Shown piece after piece: positions 1 through 55,008 of a stretch of 55,008 bases of DNA. The position numbers and the translations under genes are program-made. Every line of letters begins with the position of its first letter. Positions within the stretch are counted from its first letter, which is position 1. The notes under the pieces are model-generated. The model did no database searches. It saw only the letters and a list, made by a program, of their open reading frames with translations, and was not told where the DNA came from. This DNA comes from a virus, in IMG/VR virus record IMGVR_UViG_3300009149_000040, positions 1 to 55,008 of that record; one strand, given 5' to 3'.

Positions 1-537
1 ACCGCCCGACTCGCCGCGCTCGAAGCGGCCGTGGAGACGGTGTGGGTGGTTATCTGGGACAAGCCTGGGTGGCACGACGTGGAGGTGTATGCCACTGAGC
101 AGGAAGGGTACAACAGAGCCAACGCGGGCGAAAATACTGGCCATGTACAAATCCGCCGTTGCACAATTCAAGGCACCCCACCCCAGCCCAAGATCGGGCC
201 GAGTGAACTGCTGCAAAGGGCCTATGACGAGGTGCAATACGGTGATGCGGACTTGGCCCTTGGGAGGATTTTGGACTGGATCATCGCCCACGAACAGGAG
301 CACACAATAGAAGTTAGTAAAGGTGTAAAAATGTATGATCTGAGTAAGTCCCCTGTAGACTGTGGAGATTCTAGTTGTATTTGTGCCTATCCTCTAACTG
401 GGATGCGTACAAATGGAGGTTGCCGTTGCGGTAGACGTCACCCTACAGAGATGGAAAACGTTAGGGAACTCAGAAATGCTCTAATGTGGTGGAGAAAGAA
501 GTTCGAGGAAAAGAAAGATGATACAGCTAGTAGCTAG
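1..537 (+). CDS. Hypothetical protein, 5' end outside window, Cys-rich C-terminus
   Basis: The frame is open from base 1; the first possible start inside the window is GTG at 31, so the gene probably begins upstream. The product is not recognised. The first 100 residues come from GC-richer DNA. The last 68 contain a cluster of Cys (C-G-D-S-S-C-I-C, then C-R-C) that may bind metal. An in-frame ATG at 331 follows an AAAGGTG Shine-Dalgarno-like site, so a short second product starting there is possible. The end overlaps the next gene by 20 bases. Confidence 0.55.
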   Translation, partial: TARLAALEAAVETVWVVIWDKPGWHDVEVYATEQEGYNRANAGENTGHVQIRRCTIQGTPPQPKIGPSELLQRAYDEVQYGDADLALGRILDWIIAHEQEHTIEVSKGVKMYDLSKSPVDCGDSSCICAYPLTGMRTNGGCRCGRRHPTEMENVRELRNALMWWRKKFEEKKDDTASS

Positions 538-727
538 GGTGTATTACACCGCAACGGTGAAAGAAGTACAGGTTCCAGTGGGTACGATAGATTCATATGG
601 CAACTGGAGTACGCAGTATAGGTCTATGGAGATAGCTTATGGAAGTTACACCTTTCCGACTATGCAAGAAGAAATATGTAACAACGATTCTGTAGTAACA
701 CGTGGTCCGACTAGTTTTGTTAGGTAG
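518..727 (+). CDS. Hypothetical small protein (69 aa)
   Basis: The ATG at 518 lies inside the end of the preceding gene, behind a purine-rich GAGGAAAAGAAAG stretch that can serve as ribosome binding site. The product has alternating hydrophobic and Tyr/Thr residues suggesting a small beta fold. No family is recognised. A G-rich pentamer tract follows the stop codon. Confidence 0.5.
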   Translation: MIQLVARVYYTATVKEVQVPVGTIDSYGNWSTQYRSMEIAYGSYTFPTMQEEICNNDSVVTRGPTSFVR

Positions 728-793
728 CCTGGGCCTGCAGGGGCTGGGCTAGGTTCGGCTCGTTGGGGCTAGGAACGTCTTGGCTTGGTAAAT
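728..793 (+). repeat. G-rich five-base-period tract A
   Basis: Noncoding stretch that breaks into consecutive pentamers of the form GG[C/T]NN (for example GGCTG GGCTA GGTTC GGCTC). It is much more G-rich than the genes on either side and has almost no C-rich counterpart, so the asymmetry is strand-specific. Two similar tracts occur at 1427-1507 and 6237-6370, always between a stop and the next start. Confidence 0.7.
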
Positions 794-815
794 TTTATAT
801 CGAGGTTTAATTACA

Positions 816-1409
816 ATGGGCAGAAAACCATTCCCAATACGTGGTACTAACTTCTCCCATGAGCGTAGAAAGTTTGCTAGCAACCGGCAACAGTTACGAA
901 ACGATGCAGCTTGGTGGGATCCTGAATCTCGTTACAATTACGACAAAGTAGAAGCAAGGTTAGAGCGAGATGACCTAGATAGAAGACTATTTGCTGAAGA
1001 AATGTATAAAGAGGCTCTTAACGAGTTTGTCGGCTCAGTAAGAGTGTCGTCAGTTACAGGATTATCAAGTGTTACGTGGTCTTATGGTGTTAGTACCGTA
1101 AAAACAAAAGATGACGATTCTCTTGTAGCAACTTATATTAGTAAAGAGGATAGGATACGAGTTTCCGTAAGTAGAATGAGTACCGCAAGTCCTTTTCCGG
1201 ATGTACTTAGAGTTAATGGTTACGGAGAAGAAATAACGGTGTACAGAAAAGAGTATTTAGATTTTTTAGATTCATCTACAGAGTGGGAACGGCGTGTAAA
1301 GTACACCTCAGATAATGAAGTAGCAAAAGATGAAGAATACAGAGATTCTAACAGTGTACGTATTGACCCTTGGAAAGCACGTCTTAAATTAGTGTTAGAG
1401 GCGCAGTAA
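816..1409 (+). CDS. Hypothetical protein with two copies of the Trp-Arg (W-motif)
   Basis: 197 aa, starting at ATG 816 downstream of G-rich tract A. The N-terminus is basic and charged; the middle is Ser/Thr/Val-rich, probably beta. It has two copies of the short motif shared by many left-arm proteins: one near residue 150 (T-E-W-E-R-R-V) and one at the very C-terminus (D-P-W-K-A-R-L-K-L-V-L-E-A-Q). No homology to a known family is recognised. The motif suggests a shared binding partner with the other W-motif proteins. Confidence 0.65.
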   Translation: MGRKPFPIRGTNFSHERRKFASNRQQLRNDAAWWDPESRYNYDKVEARLERDDLDRRLFAEEMYKEALNEFVGSVRVSSVTGLSSVTWSYGVSTVKTKDDDSLVATYISKEDRIRVSVSRMSTASPFPDVLRVNGYGEEITVYRKEYLDFLDSSTEWERRVKYTSDNEVAKDEEYRDSNSVRIDPWKARLKLVLEAQ

Positions 1410-1426
1410 TGATAAAATAGTCTAAA

Positions 1427-1507
1427 GCGGGCGTACGGTAGGGCAGGCTAGGCAAGGTAAGGCATAACGTGGTCCGGTGTGTCAAGGCCCGGCAGGGCGT
1501 GGCGAGC
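1427..1507 (+). repeat. G-rich five-base-period tract B
   Basis: Second tract with pentamers G[C/T]NNG (GGCAG GCTAG GCAAG GTAAG and so on), between the stop at 1409 and the next start at 1527. Same strand asymmetry as tract A. Confidence 0.7.
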
Positions 1508-1526
1508 TAACTAATTTGTGTGTAAC

Positions 1527-2096
1527 ATGAAAAAACCTACTAAAACATATACAGGAAAATACTACCGTCACAAAGAACTGTATATCCTACTCAAAGTTGT
1601 TGGAGAGGTAACATTTGAGTGGAGAAACTTTGAAAGTTCTTCTGATAGTTCTGCAATATTGCCTATAGAAGGACTAATTGGATACGAACTAGGTAATACT
1701 AAAACTATCAAGTTAAGTGACCTTATTACATTGTATACACAAATAGGAACGGTGTTTACTAGAAGGGATCTTCCAGATAGTAAATCGTTACCTGAGACGT
1801 TTATTCTTATCCTGGATGAGGACCGTATTGTAACAAACTTACAGTATTCCACTAGTCCTGGTAGAGGATGGTGGCCATTAAGCGTGGCAAAACGAAAAGA
1901 ACAAGGGTTGAGACCGCGTAAAAAACCTAAGGGTAAACCCAAACTAACTAACTACGAAGAAGAGGAAGATGAAGAGTTTGAGGAAGACGAACCTGTTAGA
2001 CGTAAGCCTAAACGTAGTCCTAAGCGTGCTGTTAAAAACATGATAGAAGACAGTTGGGAAGCCAGAGTGGCTCTCATTGTAGAAGATATTGATTGA
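1527..2096 (+). CDS. Hypothetical protein, charged linker and C-terminal W-motif
   Basis: 189 aa. ATG at 1527 is preferred; an in-frame GTG lies three codons upstream, and neither has a strong Shine-Dalgarno site. Residues 1-125 look like a mixed alpha/beta domain. They are followed by a Lys/Arg/Pro-rich segment, an acidic run (E-E-E-E-D-E-E-F-E-E-D-E) and a second basic stretch. The C-terminus is the W-motif (D-S-W-E-A-R-V-A-L-I-V-E-D), placed like a docking tail after a flexible linker. Function unknown. Confidence 0.65.
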   Translation: MKKPTKTYTGKYYRHKELYILLKVVGEVTFEWRNFESSSDSSAILPIEGLIGYELGNTKTIKLSDLITLYTQIGTVFTRRDLPDSKSLPETFILILDEDRIVTNLQYSTSPGRGWWPLSVAKRKEQGLRPRKKPKGKPKLTNYEEEEDEEFEEDEPVRRKPKRSPKRAVKNMIEDSWEARVALIVEDID

Positions 2097-2102
2097 TATA
2101 TC

Positions 2103-2438
2103 ATGGCAATACCACCAGATGACAATAGGGTAGAAACATATTTCCCTGGTGAATACGTTGGTTTTACAAGTGATAAAAGTGGTTCTTTAACGGTAAACCC
2201 AGGGAGCTACACAGAAGATGTTGTGCTTCAAGTAGACGGAAAACTACTAATATCAGGTATACCTGAAGACTTGAAAACTACTATAGTAAATATGCAAAAA
2301 AGATTGGATAAGTTGGAACGATTTTATACGCAAGTGGTTGTAGAAGCACAAGAGGTGGTGAATGCCGCAGAACAAACAGAAAGCAAAGACGACTGGAAAG
2401 AAAGAGTATTCCAAATCGCAAGAGACCTCGGAATATAA
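2103..2438 (+). CDS. Hypothetical protein, coiled coil, C-terminal W-motif
   Basis: 111 aa beginning six bases after the previous stop. The N-terminal half is a small beta-rich region containing V-L-Q-V-D-G-K-L-L-I-S-G. The second half is helical with a heptad-like stretch (K-R-L-D-K-L-E-R-F). It ends in D-D-W-K-E-R-V-F-Q-I-A-R-D, a variant of the W-motif. Its 3' end overlaps the next gene by 77 bases in another frame. Confidence 0.65.
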   Translation: MAIPPDDNRVETYFPGEYVGFTSDKSGSLTVNPGSYTEDVVLQVDGKLLISGIPEDLKTTIVNMQKRLDKLERFYTQVVVEAQEVVNAAEQTESKDDWKERVFQIARDLGI

Positions 2439-2850
2439 TTCTATCCAACAATCCTACAATGCTCTATATGATGATAGCTTAACCAGACTATTGTACTGCC
2501 CTAGCTGTTTAAGTGACGGTAGAATCAGTAGAACTATCCCAGATGGTGAGGTTTTGAATAGTAGGCGTCCTGGGTTAGTAATGCGATGTAATTCTTGTAA
2601 AGAGTTAACACCTGCACAAGATAGTATTGGGTTGGATGAACTGCTACAGGCCCTATTTAATGTAGAAAAACAAGGATACGCAAAGATGGCACTAGGAACG
2701 AAGCATTACATATTTGTTTCTTTCCGAGGTTGTAGCTCTCACGATGCTGCGATGTGGGAAGCAAAGGGTATAAACGCTCATGGTAAGAAGGTAGACCTAA
2801 TCGTGTGTTCAGGATGGCCTTTCAAGGGTGTTACAGTAAGAACAGAGTGA
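2362..2850 (+). CDS. Hypothetical zinc-ribbon protein
   Basis: 162 aa if it begins at ATG 2362 inside the preceding gene, behind AAGAGGTGGTGA; no later ATG precedes the conserved part. A C-P-S-C pair and a C-N-S-C pair about 35 residues apart form a likely zinc ribbon. The C-terminal half contains V-S-F-R-G-C-S-S-H-D and may be a second domain. Specific function unknown. Confidence 0.6.
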   Translation: MPQNKQKAKTTGKKEYSKSQETSEYNSIQQSYNALYDDSLTRLLYCPSCLSDGRISRTIPDGEVLNSRRPGLVMRCNSCKELTPAQDSIGLDELLQALFNVEKQGYAKMALGTKHYIFVSFRGCSSHDAAMWEAKGINAHGKKVDLIVCSGWPFKGVTVRTE

Positions 2851-2865
2851 GTCAAAGAGAAGTCT

Positions 2866-3105
2866 ATGGACAGTCGTAGTTTGCTTAACCTGTGGATAGT
2901 AGGAATCGTGTTTACGCTTCTGCTACTCACATTATACACGGTTGGTAGCAGACTGATGGACAGCAAAAACAAATATATTAGGTCTATAGGTGATTGTTTT
3001 TATATCACTTCGTACATGATAGGTATATGCTTTGGCATGTCGTTTGGAATAATAGCTTTGGTGATGACTGTTGGGTGGATCATTACCACAGTAGTTGGAG
3101 TGTAA
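2866..3105 (+). CDS. Small membrane protein, two transmembrane segments
   Basis: 79 aa. Two hydrophobic segments (about residues 8-28 and 48-76) are separated by a short basic loop, suggesting an inner-membrane hairpin. Role unknown; such peptides are common in early regions of large phages. It is one of four small membrane proteins in this arm. Confidence 0.6.
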   Translation: MDSRSLLNLWIVGIVFTLLLLTLYTVGSRLMDSKNKYIRSIGDCFYITSYMIGICFGMSFGIIALVMTVGWIITTVVGV

Positions 3106-3131
3106 AATGAAAAAAGAAAAGGAAGTATAAA

Positions 3132-3557
3132 ATGTCGTCTATTACAGAAATGTCGGAAAAAGTAAAAGAGGCTAACGCTACACTGATAGCCGCTCTTGAG
3201 GATACTCGCACGTTCCTGAAGGCTAAAGAGCTGGAAGCTAGGAAAAGTGCGCGAAGTCAAGGAGCTGCTACAGGTAATGGTGCTCTCATCACTGCGGGGC
3301 ACCTCGGTAGGGCGGAAGCTTACAAGGACATCTCACAGCAACTAGATGAGAGCAGTCCCATAGTAGCTACGATAACAAAGTGGGTCAACGTAGCCTGCAC
3401 TATTGGTGTCGAGATAGACCAGCATGTGCAACGGTACGAGGAGCGAGGGGACGCACAAGTAGCAGCGTTACAGAGCATAGCTGGAAGTTTACAGATACTC
3501 GCAGATCAGAAACGAGAAGAAGATAAACCACAGTCGGATACACCTACTGAAGAATAA
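3132..3557 (+). CDS. Hypothetical helical protein
   Basis: 141 aa starting at ATG 3132 behind a GGAAG-type ribosome binding site. Almost wholly helical and charged, rich in Ala/Glu/Lys, with heptad-like patterns throughout and an acidic Pro-containing tail. No family recognised. Precedes the arginine decarboxylase gene by 12 bases and is probably co-transcribed with it. Confidence 0.6.
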   Translation: MSSITEMSEKVKEANATLIAALEDTRTFLKAKELEARKSARSQGAATGNGALITAGHLGRAEAYKDISQQLDESSPIVATITKWVNVACTIGVEIDQHVQRYEERGDAQVAALQSIAGSLQILADQKREEDKPQSDTPTEE

Positions 3558-3569
3558 GGATAACAGAAT

Positions 3570-4157
3570 ATGATAATTGGATCACGAATCCCCAAAGAGT
3601 ATGTCAGAGTAAAGGGTGCTGGACAGGCTACTTTCGGTCCTGGAATAGACCCTTGGGAAACTGCAGCTTATGATATCGCGTTACTAAATGCTGGAATAGA
3701 AAACTGTAACATTGTTGCGTACACTAGCGTAATACCTCCAGAAGCAGAAGAAATACCGTTACAGTTAGCTATTGACTCAGGATACCTGCATCACGGAATG
3801 GTGCTAGAATGCATAAAATCCCAGGTGAACGGAAACCAAGGAGATCACATCTGCGCAGGAGTAGGCACTTGTCATGTGTACCAGCGTAAGTGTTTGGGCA
3901 TTGGTACACGCTCTGAGCTGGTACACATTGGAGGATTCGCTGCAGAGTATGAAGGGCACGGAAGTCCAGAGCGTGCAAAAGACGCGCTAGAAGAGGCGCT
4001 AGACGGGATTGTTGAACGACGTTATGGGAAGAACCCTGATTACGTCATAAAAGACCATGAATATACAATCCAAGATCTTATAGTAGACGACGATTACGGT
4101 TGCGTAGTTGTAGCTCTCGGATTTGTAAGGTTTGTAGTACTAGACTACGATAAATAA
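3570..4157 (+). CDS. Pyruvoyl-dependent arginine decarboxylase
   Basis: 195 aa, close to the family's usual length (about 160-200). Members convert arginine to agmatine, the first step of one polyamine route, using a pyruvoyl group made by self-cleavage. The N-terminal I-P-K-E-Y-V-R-V-K-G-x-G, the central Y-T-S-V-I-P-P-E-A-E-E-I-P and the later A-E-Y-E-G-H-G-S motifs are all family signatures. Ser53 is the expected pyruvoyl precursor. The residue before it is Thr52 rather than the Ser seen in the archaeal enzyme, so cleavage would be Thr-Ser. Probably an auxiliary metabolic gene supplying polyamine for DNA condensation or host reprogramming; that role is inference. Confidence 0.85.
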   Translation: MIIGSRIPKEYVRVKGAGQATFGPGIDPWETAAYDIALLNAGIENCNIVAYTSVIPPEAEEIPLQLAIDSGYLHHGMVLECIKSQVNGNQGDHICAGVGTCHVYQRKCLGIGTRSELVHIGGFAAEYEGHGSPERAKDALEEALDGIVERRYGKNPDYVIKDHEYTIQDLIVDDDYGCVVVALGFVRFVVLDYDK

Positions 4158-4158
4158 G

Positions 4159-4368
4159 ATGGGGTACAGTCCTTATAGAAGTTCGTTCAGACAAAGGGGA
4201 ACAGAGGGATACAAACTATTTGTCATCATTGTAGCCGTAGTTATCATTGGAGCTGTTTGGGCTGCAGTAAGCAGTGACTGCAATTTAGAAGGTGGTAACA
4301 ACGGAACAAGCGTACGCTCTGGTTCAAGAGGGCACAGCCGTAGCTACTCGCACGGCGGAAAGTATTAG
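4159..4368 (+). CDS. Small single-span membrane protein
   Basis: 69 aa starting one base after the decarboxylase stop. One strongly hydrophobic segment (about residues 19-37) follows a basic N-terminus; the C-terminus is Ser/Gly/His/Arg-rich and probably disordered. Function unknown. Confidence 0.55.
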   Translation: MGYSPYRSSFRQRGTEGYKLFVIIVAVVIIGAVWAAVSSDCNLEGGNNGTSVRSGSRGHSRSYSHGGKY

Positions 4369-4377
4369 GTGGGAAAA

Positions 4378-4566
4378 ATGAAAGCAACAATTGGAAAAGT
4401 AGCAGTTCGTCTTTTGAATGCGGTTACTCGTGCACAGTCGACTACCAGTAACGGTTTTATGATGGAGCTTGAGAAGGAGGTCAACGACCTTCTAGCAAGA
4501 GGGACTAAATACACACTTGTCATGAGCGACGGCAAGATATTGAAAATCAACGTGAAGGTCAGTTAG
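4378..4566 (+). CDS. Hypothetical small protein (62 aa)
   Basis: ATG 4378 is chosen because AGGTGGG sits just upstream, overlapping the previous stop; an in-frame GTG at 4369 is less likely. A helical N-terminal half is followed by a predicted beta hairpin (Y-T-L-V-M-S-D-G-K-I-L-K-I). Function unknown. Confidence 0.55.
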   Translation: MKATIGKVAVRLLNAVTRAQSTTSNGFMMELEKEVNDLLARGTKYTLVMSDGKILKINVKVS

Positions 4567-4568
4567 CC

Positions 4569-4649
4569 ATGAATTGTGCTGCAGGTTCCTGTAACATAAC
4601 TGAGAGAAGAGTAACTGAAGATGCGCATAGGGTCAAAGAAAAGGAATAG
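4569..4649 (+). CDS. Possible 26-aa peptide
   Basis: An ATG follows directly on the previous stop and opens a 26-codon frame with two Cys (M-N-C-A-A-G-S-C), ending inside the next gene. No clear ribosome binding site and no family; it may be a leader or not translated. Confidence 0.2.
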   Translation: MNCAAGSCNITERRVTEDAHRVKEKE

Positions 4650-4866
4650 AATAAAACGTAGAGCAAGGGGCATTTGTCCAGATAGACCGACTCCTGTTTT
4701 CTCGCGTATATCCTCTGAAACTAACTGCGTACAATGTGGGGTAACAATCGACTACGTTAAAAGTGTTGATGGAGGTGAACCTGTAACGGTTGTCGCGTGC
4801 CCACAATGCGGTATCGTATTTAATACAGAAACAAAAAATGTCCTGTTACCACCTTATTTTAAGTGA
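4621..4866 (+). CDS. Zinc-ribbon protein (81 aa)
   Basis: A basic N-terminus (K-K-R-N-R-I-K-R-R-A-R) suggests nucleic-acid contact. It is followed by C-V-Q-C and, about 23 residues later, C-P-Q-C: a classic four-cysteine zinc ribbon. Function unknown; it belongs to the crowd of small zinc ribbons in this arm. Confidence 0.6.
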   Translation: MRIGSKKRNRIKRRARGICPDRPTPVFSRISSETNCVQCGVTIDYVKSVDGGEPVTVVACPQCGIVFNTETKNVLLPPYFK

Positions 4867-4900
4867 TCTAGCTTGACTCCATGATATACATGGCTATATT

Positions 4901-5632
4901 ATGGTTGGTGAAACTAAACCGCTAGCCTACAAAGAAACTATGTCAAATATTACAAAAACTAATAGTTCTTCAGCTGAGCTACTTGGAGCGGAAGAAGGTA
5001 CAACTGTACCAGAATGGCGTACACGAGTACGAAACATTCTGGAAGGTGAAGAACGTGAATCTGAAAGTATAGTTCTTCCAGAAGATGTATATCTTGCTCC
5101 TTGTAGAATCTGTGGAAAAACCCCAACGGGTACATTTGCAATTTCTAAGGGTATAGAAAAGTATCAGTATGAGTGTTTACGCTGCGGTAATCTAGGAGAC
5201 ATTCTTGCTACGGAGTTCGCTACACGGCGGGCGTGGAACATGGAAAATGGAGGGCAGGTAGCCACTGTACTACGTGAAATAAATGAGACATTACTATACA
5301 GTACAAATATAGTAAGAACATCTCTAGAAGAAGCCTCCTCAAAATTAGATATTATTTGTGACATAGATATTTCCTTTAATAAACTTGTTTTAATGCTAGA
5401 GGAAACCCGTCGAACTATCAGTAACATCATTGAAAATGATTACGGTAGGGATGCGAGTATAAAAGTACGAGTTGAAGGGGGAACACTATCTGGGATGCTT
5501 ACATCAGATATCCCAGAAACTATCAGTGTTATCAATGGTAGCGGTAACGAAGTGACGCGTACGATTGAAACTGGTGTTTATGACATTACATGCGCATTGG
5601 ATATGCTAGCAACAGCTATTAAGAGTAAGTAG
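4901..5632 (+). CDS. Lar-like zinc-ribbon protein with W-motif
   Basis: 243 aa. Near residues 34-48 it has the W-motif (P-E-W-R-T-R-V-R-N-I-L-E-G). A zinc ribbon of the restriction-alleviation Lar type follows: A-P-C-R-I-C-G-K-T-P, then C-L-R-C-G and a terminal A-W-N. The rest is helical, then beta. Lar-family ribbons are widespread in phages; a true anti-restriction role is only suggested. The start is uncertain (ATG 4901, or ATG 4940 fourteen codons in). Confidence 0.6.
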   Translation: MVGETKPLAYKETMSNITKTNSSSAELLGAEEGTTVPEWRTRVRNILEGEERESESIVLPEDVYLAPCRICGKTPTGTFAISKGIEKYQYECLRCGNLGDILATEFATRRAWNMENGGQVATVLREINETLLYSTNIVRTSLEEASSKLDIICDIDISFNKLVLMLEETRRTISNIIENDYGRDASIKVRVEGGTLSGMLTSDIPETISVINGSGNEVTRTIETGVYDITCALDMLATAIKSK

Positions 5633-5643
5633 ATAGGCAACGT

Positions 5644-5829
5644 ATGACAGACATTAGAAAACATAAAGGAGTAGAGTACCATCTTGGTCCTTTTCACAAC
5701 CTGCTTAGCAGTAGTGCTACAGAATGGGAAGAGAGACTTTTGCGTATTCTAGCTGATATTGACAGAGAAACAAGAATACAAGAATTTAACTACGACATGT
5801 ATCTGCTAGCAAAGAAAACTATACTATGA
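5644..5829 (+). CDS. Small W-motif protein (61 aa)
   Basis: The centre of the protein is the W-motif (T-E-W-E-E-R-L-L-R-I-L-A-D-I-D), which takes up about a quarter of its length, followed by a short helical tail. The stop overlaps the next start (ATGA). Function unknown. Confidence 0.6.
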   Translation: MTDIRKHKGVEYHLGPFHNLLSSSATEWEERLLRILADIDRETRIQEFNYDMYLLAKKTIL

Positions 5830-6035
5830 AGCGTGATATAAACAGATCCTATGTAGTAGGTGTTATTGTTGGAATGATCACCTCTGGTGTGGGTGCCCAC
5901 GTGTATAATAAAGGAAAACTAGATAACTGGTGGAACATGTTTCTACTGCTACTAGGTATAAACATCGCTATTATTATAGGATCTGTTATCGCACAAATGA
6001 TTGCAGAAGACTCGTCGGAAGAAGAAGATGAGTAA
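5826..6035 (+). CDS. Small membrane protein, two transmembrane segments
   Basis: 69 aa overlapping the preceding gene by four bases, which implies translational coupling. Hydrophobic segments at about residues 9-25 and 37-59 are followed by a strongly acidic tail (E-D-S-S-E-E-E-D-E). Role unknown. Confidence 0.6.
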   Translation: MKRDINRSYVVGVIVGMITSGVGAHVYNKGKLDNWWNMFLLLLGINIAIIIGSVIAQMIAEDSSEEEDE

Positions 6036-6228
6036 CCGTACGTCAACAGATAGGGATTTCTCCAAAAGTAGTAAAGTACCTTGGTGTCCACTTTGTGGCA
6101 ATCCTCCAATGGTCGGTTAAAAAACAGTTTACAAAAACAGACGGCGTAAATAAAAATGGCCAGAAAAATTCATTTGAGGAGATGACAGAGTGGGAAACAC
6201 GCATTAGGTTGATAGTGGGTGAAGAATA
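6028..6228 (+). pseudogene. Lar-like zinc-ribbon/W-motif gene split by a +1 frameshift
   Basis: ATG 6028 opens a 30-codon frame that ends at TAA 6118-6120, just after W-C-P-L-C-G-N-P-P, the start of a Lar-type ribbon. The frame shifted by +1 is open without any start codon, reads W-S-V-K-K-Q-F-T-K and ends at 6228 with a canonical W-motif tail (T-E-W-E-T-R-I-R-L-I-V-G-E-E). The halves fit as one protein if one base is skipped near CCT-CCA-A-TGG (about 6103-6112). This could be a real frameshift mutation, programmed +1 frameshifting, or a sequencing error. Confidence 0.5.
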
Positions 6229-6236
6229 AAAATGTA

Positions 6237-6370
6237 CGTGGTGAGGCAGCCAAGGCACGGCAGGGAGTGGTCTGGATAGGCGTGTACAGGCAAGCAAAGG
6301 CAGGGCAGGCAAGGCTGGGCACAGTAGGTTGCGGTGCGGCATGGTTTGGTCGGGCGCGGCAGGCAAAACA
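6237..6370 (+). repeat. G-rich five-base-period tract C
   Basis: The longest of three such tracts. It divides into about 26 pentamers of the type NNGG[C/T] or shifted equivalents. An open frame runs across it by chance (few stops in such composition), but the peptide is Gly/Arg/Gln/Ala-rich and has no family features. It lies upstream of the gene at 6448. Confidence 0.7.
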
Positions 6371-6447
6371 ATTTCTAGTGCTTCAGGTAACGGTTCAACT
6401 TGAAGTACTTTTACAAAATGAACCATTTAGAACAGGAGAATTGTAAA

Positions 6448-7020
6448 ATGAGTATCATGATTCAACGACCGAATTTGGAAGTGGCTTCCATTTCTATCAA
6501 AGGCACCTCTGCGCTAATCTGCCATAAATGGTCTGAGAAAGCCAAGAAGGAAATGCTGGACAAGCAAATGGGCAAGAACGTGGGTGCCAGGGCCAAGAAA
6601 GATCCCAAGAAGGATTACGAGGATTCTCTCTATCGAACTTCGGATGGAGGATACGGCTTTCCGGCTGTTGCGTTCAAAGCAGCTATGGTTCGAGCAGCCA
6701 AAATGATTGATGGACTGGCCATGACAGATGTCCGACAGATGGTACACGTACTGGCGGAAGACTCTGACCTTGTACGTATCAAGGGCGAGCCTCAGAGTAG
6801 GGAAGACATGGTGCGTCTGGCCAAGGGAGTAGCTGACATTCGCTACCGAGGAGAGTTCCGCTCGTGGACTGCTGATCTCAAGATCCAATACAACGCTGAT
6901 GTTATCTCCGCTGATCAAGTTGCTAACCTGCTCTACCTTGCAGGGTTCAGTGTGGGTGTTGGTGAATGGCGCATCGAAAAGGGTGGCCAATTCGGAACGT
7001 TTACGCTGGTAGAGAACTAG
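6448..7020 (+). CDS. Conserved phage protein of unknown function
   Basis: 190 aa. ATG 6448 is preferred over an upstream ATG because AGGAG lies 10 bases before it. The body matches a protein type I recall from many phages, with P-A-V-A-F-K-A-A-M-V-R-A-A, A-D-I-R-Y-R-G-E-F and F-S-V-G-V-G-E-W-R, usually followed by a partner like the next gene. Its role is not established. The DNA is noticeably GC-richer than the small genes before it, suggesting a different history or higher expression. Confidence 0.7.
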   Translation: MSIMIQRPNLEVASISIKGTSALICHKWSEKAKKEMLDKQMGKNVGARAKKDPKKDYEDSLYRTSDGGYGFPAVAFKAAMVRAAKMIDGLAMTDVRQMVHVLAEDSDLVRIKGEPQSREDMVRLAKGVADIRYRGEFRSWTADLKIQYNADVISADQVANLLYLAGFSVGVGEWRIEKGGQFGTFTLVEN

Positions 7021-7029
7021 GGGTAACTA

Positions 7030-7533
7030 ATGAGCACTGTTGAGTATTCTTGGCGAGAAGGGTCTAGAGTTCAACTTGACCCAAATGTAGTAGGGCAAGA
7101 GATTGATCGCATCTATGACACATACGGTGCGATCACTCCAGAAACACTAGTCAAGGAGGCTGCTAAGAAAAAGTCTCCGCTTCATGACTACTTTGAGTGG
7201 GATGACTCTGTTGCTGCTGTAGAGTGGAGAAAGCAGCAAGGAAGGATTCTTCTAGGGAGTATCCAGATTAAGAAGGTTGGCGACACAACACCTAAAGTGA
7301 TGAATGTCTCCATCAAGTTGGACGACGGAAGTAGAGCATACCAAAAAGCAGACATTGCTGTGAAAAGTATTTCGCAATGGGAGTTTGTTCTACAAGAGGC
7401 AGTCACCTACCTTGAAAGTGCGCAGAGGAGACTCGATGACTTGATTGCAATCGAGACTAATGGGCGACGAAAGAAAGTAATCAAAGCACGAGATGCCGTG
7501 GCTGCAGCGGCTGCAGAAGTAAGGGGGATGTAA
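7030..7533 (+). CDS. Conserved phage protein, partner of the preceding gene
   Basis: 167 aa. Contains S-P-L-H-D-Y-F-E-W-D-D followed by a beta-rich stretch and a C-terminal helix. I recall proteins of this type next to the preceding gene's family in other phages; function unknown. The stop overlaps the next start by one base (TAATG), indicating coupling. Confidence 0.65.
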   Translation: MSTVEYSWREGSRVQLDPNVVGQEIDRIYDTYGAITPETLVKEAAKKKSPLHDYFEWDDSVAAVEWRKQQGRILLGSIQIKKVGDTTPKVMNVSIKLDDGSRAYQKADIAVKSISQWEFVLQEAVTYLESAQRRLDDLIAIETNGRRKKVIKARDAVAAAAAEVRGM

Positions 7534-8288
7534 TGCCAAATGATAACTCGCTTAAAAAAGCAATGACTGACATGATCGATGCGCTGTCTGCTAAACTTCC
7601 TATGCTACAGCAGAAGCTTTACGAAAAGCAGTTAGAAGTTGAACTATTAACTAAAGAGGTTGTTCAAAAAGCAGGCGTACTTTCTGACTTTAGAAAGTCG
7701 TTAAAAGAACGCTTCGGTGAAGGTCAAGACAGTAGAAACCTAGAAACATGGAAACAGGTTGCCCTAGGATACATGAAATCATCCGAAGAGGTAACAATTA
7801 CTGAAGTATTACAAGTGGTTAAGAGTGCAAAAGGTTCTCCTGATCATGTAAACTATAAAACTATCTCAAACTTTCTATTCGCCCTCAAAAAATCAAAATA
7901 TGCTGTAGCGAAACAACGCGGAGTATACCAACTAATCGTAGATCCATCTGCAATTACTGGCGCTCTGGTTAATACGCGTAGCAGCTCTAAGACTACCAAA
8001 AAAGTTACTAAGAGGTCTGCTGCTAAAAAGAAGCGACCGAGTCGTAAAAAGTCTGATTGGATCCCAGTGGCACACAGACTTTTTCGTGACCACTCAGAGG
8101 TGGTGTGGACCAACGCCGCGCTACGTGATGCGATTAAACGTGATGCGAACGAAGAGGTATCTGCACCTAACATGCAAAACTTCCTGCAGCGTACGCTCAA
8201 AACAGGATTCATTACCCGTGTCGAAAAGGGTAAGTACACTTGGAACAGCAACGTTGACACAAGCACAAGGCAAACCAAGGAGAACTAG
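7533..8288 (+). CDS. Probable DNA-binding protein with two winged-helix-like domains
   Basis: 251 aa. An N-terminal coiled coil (about residues 1-60) leads to two similar regions (about 85-145 and 170-240), each ending in a K-[YF]-x-x-x-x-x-x-G-x-Y-x-[LW] beta wing. They are joined by a Lys/Ser/Arg-rich linker (K-K-V-T-K-R-S-A-A-K-K-K-R). This looks like a duplicated winged helix-turn-helix. Likely a transcription or replication accessory factor; the exact role is inferred only. Confidence 0.55.
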   Translation: MPNDNSLKKAMTDMIDALSAKLPMLQQKLYEKQLEVELLTKEVVQKAGVLSDFRKSLKERFGEGQDSRNLETWKQVALGYMKSSEEVTITEVLQVVKSAKGSPDHVNYKTISNFLFALKKSKYAVAKQRGVYQLIVDPSAITGALVNTRSSSKTTKKVTKRSAAKKKRPSRKKSDWIPVAHRLFRDHSEVVWTNAALRDAIKRDANEEVSAPNMQNFLQRTLKTGFITRVEKGKYTWNSNVDTSTRQTKEN

Positions 8289-8918
8289 ATGGCCCATCAA
8301 GAAAATGATCCAGGAAAACTTAGGAAGATAGCAAAATCTCTCGCAAACTCGTCCCATGAAGCACAGTTTGTACTAGGGGATACGTTATCGGTAATACACT
8401 CCACTAGATGCTTTAGGGAGTGGGGCTTCCATACGTGGAAAGATTACGTGGAGATCGAACTTCATGTTAACTCCAGTGCGTCCTACGAGTTGCTAAAGAT
8501 CTCACGATGGACACAGCTAGAGGGTCTTACCTTGAAGCAACGACGCAGCCTAGCTGAAGTTGGGCGCACAAAGGCTTACTGTATAGCTCACCTAGCTACC
8601 AAGGAGTCTTTGCAAACCTGGATAGATGTTGCAAAGAATGAAACCTGTGAGCGTATGCGTATGCGCCTGTTTGATGACTCCCCGACAGAGGCACCAAAAA
8701 CAGTATCTTATTGGCTGTATGGAGCGGAACGTAAAACCGTCCAAGAGGCACAGAAGCTTATGCTGCGCAAGGTAGGTAATAACCCTCGTGCAGGGGAGCT
8801 ACTGTACTGGATATGCAACAGCTATATAGCCTTAGAACACCAGCAAAGTAAAGACAAGCAAGCCAGAAAGAAGCTTGCTGCTAAGAAAAAGTCAAGAAGC
8901 AAAGCTAAGGCTGTCTAG
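8289..8918 (+). CDS. Hypothetical protein, possible DNA-binding regulator
   Basis: 209 aa starting directly after the previous stop. The N-terminal half (C-F-R-E-W-G-F-H-T-W-K-D-Y-V-E, then S-A-S-Y-E-L-L-K-I) resembles helical phage/plasmid regulators. The C-terminal tail is highly basic (K-K-L-A-A-K-K-K-S-R-S-K-A-K-A). The iteron-like noncoding block lies immediately downstream. Function unproven. Confidence 0.5.
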   Translation: MAHQENDPGKLRKIAKSLANSSHEAQFVLGDTLSVIHSTRCFREWGFHTWKDYVEIELHVNSSASYELLKISRWTQLEGLTLKQRRSLAEVGRTKAYCIAHLATKESLQTWIDVAKNETCERMRMRLFDDSPTEAPKTVSYWLYGAERKTVQEAQKLMLRKVGNNPRAGELLYWICNSYIALEHQQSKDKQARKKLAAKKKSRSKAKAV

Positions 8919-9139
8919 CATGCAATCAAGCAAGCAATCAAAGTCTAGACATATGATATAGACTGTACATGGTATTTTTAATGGCCATGTTACTTTCTGT
9001 ATAGCTTACGGCAACTTATCTTCAATCAATCATATATCATTCTATAGCATGCTATGATTTGATTGATAGAAAGTCTAGACTTTGATTGCATCTTGATTGA
9101 ATCTTGACTGCATAAATCAAGCAATACGAACAGGTAACT
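8919..9139. promoter_or_regulatory. Iteron-like intergenic block (operator, centromere or origin candidate)
   Basis: Noncoding, AT-rich gap with at least seven copies of the heptamer CAATCAA or its complement TTGATTG or one-base variants. It also has an inverted repeat, CAATCAAAGTCTAGAC near 8935 and its complement near 9073, and two perfect palindromes (AAAGTCTAGACTTT near 9072, ATAGCATGCTAT near 9044). It separates a putative DNA-binding gene from an AT-hook/ribbon-helix-helix-like gene, as expected of an operator, partition site or replication origin. Confidence 0.55.
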
Positions 9140-9481
9140 ATGACAAGAAGAGACGCTCTAGCATTACTAGGAAAGCTGCGAGAAGTTGTGGAGCATCCAA
9201 ACACGGAGGCCCAAGAACGTGATGCAGCCTTAGTACGGATACGACAACTGCGCAAGAAGCATAAGATTGGGCATATAGAGACATCCCCTCCTAGAAGCCG
9301 TGGGCGTCCAAAGAAAGATCCTCTGCAGCTAAGGGACAAGATACTTCGCTTCTTGGTTAATGCAGATGAGTACACCCGCATTGTAGACAAAGCTAAGAGA
9401 CGCCGGATGTCTGTATCTGCTTATCTAAGACTTTGTGCGCTGGAAGGCAAACCTAAAGGTCTCACAAAGAAAGACAACTAA
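9140..9481 (+). CDS. AT-hook plus ribbon-helix-helix-like DNA-binding protein
   Basis: 113 aa. A helical N-terminus is followed by an AT-hook (R-S-R-G-R-P-K-K, about residues 53-60). A C-terminal block with K-I-L-R-F-L-V-N-A-D-E-Y, then K-A-K-R-R-R-M-S-V-S-A-Y-L-R, has the strand-helix-helix look of MobC/ribbon-helix-helix proteins. It likely binds the repeat-rich gap directly upstream, for autoregulation, segregation or replication control. Confidence 0.6.
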   Translation: MTRRDALALLGKLREVVEHPNTEAQERDAALVRIRQLRKKHKIGHIETSPPRSRGRPKKDPLQLRDKILRFLVNADEYTRIVDKAKRRRMSVSAYLRLCALEGKPKGLTKKDN

Positions 9482-9862
9482 GTGGAAGACGACCGTCGTG
9501 TGAAAGAGGCTTCCTTCTTACAGTTAGCTAAAGGTTTGGCTGAAAAAGAAGAAACAATCTTTAAGCTACTTCCATGTCCTGAGTGTGGCTGTGCCCCTAC
9601 TGCTGCAGGAGATAACACGATTAAATGTGGAAATCCAGAGTGTATGCTATCAGAATCACAGTTTTCTGTAGGCACATGGAACAACGAAGTAAGATCATCG
9701 GCGCAAACACTAAAAAGAGAGATACAGCGAGCAAAGCCCTTACGCACGAAGGTATCGATGCCCACTTGTAAAGTTGTAGAAGCCGTAGAAAAACTAGAAC
9801 CGGATGCGGACATAGAATGGTGGCTACGTGTGGCAGAGATTGTTGCAGAAGATGACGAATAG
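9482..9862 (+). CDS. Lar-like zinc-ribbon protein with C-terminal W-motif
   Basis: 126 aa starting with GTG directly after the previous stop. A Lar-type zinc ribbon (L-P-C-P-E-C-G-C-A-P-T, then C-G-N-P-E-C and T-W-N) occupies residues 29-65. The extreme C-terminus is the W-motif (I-E-W-W-L-R-V-A-E-I-V-A-E-D). Same domain pair as the genes at 4901 and 6028, in reverse order relative to 4901. Confidence 0.6.
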   Translation: MEDDRRVKEASFLQLAKGLAEKEETIFKLLPCPECGCAPTAAGDNTIKCGNPECMLSESQFSVGTWNNEVRSSAQTLKREIQRAKPLRTKVSMPTCKVVEAVEKLEPDADIEWWLRVAEIVAEDDE

Positions 9863-9946
9863 AGTTGTCTTCCTACGTACAGTGGTTATATTAGATTTAG
9901 GCAACCGATTAAAAATGTGAGGTCTCTAATGACTAGAGGAGCTGTT

Positions 9947-10336
9947 ATGTCAGACGACAAAGCGGAAGAAAAAAAGAAAGTAATCTCTAATAAAGAGATA
10001 AACGAAAAGCTAGATGCTGCAGAAGAACTTATTGAAAAGATCTCTAGATCATTTCTGCGTTCAGTTACTTCACAAATAAAGAGTGAGAGTAGACGGGAAA
10101 CAATCTCAAGGTTGTTCAAGACTGGGGTTAGGGCTATGGGAGTCATCGAGACTATGAACGTAGCTCGTCGTACTTCTGGGCCTAAAGAGCTTGTGTACAT
10201 CCTGTCACAAGCGGTAGAGCGGATGGCAATGTCTACGGAGGTCCTAGGACTCATGGAAGAGTTTATGGAGTTCCTGGAGATGAAACGCGCTCAGAAAGAA
10301 CTTGGTAAGAAGTTCGATACTAAGATGGCAAACTAA
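9947..10336 (+). CDS. Hypothetical helical protein
   Basis: 129 aa. ATG 9947 is favoured by an AGAGGAG site six bases upstream; in-frame GTG 9917 and ATG 9929 are weaker. Entirely helical and charged. No family recognised. Confidence 0.6.
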   Translation: MSDDKAEEKKKVISNKEINEKLDAAEELIEKISRSFLRSVTSQIKSESRRETISRLFKTGVRAMGVIETMNVARRTSGPKELVYILSQAVERMAMSTEVLGLMEEFMEFLEMKRAQKELGKKFDTKMAN

Positions 10337-10337
10337 T

Positions 10338-10880
10338 GTGTACAAGTTGCCTAAAAGTAGATACATAACACCCGGAACGTATTCTGGATACATAACTACA
10401 CGTGGAAAAACTTCCGCTACAGTAGAAGATGAGTGGGAACGTAGAGTATCACTTGTAGTACAGGAACCGGGAAATGCAGTTTCTAAAGGACTTGCTGAAG
10501 TAAGTTTAGGGGTTCCGTTTGATCCAAACAACCTTCAGTCTTTTCTGGACCGACTTAAAGGTCTACCATCTAGCATAGAGTACTACGCGCAAACATTTAC
10601 CAGGGCAAGTCCAGAACCTCTGTATTCAACAAGAAGTAACGTTACCGGTTTAGCTACTGAATACATATCAGGTGCACCAGATCCAACAGTTCTTACTACT
10701 ATTATACGTTGCTATGTGTGTAGACAGAGAGTAGAACTAAGAATTAACGTCGATTGGCTCAAGCCTACTGGGTACTCTTTGTACACGTTTTTTAAAGAGA
10801 TGCTAGGCCCTAAAGGATGTCCTAACTGTAGAGGTGGGAACGCAGGTACCGCAATAACGTCTGTTAAAATACTGTATTGA
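10338..10880 (+). CDS. W-motif protein with C-terminal zinc ribbon
   Basis: 180 aa. GTG 10338, just after the previous stop, is the likely start; the frame also contains a TTG at 10302. The W-motif (D-E-W-E-R-R-V-S-L-V-V-Q-E) lies near residues 24-38. Two Cys pairs (C-Y-V-C and, about 38 residues later, C-P-N-C) make a C-terminal zinc ribbon. Function unknown. Confidence 0.6.
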   Translation: MYKLPKSRYITPGTYSGYITTRGKTSATVEDEWERRVSLVVQEPGNAVSKGLAEVSLGVPFDPNNLQSFLDRLKGLPSSIEYYAQTFTRASPEPLYSTRSNVTGLATEYISGAPDPTVLTTIIRCYVCRQRVELRINVDWLKPTGYSLYTFFKEMLGPKGCPNCRGGNAGTAITSVKILY

Positions 10881-10903
10881 TTGCGAAAACAAGCAGGAAG
10901 CAC

Positions 10904-11155
10904 ATGAGCCAAACAGAATGGCAACGACGAATACTACTGGTCACCGGTAGAGAAGAAGAGGTTGAGTCTCCTAAGAAGGACGACATCCCAGAGTTGTCTT
11001 CTGAAGATACTATAGATATATATCGACAGCTGTTTGGATTATCAAATGAGGGACTCATCAGTAAAAACTATGTATTAAAAATGATTTATGGGAAATCTGC
11101 AAAAGAGATAACAAAAAAAGAAGAACTTATTATGACTATGCTACCTAGATGGTGA
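10904..11155 (+). CDS. Small protein with N-terminal W-motif
   Basis: 83 aa. ATG 10904 follows AGGAAG by five bases. The W-motif begins at residue 4 (T-E-W-Q-R-R-I-L-L-V-T-G-R), so here it is N-terminal. The remainder is acidic then helical. Overlaps the next gene by seven bases. Confidence 0.6.
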   Translation: MSQTEWQRRILLVTGREEEVESPKKDDIPELSSEDTIDIYRQLFGLSNEGLISKNYVLKMIYGKSAKEITKKEELIMTMLPRW

Positions 11156-11412
11156 AAAACCAACCTCGAAGCAAGAGGAGTTGTTCTAGCGGCTACGTAT
11201 ACCTAAAACAGTTTCTATTCTTAGTATCTTCACTTACCACAGCCTATACCCTCGGAATGCTACTCGGATTTGTAGCATTTTTCTACACAGCTACTAAATT
11301 CAAAATATCATTTTGGTTTTTTCCAAAATGGTGGCTTGTAACTGTAATAAGTGTACATGCTATGTCCATAGTAGTGATGTACGTGGTGAAACCAAAAGAC
11401 AAGAAGGTATAG
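11149..11412 (+). CDS. Small membrane protein, two transmembrane segments
   Basis: 87 aa with a basic N-terminus and two hydrophobic spans (about residues 18-42 and 60-80), ending in a lysine-rich tail. Translationally coupled to the preceding gene. Function unknown. Confidence 0.55.
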   Translation: MVKNQPRSKRSCSSGYVYLKQFLFLVSSLTTAYTLGMLLGFVAFFYTATKFKISFWFFPKWWLVTVISVHAMSIVVMYVVKPKDKKV

Positions 11413-11419
11413 AATAGTT

Positions 11420-11815
11420 ATGCAGACTACAAAAAAAGACACAGAAGTAATAGAGGGAGAGGATCTAAACGAGCCCCTAAGTGTTGGATTTCTAAGACTT
11501 ATACACAAAGCGGCTGTTGACAGTTCGTTAATCAAACTAGCACTTAAAGAGATGCATCCTGGTGTTAAAGAGATGCTCTCAAAACAAGGTGACCAATTTC
11601 TACTAGGGTTTGTAAATTGCGCTCAATATTTACATGACACTGCAACGGTTCTTCTTGTAGACCCAATTTCAAATAAGTATAAACCAAACGAAGAACTAAG
11701 CAAGATAGACTCCCAGACTATCCGACTCGTTTCTATCATAGATGCTTCAGCATACTACTGTGTGCAGTTGTTGGCAGATCGCGGGTATCTTACCATAGAT
11801 GACGAGACAAACTAG
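11420..11815 (+). CDS. Hypothetical helical protein, member of a three-gene paralogue set
   Basis: 131 aa. The block F-L-L-G-F-V-N-C-A-Q-Y-L, the later D-P-I-S and the C-terminal L-A-D-R-G-Y-L-T-I-D-D-E match equivalents in the gene at 13005 and, more weakly, at 12646, so these look like diverged duplicates. Helical throughout; role unknown. Confidence 0.55.
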   Translation: MQTTKKDTEVIEGEDLNEPLSVGFLRLIHKAAVDSSLIKLALKEMHPGVKEMLSKQGDQFLLGFVNCAQYLHDTATVLLVDPISNKYKPNEELSKIDSQTIRLVSIIDASAYYCVQLLADRGYLTIDDETN

Positions 11816-11844
11816 TTTATATTCTTGTACATACTGTAAACTAG
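11812..11844. promoter_or_regulatory. Inverted repeat around the stop of the 11420 gene
   Basis: CTAGTTTA at 11812-11819 and TAAACTAG at 11837-11844 form a perfect 8-base inverted repeat with a 17-base spacer, just before the gene at 11854. It has no U-tract, so it is more likely an operator or mRNA hairpin than a terminator. Confidence 0.35.
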
Positions 11845-11853
11845 GGGTAAGTC

Positions 11854-12060
11854 ATGTATAATGATGACGAAATTGTTGAACTGGACGACGTAGAAGCGAT
11901 AGATGAAACGGACGAGAAACTGATGTGTCTTATTGGAGAAGTAGAAGTATGGATACCAAGAGACCACATCCTTATCTACTCAGAAGTATTGGAGCAAGGT
12001 GATGTTGGGGTGTTAGCACTTCCGAGATGGGTAGTAGACGAACTAGGATTGGTGGTGTAG
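11854..12060 (+). CDS. Hypothetical acidic small protein
   Basis: 68 aa, strongly acidic at the N-terminus (D-D-E-I-V-E-L-D-D-V-E), then a small beta-like region (V-E-V-W-I-P) and a helix. No family recognised. Ends three bases before the preferred start of the RuvC-like gene. Confidence 0.5.
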   Translation: MYNDDEIVELDDVEAIDETDEKLMCLIGEVEVWIPRDHILIYSEVLEQGDVGVLALPRWVVDELGLVV

Positions 12061-12062
12061 AC

Positions 12063-12596
12063 GTGGGAATAGTACTTGGTATAGACACAGGCTTCAGCAC
12101 GATGGGGCTGTCCCTAGTAGAGCTTACAGCAACAGTAGAGAGGGTACTTGGAGTTCGCACCCTTGTAACTAAGAAGAGTGCCAAGAAGGCCGGTGTGCGT
12201 GCGTCAGACGATAACGTACGAAGGGCCAGAGAGCTTGCATCAGAGCTACGAAAGCGGTTAGAAAAATATGATGTCAAAGCGCTCTGTATGGAATCTCAAT
12301 CCTGGCCACGTAATGCAAGTTCCTCAGCTAAGATAGGAATTAGTTGGGGAATTATAGCTGCAGTTGCTGAGAGTAAAGATCTTCCTATTCTGCAGGCATC
12401 TCCACAAGCAATTAAAAAAGCGCTTGTTGGGGCTAACAACGCCAGTAAAGAAGAAGTTATCGCCGCAATTAGGAAACGATTTCCAGAAATAAAATGGCCT
12501 AATGCAAAAGGTTTGCATGAACATATTGCAGACGCTACTGGAGCAGTAGTTGCCTGTATGGATAGCGAAGTTATAAAGATGGTACGTCAAGTATAG
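12063..12596 (+). CDS. RuvC-like Holliday junction resolvase
   Basis: 177 aa from GTG 12063, the usual RuvC length, with a GGTGG stretch upstream; an in-frame ATG at 12027 would add 12 residues before the first core strand. The RNase H-like active site is visible: Asp8 in L-G-I-D-T-G, Glu77 in L-C-M-E-S-Q, and Asp157 in H-E-H-I-A-D-A. The family cuts four-way DNA junctions symmetrically. In a phage it would resolve recombination or replication branches before packaging. Confidence 0.8.
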   Translation: MGIVLGIDTGFSTMGLSLVELTATVERVLGVRTLVTKKSAKKAGVRASDDNVRRARELASELRKRLEKYDVKALCMESQSWPRNASSSAKIGISWGIIAAVAESKDLPILQASPQAIKKALVGANNASKEEVIAAIRKRFPEIKWPNAKGLHEHIADATGAVVACMDSEVIKMVRQV

Positions 12597-12599
12597 GTC

Positions 12600-12627
12600 T
12601 TGACCTTTTACCAACACGACATATATT
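12600..12627 (+). promoter_or_regulatory. Sigma-70-type promoter for the 12646 gene
   Basis: TTGACC (12600-12605), a 16-base spacer and TATATT (12622-12627), in the short gap after the RuvC-like gene. The predicted start of transcription is very near the ribosome binding site GAGAGG, which makes it slightly less convincing. Confidence 0.45.
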
Positions 12628-12645
12628 TTGAATGAGAGGTTGCCA

Positions 12646-13008
12646 GTGTTCAAACCGATGAAAGAAGGGGCTGTTGAACGTATCGTTGCAGACCTAGAAA
12701 ATGATGCATTTGTAAAAGAAAGTATACAGGTGGTACCAGATGAAATACTAACTATACTTTCCGAAGCAAATGATGATTTCTTACAGGGCTACCTAGCTGG
12801 AATGTCGTACAACATGAATGCTACCAGTAGGGTACACAAAGCAATGGCGGAACAAGACGTTGTTGCAGCTATGCAACTAAAACAGTTTGGAAATACAATC
12901 ATTTATTTATTGAGCAAACGGATTATGGATCCACAATTTGATTTTAAAACTCTAAAAAAAGATGTACAACCTGAACAAAGTAGGCTCATCATACCGGGGA
13001 ACAAATGA
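12646..13008 (+). CDS. Hypothetical helical protein, paralogue set member
   Basis: 120 aa from GTG 12646, which has GAGAGG six bases upstream; ATG 12658 and TTG 12628 are alternatives. Contains D-F-L-Q-G-Y-L-A-G-M, aligned with F-L-L-G-F in the gene at 11420 and Y-L-S-G-F at 13005. Function unknown. Overlaps the next gene by four bases. Confidence 0.5.
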   Translation: MFKPMKEGAVERIVADLENDAFVKESIQVVPDEILTILSEANDDFLQGYLAGMSYNMNATSRVHKAMAEQDVVAAMQLKQFGNTIIYLLSKRIMDPQFDFKTLKKDVQPEQSRLIIPGNK

Positions 13009-13388
13009 TAATGGCAAACCGACCAAACGAAGTCCTGCACAATTATATTGTATCTGTAGCAACTAGTCCACTAGACGATCTTACGAAGGAAGGGATAAAC
13101 AACGTCCCAGAGGATATTACAAAAACTATTGAAGAAAAAGGGTCTACTTATCTTTCTGGATTTGCAGTAGCCTTTCATGTGGCTTACCAACTATTAGACG
13201 GGCTTACAATAAATCCTCTATCAGTTGAACTTGGGAAAGTAGTGGACAATAAAATTGTACACACAGTAATGAATAACATCATTCGTACATCTGCTATCTT
13301 CAAAGCAATTGAGTACGTAACATGCAGAACTCTTTTTGAAAGAGGGTATACTATAGAGGAAGATCAAAATAGAAGATTGTTACACTAA
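13005..13388 (+). CDS. Hypothetical helical protein, paralogue set member
   Basis: 127 aa, start overlapping the previous stop (ATGA). Shares the pattern I-x-E-K-G-x-x-Y-L-S-G-F and a final L-F-E-R-G-Y-T-I-E-E-D with the gene at 11420. Likely arose by duplication. Function unknown. Confidence 0.55.
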   Translation: MIMANRPNEVLHNYIVSVATSPLDDLTKEGINNVPEDITKTIEEKGSTYLSGFAVAFHVAYQLLDGLTINPLSVELGKVVDNKIVHTVMNNIIRTSAIFKAIEYVTCRTLFERGYTIEEDQNRRLLH

Positions 13389-13401
13389 GGATATAACAGC
13401 T

Positions 13402-13614
13402 ATGTCTGAAGAACTACATGAGTTACTCGTTACGCGTAATGAAAAAGACGTGTATGAAGCCTTTAAGAAAAGTCCTAATGCTGTACTTGTATCTGTGCAG
13501 ATTAGAGATGAACAGATAGAACATTTGGGTAGCGGACTAAACAAGAGGTCTAGAAGGTTGATTCCTTTTACGCTACTCGCTAGAATGCTAAAAGAGTACG
13601 ATGCTTCTTTGTAA
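13402..13614 (+). CDS. Hypothetical small protein (70 aa)
   Basis: Short mixed-fold protein with a basic stretch near residues 46-54 (N-K-R-S-R-R-L). No family recognised. Overlaps the next gene by 14 bases. Confidence 0.5.
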   Translation: MSEELHELLVTRNEKDVYEAFKKSPNAVLVSVQIRDEQIEHLGSGLNKRSRRLIPFTLLARMLKEYDASL

Positions 13615-13963
13615 AACCTGCGGATATCCTATAAGCTACAGTGGAGAACCTTCCTCTGGTACTGTACGTTGTACTGCTCCTGGATGTAAAGTAAGCTGTA
13701 TGTTCTATGGAAAAGATGTTGATGCACGCACAAGTCAATTTGTTAGAGAAAACTGCGTAAAGTTTGACGTAGAAGACGCCTTAGATCGTACAGGTAGGAT
13801 AGAAGAATTACTTTGGTGGATAGCTGCCAGAAAATCTATACTTGAAAGTGGAATGTGCGATGGTGTTGGTGGACCTCAGCTAAAGGGGATTTCTTTAGCA
13901 ATCGACGAGGTAGTAGCGGTTAAAGCGCACGTAATAATGAAAACTCTTACAAGAGAGAAGTAG
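13601..13963 (+). CDS. Zinc-ribbon protein
   Basis: 120 aa. Begins at once with a zinc ribbon, L-L-C-K-T-C-G-Y-P-I, then V-R-C-T-A-P-G-C, resembling the Lar-like ribbons elsewhere in this arm, followed by a helical domain. Function unknown. Confidence 0.55.
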   Translation: MLLCKTCGYPISYSGEPSSGTVRCTAPGCKVSCMFYGKDVDARTSQFVRENCVKFDVEDALDRTGRIEELLWWIAARKSILESGMCDGVGGPQLKGISLAIDEVVAVKAHVIMKTLTREK

Positions 13964-13967
13964 AACT

Positions 13968-14369
13968 ATGTTTAGAAGTATAGTGAAGTTTTTATACCAT
14001 GGGTTCTTTCCGGAAACCGAAACTGAGACTGTTGACCAACAAGGAAACACAACTCAGTTTACTGTTTTACGTAAAGATATCACGCAAGTAACTTTGGTTT
14101 TGGAAAACGAAGTGGCAGGCATCCTAGAAGGTCTAGCGGCGGATATGCAGACCAACGTGCACGATGTGCTAATACGAATGATCAAGATAGCAAATATCAT
14201 CCGAACAGAAAAGCTATATGGTATCCCTTCTGTTAGTGGTAACTATCTTGGAGTCAGCAATCACAAAACAAACGAATTCTTGCGTATAAATTTGGACTGT
14301 CCTACTAAAGGGATGGAGCCCAAAGAAGAATTACCTAAAAAAATCGATACAAAGAAATGGACAAATTAA
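13968..14369 (+). CDS. Hypothetical protein, possible short DNA-binding helix region
   Basis: 133 aa. A short N-terminal region is followed by a beta strand (T-Q-F-T-V-L-R-K) and a helical segment (E-V-A-G-I-L-E-G-L-A, then V-H-D-V-L-I-R-M-I-K-I-A) that loosely recalls ribbon-helix-helix proteins. The C-terminal tail is lysine-rich. Not confidently assigned. Confidence 0.45.
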   Translation: MFRSIVKFLYHGFFPETETETVDQQGNTTQFTVLRKDITQVTLVLENEVAGILEGLAADMQTNVHDVLIRMIKIANIIRTEKLYGIPSVSGNYLGVSNHKTNEFLRINLDCPTKGMEPKEELPKKIDTKKWTN

Positions 14370-14373
14370 GGTA

Positions 14374-14402
14374 TTGACATAGGTATTACTGTACTATTTC
14401 AT
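14374..14402 (+). promoter_or_regulatory. Weak promoter candidate before the HNH gene
   Basis: A perfect TTGACA (14374-14379) stands in the 136-base gap before the HNH gene, but the best -10 at 17 bases is TTTCAT, which is poor. Listed because the gap is the longest near here and the next gene has its own AGAGG ribosome site. Confidence 0.25.
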
Positions 14403-14505
14403 GCGGTTGCACCAATCTACAAAATAACTTTCCTAGTGCAAATCAGTCTGCTATATACACAGTGTTACCGATATTATTTTGGAAGGAAAATTTTAGAGGT
14501 GTACT

Positions 14506-15063
14506 ATGCTAGATTATCCTACGCTACTACTGAACATTGGCTATGAACCTATACGTCTAGTCGACTGGAGAGATGCGATCACCAAGTGGTTCCTTGGTAA
14601 AGTGGACCTAATAGAGGTCTACCCAGATAGACCACTAAGATCAAAATACATAGATATGAACATCCCTGCAGTTGTACGTATTAAATACGGTTACCATAAG
14701 TACTGTACTGATGTGTCCTTTGACAGATACCATGTCTACGCACGCGATGTTTGGCGCTGTCAGTATTGCGGAAACAAGTTTTCCGAGAACCATCTTACGT
14801 ACGACCATGTTATACCTAAGAGTCGTGGTGGTAAGCGCGATTGGCTGAATATAGTTACTGCATGCTCATCGTGTAATAACAAAAAAGCTGATAGGACTCC
14901 AGAAGAGGCAGATATGCCACTGATAAGGAAACCTACCAGGCCAAGATGGATGCCTAACATCTTGGTAGAGGCTATTCGCAAAAGTAGTTCGATTCCAGAT
15001 CAATGGGCCACGTATGTTGATTGGATCGAACGCGCTGCCCCAAACACCACTCCAATCTTGTAA
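14506..15063 (+). CDS. HNH endonuclease
   Basis: 185 aa. An N-terminal region with L-L-N-I-G-Y-E-P-I-R-L-V-D-W-R is typical of the family that pairs this block with an HNH nuclease. The nuclease core has C-Q-Y-C-G, L-T-Y-D-H-V-I-P-K-S-R-G-G and C-S-S-C-N-N-K-K, giving the catalytic His and both zinc Cys pairs, so it looks active. It could be a free-standing homing nuclease or a DNA-processing enzyme. It stands alone between two regulatory gaps, which fits a mobile insertion. Confidence 0.85.
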   Translation: MLDYPTLLLNIGYEPIRLVDWRDAITKWFLGKVDLIEVYPDRPLRSKYIDMNIPAVVRIKYGYHKYCTDVSFDRYHVYARDVWRCQYCGNKFSENHLTYDHVIPKSRGGKRDWLNIVTACSSCNNKKADRTPEEADMPLIRKPTRPRWMPNILVEAIRKSSSIPDQWATYVDWIERAAPNTTPIL

Positions 15064-15072
15064 ACACACTTA

Positions 15073-15121
15073 CATAAGTTGTTCTTCTACTGTACTCTAT
15101 AGAGAGACAGTATAACTTATT
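15073..15121 (+). promoter_or_regulatory. Long imperfect hairpin after the HNH gene
   Basis: Three nested complementary pairs: ATAAGTT/AACTTAT outside, TACTGT/ACAGTA in the middle, and the palindrome CTCTATAGAG at the tip. It lies 10 bases after the HNH stop and about 40 before the next gene. No U-run follows, so it may be an operator or mRNA stability element. Confidence 0.35.
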
Positions 15122-15162
15122 AGGTATCTCGTAAACTGTGGTAACCATAATAGGAAAGTTAA

Positions 15163-15498
15163 ATGCTTACTAGTTCTTCCGACCCGAAGCAGCATGAGGA
15201 TTTCATTGCAAAGTTCAAAGAACGCCTGTTCGATGTAGTAGAAAGTAATCCAAAGCTGGATTCTCTTATCGAAAACTTAGAAGAGGCTCTCAAGGAAAGT
15301 ATACCTGTAGATCTACATGCATCAGTGGCAGCTGCAGCGTTTAACTACGCATTGGATGTTACATTACAACAGGCTATTCCTGTGTTCCTTACGCTTCTAG
15401 TAGAAGAGGATATGGATTTCGTTAAAGAACTTTCCAACATTCTAGAAGTTAACTGGGTGGATACCTACAAACTTATGCGTAGAGAGTCTTTAAATTAG
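15163..15498 (+). CDS. Hypothetical helical protein
   Basis: 111 aa, all helix, with alternating acidic and hydrophobic stretches. No family recognised. Upstream GGAAAG acts as a likely ribosome site. Confidence 0.55.
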   Translation: MLTSSSDPKQHEDFIAKFKERLFDVVESNPKLDSLIENLEEALKESIPVDLHASVAAAAFNYALDVTLQQAIPVFLTLLVEEDMDFVKELSNILEVNWVDTYKLMRRESLN

Positions 15499-15507
15499 TA
15501 CACCCTC

Positions 15508-15536
15508 TTGACTTACTCCGTAATCGTTATTATGTT
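15508..15536 (+). promoter_or_regulatory. Sigma-70-type promoter for the 15567 gene
   Basis: TTGACT (15508-15513), a 17-base spacer and TATGTT (15531-15536). The gene's GGAGG ribosome site lies about 20 bases further on, the right spacing for a short leader. Confidence 0.5.
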
Positions 15537-15566
15537 TTGGATGAGACGGAAACAACGGAGGATTAA

Positions 15567-15782
15567 ATGTCAAAAGAAGCTCTCGCATACTACAACAAAT
15601 GTCCAGAATGCAACCAAGATCGAAGCCTGGTAGAATACGACTATGTAGATATGGTAAAGAAGGAACTAGGTTGTGGCGTGAAATGTGAGTCCTGCAAATC
15701 TCGTTGGAAGACTGCAAAGATTCTAGCATCTGCGCAGAGGAAATCCAAGCTGACTAGATCACACTTGGCCTTAGTGGATTAA
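15567..15782 (+). CDS. Zinc-ribbon protein, last gene of the plus-strand arm
   Basis: 71 aa with a strong GGAGG site. C-P-E-C-N and, about 30 residues on, C-E-S-C-K-S-R-W make a zinc ribbon like those of transcription-elongation or DNA-binding proteins. Its stop overlaps the convergent next gene by four bases, marking the switch point between the two transcription directions. Confidence 0.6.
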   Translation: MSKEALAYYNKCPECNQDRSLVEYDYVDMVKKELGCGVKCESCKSRWKTAKILASAQRKSKLTRSHLALVD

Positions 15783-16063
15783 CTTTCATCAGAACTGTCG
15801 GGTACTTCGGGAACCACTTCAGCAACTAAGACTACTTCTACCCAATCACCATCAGCTGCCCTGCCGAATCTCTCGTCACGTTTAACTTTACGTACTGCTC
15901 CACACTTCAAGCATACCTGTTCAGTGCTACTGTTACGAAAACGGTAGCTAGTGTGCTTGCAGATTTTATGTTGCTCTATACGTTGCGCGTTTAGCGTGGT
16001 GCGGGCGTTCTTCATTGAACGCTTACGTTTACGTCTTCTTGAAGGGGGAGGTAGTGTTCCCAT
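15779..16063 (-). CDS. Basic zinc-ribbon protein
   Basis: 94 aa. The very basic N-terminus (S-R-R-R-K-R-K-R-S) suggests nucleic-acid binding. C-K and C-L-K-C-G near residues 35-57 may form a metal site. The C-terminus is acidic. Last gene of the minus-strand transcript, convergent with the plus-strand arm. Confidence 0.5.
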   Translation of the reverse strand: MGTLPPPSRRRKRKRSMKNARTTLNAQRIEQHKICKHTSYRFRNSSTEQVCLKCGAVRKVKRDERFGRAADGDWVEVVLVAEVVPEVPDSSDES

Positions 16064-16068
16064 GATAA

Positions 16069-16776
16069 CTACTTTGTAGGAATCAAAAAGAACTCTTTAA
16101 GAACCGCACGTGCGTCATCCAGATATTCTCTAGTACTCGGATTATGGTTAAAGAAGGCTTTCATAACACTACGTGCTTTCAAAGAGTAGTCTTCTCTAGA
16201 CAGCATGCCTCTTGATAAACGAATCCTCAGTAACAAAGAAGTTATCAGCATTACATCGGTAGCTAGATTGCCCTCTATCCCTTGGAAATCTCCACTGCTA
16301 AACTGAGAACTTACTTGGTTAGCTGCTGGTCTTTGAGGAAGTCCTACCATTTGGATATAAGAACTCAGACTTGAAGATGGCACAACTCCATAGCTAGACA
16401 GCCAATCAGACACGTCTAAGTGCGCTGTAGGGGATAGTGGTGCATCATCTACTTCTCCTAGGTAGGAAGAAGCGTCCACACCGTACCTGAGTGCTCTATA
16501 GACCATTACAGGGAATGTAAACGACCTTCCACGAAAGGTAACCAGAGTAGTTGGCAGTTTCAGCTCAGAAAATAGAAAATTTACCAGTACTTCTTCCTCT
16601 TTCAAGGAAGATATAGTCTTTTGTGTGATTATTGTTGTATCATCTATGAGTTTCAAAATAACCACAGATACAGGTACATGTTCTACAAGGGGAGGAAATC
16701 CAGTACCTCTATAGTTGGGGGATACAGTTGCAATGTGTACTACAGTGTGTTGTAAACTAGAACTGGTTTTAGACAT
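16069..16776 (-). CDS. PolB-type 3'-5' exonuclease relative, probably inactive
   Basis: 235 aa. The body follows the predicted PolB-exonuclease family closely: L-V-T-F-R-G-R-S-F, V-Y-R-A-L-R-Y-G-V, H-L-D-V-S-D-W-L-S-S-Y-G and A-T-D-V. Active members carry a D-x-E near the N-terminus and a Gly-Phe-Asp in the second motif. Here the first block reads V-H-I-A-T-V-S-P and the second S-F-T-F-P, so three catalytic acids appear to be lost while the later Asp remains. It may have kept only a binding role. Confidence 0.65.
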   Translation of the reverse strand: MSKTSSSLQHTVVHIATVSPNYRGTGFPPLVEHVPVSVVILKLIDDTTIITQKTISSLKEEEVLVNFLFSELKLPTTLVTFRGRSFTFPVMVYRALRYGVDASSYLGEVDDAPLSPTAHLDVSDWLSSYGVVPSSSLSSYIQMVGLPQRPAANQVSSQFSSGDFQGIEGNLATDVMLITSLLLRIRLSRGMLSREDYSLKARSVMKAFFNHNPSTREYLDDARAVLKEFFLIPTK

Positions 16777-16782
16777 GTATAG

Positions 16783-18114
16783 TTACCTTCCAATCAGATT
16801 TTTTGCTTGTCTGCTCCAAATTTTAGAAGAGGTGCTACGAAGCTCTGCTTTAATTCCTGGTTTCGTAAGCCCTAAATGGTCACATGCGGCTTTACCCAAC
16901 CTCTTCATCTCCGTAGCTGAGAACACTTTATCCGCTCGATCTGCCCACGCAGTAAAAAAATCGTTACCTTCGGGGTCTAGTATAATCTCTGCGAACTCTC
17001 GCAACTTAGGCGTAAGGTTGTTTATTATATGTTTGCTTTCGTCTGTGACGCAAGAACATTCGTCTGTTCGTGCGTCTTCATCTGGGAGCTTATGAATAAG
17101 CGGAATGCTTTCCTCATTAGCTACAGTGTCTATTGAAACACAAGTCTGTTGAAACTCATCGAAGCTAGTAGGAGAAAAGTCTATATACCTACTACGTTTG
17201 CTGTACTTTCCTTCCTTACGTAAAACTGCTGCCTCTTCTGCCTCATCCTTGGTTTCGTACAGCCGTTTACAGGGTACCAAGAAAACATTGCTAGTATCAC
17301 AATCCTGTACGAGTACGTAAAGACTATCTCCGCGTTTCACACGTAACTTTTGGTCTGGACTTACCTTGACGTTACTGATAGAAAAGTCATGAATATTCAG
17401 ATACCAAACAGCTCTGTAGGCATCTTTTTTGCTAACACGCATCAAAGATTGCCGCTTACTCCTACTAGCAGACTCGGCAATGTTAACTGCGTTATTTTGA
17501 ATACCTACAACCACGTTCTTGATCATGTGATCTTCTGTAATATTTGTTACTTCGTACTCTCTAATAATTTTTGTAGCTTGCATTCTAAGTTGGTTTATGA
17601 GGTCATCTGCTTCTAAAGGGGCATGATGGAAGATAAAAGCTAACTGACGAAACACTATGTTCCGTATTATAGGGTCAACGTGCCTGATGATATCGTCTAT
17701 TTGTTTCTTTGAATAGTTACCTAGAACAGGTGGTAGTGCGCGAAGCGTAGCTTTTTCTGCAGTGTTAAGGTATTTTTTAAGTTCTAACAAATCTTCAACT
17801 TCTAGTTTATAGATCTTTGAGGTAGCTTTTATCAGATCCATTGAGCAAACAGGCTGTATAGCTAAATGGTGTGCTGCGCGGTAGAGATCATTCTTATAGG
17901 TAGAGTAGTCGAGGTCATCCTTCAAACTCATTAGACCATTTCGGATCTTTTCACTCTTTGGGAATATCCACTTGACAGCTTTACGGTACGCTCTAGATCT
18001 TATAAACCTGCAAGCATATAGAATTATTAGTCTAGTTGTACGATCATAGGATTTGGCATCTAACTCGGTATGAGCCACTGCTCTATGCACACGAATGCAT
18101 AAAAGTTCTTGCAT
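16783..18114 (-). CDS. Large helical protein, possible divergent sigma factor
   Basis: 443 aa and mainly helical. Around residues 160-215 the run of helices (R-N-I-V-F-R-Q-L-A-F-I-F, D-D-L-I-N-Q-L-R-M-Q-A, A-V-N-I-A-E-S-A) recalls sigma-70 region 2. The C-terminal 70 residues look like a helix-turn-helix. It sits behind its own promoter with an operator-like repeat. A late-transcription sigma would suit its place, but the resemblance is weak; another DNA-binding role is equally possible. Confidence 0.35.
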   Translation of the reverse strand: MQELLCIRVHRAVAHTELDAKSYDRTTRLIILYACRFIRSRAYRKAVKWIFPKSEKIRNGLMSLKDDLDYSTYKNDLYRAAHHLAIQPVCSMDLIKATSKIYKLEVEDLLELKKYLNTAEKATLRALPPVLGNYSKKQIDDIIRHVDPIIRNIVFRQLAFIFHHAPLEADDLINQLRMQATKIIREYEVTNITEDHMIKNVVVGIQNNAVNIAESASRSKRQSLMRVSKKDAYRAVWYLNIHDFSISNVKVSPDQKLRVKRGDSLYVLVQDCDTSNVFLVPCKRLYETKDEAEEAAVLRKEGKYSKRSRYIDFSPTSFDEFQQTCVSIDTVANEESIPLIHKLPDEDARTDECSCVTDESKHIINNLTPKLREFAEIILDPEGNDFFTAWADRADKVFSATEMKRLGKAACDHLGLTKPGIKAELRSTSSKIWSRQAKNLIGR

Positions 18115-18174
18115 GAACTTCTCTCCTATTCCGTTTTGTTAGTTACCCAGCCGATTGTCTTAGCATACTCAGTT

Positions 18175-18202
18175 AGTATACTGAGCTAAATCGACCTGTC
18201 AA
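18175..18202 (-). promoter_or_regulatory. Sigma-70 promoter with inverted repeat over the -10
   Basis: On the minus strand TTGACA (18202-18197), 16 bases, then TATACT (18180-18175), upstream of the 16783-18114 gene. The -10 is embedded in the dyad CTCAGT-TAGTAT-ACTGAG (about 18168-18185), which would let a repressor block it. The remainder of the gap 18203-18376 shows no gene. Confidence 0.7.
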
Positions 18203-18376
18203 CATTTTTATGTTTTACGTTAGTTTAACAATATCGGAGGGTTAACTAGGTGAGACAAGAATTAAATGATAAAAATATGGGGATACGGCAGATTAGAGAT
18301 CTCAAGAAAGTGTAAAATTGACGACAAACTAGGAGGGTAATGTAGTTAGATACTACATAAGTAGGTGGAATCTAAC

Positions 18377-19741
18377 TTATTTTCCAAGAGGATTCTTAAC
18401 TCCTCCACCTGCAGGTTGATCTGATTTAGTAGTGTCTTGGCTGGCTCTGTTAAGCAGTTCTAGCAACTCAACAGACACATCTTTTTGTGGTTTCCTGGTA
18501 CGGCGATCCTCTACATTTACAGCTGCTTTGTAAGCTTCCGCTAAAGTTAAATTTGAACTCAAAAGTCCCTTTGCGTTCGCTTCCGTATTAACAAGTAAGG
18601 TCTGGTTACAGATGTTCATACCAGCCTCAAGGAACTTTAGCCTACCTCCAGGCTGCTTATCAAAGATATACTGCATCTGATACGGAGCGTTTATACCGGC
18701 AACCATATGACCAGTTTTTTCATCTATTCCGTAGCGTACCTCTCCGCTATACTGCTCATGGGCTGTAAGTTGTCGAACAGCTCTTTCAATACTAGCTTTA
18801 ATAGATACTTTCTTAGGTGACTTACCAGTTGCTTCGTTTTCTATTTCTTTTATAAAATCTGTGTAGGGAACACCTTGTAGAGTTGTTAGGTAATCTATTA
18901 TCTTTTTCGATTGCGCCATATTTATATAACGGTTCTTCTGCAGCGCTTCAATCATCTGTCTAACTTGTGTGATATCTTGCCAATTTTCTATAGGCTTTTT
19001 ACTGTTCTGGTCAACTCGGTTCTCCCATATGTCAACTAATACAGCTTTTACCCAATCACGTACCACTTCTACATCTGCGCTTTCCTTAGGTATTTCAAGC
19101 CTTTTTTCTGCTCGTACGTCTGATAGACCTTTTTGAAGAAAGCTAACTGCGGATAGTAGTTCATCGTAGTGTCTAGTACTCGGTTCAGCCCCAAAGTAGT
19201 GGTCGCAGAAATCAAATATAACCTGAGATACTGCGAACCCTTTTAAGTGATACCCTAGCCCCTTGTCTATGGCATCCTTGAACCCTTCCCAGAAACTTCC
19301 CCCGGAAGACTCTCCCGCTTTTATCACGTAATCAAATATAACAGATGGATTATTAAACGCACCCTTACCTAGTTCTCCATCAGTAACTACAAAAGATAAC
19401 TCTACCCCATCAGAATCTAAAGAAACAAGAGGCTCGTTTTCTTTGTAAGTTACTTTATGCTTGTCTAGAGTCTTACGTGCATCTGCAGCTGCTTTTTCTA
19501 CGAGGTCATTGGCATCTTTAACATGCTCCGCTACAGGTAGTGGAGGCTGCGCAAAAGGGTTAGCTGCATCTTCACTTTGTGGTTCTTGTCCGCGAGTGTT
19601 AAGCTTCTCTTTAAGCTTTTGCTGCTGCTGCTCTATCTGCTTCTGTCTGGACTCAAATTCTTGTACTGTAAAAAGTGGTTTATCAACAGCTATCTTATAG
19701 ATAGCTCCACGAAACCGTATATTAGTTGGAGGATAGCCCAT
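18377..19741 (-). CDS. Tagged head-region protein (N-terminal IRF-G-Y-A motif)
   Basis: 454 aa. ATG 19741 is chosen: it lies four bases after the upstream stop and puts the tag (N-I-R-F-R-G-A-I-Y-K-I-A) at residues 7-18; an in-frame TTG at 19798 would overlap the upstream gene. After the tag comes a Gln/Lys-rich coiled coil (about 20-55), then a long mixed domain with no recognised family. Probably a virion or assembly protein by context. Confidence 0.6.
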   Translation of the reverse strand: MGYPPTNIRFRGAIYKIAVDKPLFTVQEFESRQKQIEQQQQKLKEKLNTRGQEPQSEDAANPFAQPPLPVAEHVKDANDLVEKAAADARKTLDKHKVTYKENEPLVSLDSDGVELSFVVTDGELGKGAFNNPSVIFDYVIKAGESSGGSFWEGFKDAIDKGLGYHLKGFAVSQVIFDFCDHYFGAEPSTRHYDELLSAVSFLQKGLSDVRAEKRLEIPKESADVEVVRDWVKAVLVDIWENRVDQNSKKPIENWQDITQVRQMIEALQKNRYINMAQSKKIIDYLTTLQGVPYTDFIKEIENEATGKSPKKVSIKASIERAVRQLTAHEQYSGEVRYGIDEKTGHMVAGINAPYQMQYIFDKQPGGRLKFLEAGMNICNQTLLVNTEANAKGLLSSNLTLAEAYKAAVNVEDRRTRKPQKDVSVELLELLNRASQDTTKSDQPAGGGVKNPLGK

Positions 19742-19745
19742 GGTG

Positions 19746-21137
19746 CTAGGCGTCTGGATACTCAGTACGGAAGGGACGTTCGGTTCTATACTCGTCAAGG
19801 TGATCCAAGTATAGATCCAAAGTGGATTTCTGGAAGAGACCTATCTCTGCCATGTACACAAACAGATCTACCATCTCCTTTTCGTTTAAAGGATGATTTG
19901 GATCTTTTGAGAACATATCGGCAAAGTCGGTAACACTTAGGTTAAGATGTGACGGTTTACCCATCAACTTCTTCTGCTGTTTCAAAATGTATTCACGATA
20001 AAAAGTAAGAGCTAGTTCTTCTTTCTTTTTATCGCGTTTGAAATCTTCTTCTGCAGCCTCACCTACATCATACATATGTGGTCCACTTTCGTAGGGGAGC
20101 ATATCATCAGGATGAGGAACAAAATCTGGAGTGGGGTAGTTTACATAATCTTTAGGTGGCCAATAGCTTTGTGCTCCTGGTCCCTGTTCAGGCTTATGTT
20201 CAAAAGCTGCGGATTTATCTTTTGTGTTGTTCATAGTTTCATCCGTGCTGTAGAAACGAATTGGTGTCTGCCTTACAGTAGGACGCCAAATGGTATCTGT
20301 AATACTAGATGGGTAGTTTGGGTTCCTTGGTAAGAAGGAATCAGGAAGCACCCTAATAGTATGTAAATCAGGGCTTTCCAAACGAATAGGATCATACACT
20401 GTAGGAGTAGGTATACCTAACTCCGAGTTATCGAATCCAGTATACGTGTAGGATAATGGAATATTAACTACTTTAGTAATATCAGAGTCAGGAAGGTAAA
20501 GAACTACACGGATGTTTCCACCCTCTACTGATCTATCTCCATCTTCGTTCTTTTTTACTACAACGGCGCGTTCACCATTAAGGTCGATACCTTGTAGTTC
20601 TGTAACAACCATTCCAGGCTCTAGGGTCTCTACAGTATCTGCGGTCCTGCTACCAAACTCTGCTGTGATATCTACGTAGTCTACATAAGCATCTCGTTGA
20701 AGAGAGGCGAATTCTTCTTGAACATCCACTAGCATCCTACTATCTTTTGGGATATCTTCAGTCAATGGTGGCCACAGCCTTGCGAATTCTTTACTTATTA
20801 TGGACTCCTTCTCAGAGTCTCCTAGACCCAATTTACACATGCATACTTGTATGCGCTTTGGATCTCCACTTTTAGGATCATCTAATTCTACGATTACAGC
20901 AGGGGGCTCAAGTTCAATTTTATCTCCATACTTCCCAGCATGGATAGCGATATCAACTATTTTTCCAGGACCGAGAGGTGTAGTAACCTCTTGTCCTACT
21001 TCCAGCAATGAAACTACTTCATCGCTAGACACGTCAACGTCTTCTCCTGCGTACTTGTACTCTGCGTTTACAACAGAGTCCTCAGGGGAAAGTTCGTAAA
21101 CGTGAGTTCCAACACGTATGTAAAGAGGACGCGGCAT
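19746..21137 (-). CDS. Tagged structural-region protein
   Basis: 463 aa. The tag (Y-I-R-V-G-T-H-V-Y-E-L-S) is at residues 6-17. A beta-rich region resembling small SH3/KOW-like barrels follows (G-Q-E-V-T-T-P-L-G-P-G-K-I-V-D-I), then a Pro-rich region and a helical C-terminus. Unrecognised. The strong AAGGAAA site supports the start. Confidence 0.6.
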   Translation of the reverse strand: MPRPLYIRVGTHVYELSPEDSVVNAEYKYAGEDVDVSSDEVVSLLEVGQEVTTPLGPGKIVDIAIHAGKYGDKIELEPPAVIVELDDPKSGDPKRIQVCMCKLGLGDSEKESIISKEFARLWPPLTEDIPKDSRMLVDVQEEFASLQRDAYVDYVDITAEFGSRTADTVETLEPGMVVTELQGIDLNGERAVVVKKNEDGDRSVEGGNIRVVLYLPDSDITKVVNIPLSYTYTGFDNSELGIPTPTVYDPIRLESPDLHTIRVLPDSFLPRNPNYPSSITDTIWRPTVRQTPIRFYSTDETMNNTKDKSAAFEHKPEQGPGAQSYWPPKDYVNYPTPDFVPHPDDMLPYESGPHMYDVGEAAEEDFKRDKKKEELALTFYREYILKQQKKLMGKPSHLNLSVTDFADMFSKDPNHPLNEKEMVDLFVYMAEIGLFQKSTLDLYLDHLDEYRTERPFRTEYPDA

Positions 21138-21138
21138 A

Positions 21139-21525
21139 CTATTTCCTTATAGGGCGTAACGCTGCAAGCTCAGCAATAGCGTTTTGATAGTATTTCTCTG
21201 GTCCCTTCCTTGAAAGAACGCGTATTTCTTTAGAGAAATCCGACCTTAACTGTCGTACACTAGAGAGTAACTTCCACAACGACTTCATAATCACATTAGC
21301 GTAAACTGTCTTCAAACTTGTCTTATATGGAATAGGAGATTCCATAACCAGTTGTGCCAGTGCTATTGTGCACGCAAGTACAAAGGCGCGTTTAACAGAT
21401 TCAGATGGAGTAGCAGCTGCGCGTTCCAGCTCCATCGTTAGGTCTTTTATAGACCGTCTGTATTGACGATGGACTACAGGGTTGGTCTGGATAACTTCTT
21501 GTTCTTGCTGGTCAATCTCTGGCAT
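21139..21525 (-). CDS. Hypothetical helical protein
   Basis: 128 aa without the tag. Mostly helical; residues 45-65 are hydrophobic enough for a buried helix or a weak membrane span. The stop abuts the start of the 19746-21137 gene, which follows in the transcript. Unknown. Confidence 0.55.
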   Translation of the reverse strand: MPEIDQQEQEVIQTNPVVHRQYRRSIKDLTMELERAAATPSESVKRAFVLACTIALAQLVMESPIPYKTSLKTVYANVIMKSLWKLLSSVRQLRSDFSKEIRVLSRKGPEKYYQNAIAELAALRPIRK

Positions 21526-21532
21526 TTGGTAT

Positions 21533-21844
21533 CTAGTCTACTAGTAGGTACGTAGCCCCTTTGTATTTAAGATACTTTACAGCTTGGGATCCAGGTTCTT
21601 GTACTATCTCGTAAACAAATCCACTAACTTTAATCCGCTTAGGAGGTTGCGCTTCTCCATGCTTACGCCATTGGATTGCACGTTCTTGCTTCTTAGCTGC
21701 CTCTTCATTTGGGTGTCTACCGAGAAGTCTATGCGGTTTACTATGAGTGTACAAACAAACCTTTTGCTCGGACAAAGGACGATCTGGATCAATATCCTTT
21801 TTTCGGCAGTCTTTGATCACTGCTGTTACCAGTTTTGAGGGCAT
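21533..21844 (-). CDS. Small protein with IDP-EQK-C domain and two C-terminal tags
   Basis: 103 aa. Residues 10-60 form a small domain (D-I-D-P-D-R-P-L-S-E-Q-K-V-C-L-Y, then L-G-R-H-P-N-E-E-A-A) that recurs at the C-terminus of the 28445 protein. Two tag copies follow, R-I-K-V-S-G-F-V-Y-E-I-V and Y-L-K-Y-K-G-A-T-Y-L-L-V, the last ending one residue from the C-terminus. Function unknown. Confidence 0.6.
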   Translation of the reverse strand: MPSKLVTAVIKDCRKKDIDPDRPLSEQKVCLYTHSKPHRLLGRHPNEEAAKKQERAIQWRKHGEAQPPKRIKVSGFVYEIVQEPGSQAVKYLKYKGATYLLVD

Positions 21845-22747
21845 CTATTTAGAGTCCAAAATGTAGTCTACACCTTGAAACTTAATCTTTTTTGGTAGGC
21901 TACTGGACCGTTTTCTAATAGGACGACGAGTTGTGGTTGCACTCTTCCTACGCAGCTCGTTTGTTTTCTTGATGTTTGCTTTATATAGTGTACCACCAAC
22001 AGTGATATACCGTGGGAAACGTACCAGTGTACGTTTGGGATTACCATCTGCAGTCTTAGCGTGTACTTGATCTTGAAGAGCAACATAGTCAGCCGACATA
22101 GCTAGATCTGCAACTTTAGAGCCAAGGTCCTTAAGGTTCATCAACTCTTCAAGAATACTACTTAGCTCCTCTGCTTTACTGGGATCTTTTGAGGATACCT
22201 CTTTTGCTAGTCTATCCCAACCGTGTAACAGTGGAAGAATCCTTCCAAAAACATCCATAAATTCATCTAGCTTAGCTAACGCTTTACCATACGCAGCAGC
22301 TAGTTGTGATCCAATGGAACTGCTATACCGGCTGTATGGATGGTCCATGGGAACTTCATCTTCATAGTCTTCTTCTTCTCTACGTTCTGCTTCCTCTCCA
22401 GGAAGATCACGTCCGTGACCCTCTTCAAAAGGAACTTCTGAAAACTCGCCAACGAACGTACCAAGTATACCAGAGGCATCTTCCCAGAATTTCATAAAGG
22501 TCTTTAGAACTTGATCATCTTCTTTGTCAAGACCCTCTCCAGGAACGTTATCTTGCCTACGTTTCAGCAACTCGTTTGCTGGACCCATCTTAGCCTTATC
22601 AAGAATAGTTATAACTTCAGAAGCGATAGCATGGATATCCCCTGCTACTGCATTGAGCTTTGCTTTGTATTGATCCAAAGAAGTCTCAGCTAAAACATAG
22701 ATGTTTCCTCCAACACGAATAACAGGAGGTTGTGCTGTATCTTTCAT
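21845..22747 (-). CDS. Triple-tagged helical protein
   Basis: 300 aa with three tag copies: N-terminal (V-I-R-V-G-G-N-I-Y-V-L-A, residues 9-20), near residue 245 (Y-I-T-V-G-G-T-L-Y-K-A-N) and at the extreme C-terminus (K-I-K-F-Q-G-V-D-Y-I-L). Between the first two is a helical domain with an acidic linker. Between the last two is an Arg/Ser-rich segment. The record number of tags in one chain makes it a good test case. Confidence 0.65.
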   Translation of the reverse strand: MKDTAQPPVIRVGGNIYVLAETSLDQYKAKLNAVAGDIHAIASEVITILDKAKMGPANELLKRRQDNVPGEGLDKEDDQVLKTFMKFWEDASGILGTFVGEFSEVPFEEGHGRDLPGEEAERREEEDYEDEVPMDHPYSRYSSSIGSQLAAAYGKALAKLDEFMDVFGRILPLLHGWDRLAKEVSSKDPSKAEELSSILEELMNLKDLGSKVADLAMSADYVALQDQVHAKTADGNPKRTLVRFPRYITVGGTLYKANIKKTNELRRKSATTTRRPIRKRSSSLPKKIKFQGVDYILDSK

Positions 22748-22770
22748 ACCAGTGCTCCGTTCAAAATAGG

Positions 22771-23115
22771 TTACGACTTCAACAGGCGAAGTTCATCTTT
22801 TGCTGCTGAGTTGACCGTTCTAGAAAGTCTTTCAATCTCTTCTAGCACACTTATCCAAGGGTCAATCTCCCCTTTGCTATAAGCGTCTTTTAGTTTTTCG
22901 GCCTGATCGGATAGTTGTAACATATACTTACGGATTATGTACAACGAAGGTTTATCTCCCGCGTTAAGTTGTGAGAACTGTGTAATATCTTCTGCGTCGT
23001 CTTCTGCACGGTGCATAGACTTCAACCTAGTTCCACCAGCAGTAGGAGCCTCTGTTTCTACAAGCTCGTAAAGAACATCCCCAACACGGATCCTCTTAGC
23101 AGGAGTTTTGTACAT
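22771..23115 (-). CDS. Small tagged helical protein
   Basis: 114 aa. Tag R-I-R-V-G-D-V-L-Y-E-L-V at residues 8-19, then an all-helical body. The start overlaps the previous stop (TAATG) with GGGAG upstream. Unknown function. Confidence 0.6.
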   Translation of the reverse strand: MYKTPAKRIRVGDVLYELVETEAPTAGGTRLKSMHRAEDDAEDITQFSQLNAGDKPSLYIIRKYMLQLSDQAEKLKDAYSKGEIDPWISVLEEIERLSRTVNSAAKDELRLLKS

Positions 23116-23681
23116 TACTTTTCTCCCTCAGATCTTTCCCAAATTTTTGGTAAAAACCCTCCACGTTGCAACCACTCGTCTAATCCCAAAAAGTATCCTG
23201 CCATCTCTACGGCGGCGTCACTTTCGTTTTCGTCATCCACAATAGAGTTAGCAAGCTCTTGTACTTTACGTAGAGCTACTTCAGGATCCATTGCTAGCTT
23301 GTAGATATGGTTCCCTACTTTTATCATTTTTGGAGGTTTAGTACTCATGGAAGCTTCTTTCTTACTAGCGTTAGCGTCCCAAAACTTGTCTGCGTTTTGC
23401 AGAGCAAGCTCCATTCTTCTACGCCCTACTGGATTAGCAGAGTGTACATTCCAAACTATACGAGGTACGGTTCCATCGAAAGCCTGACGTTCAATCCATA
23501 CTGCGACATCGTATCCAGTACCAACGTCTATACCTACATCAGATCCTTCCCCCAAATCATGATCCAGTGATACTTCGGATACTTTTCCAGATTTAAGAAG
23601 TCGGATAGCATCTTGTGCGGTTTTGACATGAACGTCAAATCCTGGGGGTGCAGGCCGAATGTCATCTAGCCATAAACGCAT
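23115..23681 (-). CDS. Cyclic-phosphate-processing receiver-like domain fused to a tagged tail
   Basis: 188 aa. ATG 23681 has a GCGGGGAT site upstream; the longer frame overlaps the previous gene. Residues 1-95 match the cREC family: R-L-W-L-D-D-I-R-P-A-P-P-G, S-L-D-H-D-L-G, G-T-G-Y-D-V and V-H-S-A-N-P-V-G-R. That family is a receiver-fold domain predicted to process cyclic-phosphate RNA ends in repair systems. Residues 120-130 carry the tag (I-K-V-G-N-H-I-Y-K-L-A), directly after an internal Met112, followed by a small helical segment. The fusion resembles two genes joined in frame. Confidence 0.75.
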   Translation of the reverse strand: MRLWLDDIRPAPPGFDVHVKTAQDAIRLLKSGKVSEVSLDHDLGEGSDVGIDVGTGYDVAVWIERQAFDGTVPRIVWNVHSANPVGRRRMELALQNADKFWDANASKKEASMSTKPPKMIKVGNHIYKLAMDPEVALRKVQELANSIVDDENESDAAVEMAGYFLGLDEWLQRGGFLPKIWERSEGEK

Positions 23682-23694
23682 AATGTATCCCCGC

Positions 23695-24246
23695 TTAAAC
23701 TTCCTCTTCTTCATCCTTTTTCTTAAGGCGCTCTCTAGCTATTTCTAGATTAGTTTCCTCACGAAAAGACTTCTCAAGTTCATCATCAGTAGTAACAGGA
23801 CGGAAATCCTTCGCACCGATTTTCTGTTTTTCTACATTCGCGTTGAATAACTTCTGGTCAAGAAGACCGTACTTAACAGCAATGTCAGCAGCAGCTGACA
23901 TATACTGATGTACCACTTCAACGTTTCCTAAAGCTATAGCAAGCTGCTCATTAAAAGTTGCTATCCGATCCCAAAGTTCTTCTTTGGTAAGAAGACCCTC
24001 TTCCTTAAGATCAAGGACATCACGGATACCAGTTTTCCTGAAATAAGCTAGCCCCAACGCACGTTCAATATCGCCTACAAGACCAACTGACTCATCAAGA
24101 GCAGTCAACAATGGCTTGAAACGACGAGAAGTGTATTCTTTAACGGCTTTTGACAGGTAGATACTATTAGGATCTACGTCGGCACGTACGTAATCTGCAC
24201 CACGAAATCGGATCCTGTAAGGAACCTTCTTTTTCGTCTGGGCCAT
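23695..24246 (-). CDS. Tagged helical protein
   Basis: 183 aa. Tag R-I-R-F-R-G-A-D-Y-V-R-A at residues 11-22, then a helical body (possible four-helix bundle) with a highly charged C-terminus. Good GGAGAG ribosome site. No family recognised. Confidence 0.6.
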   Translation of the reverse strand: MAQTKKKVPYRIRFRGADYVRADVDPNSIYLSKAVKEYTSRRFKPLLTALDESVGLVGDIERALGLAYFRKTGIRDVLDLKEEGLLTKEELWDRIATFNEQLAIALGNVEVVHQYMSAAADIAVKYGLLDQKLFNANVEKQKIGAKDFRPVTTDDELEKSFREETNLEIARERLKKKDEEEEV

Positions 24247-24258
24247 AACGCTCTCCAG

Positions 24259-24477
24259 TTACACAGCTTTAATTAGGCCAGTGAGTTCTTCAATATGCTC
24301 AAGGGCGTCTCTTTTTAAACTGGCTTTCACGCCACCCTCTAAATCTTTTTTACCGAGTTGCTTAACAGCGATATTCAATGATATCATCTCATTTTGGATA
24401 GCTATACCATGAGCTGCCAACTTATAGATTACCCCACCAACACGAATAACTTGAGGGGGTGTGTTCTTCTTTGTCAT
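24259..24477 (-). CDS. Internal in-frame start: separate 72-aa tagged product
   Basis: Nested in the 3' end of the kinase gene, same frame. ATG 24477 is preceded by AAGGAG at ideal spacing. The product would start with a tag at residue 10 exactly as the free-standing tagged proteins do, and would be a small helical protein. Confidence 0.5.
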   Translation of the reverse strand: MTKKNTPPQVIRVGGVIYKLAAHGIAIQNEMISLNIAVKQLGKKDLEGGVKASLKRDALEHIEELTGLIKAV

Positions 24478-25071
24478 CTTTAAGGTCTCCTTACTAACTG
24501 AGGATTGTTTTTTAGGTGTCCACACTGGACGTTCTGAACGAAGAATTTTCATAGGATCGAGGTCGAATTCCCAACGTTTGAGCATGTTCTTAATGCCTTC
24601 AACAGGGACTCCATGTACAGTCTTACTTACAAGAGTTTCTGCCAACTCTTGCAACTCTTCTTCCGACATATTGGGCTTAAAGTTATTCCACCAAGGAGAT
24701 TCAGGTTCTACAATCTCTACGTCGTAACCTTCTGTCATACCGATTACTACGTAAGGCTTGGCTTCCCAACCTTGTGTAGTTGTGTTATCAACTACAATTG
24801 GTGTGATCCCCTTATGTGCAGCATCCCATACGCGCTTCTGATTCCACTTATGTGCTTCTTGTAGCTTGGTAGGATTGAAGTTGTACTCCTCCCCTTCCAT
24901 GAAGAAGTCATCTGTGGAAAATACTTTACCAGATCCAGCTAACTGCTTAGCCTTTGTGGACTTACCGGATCCAGATACTCCACGCATGATATACATCTTC
25001 TTAGGAGCATCCGCTAAACGGTAAACTTGTCCTTTAACCTTGATATACTTTGGTAGAGATTTAGTAGTCAT
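24259..25071 (-). CDS. P-loop polynucleotide-kinase-like enzyme, double-tagged
   Basis: 270 aa. Tag at residues 9-20 (Y-I-K-V-K-G-Q-V-Y-R-L-A), then a P-loop kinase: Walker A G-V-S-G-S-G-K-S-T (31-39), F-S-T-D-D (51-55) and V-V-D-N-T-T (93-98). This is the pattern of N4BP2/AAA_33-type polynucleotide kinases, which phosphorylate 5'-OH nucleic-acid ends. After a linker a second tag occurs (V-I-R-V-G-G-V-I-Y-K-L-A) eleven residues beyond an in-frame ATG (24477) with an AAGGAG site nine bases upstream. A separate 72-residue C-terminal product is therefore likely. RNA-end repair is inferred from the neighbours. Confidence 0.75.
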   Translation of the reverse strand: MTTKSLPKYIKVKGQVYRLADAPKKMYIMRGVSGSGKSTKAKQLAGSGKVFSTDDFFMEGEEYNFNPTKLQEAHKWNQKRVWDAAHKGITPIVVDNTTTQGWEAKPYVVIGMTEGYDVEIVEPESPWWNNFKPNMSEEELQELAETLVSKTVHGVPVEGIKNMLKRWEFDLDPMKILRSERPVWTPKKQSSVSKETLKMTKKNTPPQVIRVGGVIYKLAAHGIAIQNEMISLNIAVKQLGKKDLEGGVKASLKRDALEHIEELTGLIKAV

Positions 25072-25073
25072 GG

Positions 25074-26099
25074 TTAACGCCTAGGACTGATAATATCAAG
25101 TTCTTTTAAGAAAAGGCTAACAGCGTTGCCTTGACTTACACCAACAGAATCTAGGTTTTGTTTTTGTACTTCCTTAATAGCATCCAAAATACTAGAAAGA
25201 GACGTCGACTTACCTAAAAATACCTCACGTACGAATTTTTCACCACTAGGCCCGGCTCTAAGTGCTTCTAGTACTGTGTGTATTAGTTCACTGGGTGCGA
25301 TATCTTTTCCACGAACAGCAGGATCTTTTCTGGGATACGGCTTGCCATCCTCAGCGTAACCTATGTCCGGAAACTCTAAACCAGTATCTTCATCTAGATT
25401 ATAGCCCGCTGCACGTCTGTACAGATGGCCTTTAACCTTGATATACTTTGGTTTTACAGAAGCACCATAGTAAAGAGGCTCTTCCGGTTCGTCTTCCTTG
25501 GGCCTAAATTCTTCAGGTTCCTCTTTAGAAATAAACTGTAGAAACTCAACAAGATTTTTAAATGATTCTACAGCATATTCTACCTTGCCAGCAATCTGGC
25601 TGGGTAGATCGTGGATAGGTAGCTCATCTTTAATCTCGTTTGCACGGACTACCTCGTGTTTCAGATCCGCTAGTACATTATGTACTAGTTCTTGTACCAC
25701 TCTTTTATCTTCTGGATTAATTGCGGGGTACTCATCCAGTGATAGATTACCTGCTGCAACGCCCCTCTGCTGTCGGAGTATTGGAGGTGTAACAGAGACA
25801 GGACGCTTAGCGTCCTGGCGACCAGGCCGTTCTTTTCCTACAGCGTTTTTAAGCTCTACCCAAGAACGGTGTGCAGCTTCCCATAAACTACGAAGCATAC
25901 TTTCTAATTCTGTTGGAAGGTTATTTCCTATATTTTGTACGGCATCAGCAACAAAGTTTAGAGTGTCCCCTATTTCTCTAGAAGCATACCATAGTTCGTA
26001 AATAAACTTATCTTTATCTTTGAGGTAGTCTTCTTTACGATCTGCAATTTTATAAACACGTCCATTGACCTTGATGCGTGCAGGAAGATTTCCCATCAT
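25074..26099 (-). CDS. Double-tagged helical protein
   Basis: 341 aa. Tag 1 is N-terminal (R-I-K-V-N-G-R-V-Y-K-I-A, residues 8-19). A helical domain with a Pro/Arg linker follows. Tag 2 (Y-I-K-V-K-G-H-L-Y-R-R-A-A) is near residue 220 after an acidic linker and without an internal Met, so this repeat is not explained by a second start. GGAG precedes the start (ATG 26099 or 26096). Directly downstream of the capsid gene terminator; function unknown. Confidence 0.6.
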   Translation of the reverse strand: MMGNLPARIKVNGRVYKIADRKEDYLKDKDKFIYELWYASREIGDTLNFVADAVQNIGNNLPTELESMLRSLWEAAHRSWVELKNAVGKERPGRQDAKRPVSVTPPILRQQRGVAAGNLSLDEYPAINPEDKRVVQELVHNVLADLKHEVVRANEIKDELPIHDLPSQIAGKVEYAVESFKNLVEFLQFISKEEPEEFRPKEDEPEEPLYYGASVKPKYIKVKGHLYRRAAGYNLDEDTGLEFPDIGYAEDGKPYPRKDPAVRGKDIAPSELIHTVLEALRAGPSGEKFVREVFLGKSTSLSSILDAIKEVQKQNLDSVGVSQGNAVSLFLKELDIISPRR

Positions 26100-26179
26100 A
26101 ATTCTCCAGAATGCTTAGTAAAATTGGATTGTTAAATCAGATCCCAACAGAAGCTGGTTAAACGATCCAAGGCAGAGAA

Positions 26180-26209
26180 AACCCCCGGAGGGATGTCCCT
26201 CCGGGGGTT
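26180..26209 (-). terminator. Rho-independent terminator after the capsid gene
   Basis: A perfect 14-base-pair GC-rich stem (26180-26193 with 26196-26209) is followed on the minus strand by a TTTTCTCT run. It sits just after the major capsid stop at 26225 and should set capsid mRNA levels apart from the downstream genes. Confidence 0.85.
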
Positions 26210-26224
26210 GGGTTATACGCTCAA

Positions 26225-27367
26225 CTAGGAGAGTCGAATACCCTTGGAAACGCCACGGGAGTTGGCAATCACCGTTGCTTGACGCAAGAAGATGAACCAA
26301 CCGCGAGCGGCGCGGCCCAGCATGCGCTGGTCGACCACACTGGAGTTCAGTGCGATCATGTTTGCTTTGACACCCAGGGTTGCAGGGGAGGAGAGGAAAT
26401 AAACCTCTCCAGGCTGCAGAACCTGCAACGTGTCATAGCGGAATCCGTCAGTCACCAACTCGATGTCGGCTAGACGGCCCAGCTTACCCTCTACTGCCAA
26501 TTCATGCTTCTCGATTGGAGAGTACCACTTGCTCCACTCGTCGTTGGAGAAGAGGTCATCCCACAGGTCGATTGCAAGAAGGCAATGAGGGACCGGGAGG
26601 CTCCACTGCCAAACCTGGTTACGCAAGGTAACCAGAACGTTTGGAGTGAACGCGTTGAATGCGATAACATCATTGCTGGTCGCGGCAGCTTGATCCAAGA
26701 GGAACTTGGTGATGTTATCATCACGAACCATGGTGGACTCCAGAGCATCGTTGTATTTCTCTTCGATGATCTGTGCACCAGCTTCGTGAATCTCGTCTTC
26801 GCCCATCATCACGAGGGTCTCAATGTTGTAACCCTTGGGATAGATGTATTTTTGGCGAATCAAAGACTCAACTGTGTGGCCATCAGACAGCATCAACCAA
26901 GAAGTAACGTCCTTCTGGCGAATGCGGACACGAGCGGTTCCACCTTCGGCAACATCCTGCTGAGCAAGGATCTTGTTGGTGAAGCCCATGCGTCCCATGG
27001 TCTCAGAAATGCTGTCGGTGAAGACTTCACCAAGAACCTGGAAAGGACCGGAAGCTGTAGGAGACTTCTCTGCGAGAGCCGCCTGCACCAAGTGTCCCTC
27101 CTGGTTCCAACTGGCAACGTCGTCCATCGGGAATCCGCCTGGATCCTGATGAATTTCACCAGCGCGAGCAAGCTTAACCAGACCGTCAACGATCTCCATC
27201 AGGTCACGCTTGCTAGCAGCATTATACTCACCACCAGCACCAACTAGGTTGGTATTGGCGGAATGAACTACACTCCCCGTACGGGGGTTCGCCTTGAATG
27301 CACGCCCATTAGCGATGTCATTCCCTTGACGATCCCGGAGAGAAGCTTTTTTGAATACCTTAGACAT
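26225..27367 (-). CDS. Major capsid protein (probable)
   Basis: 380 aa from ATG 27367, with AGGAG eight bases upstream; the longer frame adds six residues. Evidence is positional and compositional: it lies downstream of terminase, portal, scaffold and protease, has clearly GC-richer codons than its neighbours, a strong ribosome site and its own terminator. The helical N-terminus and mixed E/G-rich, beta-containing body fit an HK97-type capsid subunit, including I-Q-A-A-type helices after a possible pro-region. No tag is present. Sequence identity to a named capsid family was not established. Confidence 0.7.
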   Translation of the reverse strand: MSKVFKKASLRDRQGNDIANGRAFKANPRTGSVVHSANTNLVGAGGEYNAASKRDLMEIVDGLVKLARAGEIHQDPGGFPMDDVASWNQEGHLVQAALAEKSPTASGPFQVLGEVFTDSISETMGRMGFTNKILAQQDVAEGGTARVRIRQKDVTSWLMLSDGHTVESLIRQKYIYPKGYNIETLVMMGEDEIHEAGAQIIEEKYNDALESTMVRDDNITKFLLDQAAATSNDVIAFNAFTPNVLVTLRNQVWQWSLPVPHCLLAIDLWDDLFSNDEWSKWYSPIEKHELAVEGKLGRLADIELVTDGFRYDTLQVLQPGEVYFLSSPATLGVKANMIALNSSVVDQRMLGRAARGWFIFLRQATVIANSRGVSKGIRLS

Positions 27368-27393
27368 ATCAAATTCTCCTTTCACGTTAAGGG

Positions 27394-28152
27394 TTACGCC
27401 GGGGTGATGTACTCAACACCCAGGTAGGGATCGCCTGCGGTCGGCAGAGAGATCACTTCGCCAAAAGCTGTTGCGCCAGCTTTAGAGAACACACCGTTGG
27501 CATCGAGTGTAAGCGCATCGCCAACAGCATACTGCGTAAAGCCGTCATACATGGTCGTGTAAACCACGCAATGACCCTGAGCAACAGTGATAAGACCAAA
27601 CTGATCCTCAGCACCACGGTTTACGTGGGACTGATGAAGAAGCTCATCACGCTCAATGGCGGTCAAGATGTAACGGTATACTACGCGAACCTTGTCGCCA
27701 GCATTACCAACGTCGAAGGTAAGCAGGCCAGGCAGAGTCGCGCCAACTGTACCAGCAGCAGGAAGCGCAGCAACAGTCAGATACGCAGGAACACCAAGGG
27801 TGTAATCCCACGCAGCTAGTTCAGGCACGCCACCAAGATGGTCGACCAAAGTGGTCTTCTTCAACTGAACTGTGTAAGGAGCTGCGGAGGGTACCGTAAT
27901 CTCTTCCACACCAGTGAAGGTTACCGCAGAAATGCGGGATTGCAGGGAAATTCCTGCTGGGCGAAGAGCCGCAGCAGCGGTGCTTGGCTGCACAACTTCT
28001 CCCAACCCAGAGGCGTCCGGTACACGAATAAGTACGGTACCTTCCTCTAGGAGATTGACGGTCGGTGCAACCGAAAATTGTCGCTTCCACTCGAAACGGG
28101 AACGAGTGATGTCGACTTTTGTCTTTACAGACGCATTCGGAAGGATTGACAT
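27394..28152 (-). CDS. Probable head decoration or minor capsid protein
   Basis: 252 aa, beta-rich, Ala/Gly/Val/Thr-rich with few charges, and codon-biased like the capsid gene it precedes by 26 bases, suggesting a co-expressed abundant virion protein. GGAGG precedes the ATG. The 292-base leader upstream probably holds its promoter. A decoration or capsid-stabilising role is inferred. Confidence 0.6.
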   Translation of the reverse strand: MSILPNASVKTKVDITRSRFEWKRQFSVAPTVNLLEEGTVLIRVPDASGLGEVVQPSTAAAALRPAGISLQSRISAVTFTGVEEITVPSAAPYTVQLKKTTLVDHLGGVPELAAWDYTLGVPAYLTVAALPAAGTVGATLPGLLTFDVGNAGDKVRVVYRYILTAIERDELLHQSHVNRGAEDQFGLITVAQGHCVVYTTMYDGFTQYAVGDALTLDANGVFSKAGATAFGEVISLPTAGDPYLGVEYITPA

Positions 28153-28444
28153 TTTATGTCCTCCATCTAGTCGAGTTTCGTTTCAGGTTAACTACACAAA
28201 AAATATTGGGCTATAACTGAGGCTAAAAATGCTAATATTGTTTCCTCAATCCGAATGCTGTATTCAACTACCACCATTGATAATCTTGGTTAGACAATGG
28301 TGAAAGGTGTTTACAGAATTCCAAATGCCCGAAACTAATGTTACTGAATGCGCCGTGGGGATAATGTTGCGTAATAATTTTGATGACGCTTATTTTTGCT
28401 ACTATAGTATAAGTAGATTTTTGACTTAGCGTAACAAATATTAA
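28153..28444 (-). promoter_or_regulatory. Leader region of the capsid operon
   Basis: No gene in 292 bases. On the minus strand a TATACT (28411-28406) lies inside the dyad CTACT-8-AGTAG (28399-28416), like the -10 boxes of other minus-strand promoters here, but its -35 is weak (TTACGC). Closer to the gene an 8-base inverted repeat (CACCATTG...CAATGGTG) could form an mRNA hairpin, and ATGGAGGAC is the ribosome site. Likely promoter plus long 5' leader. Confidence 0.4.
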
Positions 28445-29512
28445 CTATTTGTTGCTTGGCTTGTCTTTTCTGTTTTTACCAGAACCTTGCCAATAACGAT
28501 TGATCATCATTACTTTGTGTTGAAGAGCTTTTTTCTTAGTAGGAAACCTGCCCCTAAGCCTGCCTTTACCGCCGCCCTTCTTGCTCTCGTACACACAATA
28601 CTTCTGTTCTGTGATGTCTTTTTTAGGATCTATATCCTTCTCACGACAGATATCTACACCATCCATATTTTCTGGAAGGTCATAGGCCAGTACTTCTTTT
28701 ACAGCAGAGTCTACAGGAGTGTATACTACTCCAGCAAACACTACATGTCCTTCTACTTTAGAAGACAATTCCAACTCCTGTAGGTGACTGTGTAACAAGT
28801 TTATTAAGTCTGTTACTGCACCAAGGTTGCTACCCCTTCCAGAAGGACCGTATAAATAAAGTTTTGAAACTTCCGGATGAGAGGTATAGTTTTGAATAGC
28901 TAGCTGTATATCTTTATTTTCAATGCCACAACGAGTTAACCCGTCGTAAGCATGCTCCATTAAAATAAGGTTTCTCTCTCCACCAAATTCAATGTCTACT
29001 CTTCGCAGGTCATGAAGAGCGTCTCTAATACATCGTACAGAAGAGGTGTTTTCATTCTGTGTATAGGCAGATTTTTCTTTACGGTAATGATCTTTTAACT
29101 TTTCCACTTCTTCTGGATCTGCGTAGAACATCAGACCAAACTGCCTACCATTCCATCCAACAGTGTAAGAGCCGCCTAGTTTGGTCAGTTTGCTTGCACG
29201 GTTTAAAGGACCAGTAACTGAAGAAGAAAGTACAGAAGTTATCTTGTCAAAAACATCATCTACTTTTTTGTACTTATCTTTCAGCTTACTCAGATCACCA
29301 ACGTCATCTTGTAACTCAAACCTTTTAACTAAACTAGTTGCCGCCTCAAAAGTAGGTGCAGTTGCCCAACGACGTAGAAAAAGAGTAACTCCTCCTTGGC
29401 TATCCAAGACACGACTTTTTTTACGGCTTGTTCTAGATTCAAAACGTTTAAACACTTCTTCAACAGCATGGTCGAAGTCCTGTACATCTGGAACTAGATC
29501 AGGAAGTGGCAT
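28445..29512 (-). CDS. Head-region protein with C-terminal IDP-EQK-C domain
   Basis: 355 aa. ATG 29512 follows the upstream stop by four bases with TAGGTAG before it. The N-terminal 300 residues are unrecognised. The C-terminal 60 contain C-R-E-K-D-I-D-P-K-K-D-I-T-E-Q-K-Y-C-V-Y followed by L-R-G-R-F-P-T-K-K-K-A, the same small domain as in the 21533 protein. A degenerate tag-like stretch (V-V-F-A-G-V-V-Y-T) precedes it. Confidence 0.55.
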   Translation of the reverse strand: MPLPDLVPDVQDFDHAVEEVFKRFESRTSRKKSRVLDSQGGVTLFLRRWATAPTFEAATSLVKRFELQDDVGDLSKLKDKYKKVDDVFDKITSVLSSSVTGPLNRASKLTKLGGSYTVGWNGRQFGLMFYADPEEVEKLKDHYRKEKSAYTQNENTSSVRCIRDALHDLRRVDIEFGGERNLILMEHAYDGLTRCGIENKDIQLAIQNYTSHPEVSKLYLYGPSGRGSNLGAVTDLINLLHSHLQELELSSKVEGHVVFAGVVYTPVDSAVKEVLAYDLPENMDGVDICREKDIDPKKDITEQKYCVYESKKGGGKGRLRGRFPTKKKALQHKVMMINRYWQGSGKNRKDKPSNK

Positions 29513-29516
29513 TGTG

Positions 29517-30056
29517 CTACCTAGAAGAGAATCCAATAGCTTTAATCAAACGTGAAGAATAAATAACGCTTGGACTTTTAGACCCTTTTTGCCTATCGAT
29601 GTAATCCAAAGCTTTTTGTTTTTGCCTATCGATGTAATCCAAAGCTTTTTGTACGGAATCAACAGCACCAGTAGGATTTTTATCCCTCCAGTGCCATCCA
29701 ACCTGCGATACAGAGTAGTACCAAAGCTCTCCCTTTTCCTTAGCTTTCTCAGCTTCAACTTTTTGTGCAGGAGTTAACTTTGAATCGATATCCTCAGGGA
29801 TTGAACGACCTACCTTTTTAGATCCTGCAGGCAACTCTTCCCCTGTTCTACTCTTGGTAAGAATGACTATATCAAATTCAACAGCGTCACCCTTGTAAAA
29901 CTGATCATCAAAACGGTCATCCGCTTTAATCGCAGGAGCGCCCTTATTAGGACGCTTACCACGGCGTTTCTTCTTCCTAGCTGCAGTGATTTCTTCAGCT
30001 GCGGCCAGACGGTAGCGTTCTCCGTTAACTTTGATGAATTTTGGTAGACTTGTCAT
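29517..30056 (-). CDS. Internal in-frame start: separate 179-aa tagged product
   Basis: The GGAGGAG ribosome site before ATG 30056 is among the strongest in the window, and the protein start matches independent tagged genes. Translation from this site therefore seems likely in addition to, or instead of, the longer fusion. Confidence 0.6.
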   Translation of the reverse strand: MTSLPKFIKVNGERYRLAAAEEITAARKKKRRGKRPNKGAPAIKADDRFDDQFYKGDAVEFDIVILTKSRTGEELPAGSKKVGRSIPEDIDSKLTPAQKVEAEKAKEKGELWYYSVSQVGWHWRDKNPTGAVDSVQKALDYIDRQKQKALDYIDRQKGSKSPSVIYSSRLIKAIGFSSR

Positions 30057-30464
30057 ATCTAATCTCCTCCGTGTTAGCTGTCCCGTCTTTGGAGCAGCCA
30101 CGGGATTTTTTCGGATTGCGTTACGTAATCCTATTAAACTTTGTGCATCAAGGTATTTTAATATATTACCTGCTGGGTCAATAATATCATGAGAAGATGA
30201 GCTATCAACTTCTGCGGTAAGTCGGTAACGTCGTTCAGATAAATCAAAATCAAACGTCCACAGTATACGAATAGCTATAGGAGAAAGAATCCACTTCCCG
30301 CTACGAAATCTTTTCCCTGTTAGCGTAGTAGTACCGGTTCTTTTCTGAACTACTCCACTATCCTTCTCATCGTCAAACTCTATATCTATAGACCAGTCAA
30401 TACGATCCATATCTTGCAAGCGCAACTTAGTACTTGGACCTATTAATACTCCAATAGTTTCCAT
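29517..30464 (-). CDS. Fusion of an unknown domain with a tagged module
   Basis: 315 aa from ATG 30464. Residues 1-136 are beta-rich and unrecognised. At residue 137 an in-frame ATG (30056) has a GGAGGAG site seven bases upstream and starts the sequence M-T-S-L-P-K-F-I-K-V-N-G-E-R-Y-R-L-A, i.e. a standard tag start. No stop separates the halves. Near the C-terminus an 11-residue unit (K-A-L-D-Y-I-D-R-Q-K-Q) is duplicated in tandem. Function unknown. Confidence 0.6.
   Translation of the reverse strand: METIGVLIGPSTKLRLQDMDRIDWSIDIEFDDEKDSGVVQKRTGTTTLTGKRFRSGKWILSPIAIRILWTFDFDLSERRYRLTAEVDSSSSHDIIDPAGNILKYLDAQSLIGLRNAIRKNPVAAPKTGQLTRRRLDMTSLPKFIKVNGERYRLAAAEEITAARKKKRRGKRPNKGAPAIKADDRFDDQFYKGDAVEFDIVILTKSRTGEELPAGSKKVGRSIPEDIDSKLTPAQKVEAEKAKEKGELWYYSVSQVGWHWRDKNPTGAVDSVQKALDYIDRQKQKALDYIDRQKGSKSPSVIYSSRLIKAIGFSSR
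29586..29652 (-). repeat. 33-base tandem duplication inside a gene
   Basis: Two near-identical 33-base units encode the repeated residues K-A-L-D-Y-I-D-R-Q-K-Q. The near-perfect DNA identity indicates a recent slippage event; it keeps the frame. Confidence 0.7.
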
Positions 30465-30466
30465 GA

Positions 30467-31024
30467 CTAACACGCTGGGAGAGGGGCACCGCAGCCCCTA
30501 CAGTTTGATTCATCTCCCTTAGGGGGAGTTCCACAGTAAACACAGTCGCACAGTGTTTCTCTGTCCAACGTAATCGGAATGTTTTTTGTGTCGACTACGA
30601 TGTTCATATGTAAAAAATGTGGACTTCCACGGTGACGCATTCTACGAACCGTATTAACATGTGCTGTTGTGTCTATACCGTTTAGTGCTATAGGTATAGT
30701 AGCTCCAGGACGTATTTTTAAAGTTGAATAGCGGCTAGATGGACCAGTATCAAAGTGGTGTTGGTACTTCCAAGGAGTGGCATAAGATCGGGCTAATCTC
30801 TCACCGGCAGCCACCAATCTAGCAGAAGTAACATTTGTATCCACAACCACGCAGTTCCTAGGAAAACTACCTTTTTTATGTAGCCAAACACTTCCATGGT
30901 TCTTTCTTAGTATGGTAGACAAACGTAAAGAGCTAGAAACACACCAGTGCCCATCTTTAGGCCATAAAGCCGAAAGTTCTGGAAGAAGTATCCCAAACTT
31001 ATTTCTTTGAATTGCTAAGAGCAT
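30467..31024 (-). CDS. Head-region protein with C-terminal zinc ribbon
   Basis: 185 aa. Most of it is unrecognised, mixed alpha/beta. The end holds C-D-C-V-Y-C-G-T-P and C-R-G-C-G-A-P, a zinc ribbon. Overlaps the upstream gene by 26 bases. No tag. Confidence 0.55.
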   Translation of the reverse strand: MLLAIQRNKFGILLPELSALWPKDGHWCVSSSLRLSTILRKNHGSVWLHKKGSFPRNCVVVDTNVTSARLVAAGERLARSYATPWKYQHHFDTGPSSRYSTLKIRPGATIPIALNGIDTTAHVNTVRRMRHRGSPHFLHMNIVVDTKNIPITLDRETLCDCVYCGTPPKGDESNCRGCGAPLPAC

Positions 31025-31736
31025 TCAACTCAGATATTCTCTGCGCAGCAGCTGTACGAAGATTATACAGTTGTTTTGAACGTGCAAATACGCTTTGAAC
31101 CTGCTTCTTGGGATGGAATTTCCTAGAGAGTCTAGTAGTAGCTGCCGTTGCTTCTGCCTCTTCTCCAAGAGTTACTTCTGCTTCTTCTTCTTCCTCTGGA
31201 GCAGCAGCATCTTCTTCGTTTTCGATATCAGTAACTTCTTCCACTTCATCCATAGGAATCTCTGGAATCTCAGATCCCAATAAGTCTCCACTACCCGGAA
31301 CATCTTCTTCAGTATATTGTACAGAAAGTGTACTTACTAAGCCGTCCAAAGAGTTTAGAACCTCTTCCATACCTGGTCCAAAGATGTCGTGAACAACATC
31401 TTTCATCCAAGGACGAAAGTGGTCTACTGACTCCTCGTATCCATATTCACCAAGCTTCTGCTTGATTACCTCACCAAGTTCACCTATCCCATCCTCAAAT
31501 ATCTGAGTTAGAGAAGCCTGAATACTGGCTACAGACTTGTCAAACATCTCAACTCCTTTTTCGGAGAAGATGTCTGCAAGTGGATCAAGCATGCGACGAC
31601 GCAATTTTGGAGAAGTCTCACCAGGCCTGCGCTCAGCAGGTGTAGATTCTTCCTTTTTATCTTTCTTTTTACGTGCAGCTTCTGAGAAGATCCCTTGTCG
31701 TTCTATTGTTGCTGGACGATACTTGTCAGATGGCAT
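30999..31736 (-). CDS. Acidic helical head-region protein
   Basis: 245 aa. A basic N-terminus is followed by a helical middle, a Glu-rich stretch (about residues 165-200, E-E-E-E-E-A-E-V) and a helical end. Composition suggests an internal scaffold or core component. No tag; GGGAG ribosome site. Confidence 0.5.
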   Translation of the reverse strand: MPSDKYRPATIERQGIFSEAARKKKDKKEESTPAERRPGETSPKLRRRMLDPLADIFSEKGVEMFDKSVASIQASLTQIFEDGIGELGEVIKQKLGEYGYEESVDHFRPWMKDVVHDIFGPGMEEVLNSLDGLVSTLSVQYTEEDVPGSGDLLGSEIPEIPMDEVEEVTDIENEEDAAAPEEEEEAEVTLGEEAEATAATTRLSRKFHPKKQVQSVFARSKQLYNLRTAAAQRISELNALSNSKK

Positions 31737-31753
31737 CTCGATTCTCCCTATAA

Positions 31754-32605
31754 CTACTCTTTTGAGGTATCTTCTTTAATATCCCCACCAGTTTCACGTA
31801 CTTCTTCTAGGTGGGATCTAAGTTTTTCACCAAGACTACTAGAACCTGTAACAAGAGGACCTGATTTGTATTCTTCGTATACTTTACGCCAAGTATTATA
31901 TACTAAATCATCTAGCATGGCCGTTACAGGACGAACTTCCCTTACACCATTAAATGCGAAAACTCCTCCCAAGCATCCACCAGAAGGAGCACGCTTCAAA
32001 GAGATGTCTACACTGTTTAAATGTGGGTATTCTATTAAGATAATATCTGTAAGTTTTCCTACAAACTCGTGCGCTACTTCATCAGGAACGTCATACTTCC
32101 AACCAATAACATCAAAGTTAGGTGGATAGCAGAATCCTCCACGAACAGTATCAACACTTTCTCTTAGTTTCTCATCTCTAATAGACAAAACAGCTGCAGA
32201 TCTTCTGCCAGTGTACAGCATAGGTTTGTACGAAGAGGTACGTTCAGGTAATGCTTTAGGAGACCATATCTGCCGTGCCTGCTCAGTTGAGATTTTAGGT
32301 ATGCCCGCAGCACGTAAAAGCTCTAAGAAGAACTTCTTTGCGTCTTCTTTCGTTAGCTCTAAAACGTTATCTCCGGATTTACCAGAAAACTTGGCAAAGA
32401 AACTTCCATATATTGGATCAAGGTATAGTGCACGAGTTTCTTCTGGATAGTCTACTGAGATAAGAAGTTCACCTTCTAGAGGGTTCCCTTCTTCAGACAA
32501 TAAAGTTAAATCATGCCCTTTTCGTATACGTGGCTTTATCTCTGCTAGTCTATACTTACAACCATTGTACGTTATATACCTAGGTGGTGTTTTGTTAGAA
32601 GTCAT
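31754..32605 (-). CDS. Tagged head-region protein
   Basis: 283 aa. Tag Y-I-T-Y-N-G-C-K-Y-R-L-A at residues 9-20 and an AAGGAG ribosome site. The body is mixed alpha/beta with no recognised family. It lies just downstream of the protease gene in the transcript. Confidence 0.6.
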   Translation of the reverse strand: MTSNKTPPRYITYNGCKYRLAEIKPRIRKGHDLTLLSEEGNPLEGELLISVDYPEETRALYLDPIYGSFFAKFSGKSGDNVLELTKEDAKKFFLELLRAAGIPKISTEQARQIWSPKALPERTSSYKPMLYTGRRSAAVLSIRDEKLRESVDTVRGGFCYPPNFDVIGWKYDVPDEVAHEFVGKLTDIILIEYPHLNSVDISLKRAPSGGCLGGVFAFNGVREVRPVTAMLDDLVYNTWRKVYEEYKSGPLVTGSSSLGEKLRSHLEEVRETGGDIKEDTSKE

Positions 32606-32614
32606 ATGGTCTCC

Positions 32615-33427
32615 TTAGACTCCCCAAATTCTATCAGAAAGTGCTATCGGGTAAGCGGGGTCTTCTACACTAGATGACTCAACAAAGTAGTAATCAAGCA
32701 TACTTTCGTATGTTAGATGCCCACGCTCGATAGTACCTTTTCCGGCACCATTTCTGATATGATCACAAGTTATTCTTCCATCTGAATGAAACTTGCACCA
32801 TGGGAGACTGCACTCAGTACGTTCTACCAGAGCCCCCATACTATGACCGATTCTATCTTTTTTCTGCACGAGATTGGAAAGTCGAGAGTCTTTGCTTCTG
32901 TCGAATCCTTTTAATATTTTGGTGTGCCACACACCCCTAAACGGTACTAGTGTGGCATCAAATATAATACCCTTAGCCCGTGTCGGATCTGAGTTATCAT
33001 GATCCATATGTACGGGTTTTCCTGTAAATGTTTGATACGCTGGTCTACCAATAATTGGTCTAAAGGTGGTAAGCTGATCGTAGTTGAACGCATCCATATT
33101 TCTATTAGGATAATCTGCTACTACAATGGGAACATCAACAAGAACGTAGTCAGAAATACTTGCACTTGTATGGTAAGCTGCAGCAGCTAGGGGTAGCCAA
33201 GAGATATCTAGAAAACCGCAGGCACAATTGGTTATTTTATCAATGTTTTTACCAGCTACTCGGAGTCTTCCTCCAGAAGTGCTAACATCTAAAGTATGAC
33301 CTTCAATAATTACTGGTTCATTGTAGTAACGATCCTTGGTCCACCGTCTAGAGAAGAACGTATCCCCTACATGGATGCCTCTACCTGCAGTAACAATATT
33401 TTCAGAAGAGAGGTCAAATAGGCTCAT
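32615..33427 (-). CDS. Prohead maturation protease (probable)
   Basis: 270 aa from ATG 33427 (AGGGA site); a longer frame would run back into the terminator hairpin. The central region reads like the serine proteases of large-phage proheads: P-V-H-M-D-H-D-N with His140, then D-R-I-G-H-S-M-G-A with Ser196, followed by the Cys cluster (C-S-L-P-W-C, C-D-H-I) seen in T4 gp21-like and jumbo-phage relatives. These enzymes cleave scaffold, capsid and cargo proteins inside the prohead. It is the obvious candidate to act on the tag peptides. Position next to the scaffold supports the call. Confidence 0.75.
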   Translation of the reverse strand: MSLFDLSSENIVTAGRGIHVGDTFFSRRWTKDRYYNEPVIIEGHTLDVSTSGGRLRVAGKNIDKITNCACGFLDISWLPLAAAAYHTSASISDYVLVDVPIVVADYPNRNMDAFNYDQLTTFRPIIGRPAYQTFTGKPVHMDHDNSDPTRAKGIIFDATLVPFRGVWHTKILKGFDRSKDSRLSNLVQKKDRIGHSMGALVERTECSLPWCKFHSDGRITCDHIRNGAGKGTIERGHLTYESMLDYYFVESSSVEDPAYPIALSDRIWGV

Positions 33428-33466
33428 GGATAAAATCCCTGTGCAGCGAGTTGGTAATAAGAAATT

Positions 33467-33501
33467 AATGTGTGGGGGAGGTATTCCCTCCCCCACACAT
33501 T
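33467..33501 (-). terminator. Rho-independent terminator after the scaffold gene
   Basis: A perfect 15-base-pair stem (33467-33481 with 33487-33501), five-base loop, then an AT-rich tail on the minus strand (ATTTCTTATT). Lies between the scaffold stop and the protease start, so it likely lets scaffold be made in excess over protease. Confidence 0.8.
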
Positions 33502-33512
33502 AAGATTTGTCG

Positions 33513-35387
33513 CTACTTCTTACTTTTGAAACTGGCCAAAGACTGGTTCATGTGTCTTCCAGTCAGATTCATCTGCTTCTTCCAGTAGTCTTTGTCACCA
33601 TGGAAACCTGCTCCAGTAGGAGAAGGTGCAGCGGTACGGAGAGGTACGTTAGAGGGAACCTGCATAGCAGCTACCTTCTCACGAATGGGGCTCTCGGAGA
33701 TAACATCATCATATTCAGGAATTTCATCGCTAGCAGCGCGGTAACCAGGATGACGATAGCTCATTCCTGTGATCTCCTTGATATGATGGTCCATTACCTC
33801 TTTCGGAGCACCGAGCCACTCCTCAGCCTTGTTCAGCATAGCAGTTACGTAATCAACTGCGGCTTCACGCCAGGCATCCTCAATAAGATCAACAGCAGTG
33901 TTCTCATCTACGGAAACTCTAGCCATCTGGCGGATAAGAGCATCTTTCAATGGATTATCTGTGATGTAGTTCTTCATAGAACCTTCTATGACAACCGCTG
34001 CTGTGCTGATGAGGTGATCCTTAAGATCGGACATCGCTACTTTACGTGACTCTTCCATATCGGTAGCAGCTGCTTCACGCATCTTTACCGCAACGTCGCT
34101 CTTTAGAGCAGATGCAGCATAGTAACGCGCATGAACGCTGTTCAGGGTCTCAGAGAGGCCAAAGCTCTCAATTCCCTCCAAGATAAATTCAGGATAATTC
34201 TCATCCAAGAACATACCTAAATGCTCAGGGGGAAGCTGCTGATCCGCCAGCGCGATCTTTGCAACAGGGTCACCATCCACCAACACTACGTAGTGGGGGT
34301 TCTCGCCATCTTCTCCATGGAGAAAGAGGGTCACATCATTAACGTCCGCACCAGCAGACACTTTATCTAAAGAAATGGTTTCATAGATCATAGCGTTCTC
34401 CTCGGGCTCCACTACTTCGGCCTCTTTTAGCTCCTCTTCCTCAACAACGTCATCCATTACTTCTTCCTCTGTTGGTTCATCAAAGGTAGGAGCAGGAACA
34501 CAACCAGTAGGGCACTCCGAAACAGGCTCAACCTCTTCCTCAGAAACCTCTACGATCTCTTCATCGTCATCCATGTCTGCCTCTTCTTCAGCATCTGCAG
34601 CTTCATGCTCACGAGTGGCATACTCACGCCCACGAACAGGAGGACCTTGCTTGTCACAAGACTCACGAGCACGCTCGTCGTCCTCATCGTCCTCATCGTC
34701 ATCTATGAACTCGACGTCATCTTCAGAGACTTCCATGGCAGATTCAGGCTCGTCGTCGTCATCTTCTTCGTAAACTTCTACGTCTTTTGCATCTACTTCC
34801 ATGGTGTCATCCTCTTCTGCTTCTTCTTCAAGAGCTTCTTCGTAGTCTTCTGCTTCTGGAGCAATATCGTCTACTAGTTCAATGATAGAAATGTCCTCTG
34901 GATCAACATCCACAATTGGAAATTCTGGTTCTTGGTCCAGGTAGGCATCAGCCTCGTCACGCTGAAATCCAATTTCCTTAGGGGGCTTAGCTTCGTGGCC
35001 ACGACCACTCCCTAAGTTCATTTTTTCTCTAAGTCCTGACATTGTCGTAAACTCCTTAGAAGGTGATGCTTCAACAGGCCCTCCTGATCCACCACCAGTC
35101 TCTGATATAACATCGCCACCTATGCTGTCGTCGTTAAGTAATCCAGGTAAACCCTTCATTACTTTTTTACAGGATTTACTTTTTCCTTTGTAAGGACAAC
35201 TAGGTGGTCCGTGTGGGTACTCGTCAAGGAATTCTTTTGCGAACTCTTTGACATGCTTCTTCACTTCAGGGGGTTCTAACTCAATATTTAACGCTTCTTT
35301 ACCACGGTCCCCTTCAGTGTCTCCCGTAACTAAAGGCCCGTCACGCGAGTTGGTCTGAAGACGCAACTTCCTTGAAAATACCGACAT
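33513..35387 (-). CDS. Acidic scaffold/core protein (probable)
   Basis: 624 aa. A Pro/Gly-rich N-terminal part is followed by a very acidic middle (about residues 150-330, long E/D runs). A helical domain then ends in a basic C-terminus (A-S-F-K-S-K-K). This layout, the location between portal and protease, and the terminator right after it fit the internal scaffold or prohead core. Function is inferred from context. No tag. Confidence 0.65.
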   Translation of the reverse strand: MSVFSRKLRLQTNSRDGPLVTGDTEGDRGKEALNIELEPPEVKKHVKEFAKEFLDEYPHGPPSCPYKGKSKSCKKVMKGLPGLLNDDSIGGDVISETGGGSGGPVEASPSKEFTTMSGLREKMNLGSGRGHEAKPPKEIGFQRDEADAYLDQEPEFPIVDVDPEDISIIELVDDIAPEAEDYEEALEEEAEEDDTMEVDAKDVEVYEEDDDDEPESAMEVSEDDVEFIDDDEDDEDDERARESCDKQGPPVRGREYATREHEAADAEEEADMDDDEEIVEVSEEEVEPVSECPTGCVPAPTFDEPTEEEVMDDVVEEEELKEAEVVEPEENAMIYETISLDKVSAGADVNDVTLFLHGEDGENPHYVVLVDGDPVAKIALADQQLPPEHLGMFLDENYPEFILEGIESFGLSETLNSVHARYYAASALKSDVAVKMREAAATDMEESRKVAMSDLKDHLISTAAVVIEGSMKNYITDNPLKDALIRQMARVSVDENTAVDLIEDAWREAAVDYVTAMLNKAEEWLGAPKEVMDHHIKEITGMSYRHPGYRAASDEIPEYDDVISESPIREKVAAMQVPSNVPLRTAAPSPTGAGFHGDKDYWKKQMNLTGRHMNQSLASFKSKK

Positions 35388-35463
35388 ACTAGCCTCCTAA
35401 TGTTGCTGTAAGCTCGTCTGTGTTTGTTAGTAATGTCGCGTAATGACGAGCGTAAATATTAGA

Positions 35464-35688
35464 TTAGCGAATGCCAATCTGTTGTGCGTAAAACCTAATC
35501 TTTTCCCAAAGATCTATACCTATTTGCTGTTTTTCATATGAAGAAATTTTATCAGAATTTGCAGTATCAGATAATCTCTTTACAAGTGCTCCAAATTCCT
35601 TCCACATTACAGCTTCTTGTGGCGCAGAATGGGCACGTCGGTAGGTGTGTCCTTTATATAATAACTTATTCGGTGTATTCTTTGGCAT
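35464..35688 (-). CDS. Small tagged protein (74 aa)
   Basis: ATG 35688 is preferred; the longer frame overlaps the upstream gene. Tag L-L-Y-K-G-H-T-Y-R-R-A at residues 8-18, then a helical body. Unknown function. Followed by a 75-base gap before the scaffold gene, with no clear signal. Confidence 0.55.
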   Translation of the reverse strand: MPKNTPNKLLYKGHTYRRAHSAPQEAVMWKEFGALVKRLSDTANSDKISSYEKQQIGIDLWEKIRFYAQQIGIR

Positions 35689-35705
35689 ATTTAGTAACAA
35701 CTTTT

Positions 35706-36128
35706 CTAAGTAAGCTGTGAAGCAAGCCAATCAACTAGCTGCCACAAGTCGTTAAAGCCAGAAGAACCAGTCCTATCCCTACGTTTGTAAGAGTACGAAC
35801 AGCTTACTGGATATCCAGTGTACCCTTGCGGTCTTAGAATTACAGTAACTACATCAAGCTTCCGTTTACCTAAACGAATATCGAAGTAGTAATCAGAATT
35901 AGTAGGGGATCTAACTATAAGCTGATCTGCACCAAGACGGTTCTTAAGCTCTTCGGCTACTATATTAAACACTTGAGCGTAAGTTGTAATATTAGCAGGG
36001 AATTGACTTAACAGCGTACTGCTGGAAGAACTTCCATCAACTGTAAAATTGTAACAAGATAATGGACAAGAGGTTGCAAGCATGTCGCTCGTCCCAATTC
36101 CAAAAACTCTACTCCAATTAGATGGCAT
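35706..36128 (-). CDS. Hypothetical head-region protein
   Basis: 140 aa, mixed beta and helix (R-L-G-K-R-K-L-D-V-V-T-V-I-L-R). AAGGAT ribosome site. No family recognised and no tag. Confidence 0.5.
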   Translation of the reverse strand: MPSNWSRVFGIGTSDMLATSCPLSCYNFTVDGSSSSSTLLSQFPANITTYAQVFNIVAEELKNRLGADQLIVRSPTNSDYYFDIRLGKRKLDVVTVILRPQGYTGYPVSCSYSYKRRDRTGSSGFNDLWQLVDWLASQLT

Positions 36129-36167
36129 TAATAGTATCCTTTTAAGAAAAGATCTAATATAGAATAA

Positions 36168-36581
36168 CTAAGATGATACGGTATCGGTAAATATTTCTAT
36201 AGGTTGAATAAGTTTACCTGTAGGACTAACGTAAGCTTGGAACCTAACAGGAACATCCCCAAAGTCTTCTAGGATGGCTGGTGGAGTTCCTTGAGGAAAT
36301 TCTACAAAACCTATGATGTTAAAACCGAACTGAGGAGAAGAATACGTATTTGAAACTTCTGGGTTGATAAGACTTACTTGCACATTACCTAGTTGTGCTC
36401 GAATAATACGAATAATTGGCTGTAAGTAGTCTTCCCAATGTGATACAGGTTCGTCTTCTATATCCTTTACCATCTCCGCTTCGTCAGGTATCTCCGTGTC
36501 TTCTATAGAATCTACCGTAGGATCCGCCTCTTCGGCAGCTACGTACACTCGTCCCTTGTATAAAACGCTACGCGCTTTCAT
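36168..36581 (-). CDS. Tagged acidic protein
   Basis: 137 aa. Tag V-L-Y-K-G-R-V-Y-V-A-A starts at residue 6, followed by an acidic linker (about 18-45) and a beta-rich C-terminal domain. AAAGGAT site upstream. Sits directly after the portal gene. Confidence 0.55.
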   Translation of the reverse strand: MKARSVLYKGRVYVAAEEADPTVDSIEDTEIPDEAEMVKDIEDEPVSHWEDYLQPIIRIIRAQLGNVQVSLINPEVSNTYSSPQFGFNIIGFVEFPQGTPPAILEDFGDVPVRFQAYVSPTGKLIQPIEIFTDTVSS

Positions 36582-36589
36582 GAAATCAC

Positions 36590-38929
36590 CTATCCTTTTT
36601 TAAATGGACTGTCGTTAGGAAGGATACCAGTAAGAGTTTGGTTATCCGGAAGCGACTGCTCGAACCTAGGAATCAATTTGGAGAGTGCAGCTGCAGAAGA
36701 TCCAAAATTTCGTTTTCGTCCACAAGCTTCAGAGATACGAGATACCACGCGTACCTCATTGGAAAGTTTTTTGTCTAGACCATTACCGTTAATGCGATCT
36801 AAAATATACTTAACCATAGGCTCAAAGAATGTATCTGGTAGATCTACCGGAGGAACTATCCCTAAACGTGTTGCAATGTACTGAGTAGCTTCTGCTTGTC
36901 GCCTACTCAATCCTTCTTTGCTTTCTAATTCATGCATAAGGTGCTGAGCAACACGTGATCTACGATTGCTATCTGGATCACTACGGTTTATACGATCGAG
37001 TATCTTGGCCATCCTACGTTGAGGAATCCCAAAGATGGTTTTATCCTCATCCCACAATGGGATACTGTCTAGTTCTTCGATTAGGTTTCGTACAGTACCA
37101 TCACGGACACCGGCAAGAACCTTCTTAAGATGTGGTCTATTTATTTTGAATCTACTATTTTCTAACCCAGCACCAAATCCCTCTCCTGCAGCAGGAGCTG
37201 CAGGAGCTGCAGGTGGAGCCTCTTCTCCTCCTCCTGCGGGCTCTCCTAAACCAACGTCAGTACCTCCTCCTTCTCCTCCCTCCAAATCTGCGTCGGTACC
37301 AAAATCTGAACCTAGCTCGCCAAAGTCCCCCATACCCCCACCTTCTCCAAAAGATGTCTCTCCTGTAGCAACACCGCTTTCATCAATTCCATACTGATTA
37401 CGTAGCTCAGTCAAAGCTACTTGCTGTTCGTAGATTCTTTTCTTTGTTTCTAAATCTGCATCAAATGAGTCTAACGCTTTATCGATATCAAAACCTGCAA
37501 CTTGAGAGCGCATACGAATTGGAATAGGTATTCCCTTAGCTTCCAATCCATCTAATATTTCTAGAAAGTTTTGATCGGCTACCGGAGAAAGTGGTTTATC
37601 CCACTCAATTATAGGTAAAATGTATGATGGCTCATTGCGCCGTCCTCCAGGACCTCCTTTAGGACCACCAGTACGTACTCTATGGGATATCTCAGCTTTT
37701 GTGCGTTTAACAAAGCCATGCTGTCTTGCAAGCTGTGTACACATCTTTTCTACTAATATTTTTTGTGTAAAATAATGACGTACTGCTCTAACCTTTTCTA
37801 GGAAAGTAGATAAAATTACTTCCATAGAATTCCAGTTAGCCTCACCCGACATGAAGTTCTCGCTTATTCCGAGAGCCCTCATTTTAGCTTCAGACAAGAA
37901 CGACCATTCATCTGATAGCTTCCAAAAATCAGAAGCTCCTCCCCCAACAGGAGTTACTACAACTCCTTCACGAGTTACAACCTTTCCTCCAATTGGGTCT
38001 TCTTCTGCCGCAAAAAACAGGTCTAACACCTCGGACATCTCATCGTCCGTAGCATCTGGCCATACAGTAATATGCCACAGAGGACCTGCTCGTCTACGTG
38101 CTCCAGAGATACTAGCATCTAAGAGAGCCTTCTCGTAGATCTTGAATGGCATTATTCTTGTAAGATAACTTGTACCATAGTAGTCAGTAGCAAATGTCAT
38201 CCGTGGTAAGAACATTGTGTTCTCAGGAGCCAACGGAATAGGCTGACCTGCGGCCATCAGGTTTATTAGTACAGGGTCTAGCGTAGTACGTTGTTCTATT
38301 ATACGCGGATCTGAAGAAGTTGCCCAAGTACGCTGATCTTCTGTAGGTTGTAAATCTATTAATGGATCCAAGCTGGGTACTGGGGATACTGTAATAGAAA
38401 CGTAATCCAAATCATGCGGGATAGTTTCTGTCCAGTATCCTTTAGATTCATCCATTAGTTGGTGGTATACAAATTTACCAAAAGTTAGATAATCACTTAG
38501 TAGCATTGGCATCATTGGAATGACACCACTAGCGTAAAGTGCATCTTGATAAAACTGCATTATTTTTGGATCGTTTACGCCAGATAGAATAACATTCTGT
38601 GAGAATGCAAGGTCCCTCCAGTACTCTGTAGCAGGACCAGCAATAGCATCAAACATCATCAAGTTTCTAAATATTTTATTTTGTGTTTGGGGATCTGCTG
38701 GCAGAAAATCCTCTGCTAAAGTTGGATCTTCTGCTCTCTCCCAAACAGGAGAGTACCTCTGGTTCATACCAGCCCCAGCAGACATGGGGGCGGTAACGTT
38801 GGTCATCGCAGTACCGTATCTAGTACGAGACCTTGAAGAGGTGCTATGGGTACGAGATACTGCAGCAGTACGATTTACTACCCTCCGTTGTATTTTACCC
38901 TCAGTAAGATCGTATCTGAATTTGAACAT
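36590..38929 (-). CDS. Portal protein (probable)
   Basis: 779 aa from ATG 38929 (TGAGG site). The length, position next to the large terminase, and internal pattern fit a portal: an N-terminal basic arm, the F-R-N-L-M-M-F-D-A-I-A-G region, P-F-K-I-Y-E-K-A-L-L, A-L-G-I-S-E-N-F-M-S-G-E-A-N-W and the helical A-V-R-H-Y-F-T-Q-K. It also has a Gly/Ala/Pro-rich linker (about residues 520-580) before a C-terminal domain. The portal forms the dodecameric DNA channel at the capsid vertex. No tag. Family assignment is by pattern, not by alignment. Confidence 0.7.
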   Translation of the reverse strand: MFKFRYDLTEGKIQRRVVNRTAAVSRTHSTSSRSRTRYGTAMTNVTAPMSAGAGMNQRYSPVWERAEDPTLAEDFLPADPQTQNKIFRNLMMFDAIAGPATEYWRDLAFSQNVILSGVNDPKIMQFYQDALYASGVIPMMPMLLSDYLTFGKFVYHQLMDESKGYWTETIPHDLDYVSITVSPVPSLDPLIDLQPTEDQRTWATSSDPRIIEQRTTLDPVLINLMAAGQPIPLAPENTMFLPRMTFATDYYGTSYLTRIMPFKIYEKALLDASISGARRRAGPLWHITVWPDATDDEMSEVLDLFFAAEEDPIGGKVVTREGVVVTPVGGGASDFWKLSDEWSFLSEAKMRALGISENFMSGEANWNSMEVILSTFLEKVRAVRHYFTQKILVEKMCTQLARQHGFVKRTKAEISHRVRTGGPKGGPGGRRNEPSYILPIIEWDKPLSPVADQNFLEILDGLEAKGIPIPIRMRSQVAGFDIDKALDSFDADLETKKRIYEQQVALTELRNQYGIDESGVATGETSFGEGGGMGDFGELGSDFGTDADLEGGEGGGTDVGLGEPAGGGEEAPPAAPAAPAAGEGFGAGLENSRFKINRPHLKKVLAGVRDGTVRNLIEELDSIPLWDEDKTIFGIPQRRMAKILDRINRSDPDSNRRSRVAQHLMHELESKEGLSRRQAEATQYIATRLGIVPPVDLPDTFFEPMVKYILDRINGNGLDKKLSNEVRVVSRISEACGRKRNFGSSAAALSKLIPRFEQSLPDNQTLTGILPNDSPFKKG

Positions 38930-38998
38930 ATGGTGCCTCAGCAACAGAGTGCCGTCTGGATACTAGTGTAAAATCTGCAGTACTTATACGTATGTATG

Positions 38999-39427
38999 CT
39001 AATTCTTCCATACGGTGGTTCGGCAACCAGGACAGAAATTAGCTACTTGGTACTTGCACAGCTTAACCGGTGACATACTTGTTTTACAGCGTGGACATAG
39101 TCCTTTTTTCATTAGTGCTTCTATTTCTAAAAATTTATCTGTAGTACCGCTATCAGCTGCAACAACTGTGGTAGATTCAGATCTGCTTGCAGCTGTCTTT
39201 ACCAAGCTAGTATCGATGCGCTTCGTATAACGTGGTACTAGTGTGCGCAAGATACCACATGCGGTAGAATGGTCCTCTACAGACGAAATAGGGTCTGAGA
39301 ATCCAGAAACACGAAGATTGCCTACCATGCGTTCCACAATAGAGGTTTCATCTATAGAAGTGGCCATATCAGTAGGAAACTCTGCCAGAACATCCCGTGC
39401 TAAGTTATGAAGACTCTTTTGGATCAT
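38999..39427 (-). CDS. Zinc-ribbon protein between terminase and portal
   Basis: 142 aa. Helical N-terminus, Ser/Thr/Ala linker, then C-P-R-C-K near residue 112 and C-P-G-C-R near 133 forming a zinc ribbon. Its location suggests a packaging or head accessory. Unknown. No tag. Confidence 0.55.
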   Translation of the reverse strand: MIQKSLHNLARDVLAEFPTDMATSIDETSIVERMVGNLRVSGFSDPISSVEDHSTACGILRTLVPRYTKRIDTSLVKTAASRSESTTVVAADSGTTDKFLEIEALMKKGLCPRCKTSMSPVKLCKYQVANFCPGCRTTVWKN

Positions 39428-39438
39428 CCTTCTGCTCC

Positions 39439-41763
39439 TTATCTTCTACCAGACCTGTAAGCCCCTGCAGATTTCTCCGAAGTTGAACCGGTATTCCCCA
39501 TGAAGCTGCCCATCCTACCGCCACCTCTTCCGCCACGGCTAGCTCCCCTAAAGATACCAACAGATCCAGCTGTTCCAGACTTACGTCTGGATATATGTGC
39601 ACTCTGTTTTTGATACTCTTTTTTGTATCGTTGTATGAAACTGTGTGCTAAAGCACCAACTCTAAACAGATCGTCGTTACCGTTATCGGGTTTGTATAGT
39701 TTATTACCAAACTGATTAACCGTAGTAAGCTGTAATTGAAAATGTGCTCGTGGAAACTCTGCCCTACGTGACAAGTCACGTATCTGTAACAGGTCATCCG
39801 GTGGGCACTCTGGAGCTGGCAACCACACCTTCATTCCTCGAAGTTCATCCCTAAACTGAGTAAAATCTTTCCACTTTAAACTATAACGTTGTGCATCTAC
39901 TTTTAATGAAGGATTCGTACGTAAATCGTGTACAGCGTACGCACTGTTCCATCTATCGAAACCAACATGTAAAAAGTTGAAAGAATTTACTAAAGGAACG
40001 ATAAATTTGTCATAACACCAAGCAAGGTCTACATTACTTCCCTGAACTGGAGCCACTTCTACAAACTCTTCAAATAGTATACCATCTATATCTGGAAGGT
40101 ACCTCCCAACACATAATGCGAATGAGTTAGTTGTTTCTCCATTATCAATAGCTAATACGCGTGGGTTGAAAGGATCGTAAGATATATCTCCTAGTATCGG
40201 CCTAACCCAACGTAACCCGTCTTCGTCTTCTTGCCGTTCAATATGATATTTGAACAGCTGTTCTTCTCCTGCGGAATGTAGAAGATCTTGAACAAGGCGG
40301 TGTTCTGGAAGAAAAGGACTTAAGGCACGAGGAGGGATAGCACAGAAATCGCGCATAAACGATTCCATGTCTCCAGCCTTCTGTTCCCTGATTACATACT
40401 CTTTTTCTTTTGGGTTAACTTCCCATGTTTTATAATGAGTATAGAACATCCTTGGCGCACGAGTCGCCACTGCGGCACGTTGCATAATAGGGTCACTGAT
40501 AGAAGAGGGACTAGAGATATTAAACATGTAAGCATCGAGACTATTGTAGTCGCCTAGTGATTCTCTACGGTAGTCTGCTTGTGTACGAATAGTAGTAAGA
40601 CTATTAGATAATGCATTAAATACTTCAGTACCATCCTTAGTACCTGCACGACGTTTTCCATCTTCGTTCGTATTAAACCAACCTAATTCGTCTTGCGCAG
40701 CAAAAATTCGCGTTCCTCCGCGAAGTCCACTACTACTAGCAGCAAGTATATGCACAGCTAAACGTTTACTAGGGAATGCTAAAAATGTACTACCAGAATG
40801 ATATAGCTGCACTCCAGTACGTTTACCTTCACTTACAAGGTATTTCCTAAACTCCCTAAACCATGGTGAAGAGTCGTAAACCTCTCTAAAAGGTCCCCAC
40901 ATATACTTATTAATCTGATGTAACGTAGGTGCTACAAACGCAGCTTCAAATACAACATTGTTCGGCTGATTAAAGTATCTAGTGGGACTTGGAAGAGAAA
41001 GATACCTATGTAAAATGTACGGAGCGGCGAATGTAGCTACAGAGTACGACTTACCAGATCTCTGTCCCCATACACCAACAAATTCATTCGGAGGTACTGG
41101 ACGGATGTTTACATTATTATCAAACTCATGGTGGTCCCAAAATCTACTATCGCGTTGCCACTCAGTAAGCAGTTCTGTTCGATTACGTTTACATTTAGGG
41201 CATACTCCATATTGCAACAGAGTAAAACGATCTAACACATCTCCCATAGAAGCATCTACTGGAACATCATGTATATAATCAGTGTCACTGCAAAAGTGGC
41301 ATACATCAGAAAAAAAGTGCACGAGTACTTGTAGCTGCTTTGGGAACATCTCTCCGGTATACCCCAAAAACTCAGGGTTTCTACACCACTCCACAATATT
41401 TGGAGCTACATCAAAAGAGCGTTCAGTAAAAATAGAAGGGTCCAGATCAGCTGAAATTGCCCTATCAATCATGGCTACCGGGTCGGGTAGTCCATCAATA
41501 TCATCTAAGTTATCTCCAAATGAAGACAGTCTTGAATAAATGTCACCGGAATCATCAGGGTCATCTGGATAGGGTAAAGGAGCTTCGGAAGTTCTACTAA
41601 TAGACACACTTACAGTAGCAGTATCTATAGTATCTGGAACAACTGGTTTATCTTTAGTAACAGGTGCATCTTTAGGAACAGACTTAGCGGATCTAATGTC
41701 GTTCAACAACGACATAGCTTTACGCTTCTTTGGCTTAAACTTTTTATCAGATGCTTTTTTCAC
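39439..41763 (-). CDS. terL: Terminase large subunit
   Basis: 774 aa, starting with GTG; ATG 41715 is an alternative. Walker A W-G-Q-R-S-G-K-S (residues 232-239) and Walker B R-I-F-A-A-Q-D-E (352-359) make the packaging ATPase. The C-terminal RNase H-like nuclease has Asp540 (L-A-I-D-N-G), Asp603 (G-F-D-R-W) and Asp697/698. A zinc-finger-like insertion (C-H-F-C, C-P-K-C, residues 155-191) precedes the ATPase. It pumps DNA through the portal and cuts it. It is longer than typical terminases because of the N-terminal extension and Ser/Arg/Gly-rich tail. Confidence 0.9.
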   Translation of the reverse strand: MKKASDKKFKPKKRKAMSLLNDIRSAKSVPKDAPVTKDKPVVPDTIDTATVSVSISRTSEAPLPYPDDPDDSGDIYSRLSSFGDNLDDIDGLPDPVAMIDRAISADLDPSIFTERSFDVAPNIVEWCRNPEFLGYTGEMFPKQLQVLVHFFSDVCHFCSDTDYIHDVPVDASMGDVLDRFTLLQYGVCPKCKRNRTELLTEWQRDSRFWDHHEFDNNVNIRPVPPNEFVGVWGQRSGKSYSVATFAAPYILHRYLSLPSPTRYFNQPNNVVFEAAFVAPTLHQINKYMWGPFREVYDSSPWFREFRKYLVSEGKRTGVQLYHSGSTFLAFPSKRLAVHILAASSSGLRGGTRIFAAQDELGWFNTNEDGKRRAGTKDGTEVFNALSNSLTTIRTQADYRRESLGDYNSLDAYMFNISSPSSISDPIMQRAAVATRAPRMFYTHYKTWEVNPKEKEYVIREQKAGDMESFMRDFCAIPPRALSPFLPEHRLVQDLLHSAGEEQLFKYHIERQEDEDGLRWVRPILGDISYDPFNPRVLAIDNGETTNSFALCVGRYLPDIDGILFEEFVEVAPVQGSNVDLAWCYDKFIVPLVNSFNFLHVGFDRWNSAYAVHDLRTNPSLKVDAQRYSLKWKDFTQFRDELRGMKVWLPAPECPPDDLLQIRDLSRRAEFPRAHFQLQLTTVNQFGNKLYKPDNGNDDLFRVGALAHSFIQRYKKEYQKQSAHISRRKSGTAGSVGIFRGASRGGRGGGRMGSFMGNTGSTSEKSAGAYRSGRR

Positions 41764-41777
41764 AAGAATACCCTAGA

Positions 41778-42074
41778 CTATTTTCCACCTTCTCCTTGAG
41801 GAGAATCTATCATATCTGAAAGCATAGCTTGTACACGTTTTCCTAAACGCAAAACCAAAGAATCTTGTCTGCGCAATTCAACTTCTGCTAAAGCAGCTCT
41901 ACAAATAAACATATCTTCAGTGGGACCTTCTTCAATATCTACGTCTACATCCGTAATTTCATCAAATATGTCTAGAGTGCTATCAAATCCTTCGTAAGTT
42001 TCTGTTTCTTCAGAAGGTTTGCAAAGACTACAATGTTTAACACAGGGGTCATCGTTAAGACTTTGTTCTGGCAT
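41778..42074 (-). CDS. Hypothetical small acidic protein
   Basis: 98 aa with three Cys near the N-terminus (C-V-K-H-C-S-L-C), an acidic middle and a helical C-terminus. GGGGAG ribosome site. Fourteen bases before terL; role unknown. Confidence 0.5.
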   Translation of the reverse strand: MPEQSLNDDPCVKHCSLCKPSEETETYEGFDSTLDIFDEITDVDVDIEEGPTEDMFICRAALAEVELRRQDSLVLRLGKRVQAMLSDMIDSPQGEGGK

Positions 42075-42091
42075 TAGTAGCTCTCCCCTAC

Positions 42092-42547
42092 CTATCTACT
42101 GGTTGTACTGATCATTACCCCAAGAGCGGACACATCTGCTTGTAGTTTATCTACTACCTGAATCAGCTTTGCTAATGTAGTGTTATACTGGTCAAATCGA
42201 TTTACTACTTTATCAATTAAATCAACTAATCTGGTAACTCTTTCTGATAAAGACTTAATATGCGTACGCAAACCAACACTGAAATACCAGATTTTACCAG
42301 AAGGGTCATCTGGATCTAGTACGTTGTGCATATCGAATATTCTCTCAACAAACTTAGCGGTAGACTCTGTAGTTTTGGTTAGGTTTTTAAGATCTACCTC
42401 AATCCACTCTTTAAATTTTGCAAATCGCTCATCTAGAGAAGATAGTGTTTTACCAGAGCCTAAAGTCTTATCTAGAACGTAGGCAACAACTGCGGCGGCT
42501 GCGCCACCTCCTAAGCCAAAACCGGCTCCACCTAATCCATCTGGCAT
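42092..42547 (-). CDS. Gly/Ala-rich N-terminus plus coiled coil
   Basis: 151 aa. A small-residue N-terminus (G-G-A-G-F-G-L-G-G-G-A-A-A-A-V-V) could insert in a membrane or pack in an oligomer. The rest is long heptad-like helix (V-T-R-L-V-D-L-I-D-K-V-V-N-R). Could be an assembly or lysis factor; undetermined. Confidence 0.5.
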   Translation of the reverse strand: MPDGLGGAGFGLGGGAAAAVVAYVLDKTLGSGKTLSSLDERFAKFKEWIEVDLKNLTKTTESTAKFVERIFDMHNVLDPDDPSGKIWYFSVGLRTHIKSLSERVTRLVDLIDKVVNRFDQYNTTLAKLIQVVDKLQADVSALGVMISTTSR

Positions 42548-42582
42548 AAGTCACCTCTCACTATGCAAAGGACAAACGCCAT

Positions 42583-43263
42583 CTATTTCACTCTATCCCC
42601 ACCGAAGTCTTTATTTGTAGCCATCTCTACAAAGTCCACTAGGTAGCGTTCCGCTGATTCGTTTAAGTTACCACCCTCCAGTAACATTTTACCCATAGAA
42701 TATATAAAATCAGCTGTAAGGTCTTTTTCTACAACAGTTGATTTATCTGGAGACCCATTGGATGAAAGATCGGATAAGAGGTAACTGAACACTGTACCAA
42801 GAGCAAACCCGGTGCTTGGAAGATCCCCCATCAATACTTTTCCGTTTTTTAAAACAGAGAACGTAACACCATCATCAGTTGTAATGGAGTACACGTCATC
42901 GGAAACATTTATAGACACATAAGGTAGGCTACTAGGAATTGGATCCCCAGTATCAGAAGTGCGAAGTTTGTTGTCGTATGTAAGAGTAATGGTTGTAGAT
43001 TTTAGCTGATTTGTTGAAGAAGTAATCATCTGGTAAGTCAATGCGTTGTCTTTAGCATACGCTTGCGCCGTTCGACGGATTATACTTTTTATATCTATAG
43101 AGGTGTTGTCGGGCCATCTGAACTGGATTACTGAAGTTGGAAACAGCTCCTGCTCTACTAATAACTGTTCTTTAAGCTTAGCAGTTGCGTGTAGCTCACA
43201 ATTTTCTGGTACCTGTAGAAGTATCAGATCTTTGAGTTCATTACTATGATGGTAAATCCGCAT
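42583..43263 (-). CDS. Hypothetical structural-region protein
   Basis: 226 aa from ATG 43263 (GTGAGG upstream); an in-frame GTG lies three codons before. Beta-rich with a later helical segment. No family recognised. Confidence 0.5.
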   Translation of the reverse strand: MRIYHHSNELKDLILLQVPENCELHATAKLKEQLLVEQELFPTSVIQFRWPDNTSIDIKSIIRRTAQAYAKDNALTYQMITSSTNQLKSTTITLTYDNKLRTSDTGDPIPSSLPYVSINVSDDVYSITTDDGVTFSVLKNGKVLMGDLPSTGFALGTVFSYLLSDLSSNGSPDKSTVVEKDLTADFIYSMGKMLLEGGNLNESAERYLVDFVEMATNKDFGGDRVK

Positions 43264-43284
43264 AGTCCTCACGAACGCAGTAGT

Positions 43285-43312
43285 ACCTTCTGGATAATTT
43301 TATCCAGAAGGT
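43285..43312 (-). other. Intergenic 13-bp hairpin
   Basis: Perfect inverted repeat (43285-43297 with 43300-43312) in the gap between the lysozyme-like gene and the next gene. No U-tract on the minus strand, so it may protect or process the mRNA rather than end it. A TATACT inside the dyad CTCTA-3-TAGAG (43360-43372) lies upstream and may be a -10. Confidence 0.5.
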
Positions 43313-43377
43313 TAATTATATAGGACACCTACATAAGAAAGATCAATCTAACATGATCTCTCTAGTATAGAGTAACC

Positions 43378-44451
43378 TTAATTAGATGTTTTGTTGTGGG
43401 ATTTAAGGGAGGAAGGAGCAGCGGACACTTTGTTGTCCAAAGCTATCTTTACAGAAGGGGAGGTATCTTTATAGAAGCGCCTCTTAATTTGAGGGATACT
43501 GTAACAATACCTACAGTTCCTTTTTGATCTAAGCTTTCGTCGTGCACCGTACTCAAAGCAGGACACCATCTGCCAGTAAGCTGCACGCCCACGACATTTT
43601 CTGTGTTTTGGCCTACAACGATTGTACACCTTTTGCTTAGCTTCTCGCGTCATGTCTGTTCGGTCGAAGATTTTACTGCAAGGGTACTGACGTTTGCACC
43701 TAGCTGCTGTTTTGTAAAATGGACCCATGTTGTACCGATTAAGAACACACCTTCTGATAGGTCGGTTATACTTGGCATGCGTCGGGTATGTACACCAGAT
43801 GATATGCCTTGAGATCTCTTGGGCACTCTTAAGAAAGGACAACTTAGGATCTTTCTTCAACTGGTTACACTTCCGATAAACATAACGTCTGTTGCCACGT
43901 ACATGGTGCTGCGTCATTCCGCAGTCAGCCCAACAACGATTGCTTCTACGCTGTTTACACGCAGGATTTACTAGAATTAGTCCTCTGAAATCAGATTCCA
44001 TTCTAGCTAAAGCAATTAGAAAAGTTGCGTCTACCCCTGTGCGTTCCTCAGCGTAAAGAGCAGCCGTAGCAATCATCTCTCTTCGTTGAGGTGTCATTCG
44101 ATGCGCGTAATAGGTACTACGCTGCGCATTGTTTGGATCCTCAACAGCCCACACAGATTTTGCTAGATCCTTAATACGCAACTTGTACCTTTGTAGGTAA
44201 ACAGATGTTTTTCTAGTGGAATCTACTACTATAGGCTTCAGCACCATTAGTGGATCTGGATAAGATACAGATCCTTTTGACTGAAGATAGAATTTTAGAT
44301 CCCCTGAAATGGCTTTGTTTAGTGTTTCGTCCCTAGAAGGAACAGCGATAGACCCTACAGGGTCACCAGTAACAGGAACAGGATTTTTTGCAAAAGCAAT
44401 AGTCCCAAACAGTAGTACGGATACCGTTACAAATTGCAATAGTTTTTTCAT
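43378..44451 (-). CDS. Secreted transglycosylase-like lysozyme, cysteine-rich
   Basis: 357 aa. The N-terminus is a clear signal peptide (M-K-K-L-L-Q-F, hydrophobic core, predicted cleavage after A-F-A). The core A-L-A-R-M-E-S-D-F-R-G carries Glu152, the catalytic residue expected in soluble lytic transglycosylases; C-G-M-T-Q and later N-R-Y-N-M-G-P-F are also typical. More than a dozen Cys in the second half imply disulfides after export. Probable role is peptidoglycan cleavage during lysis or entry. GGAG ribosome site. No tag. Confidence 0.75.
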   Translation of the reverse strand: MKKLLQFVTVSVLLFGTIAFAKNPVPVTGDPVGSIAVPSRDETLNKAISGDLKFYLQSKGSVSYPDPLMVLKPIVVDSTRKTSVYLQRYKLRIKDLAKSVWAVEDPNNAQRSTYYAHRMTPQRREMIATAALYAEERTGVDATFLIALARMESDFRGLILVNPACKQRRSNRCWADCGMTQHHVRGNRRYVYRKCNQLKKDPKLSFLKSAQEISRHIIWCTYPTHAKYNRPIRRCVLNRYNMGPFYKTAARCKRQYPCSKIFDRTDMTREAKQKVYNRCRPKHRKCRGRAAYWQMVSCFEYGARRKLRSKRNCRYCYSIPQIKRRFYKDTSPSVKIALDNKVSAAPSSLKSHNKTSN

Positions 44452-44633
44452 AGTAAACTCCTTTTCGTTGTTTCAAAATGGCGTATATTGCACCAGAACA
44501 AAGTTTTATTGTGCAATTTACGCATACTACGTACGGTTACAATGTTATAGAAAGAAAATAGACCTAGTTTGTTGTGGTCTGTTGAAAGATCAGGAGGGAG
44601 TTATGGAGGTGGAAGATTAGCATAATCCTATCT

Positions 44634-45281
44634 CTAGTTTATTTTTTCGTCTGAGATAGGGGTATCAGTACTCGGATTGTCATCGCTATCCTCTAAGCCA
44701 ACCCGATCATCTACGTTGAGGAGCCTTTGCAGTTTTGGAACTAGCTCAGAAGTATCTTTACGTAGTCTGCTAGCCATTCTTTTCAAATACTGCTTTACAG
44801 ATCGATCCACCTTACGAACGTTAGAAGGATCGACAAAGGATTGGATATCCTCACGTAGTCTGTTACTCTCCTCTATTGAGATCACTACACACTGATTTAC
44901 TAAAGGGCGTAGGATCTTTTGGATTATTTCGCGCACCATCTCTTCAGATGGGCGCAATTTTTCACGAGCCAGAATGGTAGCTCGTGCCTCACGCATCAAC
45001 GAGATGTATTGGTCCATCGCGTCTGAGTTTAAAGGATTATCTTTGTACTCTGTGTTACGTTCTTCTGCAGCACGATTTAAATCTTGCAGCATTTGATCTA
45101 GAAGCTCATAACCTGTACCAGCTACTCGATCAACACATGCTACAGAATGCTCATCTATAGCTGCAGCAGACGCGCCGTAAGACGCAGCTAGCTGCGCTAA
45201 CGACTGCTCACCAGTTCGGATATCGGAATCCAACTGACGCACAGTACGCAACGGCAAATTGCTACAAAGTGGGCACGTCAT
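44634..45281 (-). CDS. Possible terminase small subunit
   Basis: 215 aa. Starts with C-P-L-C and a helix-turn-helix-like region (S-L-A-Q-L-A-A-S-Y-G-A-S-A-A-A-I-D-E-H) as in small terminases, then long helices suited to oligomerisation. It lies five genes upstream of terL in the transcript. The call rests on this pattern and position only; a regulatory DNA-binding protein is the alternative. Confidence 0.4.
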   Translation of the reverse strand: MTCPLCSNLPLRTVRQLDSDIRTGEQSLAQLAASYGASAAAIDEHSVACVDRVAGTGYELLDQMLQDLNRAAEERNTEYKDNPLNSDAMDQYISLMREARATILAREKLRPSEEMVREIIQKILRPLVNQCVVISIEESNRLREDIQSFVDPSNVRKVDRSVKQYLKRMASRLRKDTSELVPKLQRLLNVDDRVGLEDSDDNPSTDTPISDEKIN

Positions 45282-45286
45282 ATTAG

Positions 45287-45925
45287 CTACCTAGAAAACT
45301 CAGAAAGTGCATCAAACCTTGGTGCACAACATCCAACAGAGGCCTCTATAAACACTAGGCTTTCCGGAGATGGAGGAATCATATCATAGGTAGAAAAATC
45401 ATCTTCTGTGGCTGGACGTAGTCCAAACTTGGCAGCTTCTGAAGAAGACATCACTTCCCTGATAGGTAGGTCTCCATTTGCAGAATGGAACTCAAGATCT
45501 ATCATTTGGATTTCATCCAGGTCGTTAGTTCCAATCTTACCTCTTCCAGTGTCATCATTTACTTTTTCAATTCTAGCGTCACGTATTAGTACAAATGGAA
45601 AGTCCTCTTCGATATTGTCAGCAAAGTACCACTTTCCAGGCTGCAAGTTAAGCTTAAAAGCTTTCTTTACTTCCTTCTGAACCTGTACTAAAAACGTTCT
45701 TTCTCCATAAGGAGAAACAGTCATCTTATGGGCATCAGCTAGTTTTACAATATCAGGAAGACGGTTTTCTCTTACGTCCTGCAATAGAATCGTAGTAGAA
45801 GTAGACTCTACTACACGTTCGCCTATTACTTCTAACGTACGAGCTACCGTTTCGATAGCAGAAGTTGGTCCTAGCAGAAGAACCGCTGCATAACCTTTTT
45901 CGTGCCCTACGTTCATGTTCTTCAT
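45287..45925 (-). CDS. Hypothetical protein
   Basis: 212 aa with a good GGAGAG site. Mixed alpha/beta N-terminus, beta-rich middle (L-N-L-Q-P-G-K-W-Y-F-A) and a C-terminal C-C pair. Not recognised. No tag. Confidence 0.5.
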   Translation of the reverse strand: MKNMNVGHEKGYAAVLLLGPTSAIETVARTLEVIGERVVESTSTTILLQDVRENRLPDIVKLADAHKMTVSPYGERTFLVQVQKEVKKAFKLNLQPGKWYFADNIEEDFPFVLIRDARIEKVNDDTGRGKIGTNDLDEIQMIDLEFHSANGDLPIREVMSSSEAAKFGLRPATEDDFSTYDMIPPSPESLVFIEASVGCCAPRFDALSEFSR

Positions 45926-45943
45926 TATGCTCTCCAGTGATAC

Positions 45944-47086
45944 TTATGAAACATCTGTATCGTCATCGATATGCCGATAGAATTTACGATACAGTCTCAT
46001 TACAATTCTACGTTGACGTGCACCAGTTTGCACATAACGATTCTTTTCCAAGATAAAGCTAAATAGTTTAAATATTGTGTCAAGTGCATGACCGTATCCA
46101 CCAGAATGGATAACAATTAAATCGGTTAGTGCATTCAAGCGTTCCCATAAGAACCTTGAAGAGGCTTCTCCCGCCATCTTGTAAAGATGCTCCCCAACCC
46201 TAATAACCTTAGGAGGAGAATCCTCTTTAGAACTTCCAACAACGTTGAACACTGGAGCCTTTTCTCTATCTTTTACCATTCTAGCATCTCGTAACTTTCT
46301 AGATAGGTCTTCCAGCTCAAATAACAGGTCAGCATAACGAAACTTGTTCAGTATAGACTTTATAATAGGTACAGGAAGTTTTTCCTCTTCCATATACTCT
46401 GCCAAAAAGAAATCGTTAGGGTCCTCTTCCAACTGCTCGTCGAAAATTGAGGCTTCCTTCCATACTTCTTTCTTATTATATGCTTTTACAACATTACGTA
46501 CATTTTTTCTAAGATCGAGCACATGCTTACGAAGCTCGAATAGGATACCTTCCCTATCTTCTTCCTCTATCTCCGAAAAAGCAGTTTTAAGTATAGTCCA
46601 TTTATACGGAAATAACTCTGTAGACCATTTAGCTTTATAGAGCTGCCAACGAGCGCACTGTAAGATAGCTTCAGGTCGTGCCATCTCTGTTATATCTGTT
46701 ACACGGCGTCCATGCCAAACACCTGTAGTAACATTATAAATAGTGCCAAACCTACTAGCTAGTGCGTCTGGACTAACACTTTCTGGAACCAAATAAAAAC
46801 GAACTGGATGATTGGTGTTAGAAAGGAAATACCCAGAAACAATCTGGGTATCTTTTCTGTATTCTTCCATATCTGCATCAGCAGTATGAATAAGTACATC
46901 AAGATCTGACTGTTCATCATAGTAATGACCAACCAAGGCACCGACTAAATACACTGCTTTTGCGTTAGGAAACCTACGTGATATTTGGTGCTGAAGCTGA
47001 AGACGCGCAGCTGGAGCAAGATTCATCTCATCTGAGTTCCAGATGTCTCGATCCATCAAGCGTCTATGATAATCTAGTATATGCAT
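45944..47086 (-). CDS. Nucleotidyltransferase-fold protein with internal tag
   Basis: 380 aa. Residues 45-66 read Y-L-V-G-A-L-V-G-H-Y-Y-D-E-Q-S-D-L-D-V-L, the G-[AS]...D-x-D signature of pol-beta-type nucleotidyltransferases (Asp61, Asp63). A helical region follows. The tag (V-I-R-V-G-E-H-L-Y-K-M-A, residues 294-305) precedes a C-terminal helical domain. It could add nucleotides to RNA ends or modify host molecules. The presence of the tag suggests it travels with the other tagged enzymes. Confidence 0.7.
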   Translation of the reverse strand: MHILDYHRRLMDRDIWNSDEMNLAPAARLQLQHQISRRFPNAKAVYLVGALVGHYYDEQSDLDVLIHTADADMEEYRKDTQIVSGYFLSNTNHPVRFYLVPESVSPDALASRFGTIYNVTTGVWHGRRVTDITEMARPEAILQCARWQLYKAKWSTELFPYKWTILKTAFSEIEEEDREGILFELRKHVLDLRKNVRNVVKAYNKKEVWKEASIFDEQLEEDPNDFFLAEYMEEEKLPVPIIKSILNKFRYADLLFELEDLSRKLRDARMVKDREKAPVFNVVGSSKEDSPPKVIRVGEHLYKMAGEASSRFLWERLNALTDLIVIHSGGYGHALDTIFKLFSFILEKNRYVQTGARQRRIVMRLYRKFYRHIDDDTDVS

Positions 47087-47087
47087 G

Positions 47088-48086
47088 TTATCGTTGCCTA
47101 GTATACCGGTAACCTTTGTACTCTATAACATCTGCTACAACACTAGACACTTTTTTTGCCTTTGGTCCGCCAGGAACTGTAGCATTAGCATCCTCATCAA
47201 TTGCGTTAGTAGGAGAATCGTCTCTAACCTGCTTTTTAGTAGGAAGCTCTTGCGTCTCAACATCATCACGCTTAGAAGGAGTTGAAACTGGGGTGTCATC
47301 TACTTTTTTCAGTTTACCTTCTTGTTTCAATTTAATCAACTGCTGTGCATTGGCTGAAACCGCATCCTCCATTGCTCCTTGTAACACATCATAGATAGTC
47401 CCATTCCAATTACGAAGAGCGTGTTCACCAATAGATTTAGCTACTAAGGTGGGGGTTTCACTGAATATAATCATAAGGTCAGTGAGTTCTAATTCGTTGA
47501 AATCAGGACTATACTTCTGTATTAAACTACTTATAGGAGTATTTGGATCTTTTTGTAGAAGTGGTTGAAGCAGTTTGATGTACCCAATTGTTTCTCTAAG
47601 TAGTCTGTCCCCTTTATAAGGAAGGTCTACGTCAGAAAGAACTGCGGCTTCTTTAGCGGTATAAAAGGGCATTACGCCAAGAAACTTATACCAATTTGCT
47701 GTAACAGATGCGGCTTTACTTGGAGAGCGTTCTTGCTTCCACCACCTCTCGGCTTCTGTCATCAGAATTTTGTCAACAGCTGCACTGATTATGTTCATAA
47801 GGGACAAATTTTCTGATATTTGTCCCTTATTATCAAAAATCTCATTTATATGTGAGTATCCGATAGATGGATTATGTAGAAGTAACCGATGTATAAGATC
47901 TAAATCAGCGTAGTCAAACCTAAATGAGGTAAGCTCTTCGCGTATATCTTTTGCTGGATCTTTAGCATTCGCAGGAATATCAGAAACACGTGTCTTGATG
48001 AACTTCTCAATTAGCTTACGTAGATCACCACTGTAACTAAGTGACTTTCCTCTACCAGATTCTTTAATTCGAGTACTAACAGCCAT
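47088..48086 (-). CDS. Helical protein with C-terminal tag
   Basis: 332 aa from ATG 48086 (AGGA upstream); a longer frame crosses the hairpin and is rejected. Helical body, Pro/Thr/Asp-rich linker (about 255-310), then the tag as the final residues (V-I-E-Y-K-G-Y-R-Y-T-R-Q-R). Stop is one base from the next start. Unknown function. Confidence 0.6.
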   Translation of the reverse strand: MAVSTRIKESGRGKSLSYSGDLRKLIEKFIKTRVSDIPANAKDPAKDIREELTSFRFDYADLDLIHRLLLHNPSIGYSHINEIFDNKGQISENLSLMNIISAAVDKILMTEAERWWKQERSPSKAASVTANWYKFLGVMPFYTAKEAAVLSDVDLPYKGDRLLRETIGYIKLLQPLLQKDPNTPISSLIQKYSPDFNELELTDLMIIFSETPTLVAKSIGEHALRNWNGTIYDVLQGAMEDAVSANAQQLIKLKQEGKLKKVDDTPVSTPSKRDDVETQELPTKKQVRDDSPTNAIDEDANATVPGGPKAKKVSSVVADVIEYKGYRYTRQR

Positions 48087-48115
48087 GTTACAGAATCCTA
48101 AAACAAAGTGTATGA

Positions 48116-48152
48116 GTACAGGGTGGTATAGGTTATCTGTACCACCCTGTAC
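48116..48152 (-). other. Intergenic 13-bp hairpin
   Basis: GTACAGGGTGGTA (48116-48128) and its complement (48140-48152) form a perfect stem with an 11-base loop just after the 48198-48626 gene. No U-run follows on the minus strand. Probably an mRNA stability or weak termination element. Confidence 0.5.
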
Positions 48153-48197
48153 CATACACAGGATTTACGCTGTATCCCAGGTGTCTACAGTAGACTA

Positions 48198-48626
48198 CTA
48201 TACCCAAGCTCGTGCGCCTGCAGCGCCGATAGCTGTTTCGCGTGCTAAAGTAGTAGTGTTATAAATAGTGAATCCCTCGGGTACATCGTTTGCATCTGGG
48301 CGTGTTCCACCAGGTCCACTAGTGTACACTGGAATAACTCCCAAAGACATTGCAGTAGGTGCTTCAATTGCTGCAAAGTAGTTAGGATCAGTGATACCTA
48401 GTGCAACATAACCCAAATCTGGGTTGTTAAACGAAACAGAGATCATACCTAAACCAAGCAGCGCTTTAACTTCCTCTGCGCGATCTACACTACTAGACAG
48501 ATAGCTAAGCGGGAAACTCTTTTGCTGCCCATTTTTTAGGAATACGGGACCGACTACCAAAGGGTAAGCTGATCTATTTGTGATAGTGATCTGCGCTCCA
48601 GGTGAGTTAACAATTCTTGTTGCCAT
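48198..48626 (-). CDS. Probable small virion protein
   Basis: 142 aa, beta-rich, small-residue-rich and low in charge, with V-P-V-Y-T-S-G-P and N-T-T-T-L-A-R, resembling phage decoration or fibre-associated proteins. Strong GGAG site and flanking hairpin suggest good expression. Function inferred from composition. Confidence 0.45.
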   Translation of the reverse strand: MATRIVNSPGAQITITNRSAYPLVVGPVFLKNGQQKSFPLSYLSSSVDRAEEVKALLGLGMISVSFNNPDLGYVALGITDPNYFAAIEAPTAMSLGVIPVYTSGPGGTRPDANDVPEGFTIYNTTTLARETAIGAAGARAWV

Positions 48627-48804
48627 TTTCGTTCGCTCCTAAATGATGGGTTCTATTACCCACGCTAAAAAAGACGCAAGTATGACACCAGGGTTAAACT
48701 ACACTATATAGTAACAATAATTTAGGAGTGATGGAGAAAAGAAAACGAATGCAGATTTTTGAAAGATCTTCGGACAGAAAATCTTAATAGAAAGGAACTA
48801 TGTG

Positions 48805-49830
48805 CTAGATATCGAAAGACTTTGCCAACTTCCAACCTCTCTTCTCGTCCCAGCCCTCGTTTACTACCAAGGATACGTATAGAACCTTCTCAGAAGACTG
48901 GTCTACCGCTACCTGTCCAAAAAATTGGTCGTTTTTTAAAGTCTTAAGCGACGTACGCTCTTTTGTCTCAACCGCTTCCGCAACAAAATCATCCTCAAGC
49001 AACTCGCGTACTTGCGCCTTAGCAATAGTATCCTGCTCCAAATCTGATTTTGCCAAAGCAGTACACAAAGAATCCATGTCAGACAAGTCAACTAGCTGCA
49101 GCGGTGCCCGAGTCTTCATGACATTCTTAGTGTTCAAACGCATCTTGGATGCCATAATTGCAGCAGAACCATAGCATACACGCACCAAAGGTTCCCAAAT
49201 TGTACGCCAATACTCAGCAGAAGGTGCACGTTCAACACCTACTACAGTACCATTGATTAAGACTATTGCCCCAACCTGGTTATCGATAAGCTCGAACTCA
49301 GCAATAAACTCATCCAATTGACGTTCATAATTCTGCAGGTAGTTAACCAAGTTACGATCTGTTCCAAGACCATTCTCATTAGAAAGTTTACCAATGGACC
49401 CCCATAGTTTGTTGTAACTACGATTACCGCGCATCTCTAACGCAGGACGTCTAAGGGCTAAGGGAAGAATCAAAAGCTTATGAGCATCTTCTGAAATTGC
49501 CCCAGGCTGTGTGGCTTGAATACACATAGCGTCATCAAACTTACGACGGCTCTTCCCCGGAACGATTGCCGCAGTAGTCATAGCATGATCCTGTGCAGAC
49601 TGCTTTACTACGTAACCAACGTTAGTTGGTATCAAAACCGGCTTAGAATCGGGGTTTGAAAAATTCATCACCCCATAATCGCTAGTACCAACACGAACGA
49701 TATCAGGGTTAGCAAACCGGTAGTCCTGCAGTTCATCTTCCATAATTAGTGGAATTACCTGCATAGACCCTACAGTCTGAATACGGCCAACTTCGCAACC
49801 ACGAAGAATTTCACGAATTGTTGTTTTCAT
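48805..49830 (-). CDS. ARPP-1-like protein
   Basis: 341 aa from ATG 49830 behind GGAGG. The N-terminal 130 residues match the ARPP-1 type: M-Q-V-I-P-L-I, a short gap, N-x-x-x-x-P-V-L-I-P, then V-K-Q-S-A-Q-D-H and a late C-I-Q-A. That family was described from conflict and RNA-repair-associated operons. The rest is helical. It is the gene immediately after the Ro60-like gene (12-base gap), so the two probably act together. The match is by memory of the family pattern. Confidence 0.6.
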   Translation of the reverse strand: MKTTIREILRGCEVGRIQTVGSMQVIPLIMEDELQDYRFANPDIVRVGTSDYGVMNFSNPDSKPVLIPTNVGYVVKQSAQDHAMTTAAIVPGKSRRKFDDAMCIQATQPGAISEDAHKLLILPLALRRPALEMRGNRSYNKLWGSIGKLSNENGLGTDRNLVNYLQNYERQLDEFIAEFELIDNQVGAIVLINGTVVGVERAPSAEYWRTIWEPLVRVCYGSAAIMASKMRLNTKNVMKTRAPLQLVDLSDMDSLCTALAKSDLEQDTIAKAQVRELLEDDFVAEAVETKERTSLKTLKNDQFFGQVAVDQSSEKVLYVSLVVNEGWDEKRGWKLAKSFDI

Positions 49831-49841
49831 AGTCACACCTC

Positions 49842-51983
49842 CTACCTAGACAGAATAGTGGCTGTCTGACGCCCAATATCCGTATGCTTAACAAAGTCTG
49901 CCCCAGCAACTTTTACAAGACCACGTCTGCCTAGCGCACTGACGGTACTTTCATTTATAATACCATGGAACTTAACAAGACCACGTTTGTCCGGAGTGGC
50001 TCTGTAAAGCTCAATCATCGCAGTGGCCATTGGAGGAGAAAGCACCTTTGCAGCCTCCGCTGCTGCTTTAGATGGTTTACCACCAGTGGACAACTTACGT
50101 GGAGTGGTAGCCTCCTGAAGCGCCTTTTTACCAGTAAGTGCATCTAGCATCAAAGCACGTGCTTGCTTAAGCAGCGCACGAACCCCTGCCAGGGGATCCT
50201 GTTCCATAGCCTCACGTAGCAAAGAAGCTCCAAAGGCACTTGGATTCTGAACAGGCATCGTAGGTACGATACCTGGAGCAAGTTGCCTAACGGAAGCGGT
50301 CTCTGCCGCTGCAACAGGGTTAAGGTGATAAATCGGAATAGTAATCCCAATTTTTCTAACTGCCCTAACCGTCTCTGCAAATCTCCCCGCAGGAGTATTC
50401 TCGTAACCATCCGAGATTACGTACACCGCAGTTGGATTGTGGTCCCGAATTGCTTTTGCAAAGGGGAGTGCCAAAGACGTATCCCCAGATGGAAATACCA
50501 TCCTACCTTTTCCCTTACCTCCGACGATTACTGCCTTAGCACCTGCGGCAATAAACATATCGCGCATCGCCAAAGCAGTAGCCATTGGACGCAGCTTCTG
50601 CGTCTGGTCACCAAACATAGACCTAGAAGCATCTACTAGAACAACAGCACCGTCACAATCAATAGGCAGTTGTGCTGCAGATTTACGTGCTTTCTCGTCC
50701 AAAGCTTTACGAATGTTATCGTCTAGTTTACGCTCAAAAGCATATAGGTACAGACGAGTAGCATCGTAGCTGTTTGGATCAAAGGTAATAGTTACTCCAG
50801 CTTTCTCAGCACGAGTTTGTACTTGGATCTTCTGCTTCGCGGTCATTGACCCCGATTTTGCAGAGATCTTTACAATCTCTTCCTTCTTCGTACCTTTGTG
50901 GTAAACAGAACGAATACCTTCCAGTACTTCTGGAGGAAGAGTTTTTCCAGCAGCCAAATCTGTTCTAGCCGCAATATACGACTGAAACAGTGGACGCGAC
51001 CACTCTTCTTTAGAAGACCCTCTAGAGATAACAAAAGCTACACATTCGCAAACGGTTGCCAAATCGTTTGCTCCCAAGTAGGGTACTACCTGAGTCTGTA
51101 AAATTTGTTTTTCTTTTGGTCCTAAAACGGTGTTTGCTCCGTTATCTGCAAATCTACGTCCAAGTGTATGAATGGTACTTGCAAGACGCTTTCCCCACGC
51201 GTGCTTCAATGCACGTTGCATCTTACGTCGATATTTTACCGACCACCATTCAATGTTAGGAGAGCTTAGAATAGCGCTCAACATAACACGTCTAGTACGG
51301 CTGTTGTTACATCCACTATCCAATAGCATCTCAAAGAGCTGGAACATTCTTGGAACAGTAATACTCTGTACTAGAGCCTTTACCAGCTCTCGTTCCCCTT
51401 CCAGCTCTGTCTGGGTTGGAGTTCCGTTATCCGGCCACTCCAACAGAAACCAGCAGACAAGCTTCCGCGCATTATCTGTTAGTCCTGAAAGACACGACAG
51501 AATTCCGTAAGTCTGGCGGTCTACGTTAAACATGGCAGCATGTGCCAAGCGTTCAGCTTTGATCTGGTCTTCTTTGGTATTATAGTGCGTTCCACGCCCC
51601 ATACCGGTTGTAGCAATATCCAGGAAGCTAGATACTACTCTACCGATAATGCGCTGCTCACGCATGTTTAAACCAAGGTCCTCCTTACGAAGAAGACGAG
51701 TGGCCAACTTAGGCACAGAAGGGATGCTATACTGCTCACAGTAAACTCCCTGCTTGTCTGCTGCAGCCACTAGCGAGTCAACCGCCTCGGTATCTGTGAC
51801 CACATACCCGTCAAGTACCTTCCCATCAGGACCAGGAACTGAGTTAAGCCCAGGTTCCACAGAAATACCGATCTGCAGTCCAAGCTTAACTCCCTTATCG
51901 GTGTTTTCAAGGAAGATTACTTGCGAGATGGCACGGGTGCCCATCAGCCTACGCAGCTCTGTTGTTTGTAGTCCCTTACGCAT
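49842..51983 (-). CDS. Ro60/TROVE-like protein with vWA domain
   Basis: 713 aa. ATG 51983 has GGAGG eight bases before; the open frame runs further upstream through the terminator and first tRNA-like unit and is not credible there. After a small beta-rich N-terminus comes a long helical-repeat region (about 90-400). A von Willebrand A domain follows with the metal-binding D451-A-S-R-S motif and D525 in V-I-S-D-G. Helical repeats plus vWA with an intact site is the Ro60 architecture, whose ring binds Y RNAs and misfolded RNA. The three tRNA-like RNA units lie directly upstream on the same strand, as in bacterial Rsr loci. Sequence divergence from classical Ro60 is large. Confidence 0.65.
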   Translation of the reverse strand: MRKGLQTTELRRLMGTRAISQVIFLENTDKGVKLGLQIGISVEPGLNSVPGPDGKVLDGYVVTDTEAVDSLVAAADKQGVYCEQYSIPSVPKLATRLLRKEDLGLNMREQRIIGRVVSSFLDIATTGMGRGTHYNTKEDQIKAERLAHAAMFNVDRQTYGILSCLSGLTDNARKLVCWFLLEWPDNGTPTQTELEGERELVKALVQSITVPRMFQLFEMLLDSGCNNSRTRRVMLSAILSSPNIEWWSVKYRRKMQRALKHAWGKRLASTIHTLGRRFADNGANTVLGPKEKQILQTQVVPYLGANDLATVCECVAFVISRGSSKEEWSRPLFQSYIAARTDLAAGKTLPPEVLEGIRSVYHKGTKKEEIVKISAKSGSMTAKQKIQVQTRAEKAGVTITFDPNSYDATRLYLYAFERKLDDNIRKALDEKARKSAAQLPIDCDGAVVLVDASRSMFGDQTQKLRPMATALAMRDMFIAAGAKAVIVGGKGKGRMVFPSGDTSLALPFAKAIRDHNPTAVYVISDGYENTPAGRFAETVRAVRKIGITIPIYHLNPVAAAETASVRQLAPGIVPTMPVQNPSAFGASLLREAMEQDPLAGVRALLKQARALMLDALTGKKALQEATTPRKLSTGGKPSKAAAEAAKVLSPPMATAMIELYRATPDKRGLVKFHGIINESTVSALGRRGLVKVAGADFVKHTDIGRQTATILSR

Positions 51984-52015
51984 TTTAGAGGCCTCCATTT
52001 GTAGATACAAAAATA

Positions 52016-52037
52016 AAGGGCTCACGGAGGAGCCCTT
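52016..52037 (-). terminator. Rho-independent terminator of the RNA operon
   Basis: AAGGGCTC (52016-52023) pairs with GAGCCCTT (52030-52037), six-base loop, then TTTATTTTTG on the minus strand. It ends transcription after the last tRNA-like unit and before the Ro60-like gene. Confidence 0.85.
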
Positions 52038-52060
52038 ATCCGAAATAATCAAAAAAAGAA

Positions 52061-52184
52061 TACGAGGAAATTTGAAGGTCAGTAAAGTTGTGAAATACGG
52101 GACTTGAACCCGCAACCTCTTCATTATGGGTGAAGCGCTCTAACCAAGTGAGCTAATTTCTGTAACGACCTTACCGTCCTCGTA
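52061..52184 (-). ncRNA. Y-RNA-like unit 1 with CAU-anticodon tRNA-like core
   Basis: Ends pair as TACGAGGA/TCCTCGTA (8 of 8). Inside this, AAGGTC/GACCTT (52075-52080 with 52167-52172) form a second helix. The tRNA-like core (about 52090-52162) has D, anticodon and T arms (T loop TTCAAGT), but only about five acceptor pairs (GAAAT/ATTTC); the outer two positions mismatch. The anticodon loop is CCCATAA, so base 33 is C where nearly all tRNAs have U. No CCA is encoded. Conserved C-G-G after the first helix strand and AUU before its partner resemble the Ro60-binding site of Y RNAs (bulged C, then G-purine facing UU). Confidence 0.7.
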
Positions 52185-52197
52185 CATTGATATTAAA

Positions 52198-52346
52198 TTT
52201 GAGGAAATGTGAGAGCAAAGAGTTGACATTTTTTAAATGCCGGATCTATATTCCGGTGCCTTAACCATTTGGCTACTTCCCCGTATATGGGGAAGCTAGG
52301 ATTCGAACCTAGATATTTGTTCTGTACTTGCTCTGCAGTCCTCAAA
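52198..52346 (-). ncRNA. Y-RNA-like unit 2 with circularly permuted tRNA-like core
   Basis: Outer helix TTTGAGGA/TCCTCAAA (8 of 8), second helix AGAGCAA/TTGCTCT (7 of 7). On the minus strand the order is T arm (52312-52296), acceptor 3' strand CTTCCCC (52295-52289), six-base linker, acceptor 5' strand GGGGAAG (52282-52276), D arm (52273-52258), anticodon arm (52256-52240). The acceptor is a perfect 7 bp, so the tRNA fold is complete but opened in the variable region and closed at the acceptor end. The anticodon loop is ATATAGA (anticodon AUA). It cannot be an ordinary tRNA, since its 5' and 3' acceptor ends are joined. Confidence 0.8.
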
Positions 52347-52377
52347 ATCTTGTGTTCTATCAAAAACTAAAAAATGA

Positions 52378-52512
52378 ATAAAGGAAATGCGGAAGTAAAG
52401 TGATGAAGTTACAAGGAGCAGGATTTGAACCCGCGACCTTCGGTGTGCAATACCGACGCTCAACCAACTGAGCTATCATTGTGTTTTCTGTACTTACTTC
52501 ACCGTCCTCTAT
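52378..52512 (-). ncRNA. Y-RNA-like unit 3 with UGC-anticodon tRNA-like core
   Basis: Outer helix ATAAAGGA/TCCTCTAT (7 of 8), second helix GAAGTAA/TTACTTC (7 of 7). The core (52411-52482) is an almost normal tRNA in normal order: acceptor six of seven pairs, D arm, anticodon loop ATTGCAC (UGC, alanine), T loop TTCAAAT. It lacks the G3-U70 pair that alanyl-tRNA synthetase needs (A3-U70 here) and has no encoded CCA, so charging with alanine is doubtful. First unit after the promoter. Confidence 0.75.
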
Positions 52513-52542
52513 TCAAATCGTGATTCCTTGTTGTCTGCTCCT

Positions 52543-52570
52543 ATTATAAGCATCTATAGCCTACTGTCAA
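52543..52570 (-). promoter_or_regulatory. Perfect-consensus promoter of the RNA operon
   Basis: On the minus strand TTGACA (52570-52565), 16 bases, TATAAT (52548-52543). Both hexamers match the sigma-70 consensus exactly, the only such case in this window. Predicted start is around 52536, about 25 bases before unit 3. The coupling to a terminator at 52016 defines a transcript of roughly 520 bases. Confidence 0.9.
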
Positions 52571-52616
52571 TACCTTTTTAGGGGCTCTAACACTATTTTC
52601 TGCTTACCAAGTCTAC

Positions 52617-52826
52617 CTAAAGAGGAGTGTCTGTTTTATCTTCTGTCAACGCAGAAAGCCACTCTTTAGCCTCTGCAATGCTTGCCTTTAAACCACGTAC
52701 ATCCCTTCTAGCGCGTACCACAACTGCTTTAGCTTTAGTTACGCGAGCTTCTGCTTTGCGGAGGTCTCCTTCTAGACCTTTGAGTAGCGTAGTTTGCTCA
52801 GTAATCTTCTTTTCCTTAACTGACAT
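52617..52826 (-). CDS. Small coiled-coil protein
   Basis: 69 aa from ATG 52826 with GGAGG five bases upstream, overlapping the preceding stop (TGATG). Almost one continuous charged helix (K-E-K-K-I-T-E-Q, L-R-K-A-E-A-R-V-T-K). Function unknown; ends about 50 bases before the RNA-operon promoter. Confidence 0.55.
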   Translation of the reverse strand: MSVKEKKITEQTTLLKGLEGDLRKAEARVTKAKAVVVRARRDVRGLKASIAEAKEWLSALTEDKTDTPL

Positions 52827-53104
52827 CAAATCCTCCTAACGAGTCCTTTGCAGAGTTCTAGTAGGCTTCCCAACATACTCTGTGTATCCTGCTTAAACGG
52901 TATACTCAATTGTGCATAAAAAACTTCTACACGTATACCCAAACGCTCTGATTTTTCATTCGCGGCAGCTAGTGCCTCGTCGTAATCTAGGAAAACTGCT
53001 GGAGCATTTCCATTATCCGCCATAGCCCTATCTATAGGTGGGGCGTTTCCCATGTGACGTAGACCAATAAAAAATACTGTATGCTCCCAACTTCCGTTTT
53101 CCAT
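52826..53104 (-). CDS. Hypothetical small protein
   Basis: 92 aa. Contains T-V-F-F-I-G-L-R-H-M-G-N and a D-Y-D-E-A-L-A-A-A helix that resemble small single-domain phage proteins, but no family is recognised. Coupled to the next gene. Confidence 0.5.
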   Translation of the reverse strand: MENGSWEHTVFFIGLRHMGNAPPIDRAMADNGNAPAVFLDYDEALAAANEKSERLGIRVEVFYAQLSIPFKQDTQSMLGSLLELCKGLVRRI

Positions 53105-53134
53105 TTGGCCCCGTCTATAACTTAGATAAAAGGT

Positions 53135-53467
53135 CTAAGATGGTAACAGTTTGTATACACTTCCTTTATACTCAATATAAGTAGCTGGTGCCACACTGGC
53201 CTCTTTCTCTTTTACAGTTTCCTTAGCTTCTTTTTCCATTGTTGCCAGGCGGTCATAATAATCTGCAAATTCGTTTAGATGTGCTAGAGCGATCTTTGCG
53301 GTCGTGACAGGGTCATCATCGGTGACGTTGGTATCTTTGCTACGGGTACCATGCTCAAGCTCAACGTCCATACCCTTAGCTAGATCGGAGGAAGAGAACT
53401 TCAATTTGTCCCAATCCAACCCTAGTTCTTCTGCTACTGCTTCGGCGTCTTTTTTAGAAAATCCCAT
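53135..53467 (-). CDS. DUF5661-like protein with C-terminal tag
   Basis: 110 aa. Residues 1-85 match the DUF5661 pattern: F-S-K-K-D-A, G-M-D-V-E-L-E-H-G, V-T-D-D-D-P and K-I-A-L-A-H-L-N-E-F-A-D-Y-Y. These are found in phages and bacteria, function unknown. After a short linker the tag ends the protein (Y-I-E-Y-K-G-S-V-Y-K-L-L). First gene behind the promoter near 53513-53541. Confidence 0.7.
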   Translation of the reverse strand: MGFSKKDAEAVAEELGLDWDKLKFSSSDLAKGMDVELEHGTRSKDTNVTDDDPVTTAKIALAHLNEFADYYDRLATMEKEAKETVKEKEASVAPATYIEYKGSVYKLLPS

Positions 53468-53505
53468 AGTAGGTCTCCAAGTTTGTGAATGGTTGTAGTG
53501 CTATA

Positions 53506-53541
53506 TAGTAGTAACATACTACTAATCTTTACAACTTTCAA
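53506..53541 (-). promoter_or_regulatory. Promoter with inverted repeat over the -10
   Basis: TTGAAA (53541-53536), 17 bases, TATGTT (53518-53513). The -10 lies in the centre of a perfect 7-base dyad, TAGTAGT-AACAT-ACTACTA (53506-53524). Same arrangement as the promoter at 18175, suggesting repressor or activator control of the minus-strand block. Confidence 0.6.
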
Positions 53542-53572
53542 CTTGGTTGTAGACCAAACTACTTGTAGAATA

Positions 53573-53647
53573 TAGCTACGAGTGGATTCGAACCACCAAC
53601 ATTACGCCCCTCAAGCGTACGCCTCTAGCCAATTGGGCCACGTAGCC
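53573..53647 (-). tRNA. tRNA-Leu(GAG), class I shape
   Basis: Acceptor GGCTACG/CGTAGCT (first pair G-U), T loop TTCGAAT, anticodon stem TACGC/GCGTA with loop TTGAGGG (anticodon GAG). The variable region is only five bases (ATGTT). Bacterial leucine tRNAs normally have a long variable arm, so either charging is unusual or the identity is not leucine. No CCA encoded. Confidence 0.75.
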
Positions 53648-53652
53648 ATAAT

Positions 53653-53725
53653 GCCCTCGCTGAGATTTGAACTCAGAAATCACGGCTCTGAACCGTGCAC
53701 CTTTAGCCAGTTAGGTCACGAGGGC
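53653..53725 (-). tRNA. tRNA-Leu(CAG), class I shape
   Basis: Acceptor GCCCTCG/CGAGGGC, seven perfect pairs; T arm CTGAG-TTCAAAT-CTCAG; anticodon arm CACGG-TTCAGAG-CCGTG (CAG). Variable region four bases, again without the long leucine arm. Ends five bases from the other tRNA. No CCA encoded. Confidence 0.8.
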
Positions 53726-53795
53726 CTGATGAATCCAGTAGATGACACAAAATATTTATCTGTCAAGAAGAAGCTAAGCTTAGTTACTATATTAC

Positions 53796-54434
53796 ATGAA
53801 AACACGAACAATAAAATACAATGGTAGTTTGTATACTCGGGTAGCATATACTAACGAAGATTTGTTAACCTATGAGCAAATACGTATGAGAGGGGCAGTA
53901 GAAATAGGTGACGCCTATGGTCCAGATAATAAATGGAACCCAGGATGGGCAGACATAGATGGCAAAAAATTTGCTCATGTAGACGCTTTAGATGAAAGTA
54001 TGCGGCCAATACAGCAATTTCTTCGAGTGGACAATTTAGAAGGGTGGAGATGGGAATGGATGGAAGGGCACACACAAGAAGATGTAATCGAGATGTTCGA
54101 AAGTTATAACGAAGCTAAGCGTAGGCAGAAAAATGGTAGTACATATACGCTTGCAGAAGATACCAGTAATACTAATCTCGTTGTCAAATATATAATACGT
54201 GAATCTGGATGGATGCACGATCTCCTAGAAGAAGCTAAAAGTCAAAACAGCCGCTTCAGGGACATACTAAAAGAAGTAGTAACAGAAGATCTCTTGAGGA
54301 AGGTTCCAAAAGTTAGCGGAGCTGCTGAAGAACTGATGAACAGATCTTTGAAAGACCTGTTAAAGTATGTTAATTGGAATGTGGTGGCCAAAAGAGCAAA
54401 AGCAATAGCAGAAGAAGATTACGGGATGGTCTGA
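53796..54434 (+). CDS. Tagged protein on the plus strand
   Basis: 212 aa. Tag (T-I-K-Y-N-G-S-L-Y-T-R-V) at residues 4-15 of an otherwise unrecognised mixed protein with a helical C-terminus. It is the only tagged gene on the plus strand, divergent from the tRNAs and convergent with the next gene, which shows that the tag is not tied to one operon. Confidence 0.6.
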   Translation: MKTRTIKYNGSLYTRVAYTNEDLLTYEQIRMRGAVEIGDAYGPDNKWNPGWADIDGKKFAHVDALDESMRPIQQFLRVDNLEGWRWEWMEGHTQEDVIEMFESYNEAKRRQKNGSTYTLAEDTSNTNLVVKYIIRESGWMHDLLEEAKSQNSRFRDILKEVVTEDLLRKVPKVSGAAEELMNRSLKDLLKYVNWNVVAKRAKAIAEEDYGMV

Positions 54435-54436
54435 GA

Positions 54437-55008
54437 TTAGATCACAGGTCCCCTTCCAACACCCGGCTCTACCGCCTGCCAAAACCCCGCAAACCTAACT
54501 GGTATCGTTTCCATTTCAAGCTCTTTCGCAATCCAGAGACGATGGTTCCCTTCTCCCAGCTTGGCGACACCGTTTTTGCCAAAGATCATCAAAGCGGGCT
54601 CATCCTCATCCCACCCCCACACCTTCATACTTTTACTAAGCTCCGCCCATTGTTCGTCTGTCTTCATACTATCCTTATCAGGAACACGATCATACTCACG
54701 GTACTTCCAAACTTCTTCAAGTGGATACTCAACCGTAAAAGAGCCCCACCGATCAGGACGTTCATCGTCAAGTGCCCATTTCTTAGCCACTTCTTCGATG
54801 GAGAGAGGGTTCTCAGTATCGAAATCGTAGTGGTCGTAGAAAGCACGTACGTACAGTTGGCCTCTATGTTTAACGTATTTTCCATACATCTTAGGCACGC
54901 TTGCATAGGTTAACTGATCAAACGTAGAAATGCGTTCAACATTAGCAGCTTTCTCAGAAGCAATCCCTTTAATGTAATCTACGTAGTACTGATAAAAACG
55001 CTGTTTTA
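54437..55008 (-). CDS. ParB/sulfiredoxin-like protein with internal tag, 5' end outside window
   Basis: The frame is open to the window edge, so only the C-terminal 190 residues are seen. The tag Y-V-K-H-R-G-Q-L-Y-V-R-A lies inside, about 45 residues from the edge. It is followed by an acidic linker and a domain with L-G-E-G-N-H-R-L-W-I-A-K-E-L, the G-x-x-R motif region of ParB/sulfiredoxin-fold proteins (nucleotide-binding). Starts within the window (GTG 54898, ATG 54889) are possible but less likely. Confidence 0.6.
   Translation of the reverse strand, partial: KQRFYQYYVDYIKGIASEKAANVERISTFDQLTYASVPKMYGKYVKHRGQLYVRAFYDHYDFDTENPLSIEEVAKKWALDDERPDRWGSFTVEYPLEEVWKYREYDRVPDKDSMKTDEQWAELSKSMKVWGWDEDEPALMIFGKNGVAKLGEGNHRLWIAKELEMETIPVRFAGFWQAVEPGVGRGPVI

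Follow-up and report, generated by a model that had tools for sequence, protein, structure and literature searches.

A twelve-residue peptide tag on unrelated proteins of a PaBG-type jumbo-phage clade, a candidate docking or encapsidation signal

Otherwise unrelated proteins of an uncultured jumbo phage, many encoded around and after the capsid gene, carry the same 12-residue tag at a free end of the chain (N- or C-terminal) or within a flexible linker. The tag is probably, though by no means certainly, a basic mini beta-hairpin that docks accessory proteins to one or two common partners in the assembling head. Its likely role, on our best reading, resembles in function that of the T4 capsid-targeting sequence (CTS), to which it is unrelated in sequence. 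Within the window (the whole 55,008-nt stretch of DNA analyzed), a profile scan of all open reading frames (ORFs) plus PKKIKFQGVDYILD, a C-terminal copy with a borderline profile score, gave 23 copies in 18 proteins, exactly as originally predicted. The first profile was seeded with 11 regex matches and returned 22 segments over a score seen about 0.15 times per shuffled proteome; two matches in 16783-18114, which are missing the invariant G/P pattern, were left out of the count. An unsupervised scan for 13-mers common to different proteins returned the same motif as the top-connected peptide of the window (6 other proteins) and again of two relatives (14 other proteins each). The consensus is [AP]-P-x-x-[IVL]-[KR]-[VYF]-[KNG]-G-x-x-Y-x-[LR]-[AV], and the window copies, only one of which lies on the plus strand, are as follows.

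19688..19723 (-), NIRFRGAIYKIA, N-terminal (from start 19741), gene 18377-19798
21087..21122 (-), YIRVGTHVYELS, in 29-aa N-terminal extension of gene 19746-21137
21539..21574 (-), YLKYKGATYLLV, C-terminal, 1 residue from end, gene 21533-21844
21602..21637 (-), RIKVSGFVYEIV, penultimate copy, gene 21533-21844
21854..21889 (-), KIKFQGVDYILD, C-terminal copy, gene 21845-22747; borderline score, pattern fits
21974..22009 (-), YITVGGTLYKAN, C-terminal region, gene 21845-22747
22688..22723 (-), VIRVGGNIYVLA, N-terminal, gene 21845-22747
23059..23094 (-), RIRVGDVLYELV, N-terminal, gene 22771-23115
23292..23327 (-), MIKVGNHIYKLA, gene 23115-23714, between cREC domain and small C-terminal domain
24181..24216 (-), RIRFRGADYVRA, N-terminal, gene 23695-24246
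24415..24450 (-), VIRVGGVIYKLA, head of nested ORF 24259-24477
25012..25047 (-), YIKVKGQVYRLA, N-terminal, directly before P-loop kinase domain (Pfam AAA_33), gene 24259-25071
25410..25445 (-), YIKVKGHLYRRA, internal, gene 25074-26099
26043..26078 (-), RIKVNGRVYKIA, N-terminal, gene 25074-26099
30003..30038 (-), FIKVNGERYRLA, head of nested ORF 29517-30056
32543..32578 (-), YITYNGCKYRLA, N-terminal, gene 31754-32605
35632..35667 (-), KLLYKGHTYRRA, N-terminal, gene 35464-35730
36534..36569 (-), SVLYKGRVYVAA, N-terminal, gene 36168-36581
46172..46207 (-), VIRVGEHLYKMA, nucleotidyltransferase 45944-47086, hypervariable linker, predicted disordered
47094..47129 (-), VIEYKGYRYTRQ, last residues, gene 47088-48155
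53144..53179 (-), YIEYKGSVYKLL, C-terminal, gene 53135-53467
53808..53843 (+), TIKYNGSLYTRV, N-terminal, gene 53796-54434
54842..54877 (-), YVKHRGQLYVRA, N-terminal, ParB-like gene 54437-54898

Two subclasses of the tag can be distinguished, V (YIRV[NG]GHLYRLA) and Y/F (TIKYKGATYVLA). The V subclass accounts for 14 of 34 copies in the window and G011 and for none of 40 in G001 and L003, and its absence there suggests a subclass-specific partner; no partner specific to a subclass was found. With a mean net charge of +2.1, and with conservation of an aromatic residue (Y9) and of the basic residues at positions 3, 5 and 10, the tag could be a basic hairpin that binds nucleic acid and holds proteins on phage DNA or RNA. 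We give this explanation very little weight, since constraint is strongest not at the basic residues but at the hydrophobic or aromatic I2, Y/V4 and Y9 and at P-1, a pattern which, together with the existence of two discrete subclasses, suits a protein partner.

The tag behaves as an add-on module. Homologues gain or lose it cleanly at the N-terminus, in a linker or at the C-terminus; the tag-bearing extension of gene 19746-21137, for example, is missing in five homologues. In structure models the tag lies outside the folded domains, and in that of gene 31754-32605 it forms an isolated, low-confidence beta-hairpin. Short beta-hairpins of this kind are frequent in folded domains, and the tag could in principle be such a conserved piece of structure in a single ordinary domain family. 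This idea, which the original prediction had named as the finding that would overturn it, is scarcely credible: the tag comes and goes between homologues, it is predicted to be disordered or detached, and its hosts have no domain in common. The nucleotidyltransferase model gave weak matches to NTase-fold proteins in a fold search (best E 0.009), the model of gene 31754-32605 gave none, the kinase-like protein had no match in a solved-structure search, and for many tagged proteins no function can be recognised. At G6 and Y9 the codons used match background, and pN is 0.24 in the tag, 0.35 in flanking linkers and 0.30 in the remaining sequence, synonymous sites being saturated. Background codons and fewer amino-acid changes than in flanking linkers indicate that the tag is conserved by selection on the protein. 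The many in-frame copies in unrelated genes, gained and lost between relatives, would also be produced by a selfish mobile peptide-coding element like the Rickettsia palindromic elements. Such elements are expected to show conservation among copies at the DNA level; the tag copies have no DNA in common, the codons of their invariant residues match the genome background, and they are terminal, with matched start signals, and kept over long divergence, so that we attach next to no credence to a selfish origin.

The original prediction had proposed a motif scan across related phages. With a profile built from the window alone, every one of the 14 related IMG/VR contigs, whose capsid proteins are at least 76% identical, proved to carry the tag. 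A 349,793-bp relative holds 38 matches above 13 bits against 0.4 in shuffles, and three further relatives hold 29, 16 and 19 against 0.1 each. Over the clade there are 147 tagged ORFs, which form about 65 clusters, and about 170 copies of the tag. The universal gene 28445-29536, which the profile finds untagged in the window, is tagged at least in G006, G010, G001 and G008. With the same profile, no excess was seen in 64 outgroup major capsid protein (MCP) loci or in the nearest outgroup (210 kb). Seven isolated phages have no tag in their MCP regions, nor does the whole PaBG genome contain one, and the whole NCTB genome gave 4 scattered matches above 13 bits (0.9 expected), none of them terminal with a P-x-tag context. 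As all 14 relatives are tagged and the scanned outgroups are not, the tag appears to be a derived trait of one uncultured clade. The phage itself belongs, on sequence homology of MCP, TerL, portal and protease, with the PaBG-type jumbo phages: its MCP shares about 30% identity, and its TerL about 29%, with those of PaBG, Motura, BcepSauron and others, and the portal and protease are matched in PaBG and NCTB.

Tagged genes are enriched within 10.5 kb of the MCP gene in five contigs (p 0.03 to 2e-6), most conspicuously in a slot just after it.

21139..26099 (-), hypervariable "cargo slot" from MCP to gene 19746-21137, tags in 7 of 8 genes
26225..27385 (-), major capsid protein, no tag
32615..33496 (-), head maturation protease, no tag
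33513..35387 (-), acidic scaffold-like protein, no tag

Relatives have the same post-MCP slot, and in total 33 of 38 same-strand slot genes are tagged. Unlike the slot genes, TerL, portal, scaffold-like protein, protease, MCP-adjacent structural protein and MCP are all untagged, as is the whole left arm of the window, and the absences originally reported thus hold in the ORF-wide scan. Genes 27394-28152 and 30999-31736 likewise encode universal head proteins that lack the tag. Some tagged genes are not neighbors of head genes, as seen from a second tagged cluster in G010 (174-181 kb, both strands, beside replication genes) and from a tagged type IB topoisomerase in G001. The tag might instead dock to a hub outside the head, such as a complex for replication or transcription, or a condensate made by the phage in which multivalent tagged proteins gather. 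The tandem arrangement of 2-4 copies per protein fits a multivalent scaffold, the G010 cluster lies near genes read from sequence as SbcCD- and clamp-loader-like, and topoisomerase IB and ParB-like proteins are among those tagged. We nevertheless consider a non-head hub unlikely, as tagged genes in five contigs are concentrated most strongly around MCP and immediately after it. A search of three clade contigs by sequence for the phiKZ nuclear shell protein, in which the phiKZ control worked, also found no homologue, although a divergent shell could escape it, and import into a phage nucleus was rejected on this result.

For docking or encapsidation, the original prediction stands in that the tag, a module added to unrelated proteins encoded around and after the capsid gene, is under selection; the head as destination is what we infer from sequence and context. 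Placed at free ends or in flexible linkers, the tags would bind a common partner in head assembly, perhaps the inner capsid face or the acidic scaffold-like protein 33513-35387, a possible partner for a basic tag. The payload would then be packaged alongside the genome and delivered at infection, and here would include an RNA/nucleotide kinase, a cREC cyclic-phosphate enzyme and a nucleotidyltransferase. cREC and PNK have been proposed as counter-defence and RNA-repair enzymes (PMC7824862) and are plausible as injected cargo. More tentatively, and more likely wrong than right, the tag may form a genome-wide address code in which two subclasses serve two partners, dozens of proteins are sorted to the head, some of them in long and short forms, and the post-capsid slot is an interchangeable payload cassette. 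Should the tag prove to be an encapsidation signal, it would make the payload of an uncultured jumbo-phage clade readable straight from sequence; in most phages the payload is unreadable, since no consensus can be recognised in their signals. It would single out, among hundreds of unknown genes, those whose products are probably delivered during infection, imply a testable rule of payload acquisition (a tag joined to either terminus or placed in a linker) and provide a short peptide with which to load proteins into large capsids.

The tag is not similar to a known targeting signal, and the likenesses that follow are of kind. Encapsulin cargo-loading peptides are short and terminal and dock cargo to an HK97-fold shell, in bacterial compartments and not phage heads; the clade tag would compare with them as a short terminal docking peptide. 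The internal proteins of T-even phages are diverse and have only a CTS in common (PMC3012670). The likeness to that system lies in a short peptide common to several otherwise unrelated proteins (here the 147 ORFs), in its association with head genes and in a plausibly anti-defence cargo (PMC3012670). Placement agrees in part: numerous copies stand at N-termini or internal starts, but no fewer than 14 stand at C-termini and others are tandem or internal, unlike the T4 signal. The clade tag differs further in having no consistent cleavage site and two subclasses, and in marking 27 ORFs in one clade genome alone. The window profile found no copies above 13 bits in the T4 and P1 genomes. In P1, the 30 N-terminal residues of DarB suffice to package a reporter, the signal being longer than 9 and at most 30 residues, and no consensus has been reported for the Dar proteins (PMC9024508); the clade tag, where N-terminal, would act like this capsid-directing peptide, and its motif is not found in P1. 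Jumbo heads of the SPN3US/phiKZ type are packed with many ejection proteins and have a prohead protease, and their N-terminal propeptides are mostly long (111-254 residues) and cleaved (PMC10052503), whereas the clade tag has 12 residues, no clear cut site and a PaBG-type lineage.

The predicted copies were found where named, and internal copies do exist, as the claim of domain-junction placement required; several "between-domain" copies, however, are N-termini of nested or fused genes, and many internal ones lie at internal translation starts or fossil N-termini. In the clade, 35 of 89 internal copies have an ATG within 12 codons, with a mean Shine-Dalgarno (SD) energy of -5.5 against -2.3 at other internal ATGs (p=9e-9), which argues that many junction copies are the N-termini of nested or fused genes. 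Two nested frames occur in the window.

24259-24477 (-), nested in-frame ORF, AAGGAG SD upstream of ATG 24477, tag-headed
29517-30056 (-), nested in-frame ORF (179 aa), GGAGGAG SD, ATG at 30056, tag-headed

Homologues of the latter in G001 and L003 are free-standing genes starting at that point. The Met upstream of the internal tag in gene 23115-23714 has a weak SD, so this gene is probably a fusion. Because an ATG preceded by a ribosome-binding site often stands upstream of internal copies, one gene could yield a long and a short, tag-headed product, and apparent domain-junction motifs may turn out to be nested gene starts.

The original prediction had also offered a prohead-protease cleavage site, which we now think very unlikely. 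E directly after the tag is enriched 3.2-fold, and of the 96 copies whose position 11 is L or I, 22 give L-x-E (6.3 expected). Those 22 are only about 13% of the roughly 170 copies; positions 11-13 vary, R is frequent at position 11 and breaks the L-x-E pattern, and L-x-E is weakly enriched over the next 30 residues (85 against 63). C-terminal copies lie 0-9 residues from the chain end, where cutting frees nothing, and L-x-E cleavage was rejected as a general role on these grounds. In a minority of copies the head protease may still remove the tag at an L-x-E end. A conserved A-L-A-E, a pattern in keeping with such a protease, precedes the conserved core of the MCP and is a candidate maturation site.

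The window derives from an uncultured relative of PaBG-type phages. Within this 55,008-base IMG/VR virus record, the major capsid protein (MCP, 26225-27385, minus strand) and large terminase have ~30% matches in PaBG, Motura, NCTB, BcepSauron and other jumbo phages, while nearer kin comprise 14 IMG/VR contigs with MCPs at least 76% identical, including G010 (349,793 bases). A profile made from the window recovered the 23 tag copies in 18 proteins counted by the original prediction. Run unchanged on relatives with a 13-bit cut-off and shuffles as control, it found 38 copies above cut-off in G010 (vs 0.4 in shuffles), and 29, 19 and 16 in G001, G006 and G008 (vs 0.1 in each). Tagged ORFs of the clade total 147, in about 65 protein clusters, counts that include the near-duplicate contigs G007 and G009, omitted hereafter. 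An unsupervised scan for shared 13-mers returned the tag motif as its top peptide, in clade members only. A type IB topoisomerase of G001 (L035:16191-17705) carries an N-terminal tag, and its G010 homologue at 220491 a weaker copy. The universal head gene 28445-29536 has no profile match in the window; HVVFAGVVYTPV, lying roughly where relatives have a full tag, is by its sequence probably a decayed copy.

Among 170 distinct copies, the consensus has P at position -1 (72%), I/V/L at 2 (96%), K/R at 3, Y/V/F at 4 (96%), G at 6 (95%), Y at 9 (98%), L/R at 11 and A/V at 12, followed by E/A/D. There are two subclasses, one pairing V4 with I2, N/G5 and R/K10, and the other pairing Y/F4 with K5, A7 and V10. 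The V class accounts for 0 of 40 copies in the relatives G001 and L003 vs 14 of 34 in the window and G011 (p=3e-6), and all 14 listed C-terminal copies are of the Y/F class. Over the 20 residues that precede internal and C-terminal tags, the dipeptide AS is enriched (30 observed, 12.4 expected, SD 3.2), frequently within 'xAS..P'; it may mark a second element or a protease site.

The profile matched no more often than expected in 64 outgroup MCP loci, across the whole 210 kb of the nearest outgroup (37% MCP identity), or in whole PaBG, T4 and P1. Whole NCTB has four segments above 13 bits vs 0.9 expected; these fall within conserved proteins, MCP and tail sheath among them, and do not show the terminal, proline-led setting of the tag. 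As far as searched, the tag is a derived trait of the clade. The shared-peptide scan found a different 13-mer in NCTB, LFLFDGTPPTSADD (e.g. 151650-152786), matching up to ten other proteins; a strict pattern search for it gave two matches only.

The tag is an add-on to its host proteins. It lies within a hypervariable linker of the nucleotidyltransferase 45944-47086, where 4 of 6 aligned homologues have none, and on a 29-residue N-terminal extension of gene 19746-21137 that five homologues lack. It forms the final residues of gene 47088-48155 in the window and G011 only, and directly precedes the P-loop domain of the kinase-like protein 24259-25071. AlphaFold2 models show the linker tag of 45944-47086 as disordered (pLDDT about 29), and the one at the N-terminus of 31754-32605 as an isolated hairpin beyond the folded part (strands 10-13 and 16-19, pLDDT about 40). 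Because the alignments behind both models were shallow, such low confidence is suggestive at most. Selection acts on the peptide itself. Codon use for the invariant G and Y equals the genome background, and pN across 94 homologous pairs comes to 0.24 for the tags, against 0.35 for the linkers beside them and 0.30 elsewhere, with synonymous sites near saturation in all three. This pattern speaks against an RNA signal as well as a mobile DNA element.

Internal copies often coincide with predicted translation starts. An ATG lies at most 12 codons upstream in 35 of 89, and mean Shine-Dalgarno pairing at these ATGs is -5.5 kcal/mol vs -2.3 at other internal ATGs (p=9e-9), called gene starts averaging -4.1; pairing of -6 or better occurs at 54% of tag-linked internal ATGs vs 9% of controls. 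Two such starts in the window, at 30056 (reading GGAGGAGATTAGATATG) and 24477 (reading AAGGAGACCTTAAAGATG), head the following:

Predicted nested in-frame, tag-headed ORFs
29517-30056, minus strand: strong internal start signal
24259-24477, minus strand: strong internal start signal

The homologue in G001 and L003 is a free gene beginning at the point matching 30056. These predicted starts, in the window and relatives, suggest that one gene may yield long and short products. Since the 28445-29536 family keeps its internal tag without Met in G006 and G010, the tag probably works inside the long form too.

Gene order is conserved from terminase to beyond MCP, and the slot between MCP and the 19746-21137 homologue varies in content from phage to phage. 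With antisense ORFs and one MCP-overlapping ORF excluded by eye, 33 of 38 same-strand slot genes in five contigs are tagged, and each of the five shows an enrichment of tagged genes at distances up to 10.5 kb from MCP. As originally claimed for the window, no tag occurs on terminase, portal, scaffold-like protein, protease or MCP; the MCP-adjacent structural protein has none either. G010 has a further tagged cluster at 174-181 kb, near replication genes. Slot genes of G001 (L002:12204-13469) and G006 (L007:13362-14411) have DUF5661 adjoining tags, fused to cREC in the former and without it in the latter. Each phage has precisely one untagged same-strand slot gene, close to the far end, which might be the tag's partner or a chaperone for it:

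Untagged slot genes
21139-21525, window
70122, G001
290580, G010
25643, G008
30808, G006

From the match to the T4-type internal-protein pattern, we infer that the tag would direct encapsidation. The matching features here are a short shared tag, a hypervariable payload slot, tagged genes adjoining head genes, and cargo domains (cREC and polynucleotide-kinase-like) with a proposed part in RNA repair or counter-defence (PMC7824862). Import into a phage nucleus is disfavored, because a sequence search of three clade contigs, which a divergent shell could escape, found no phiKZ-type shell homologue. The alternative originally offered, that the tag is a prohead-protease site, is weak. Window MCP residues 103-106 are a conserved A-L-A-E ahead of the conserved MCP core (A-L-N-E in L009), a candidate T4-type maturation site.
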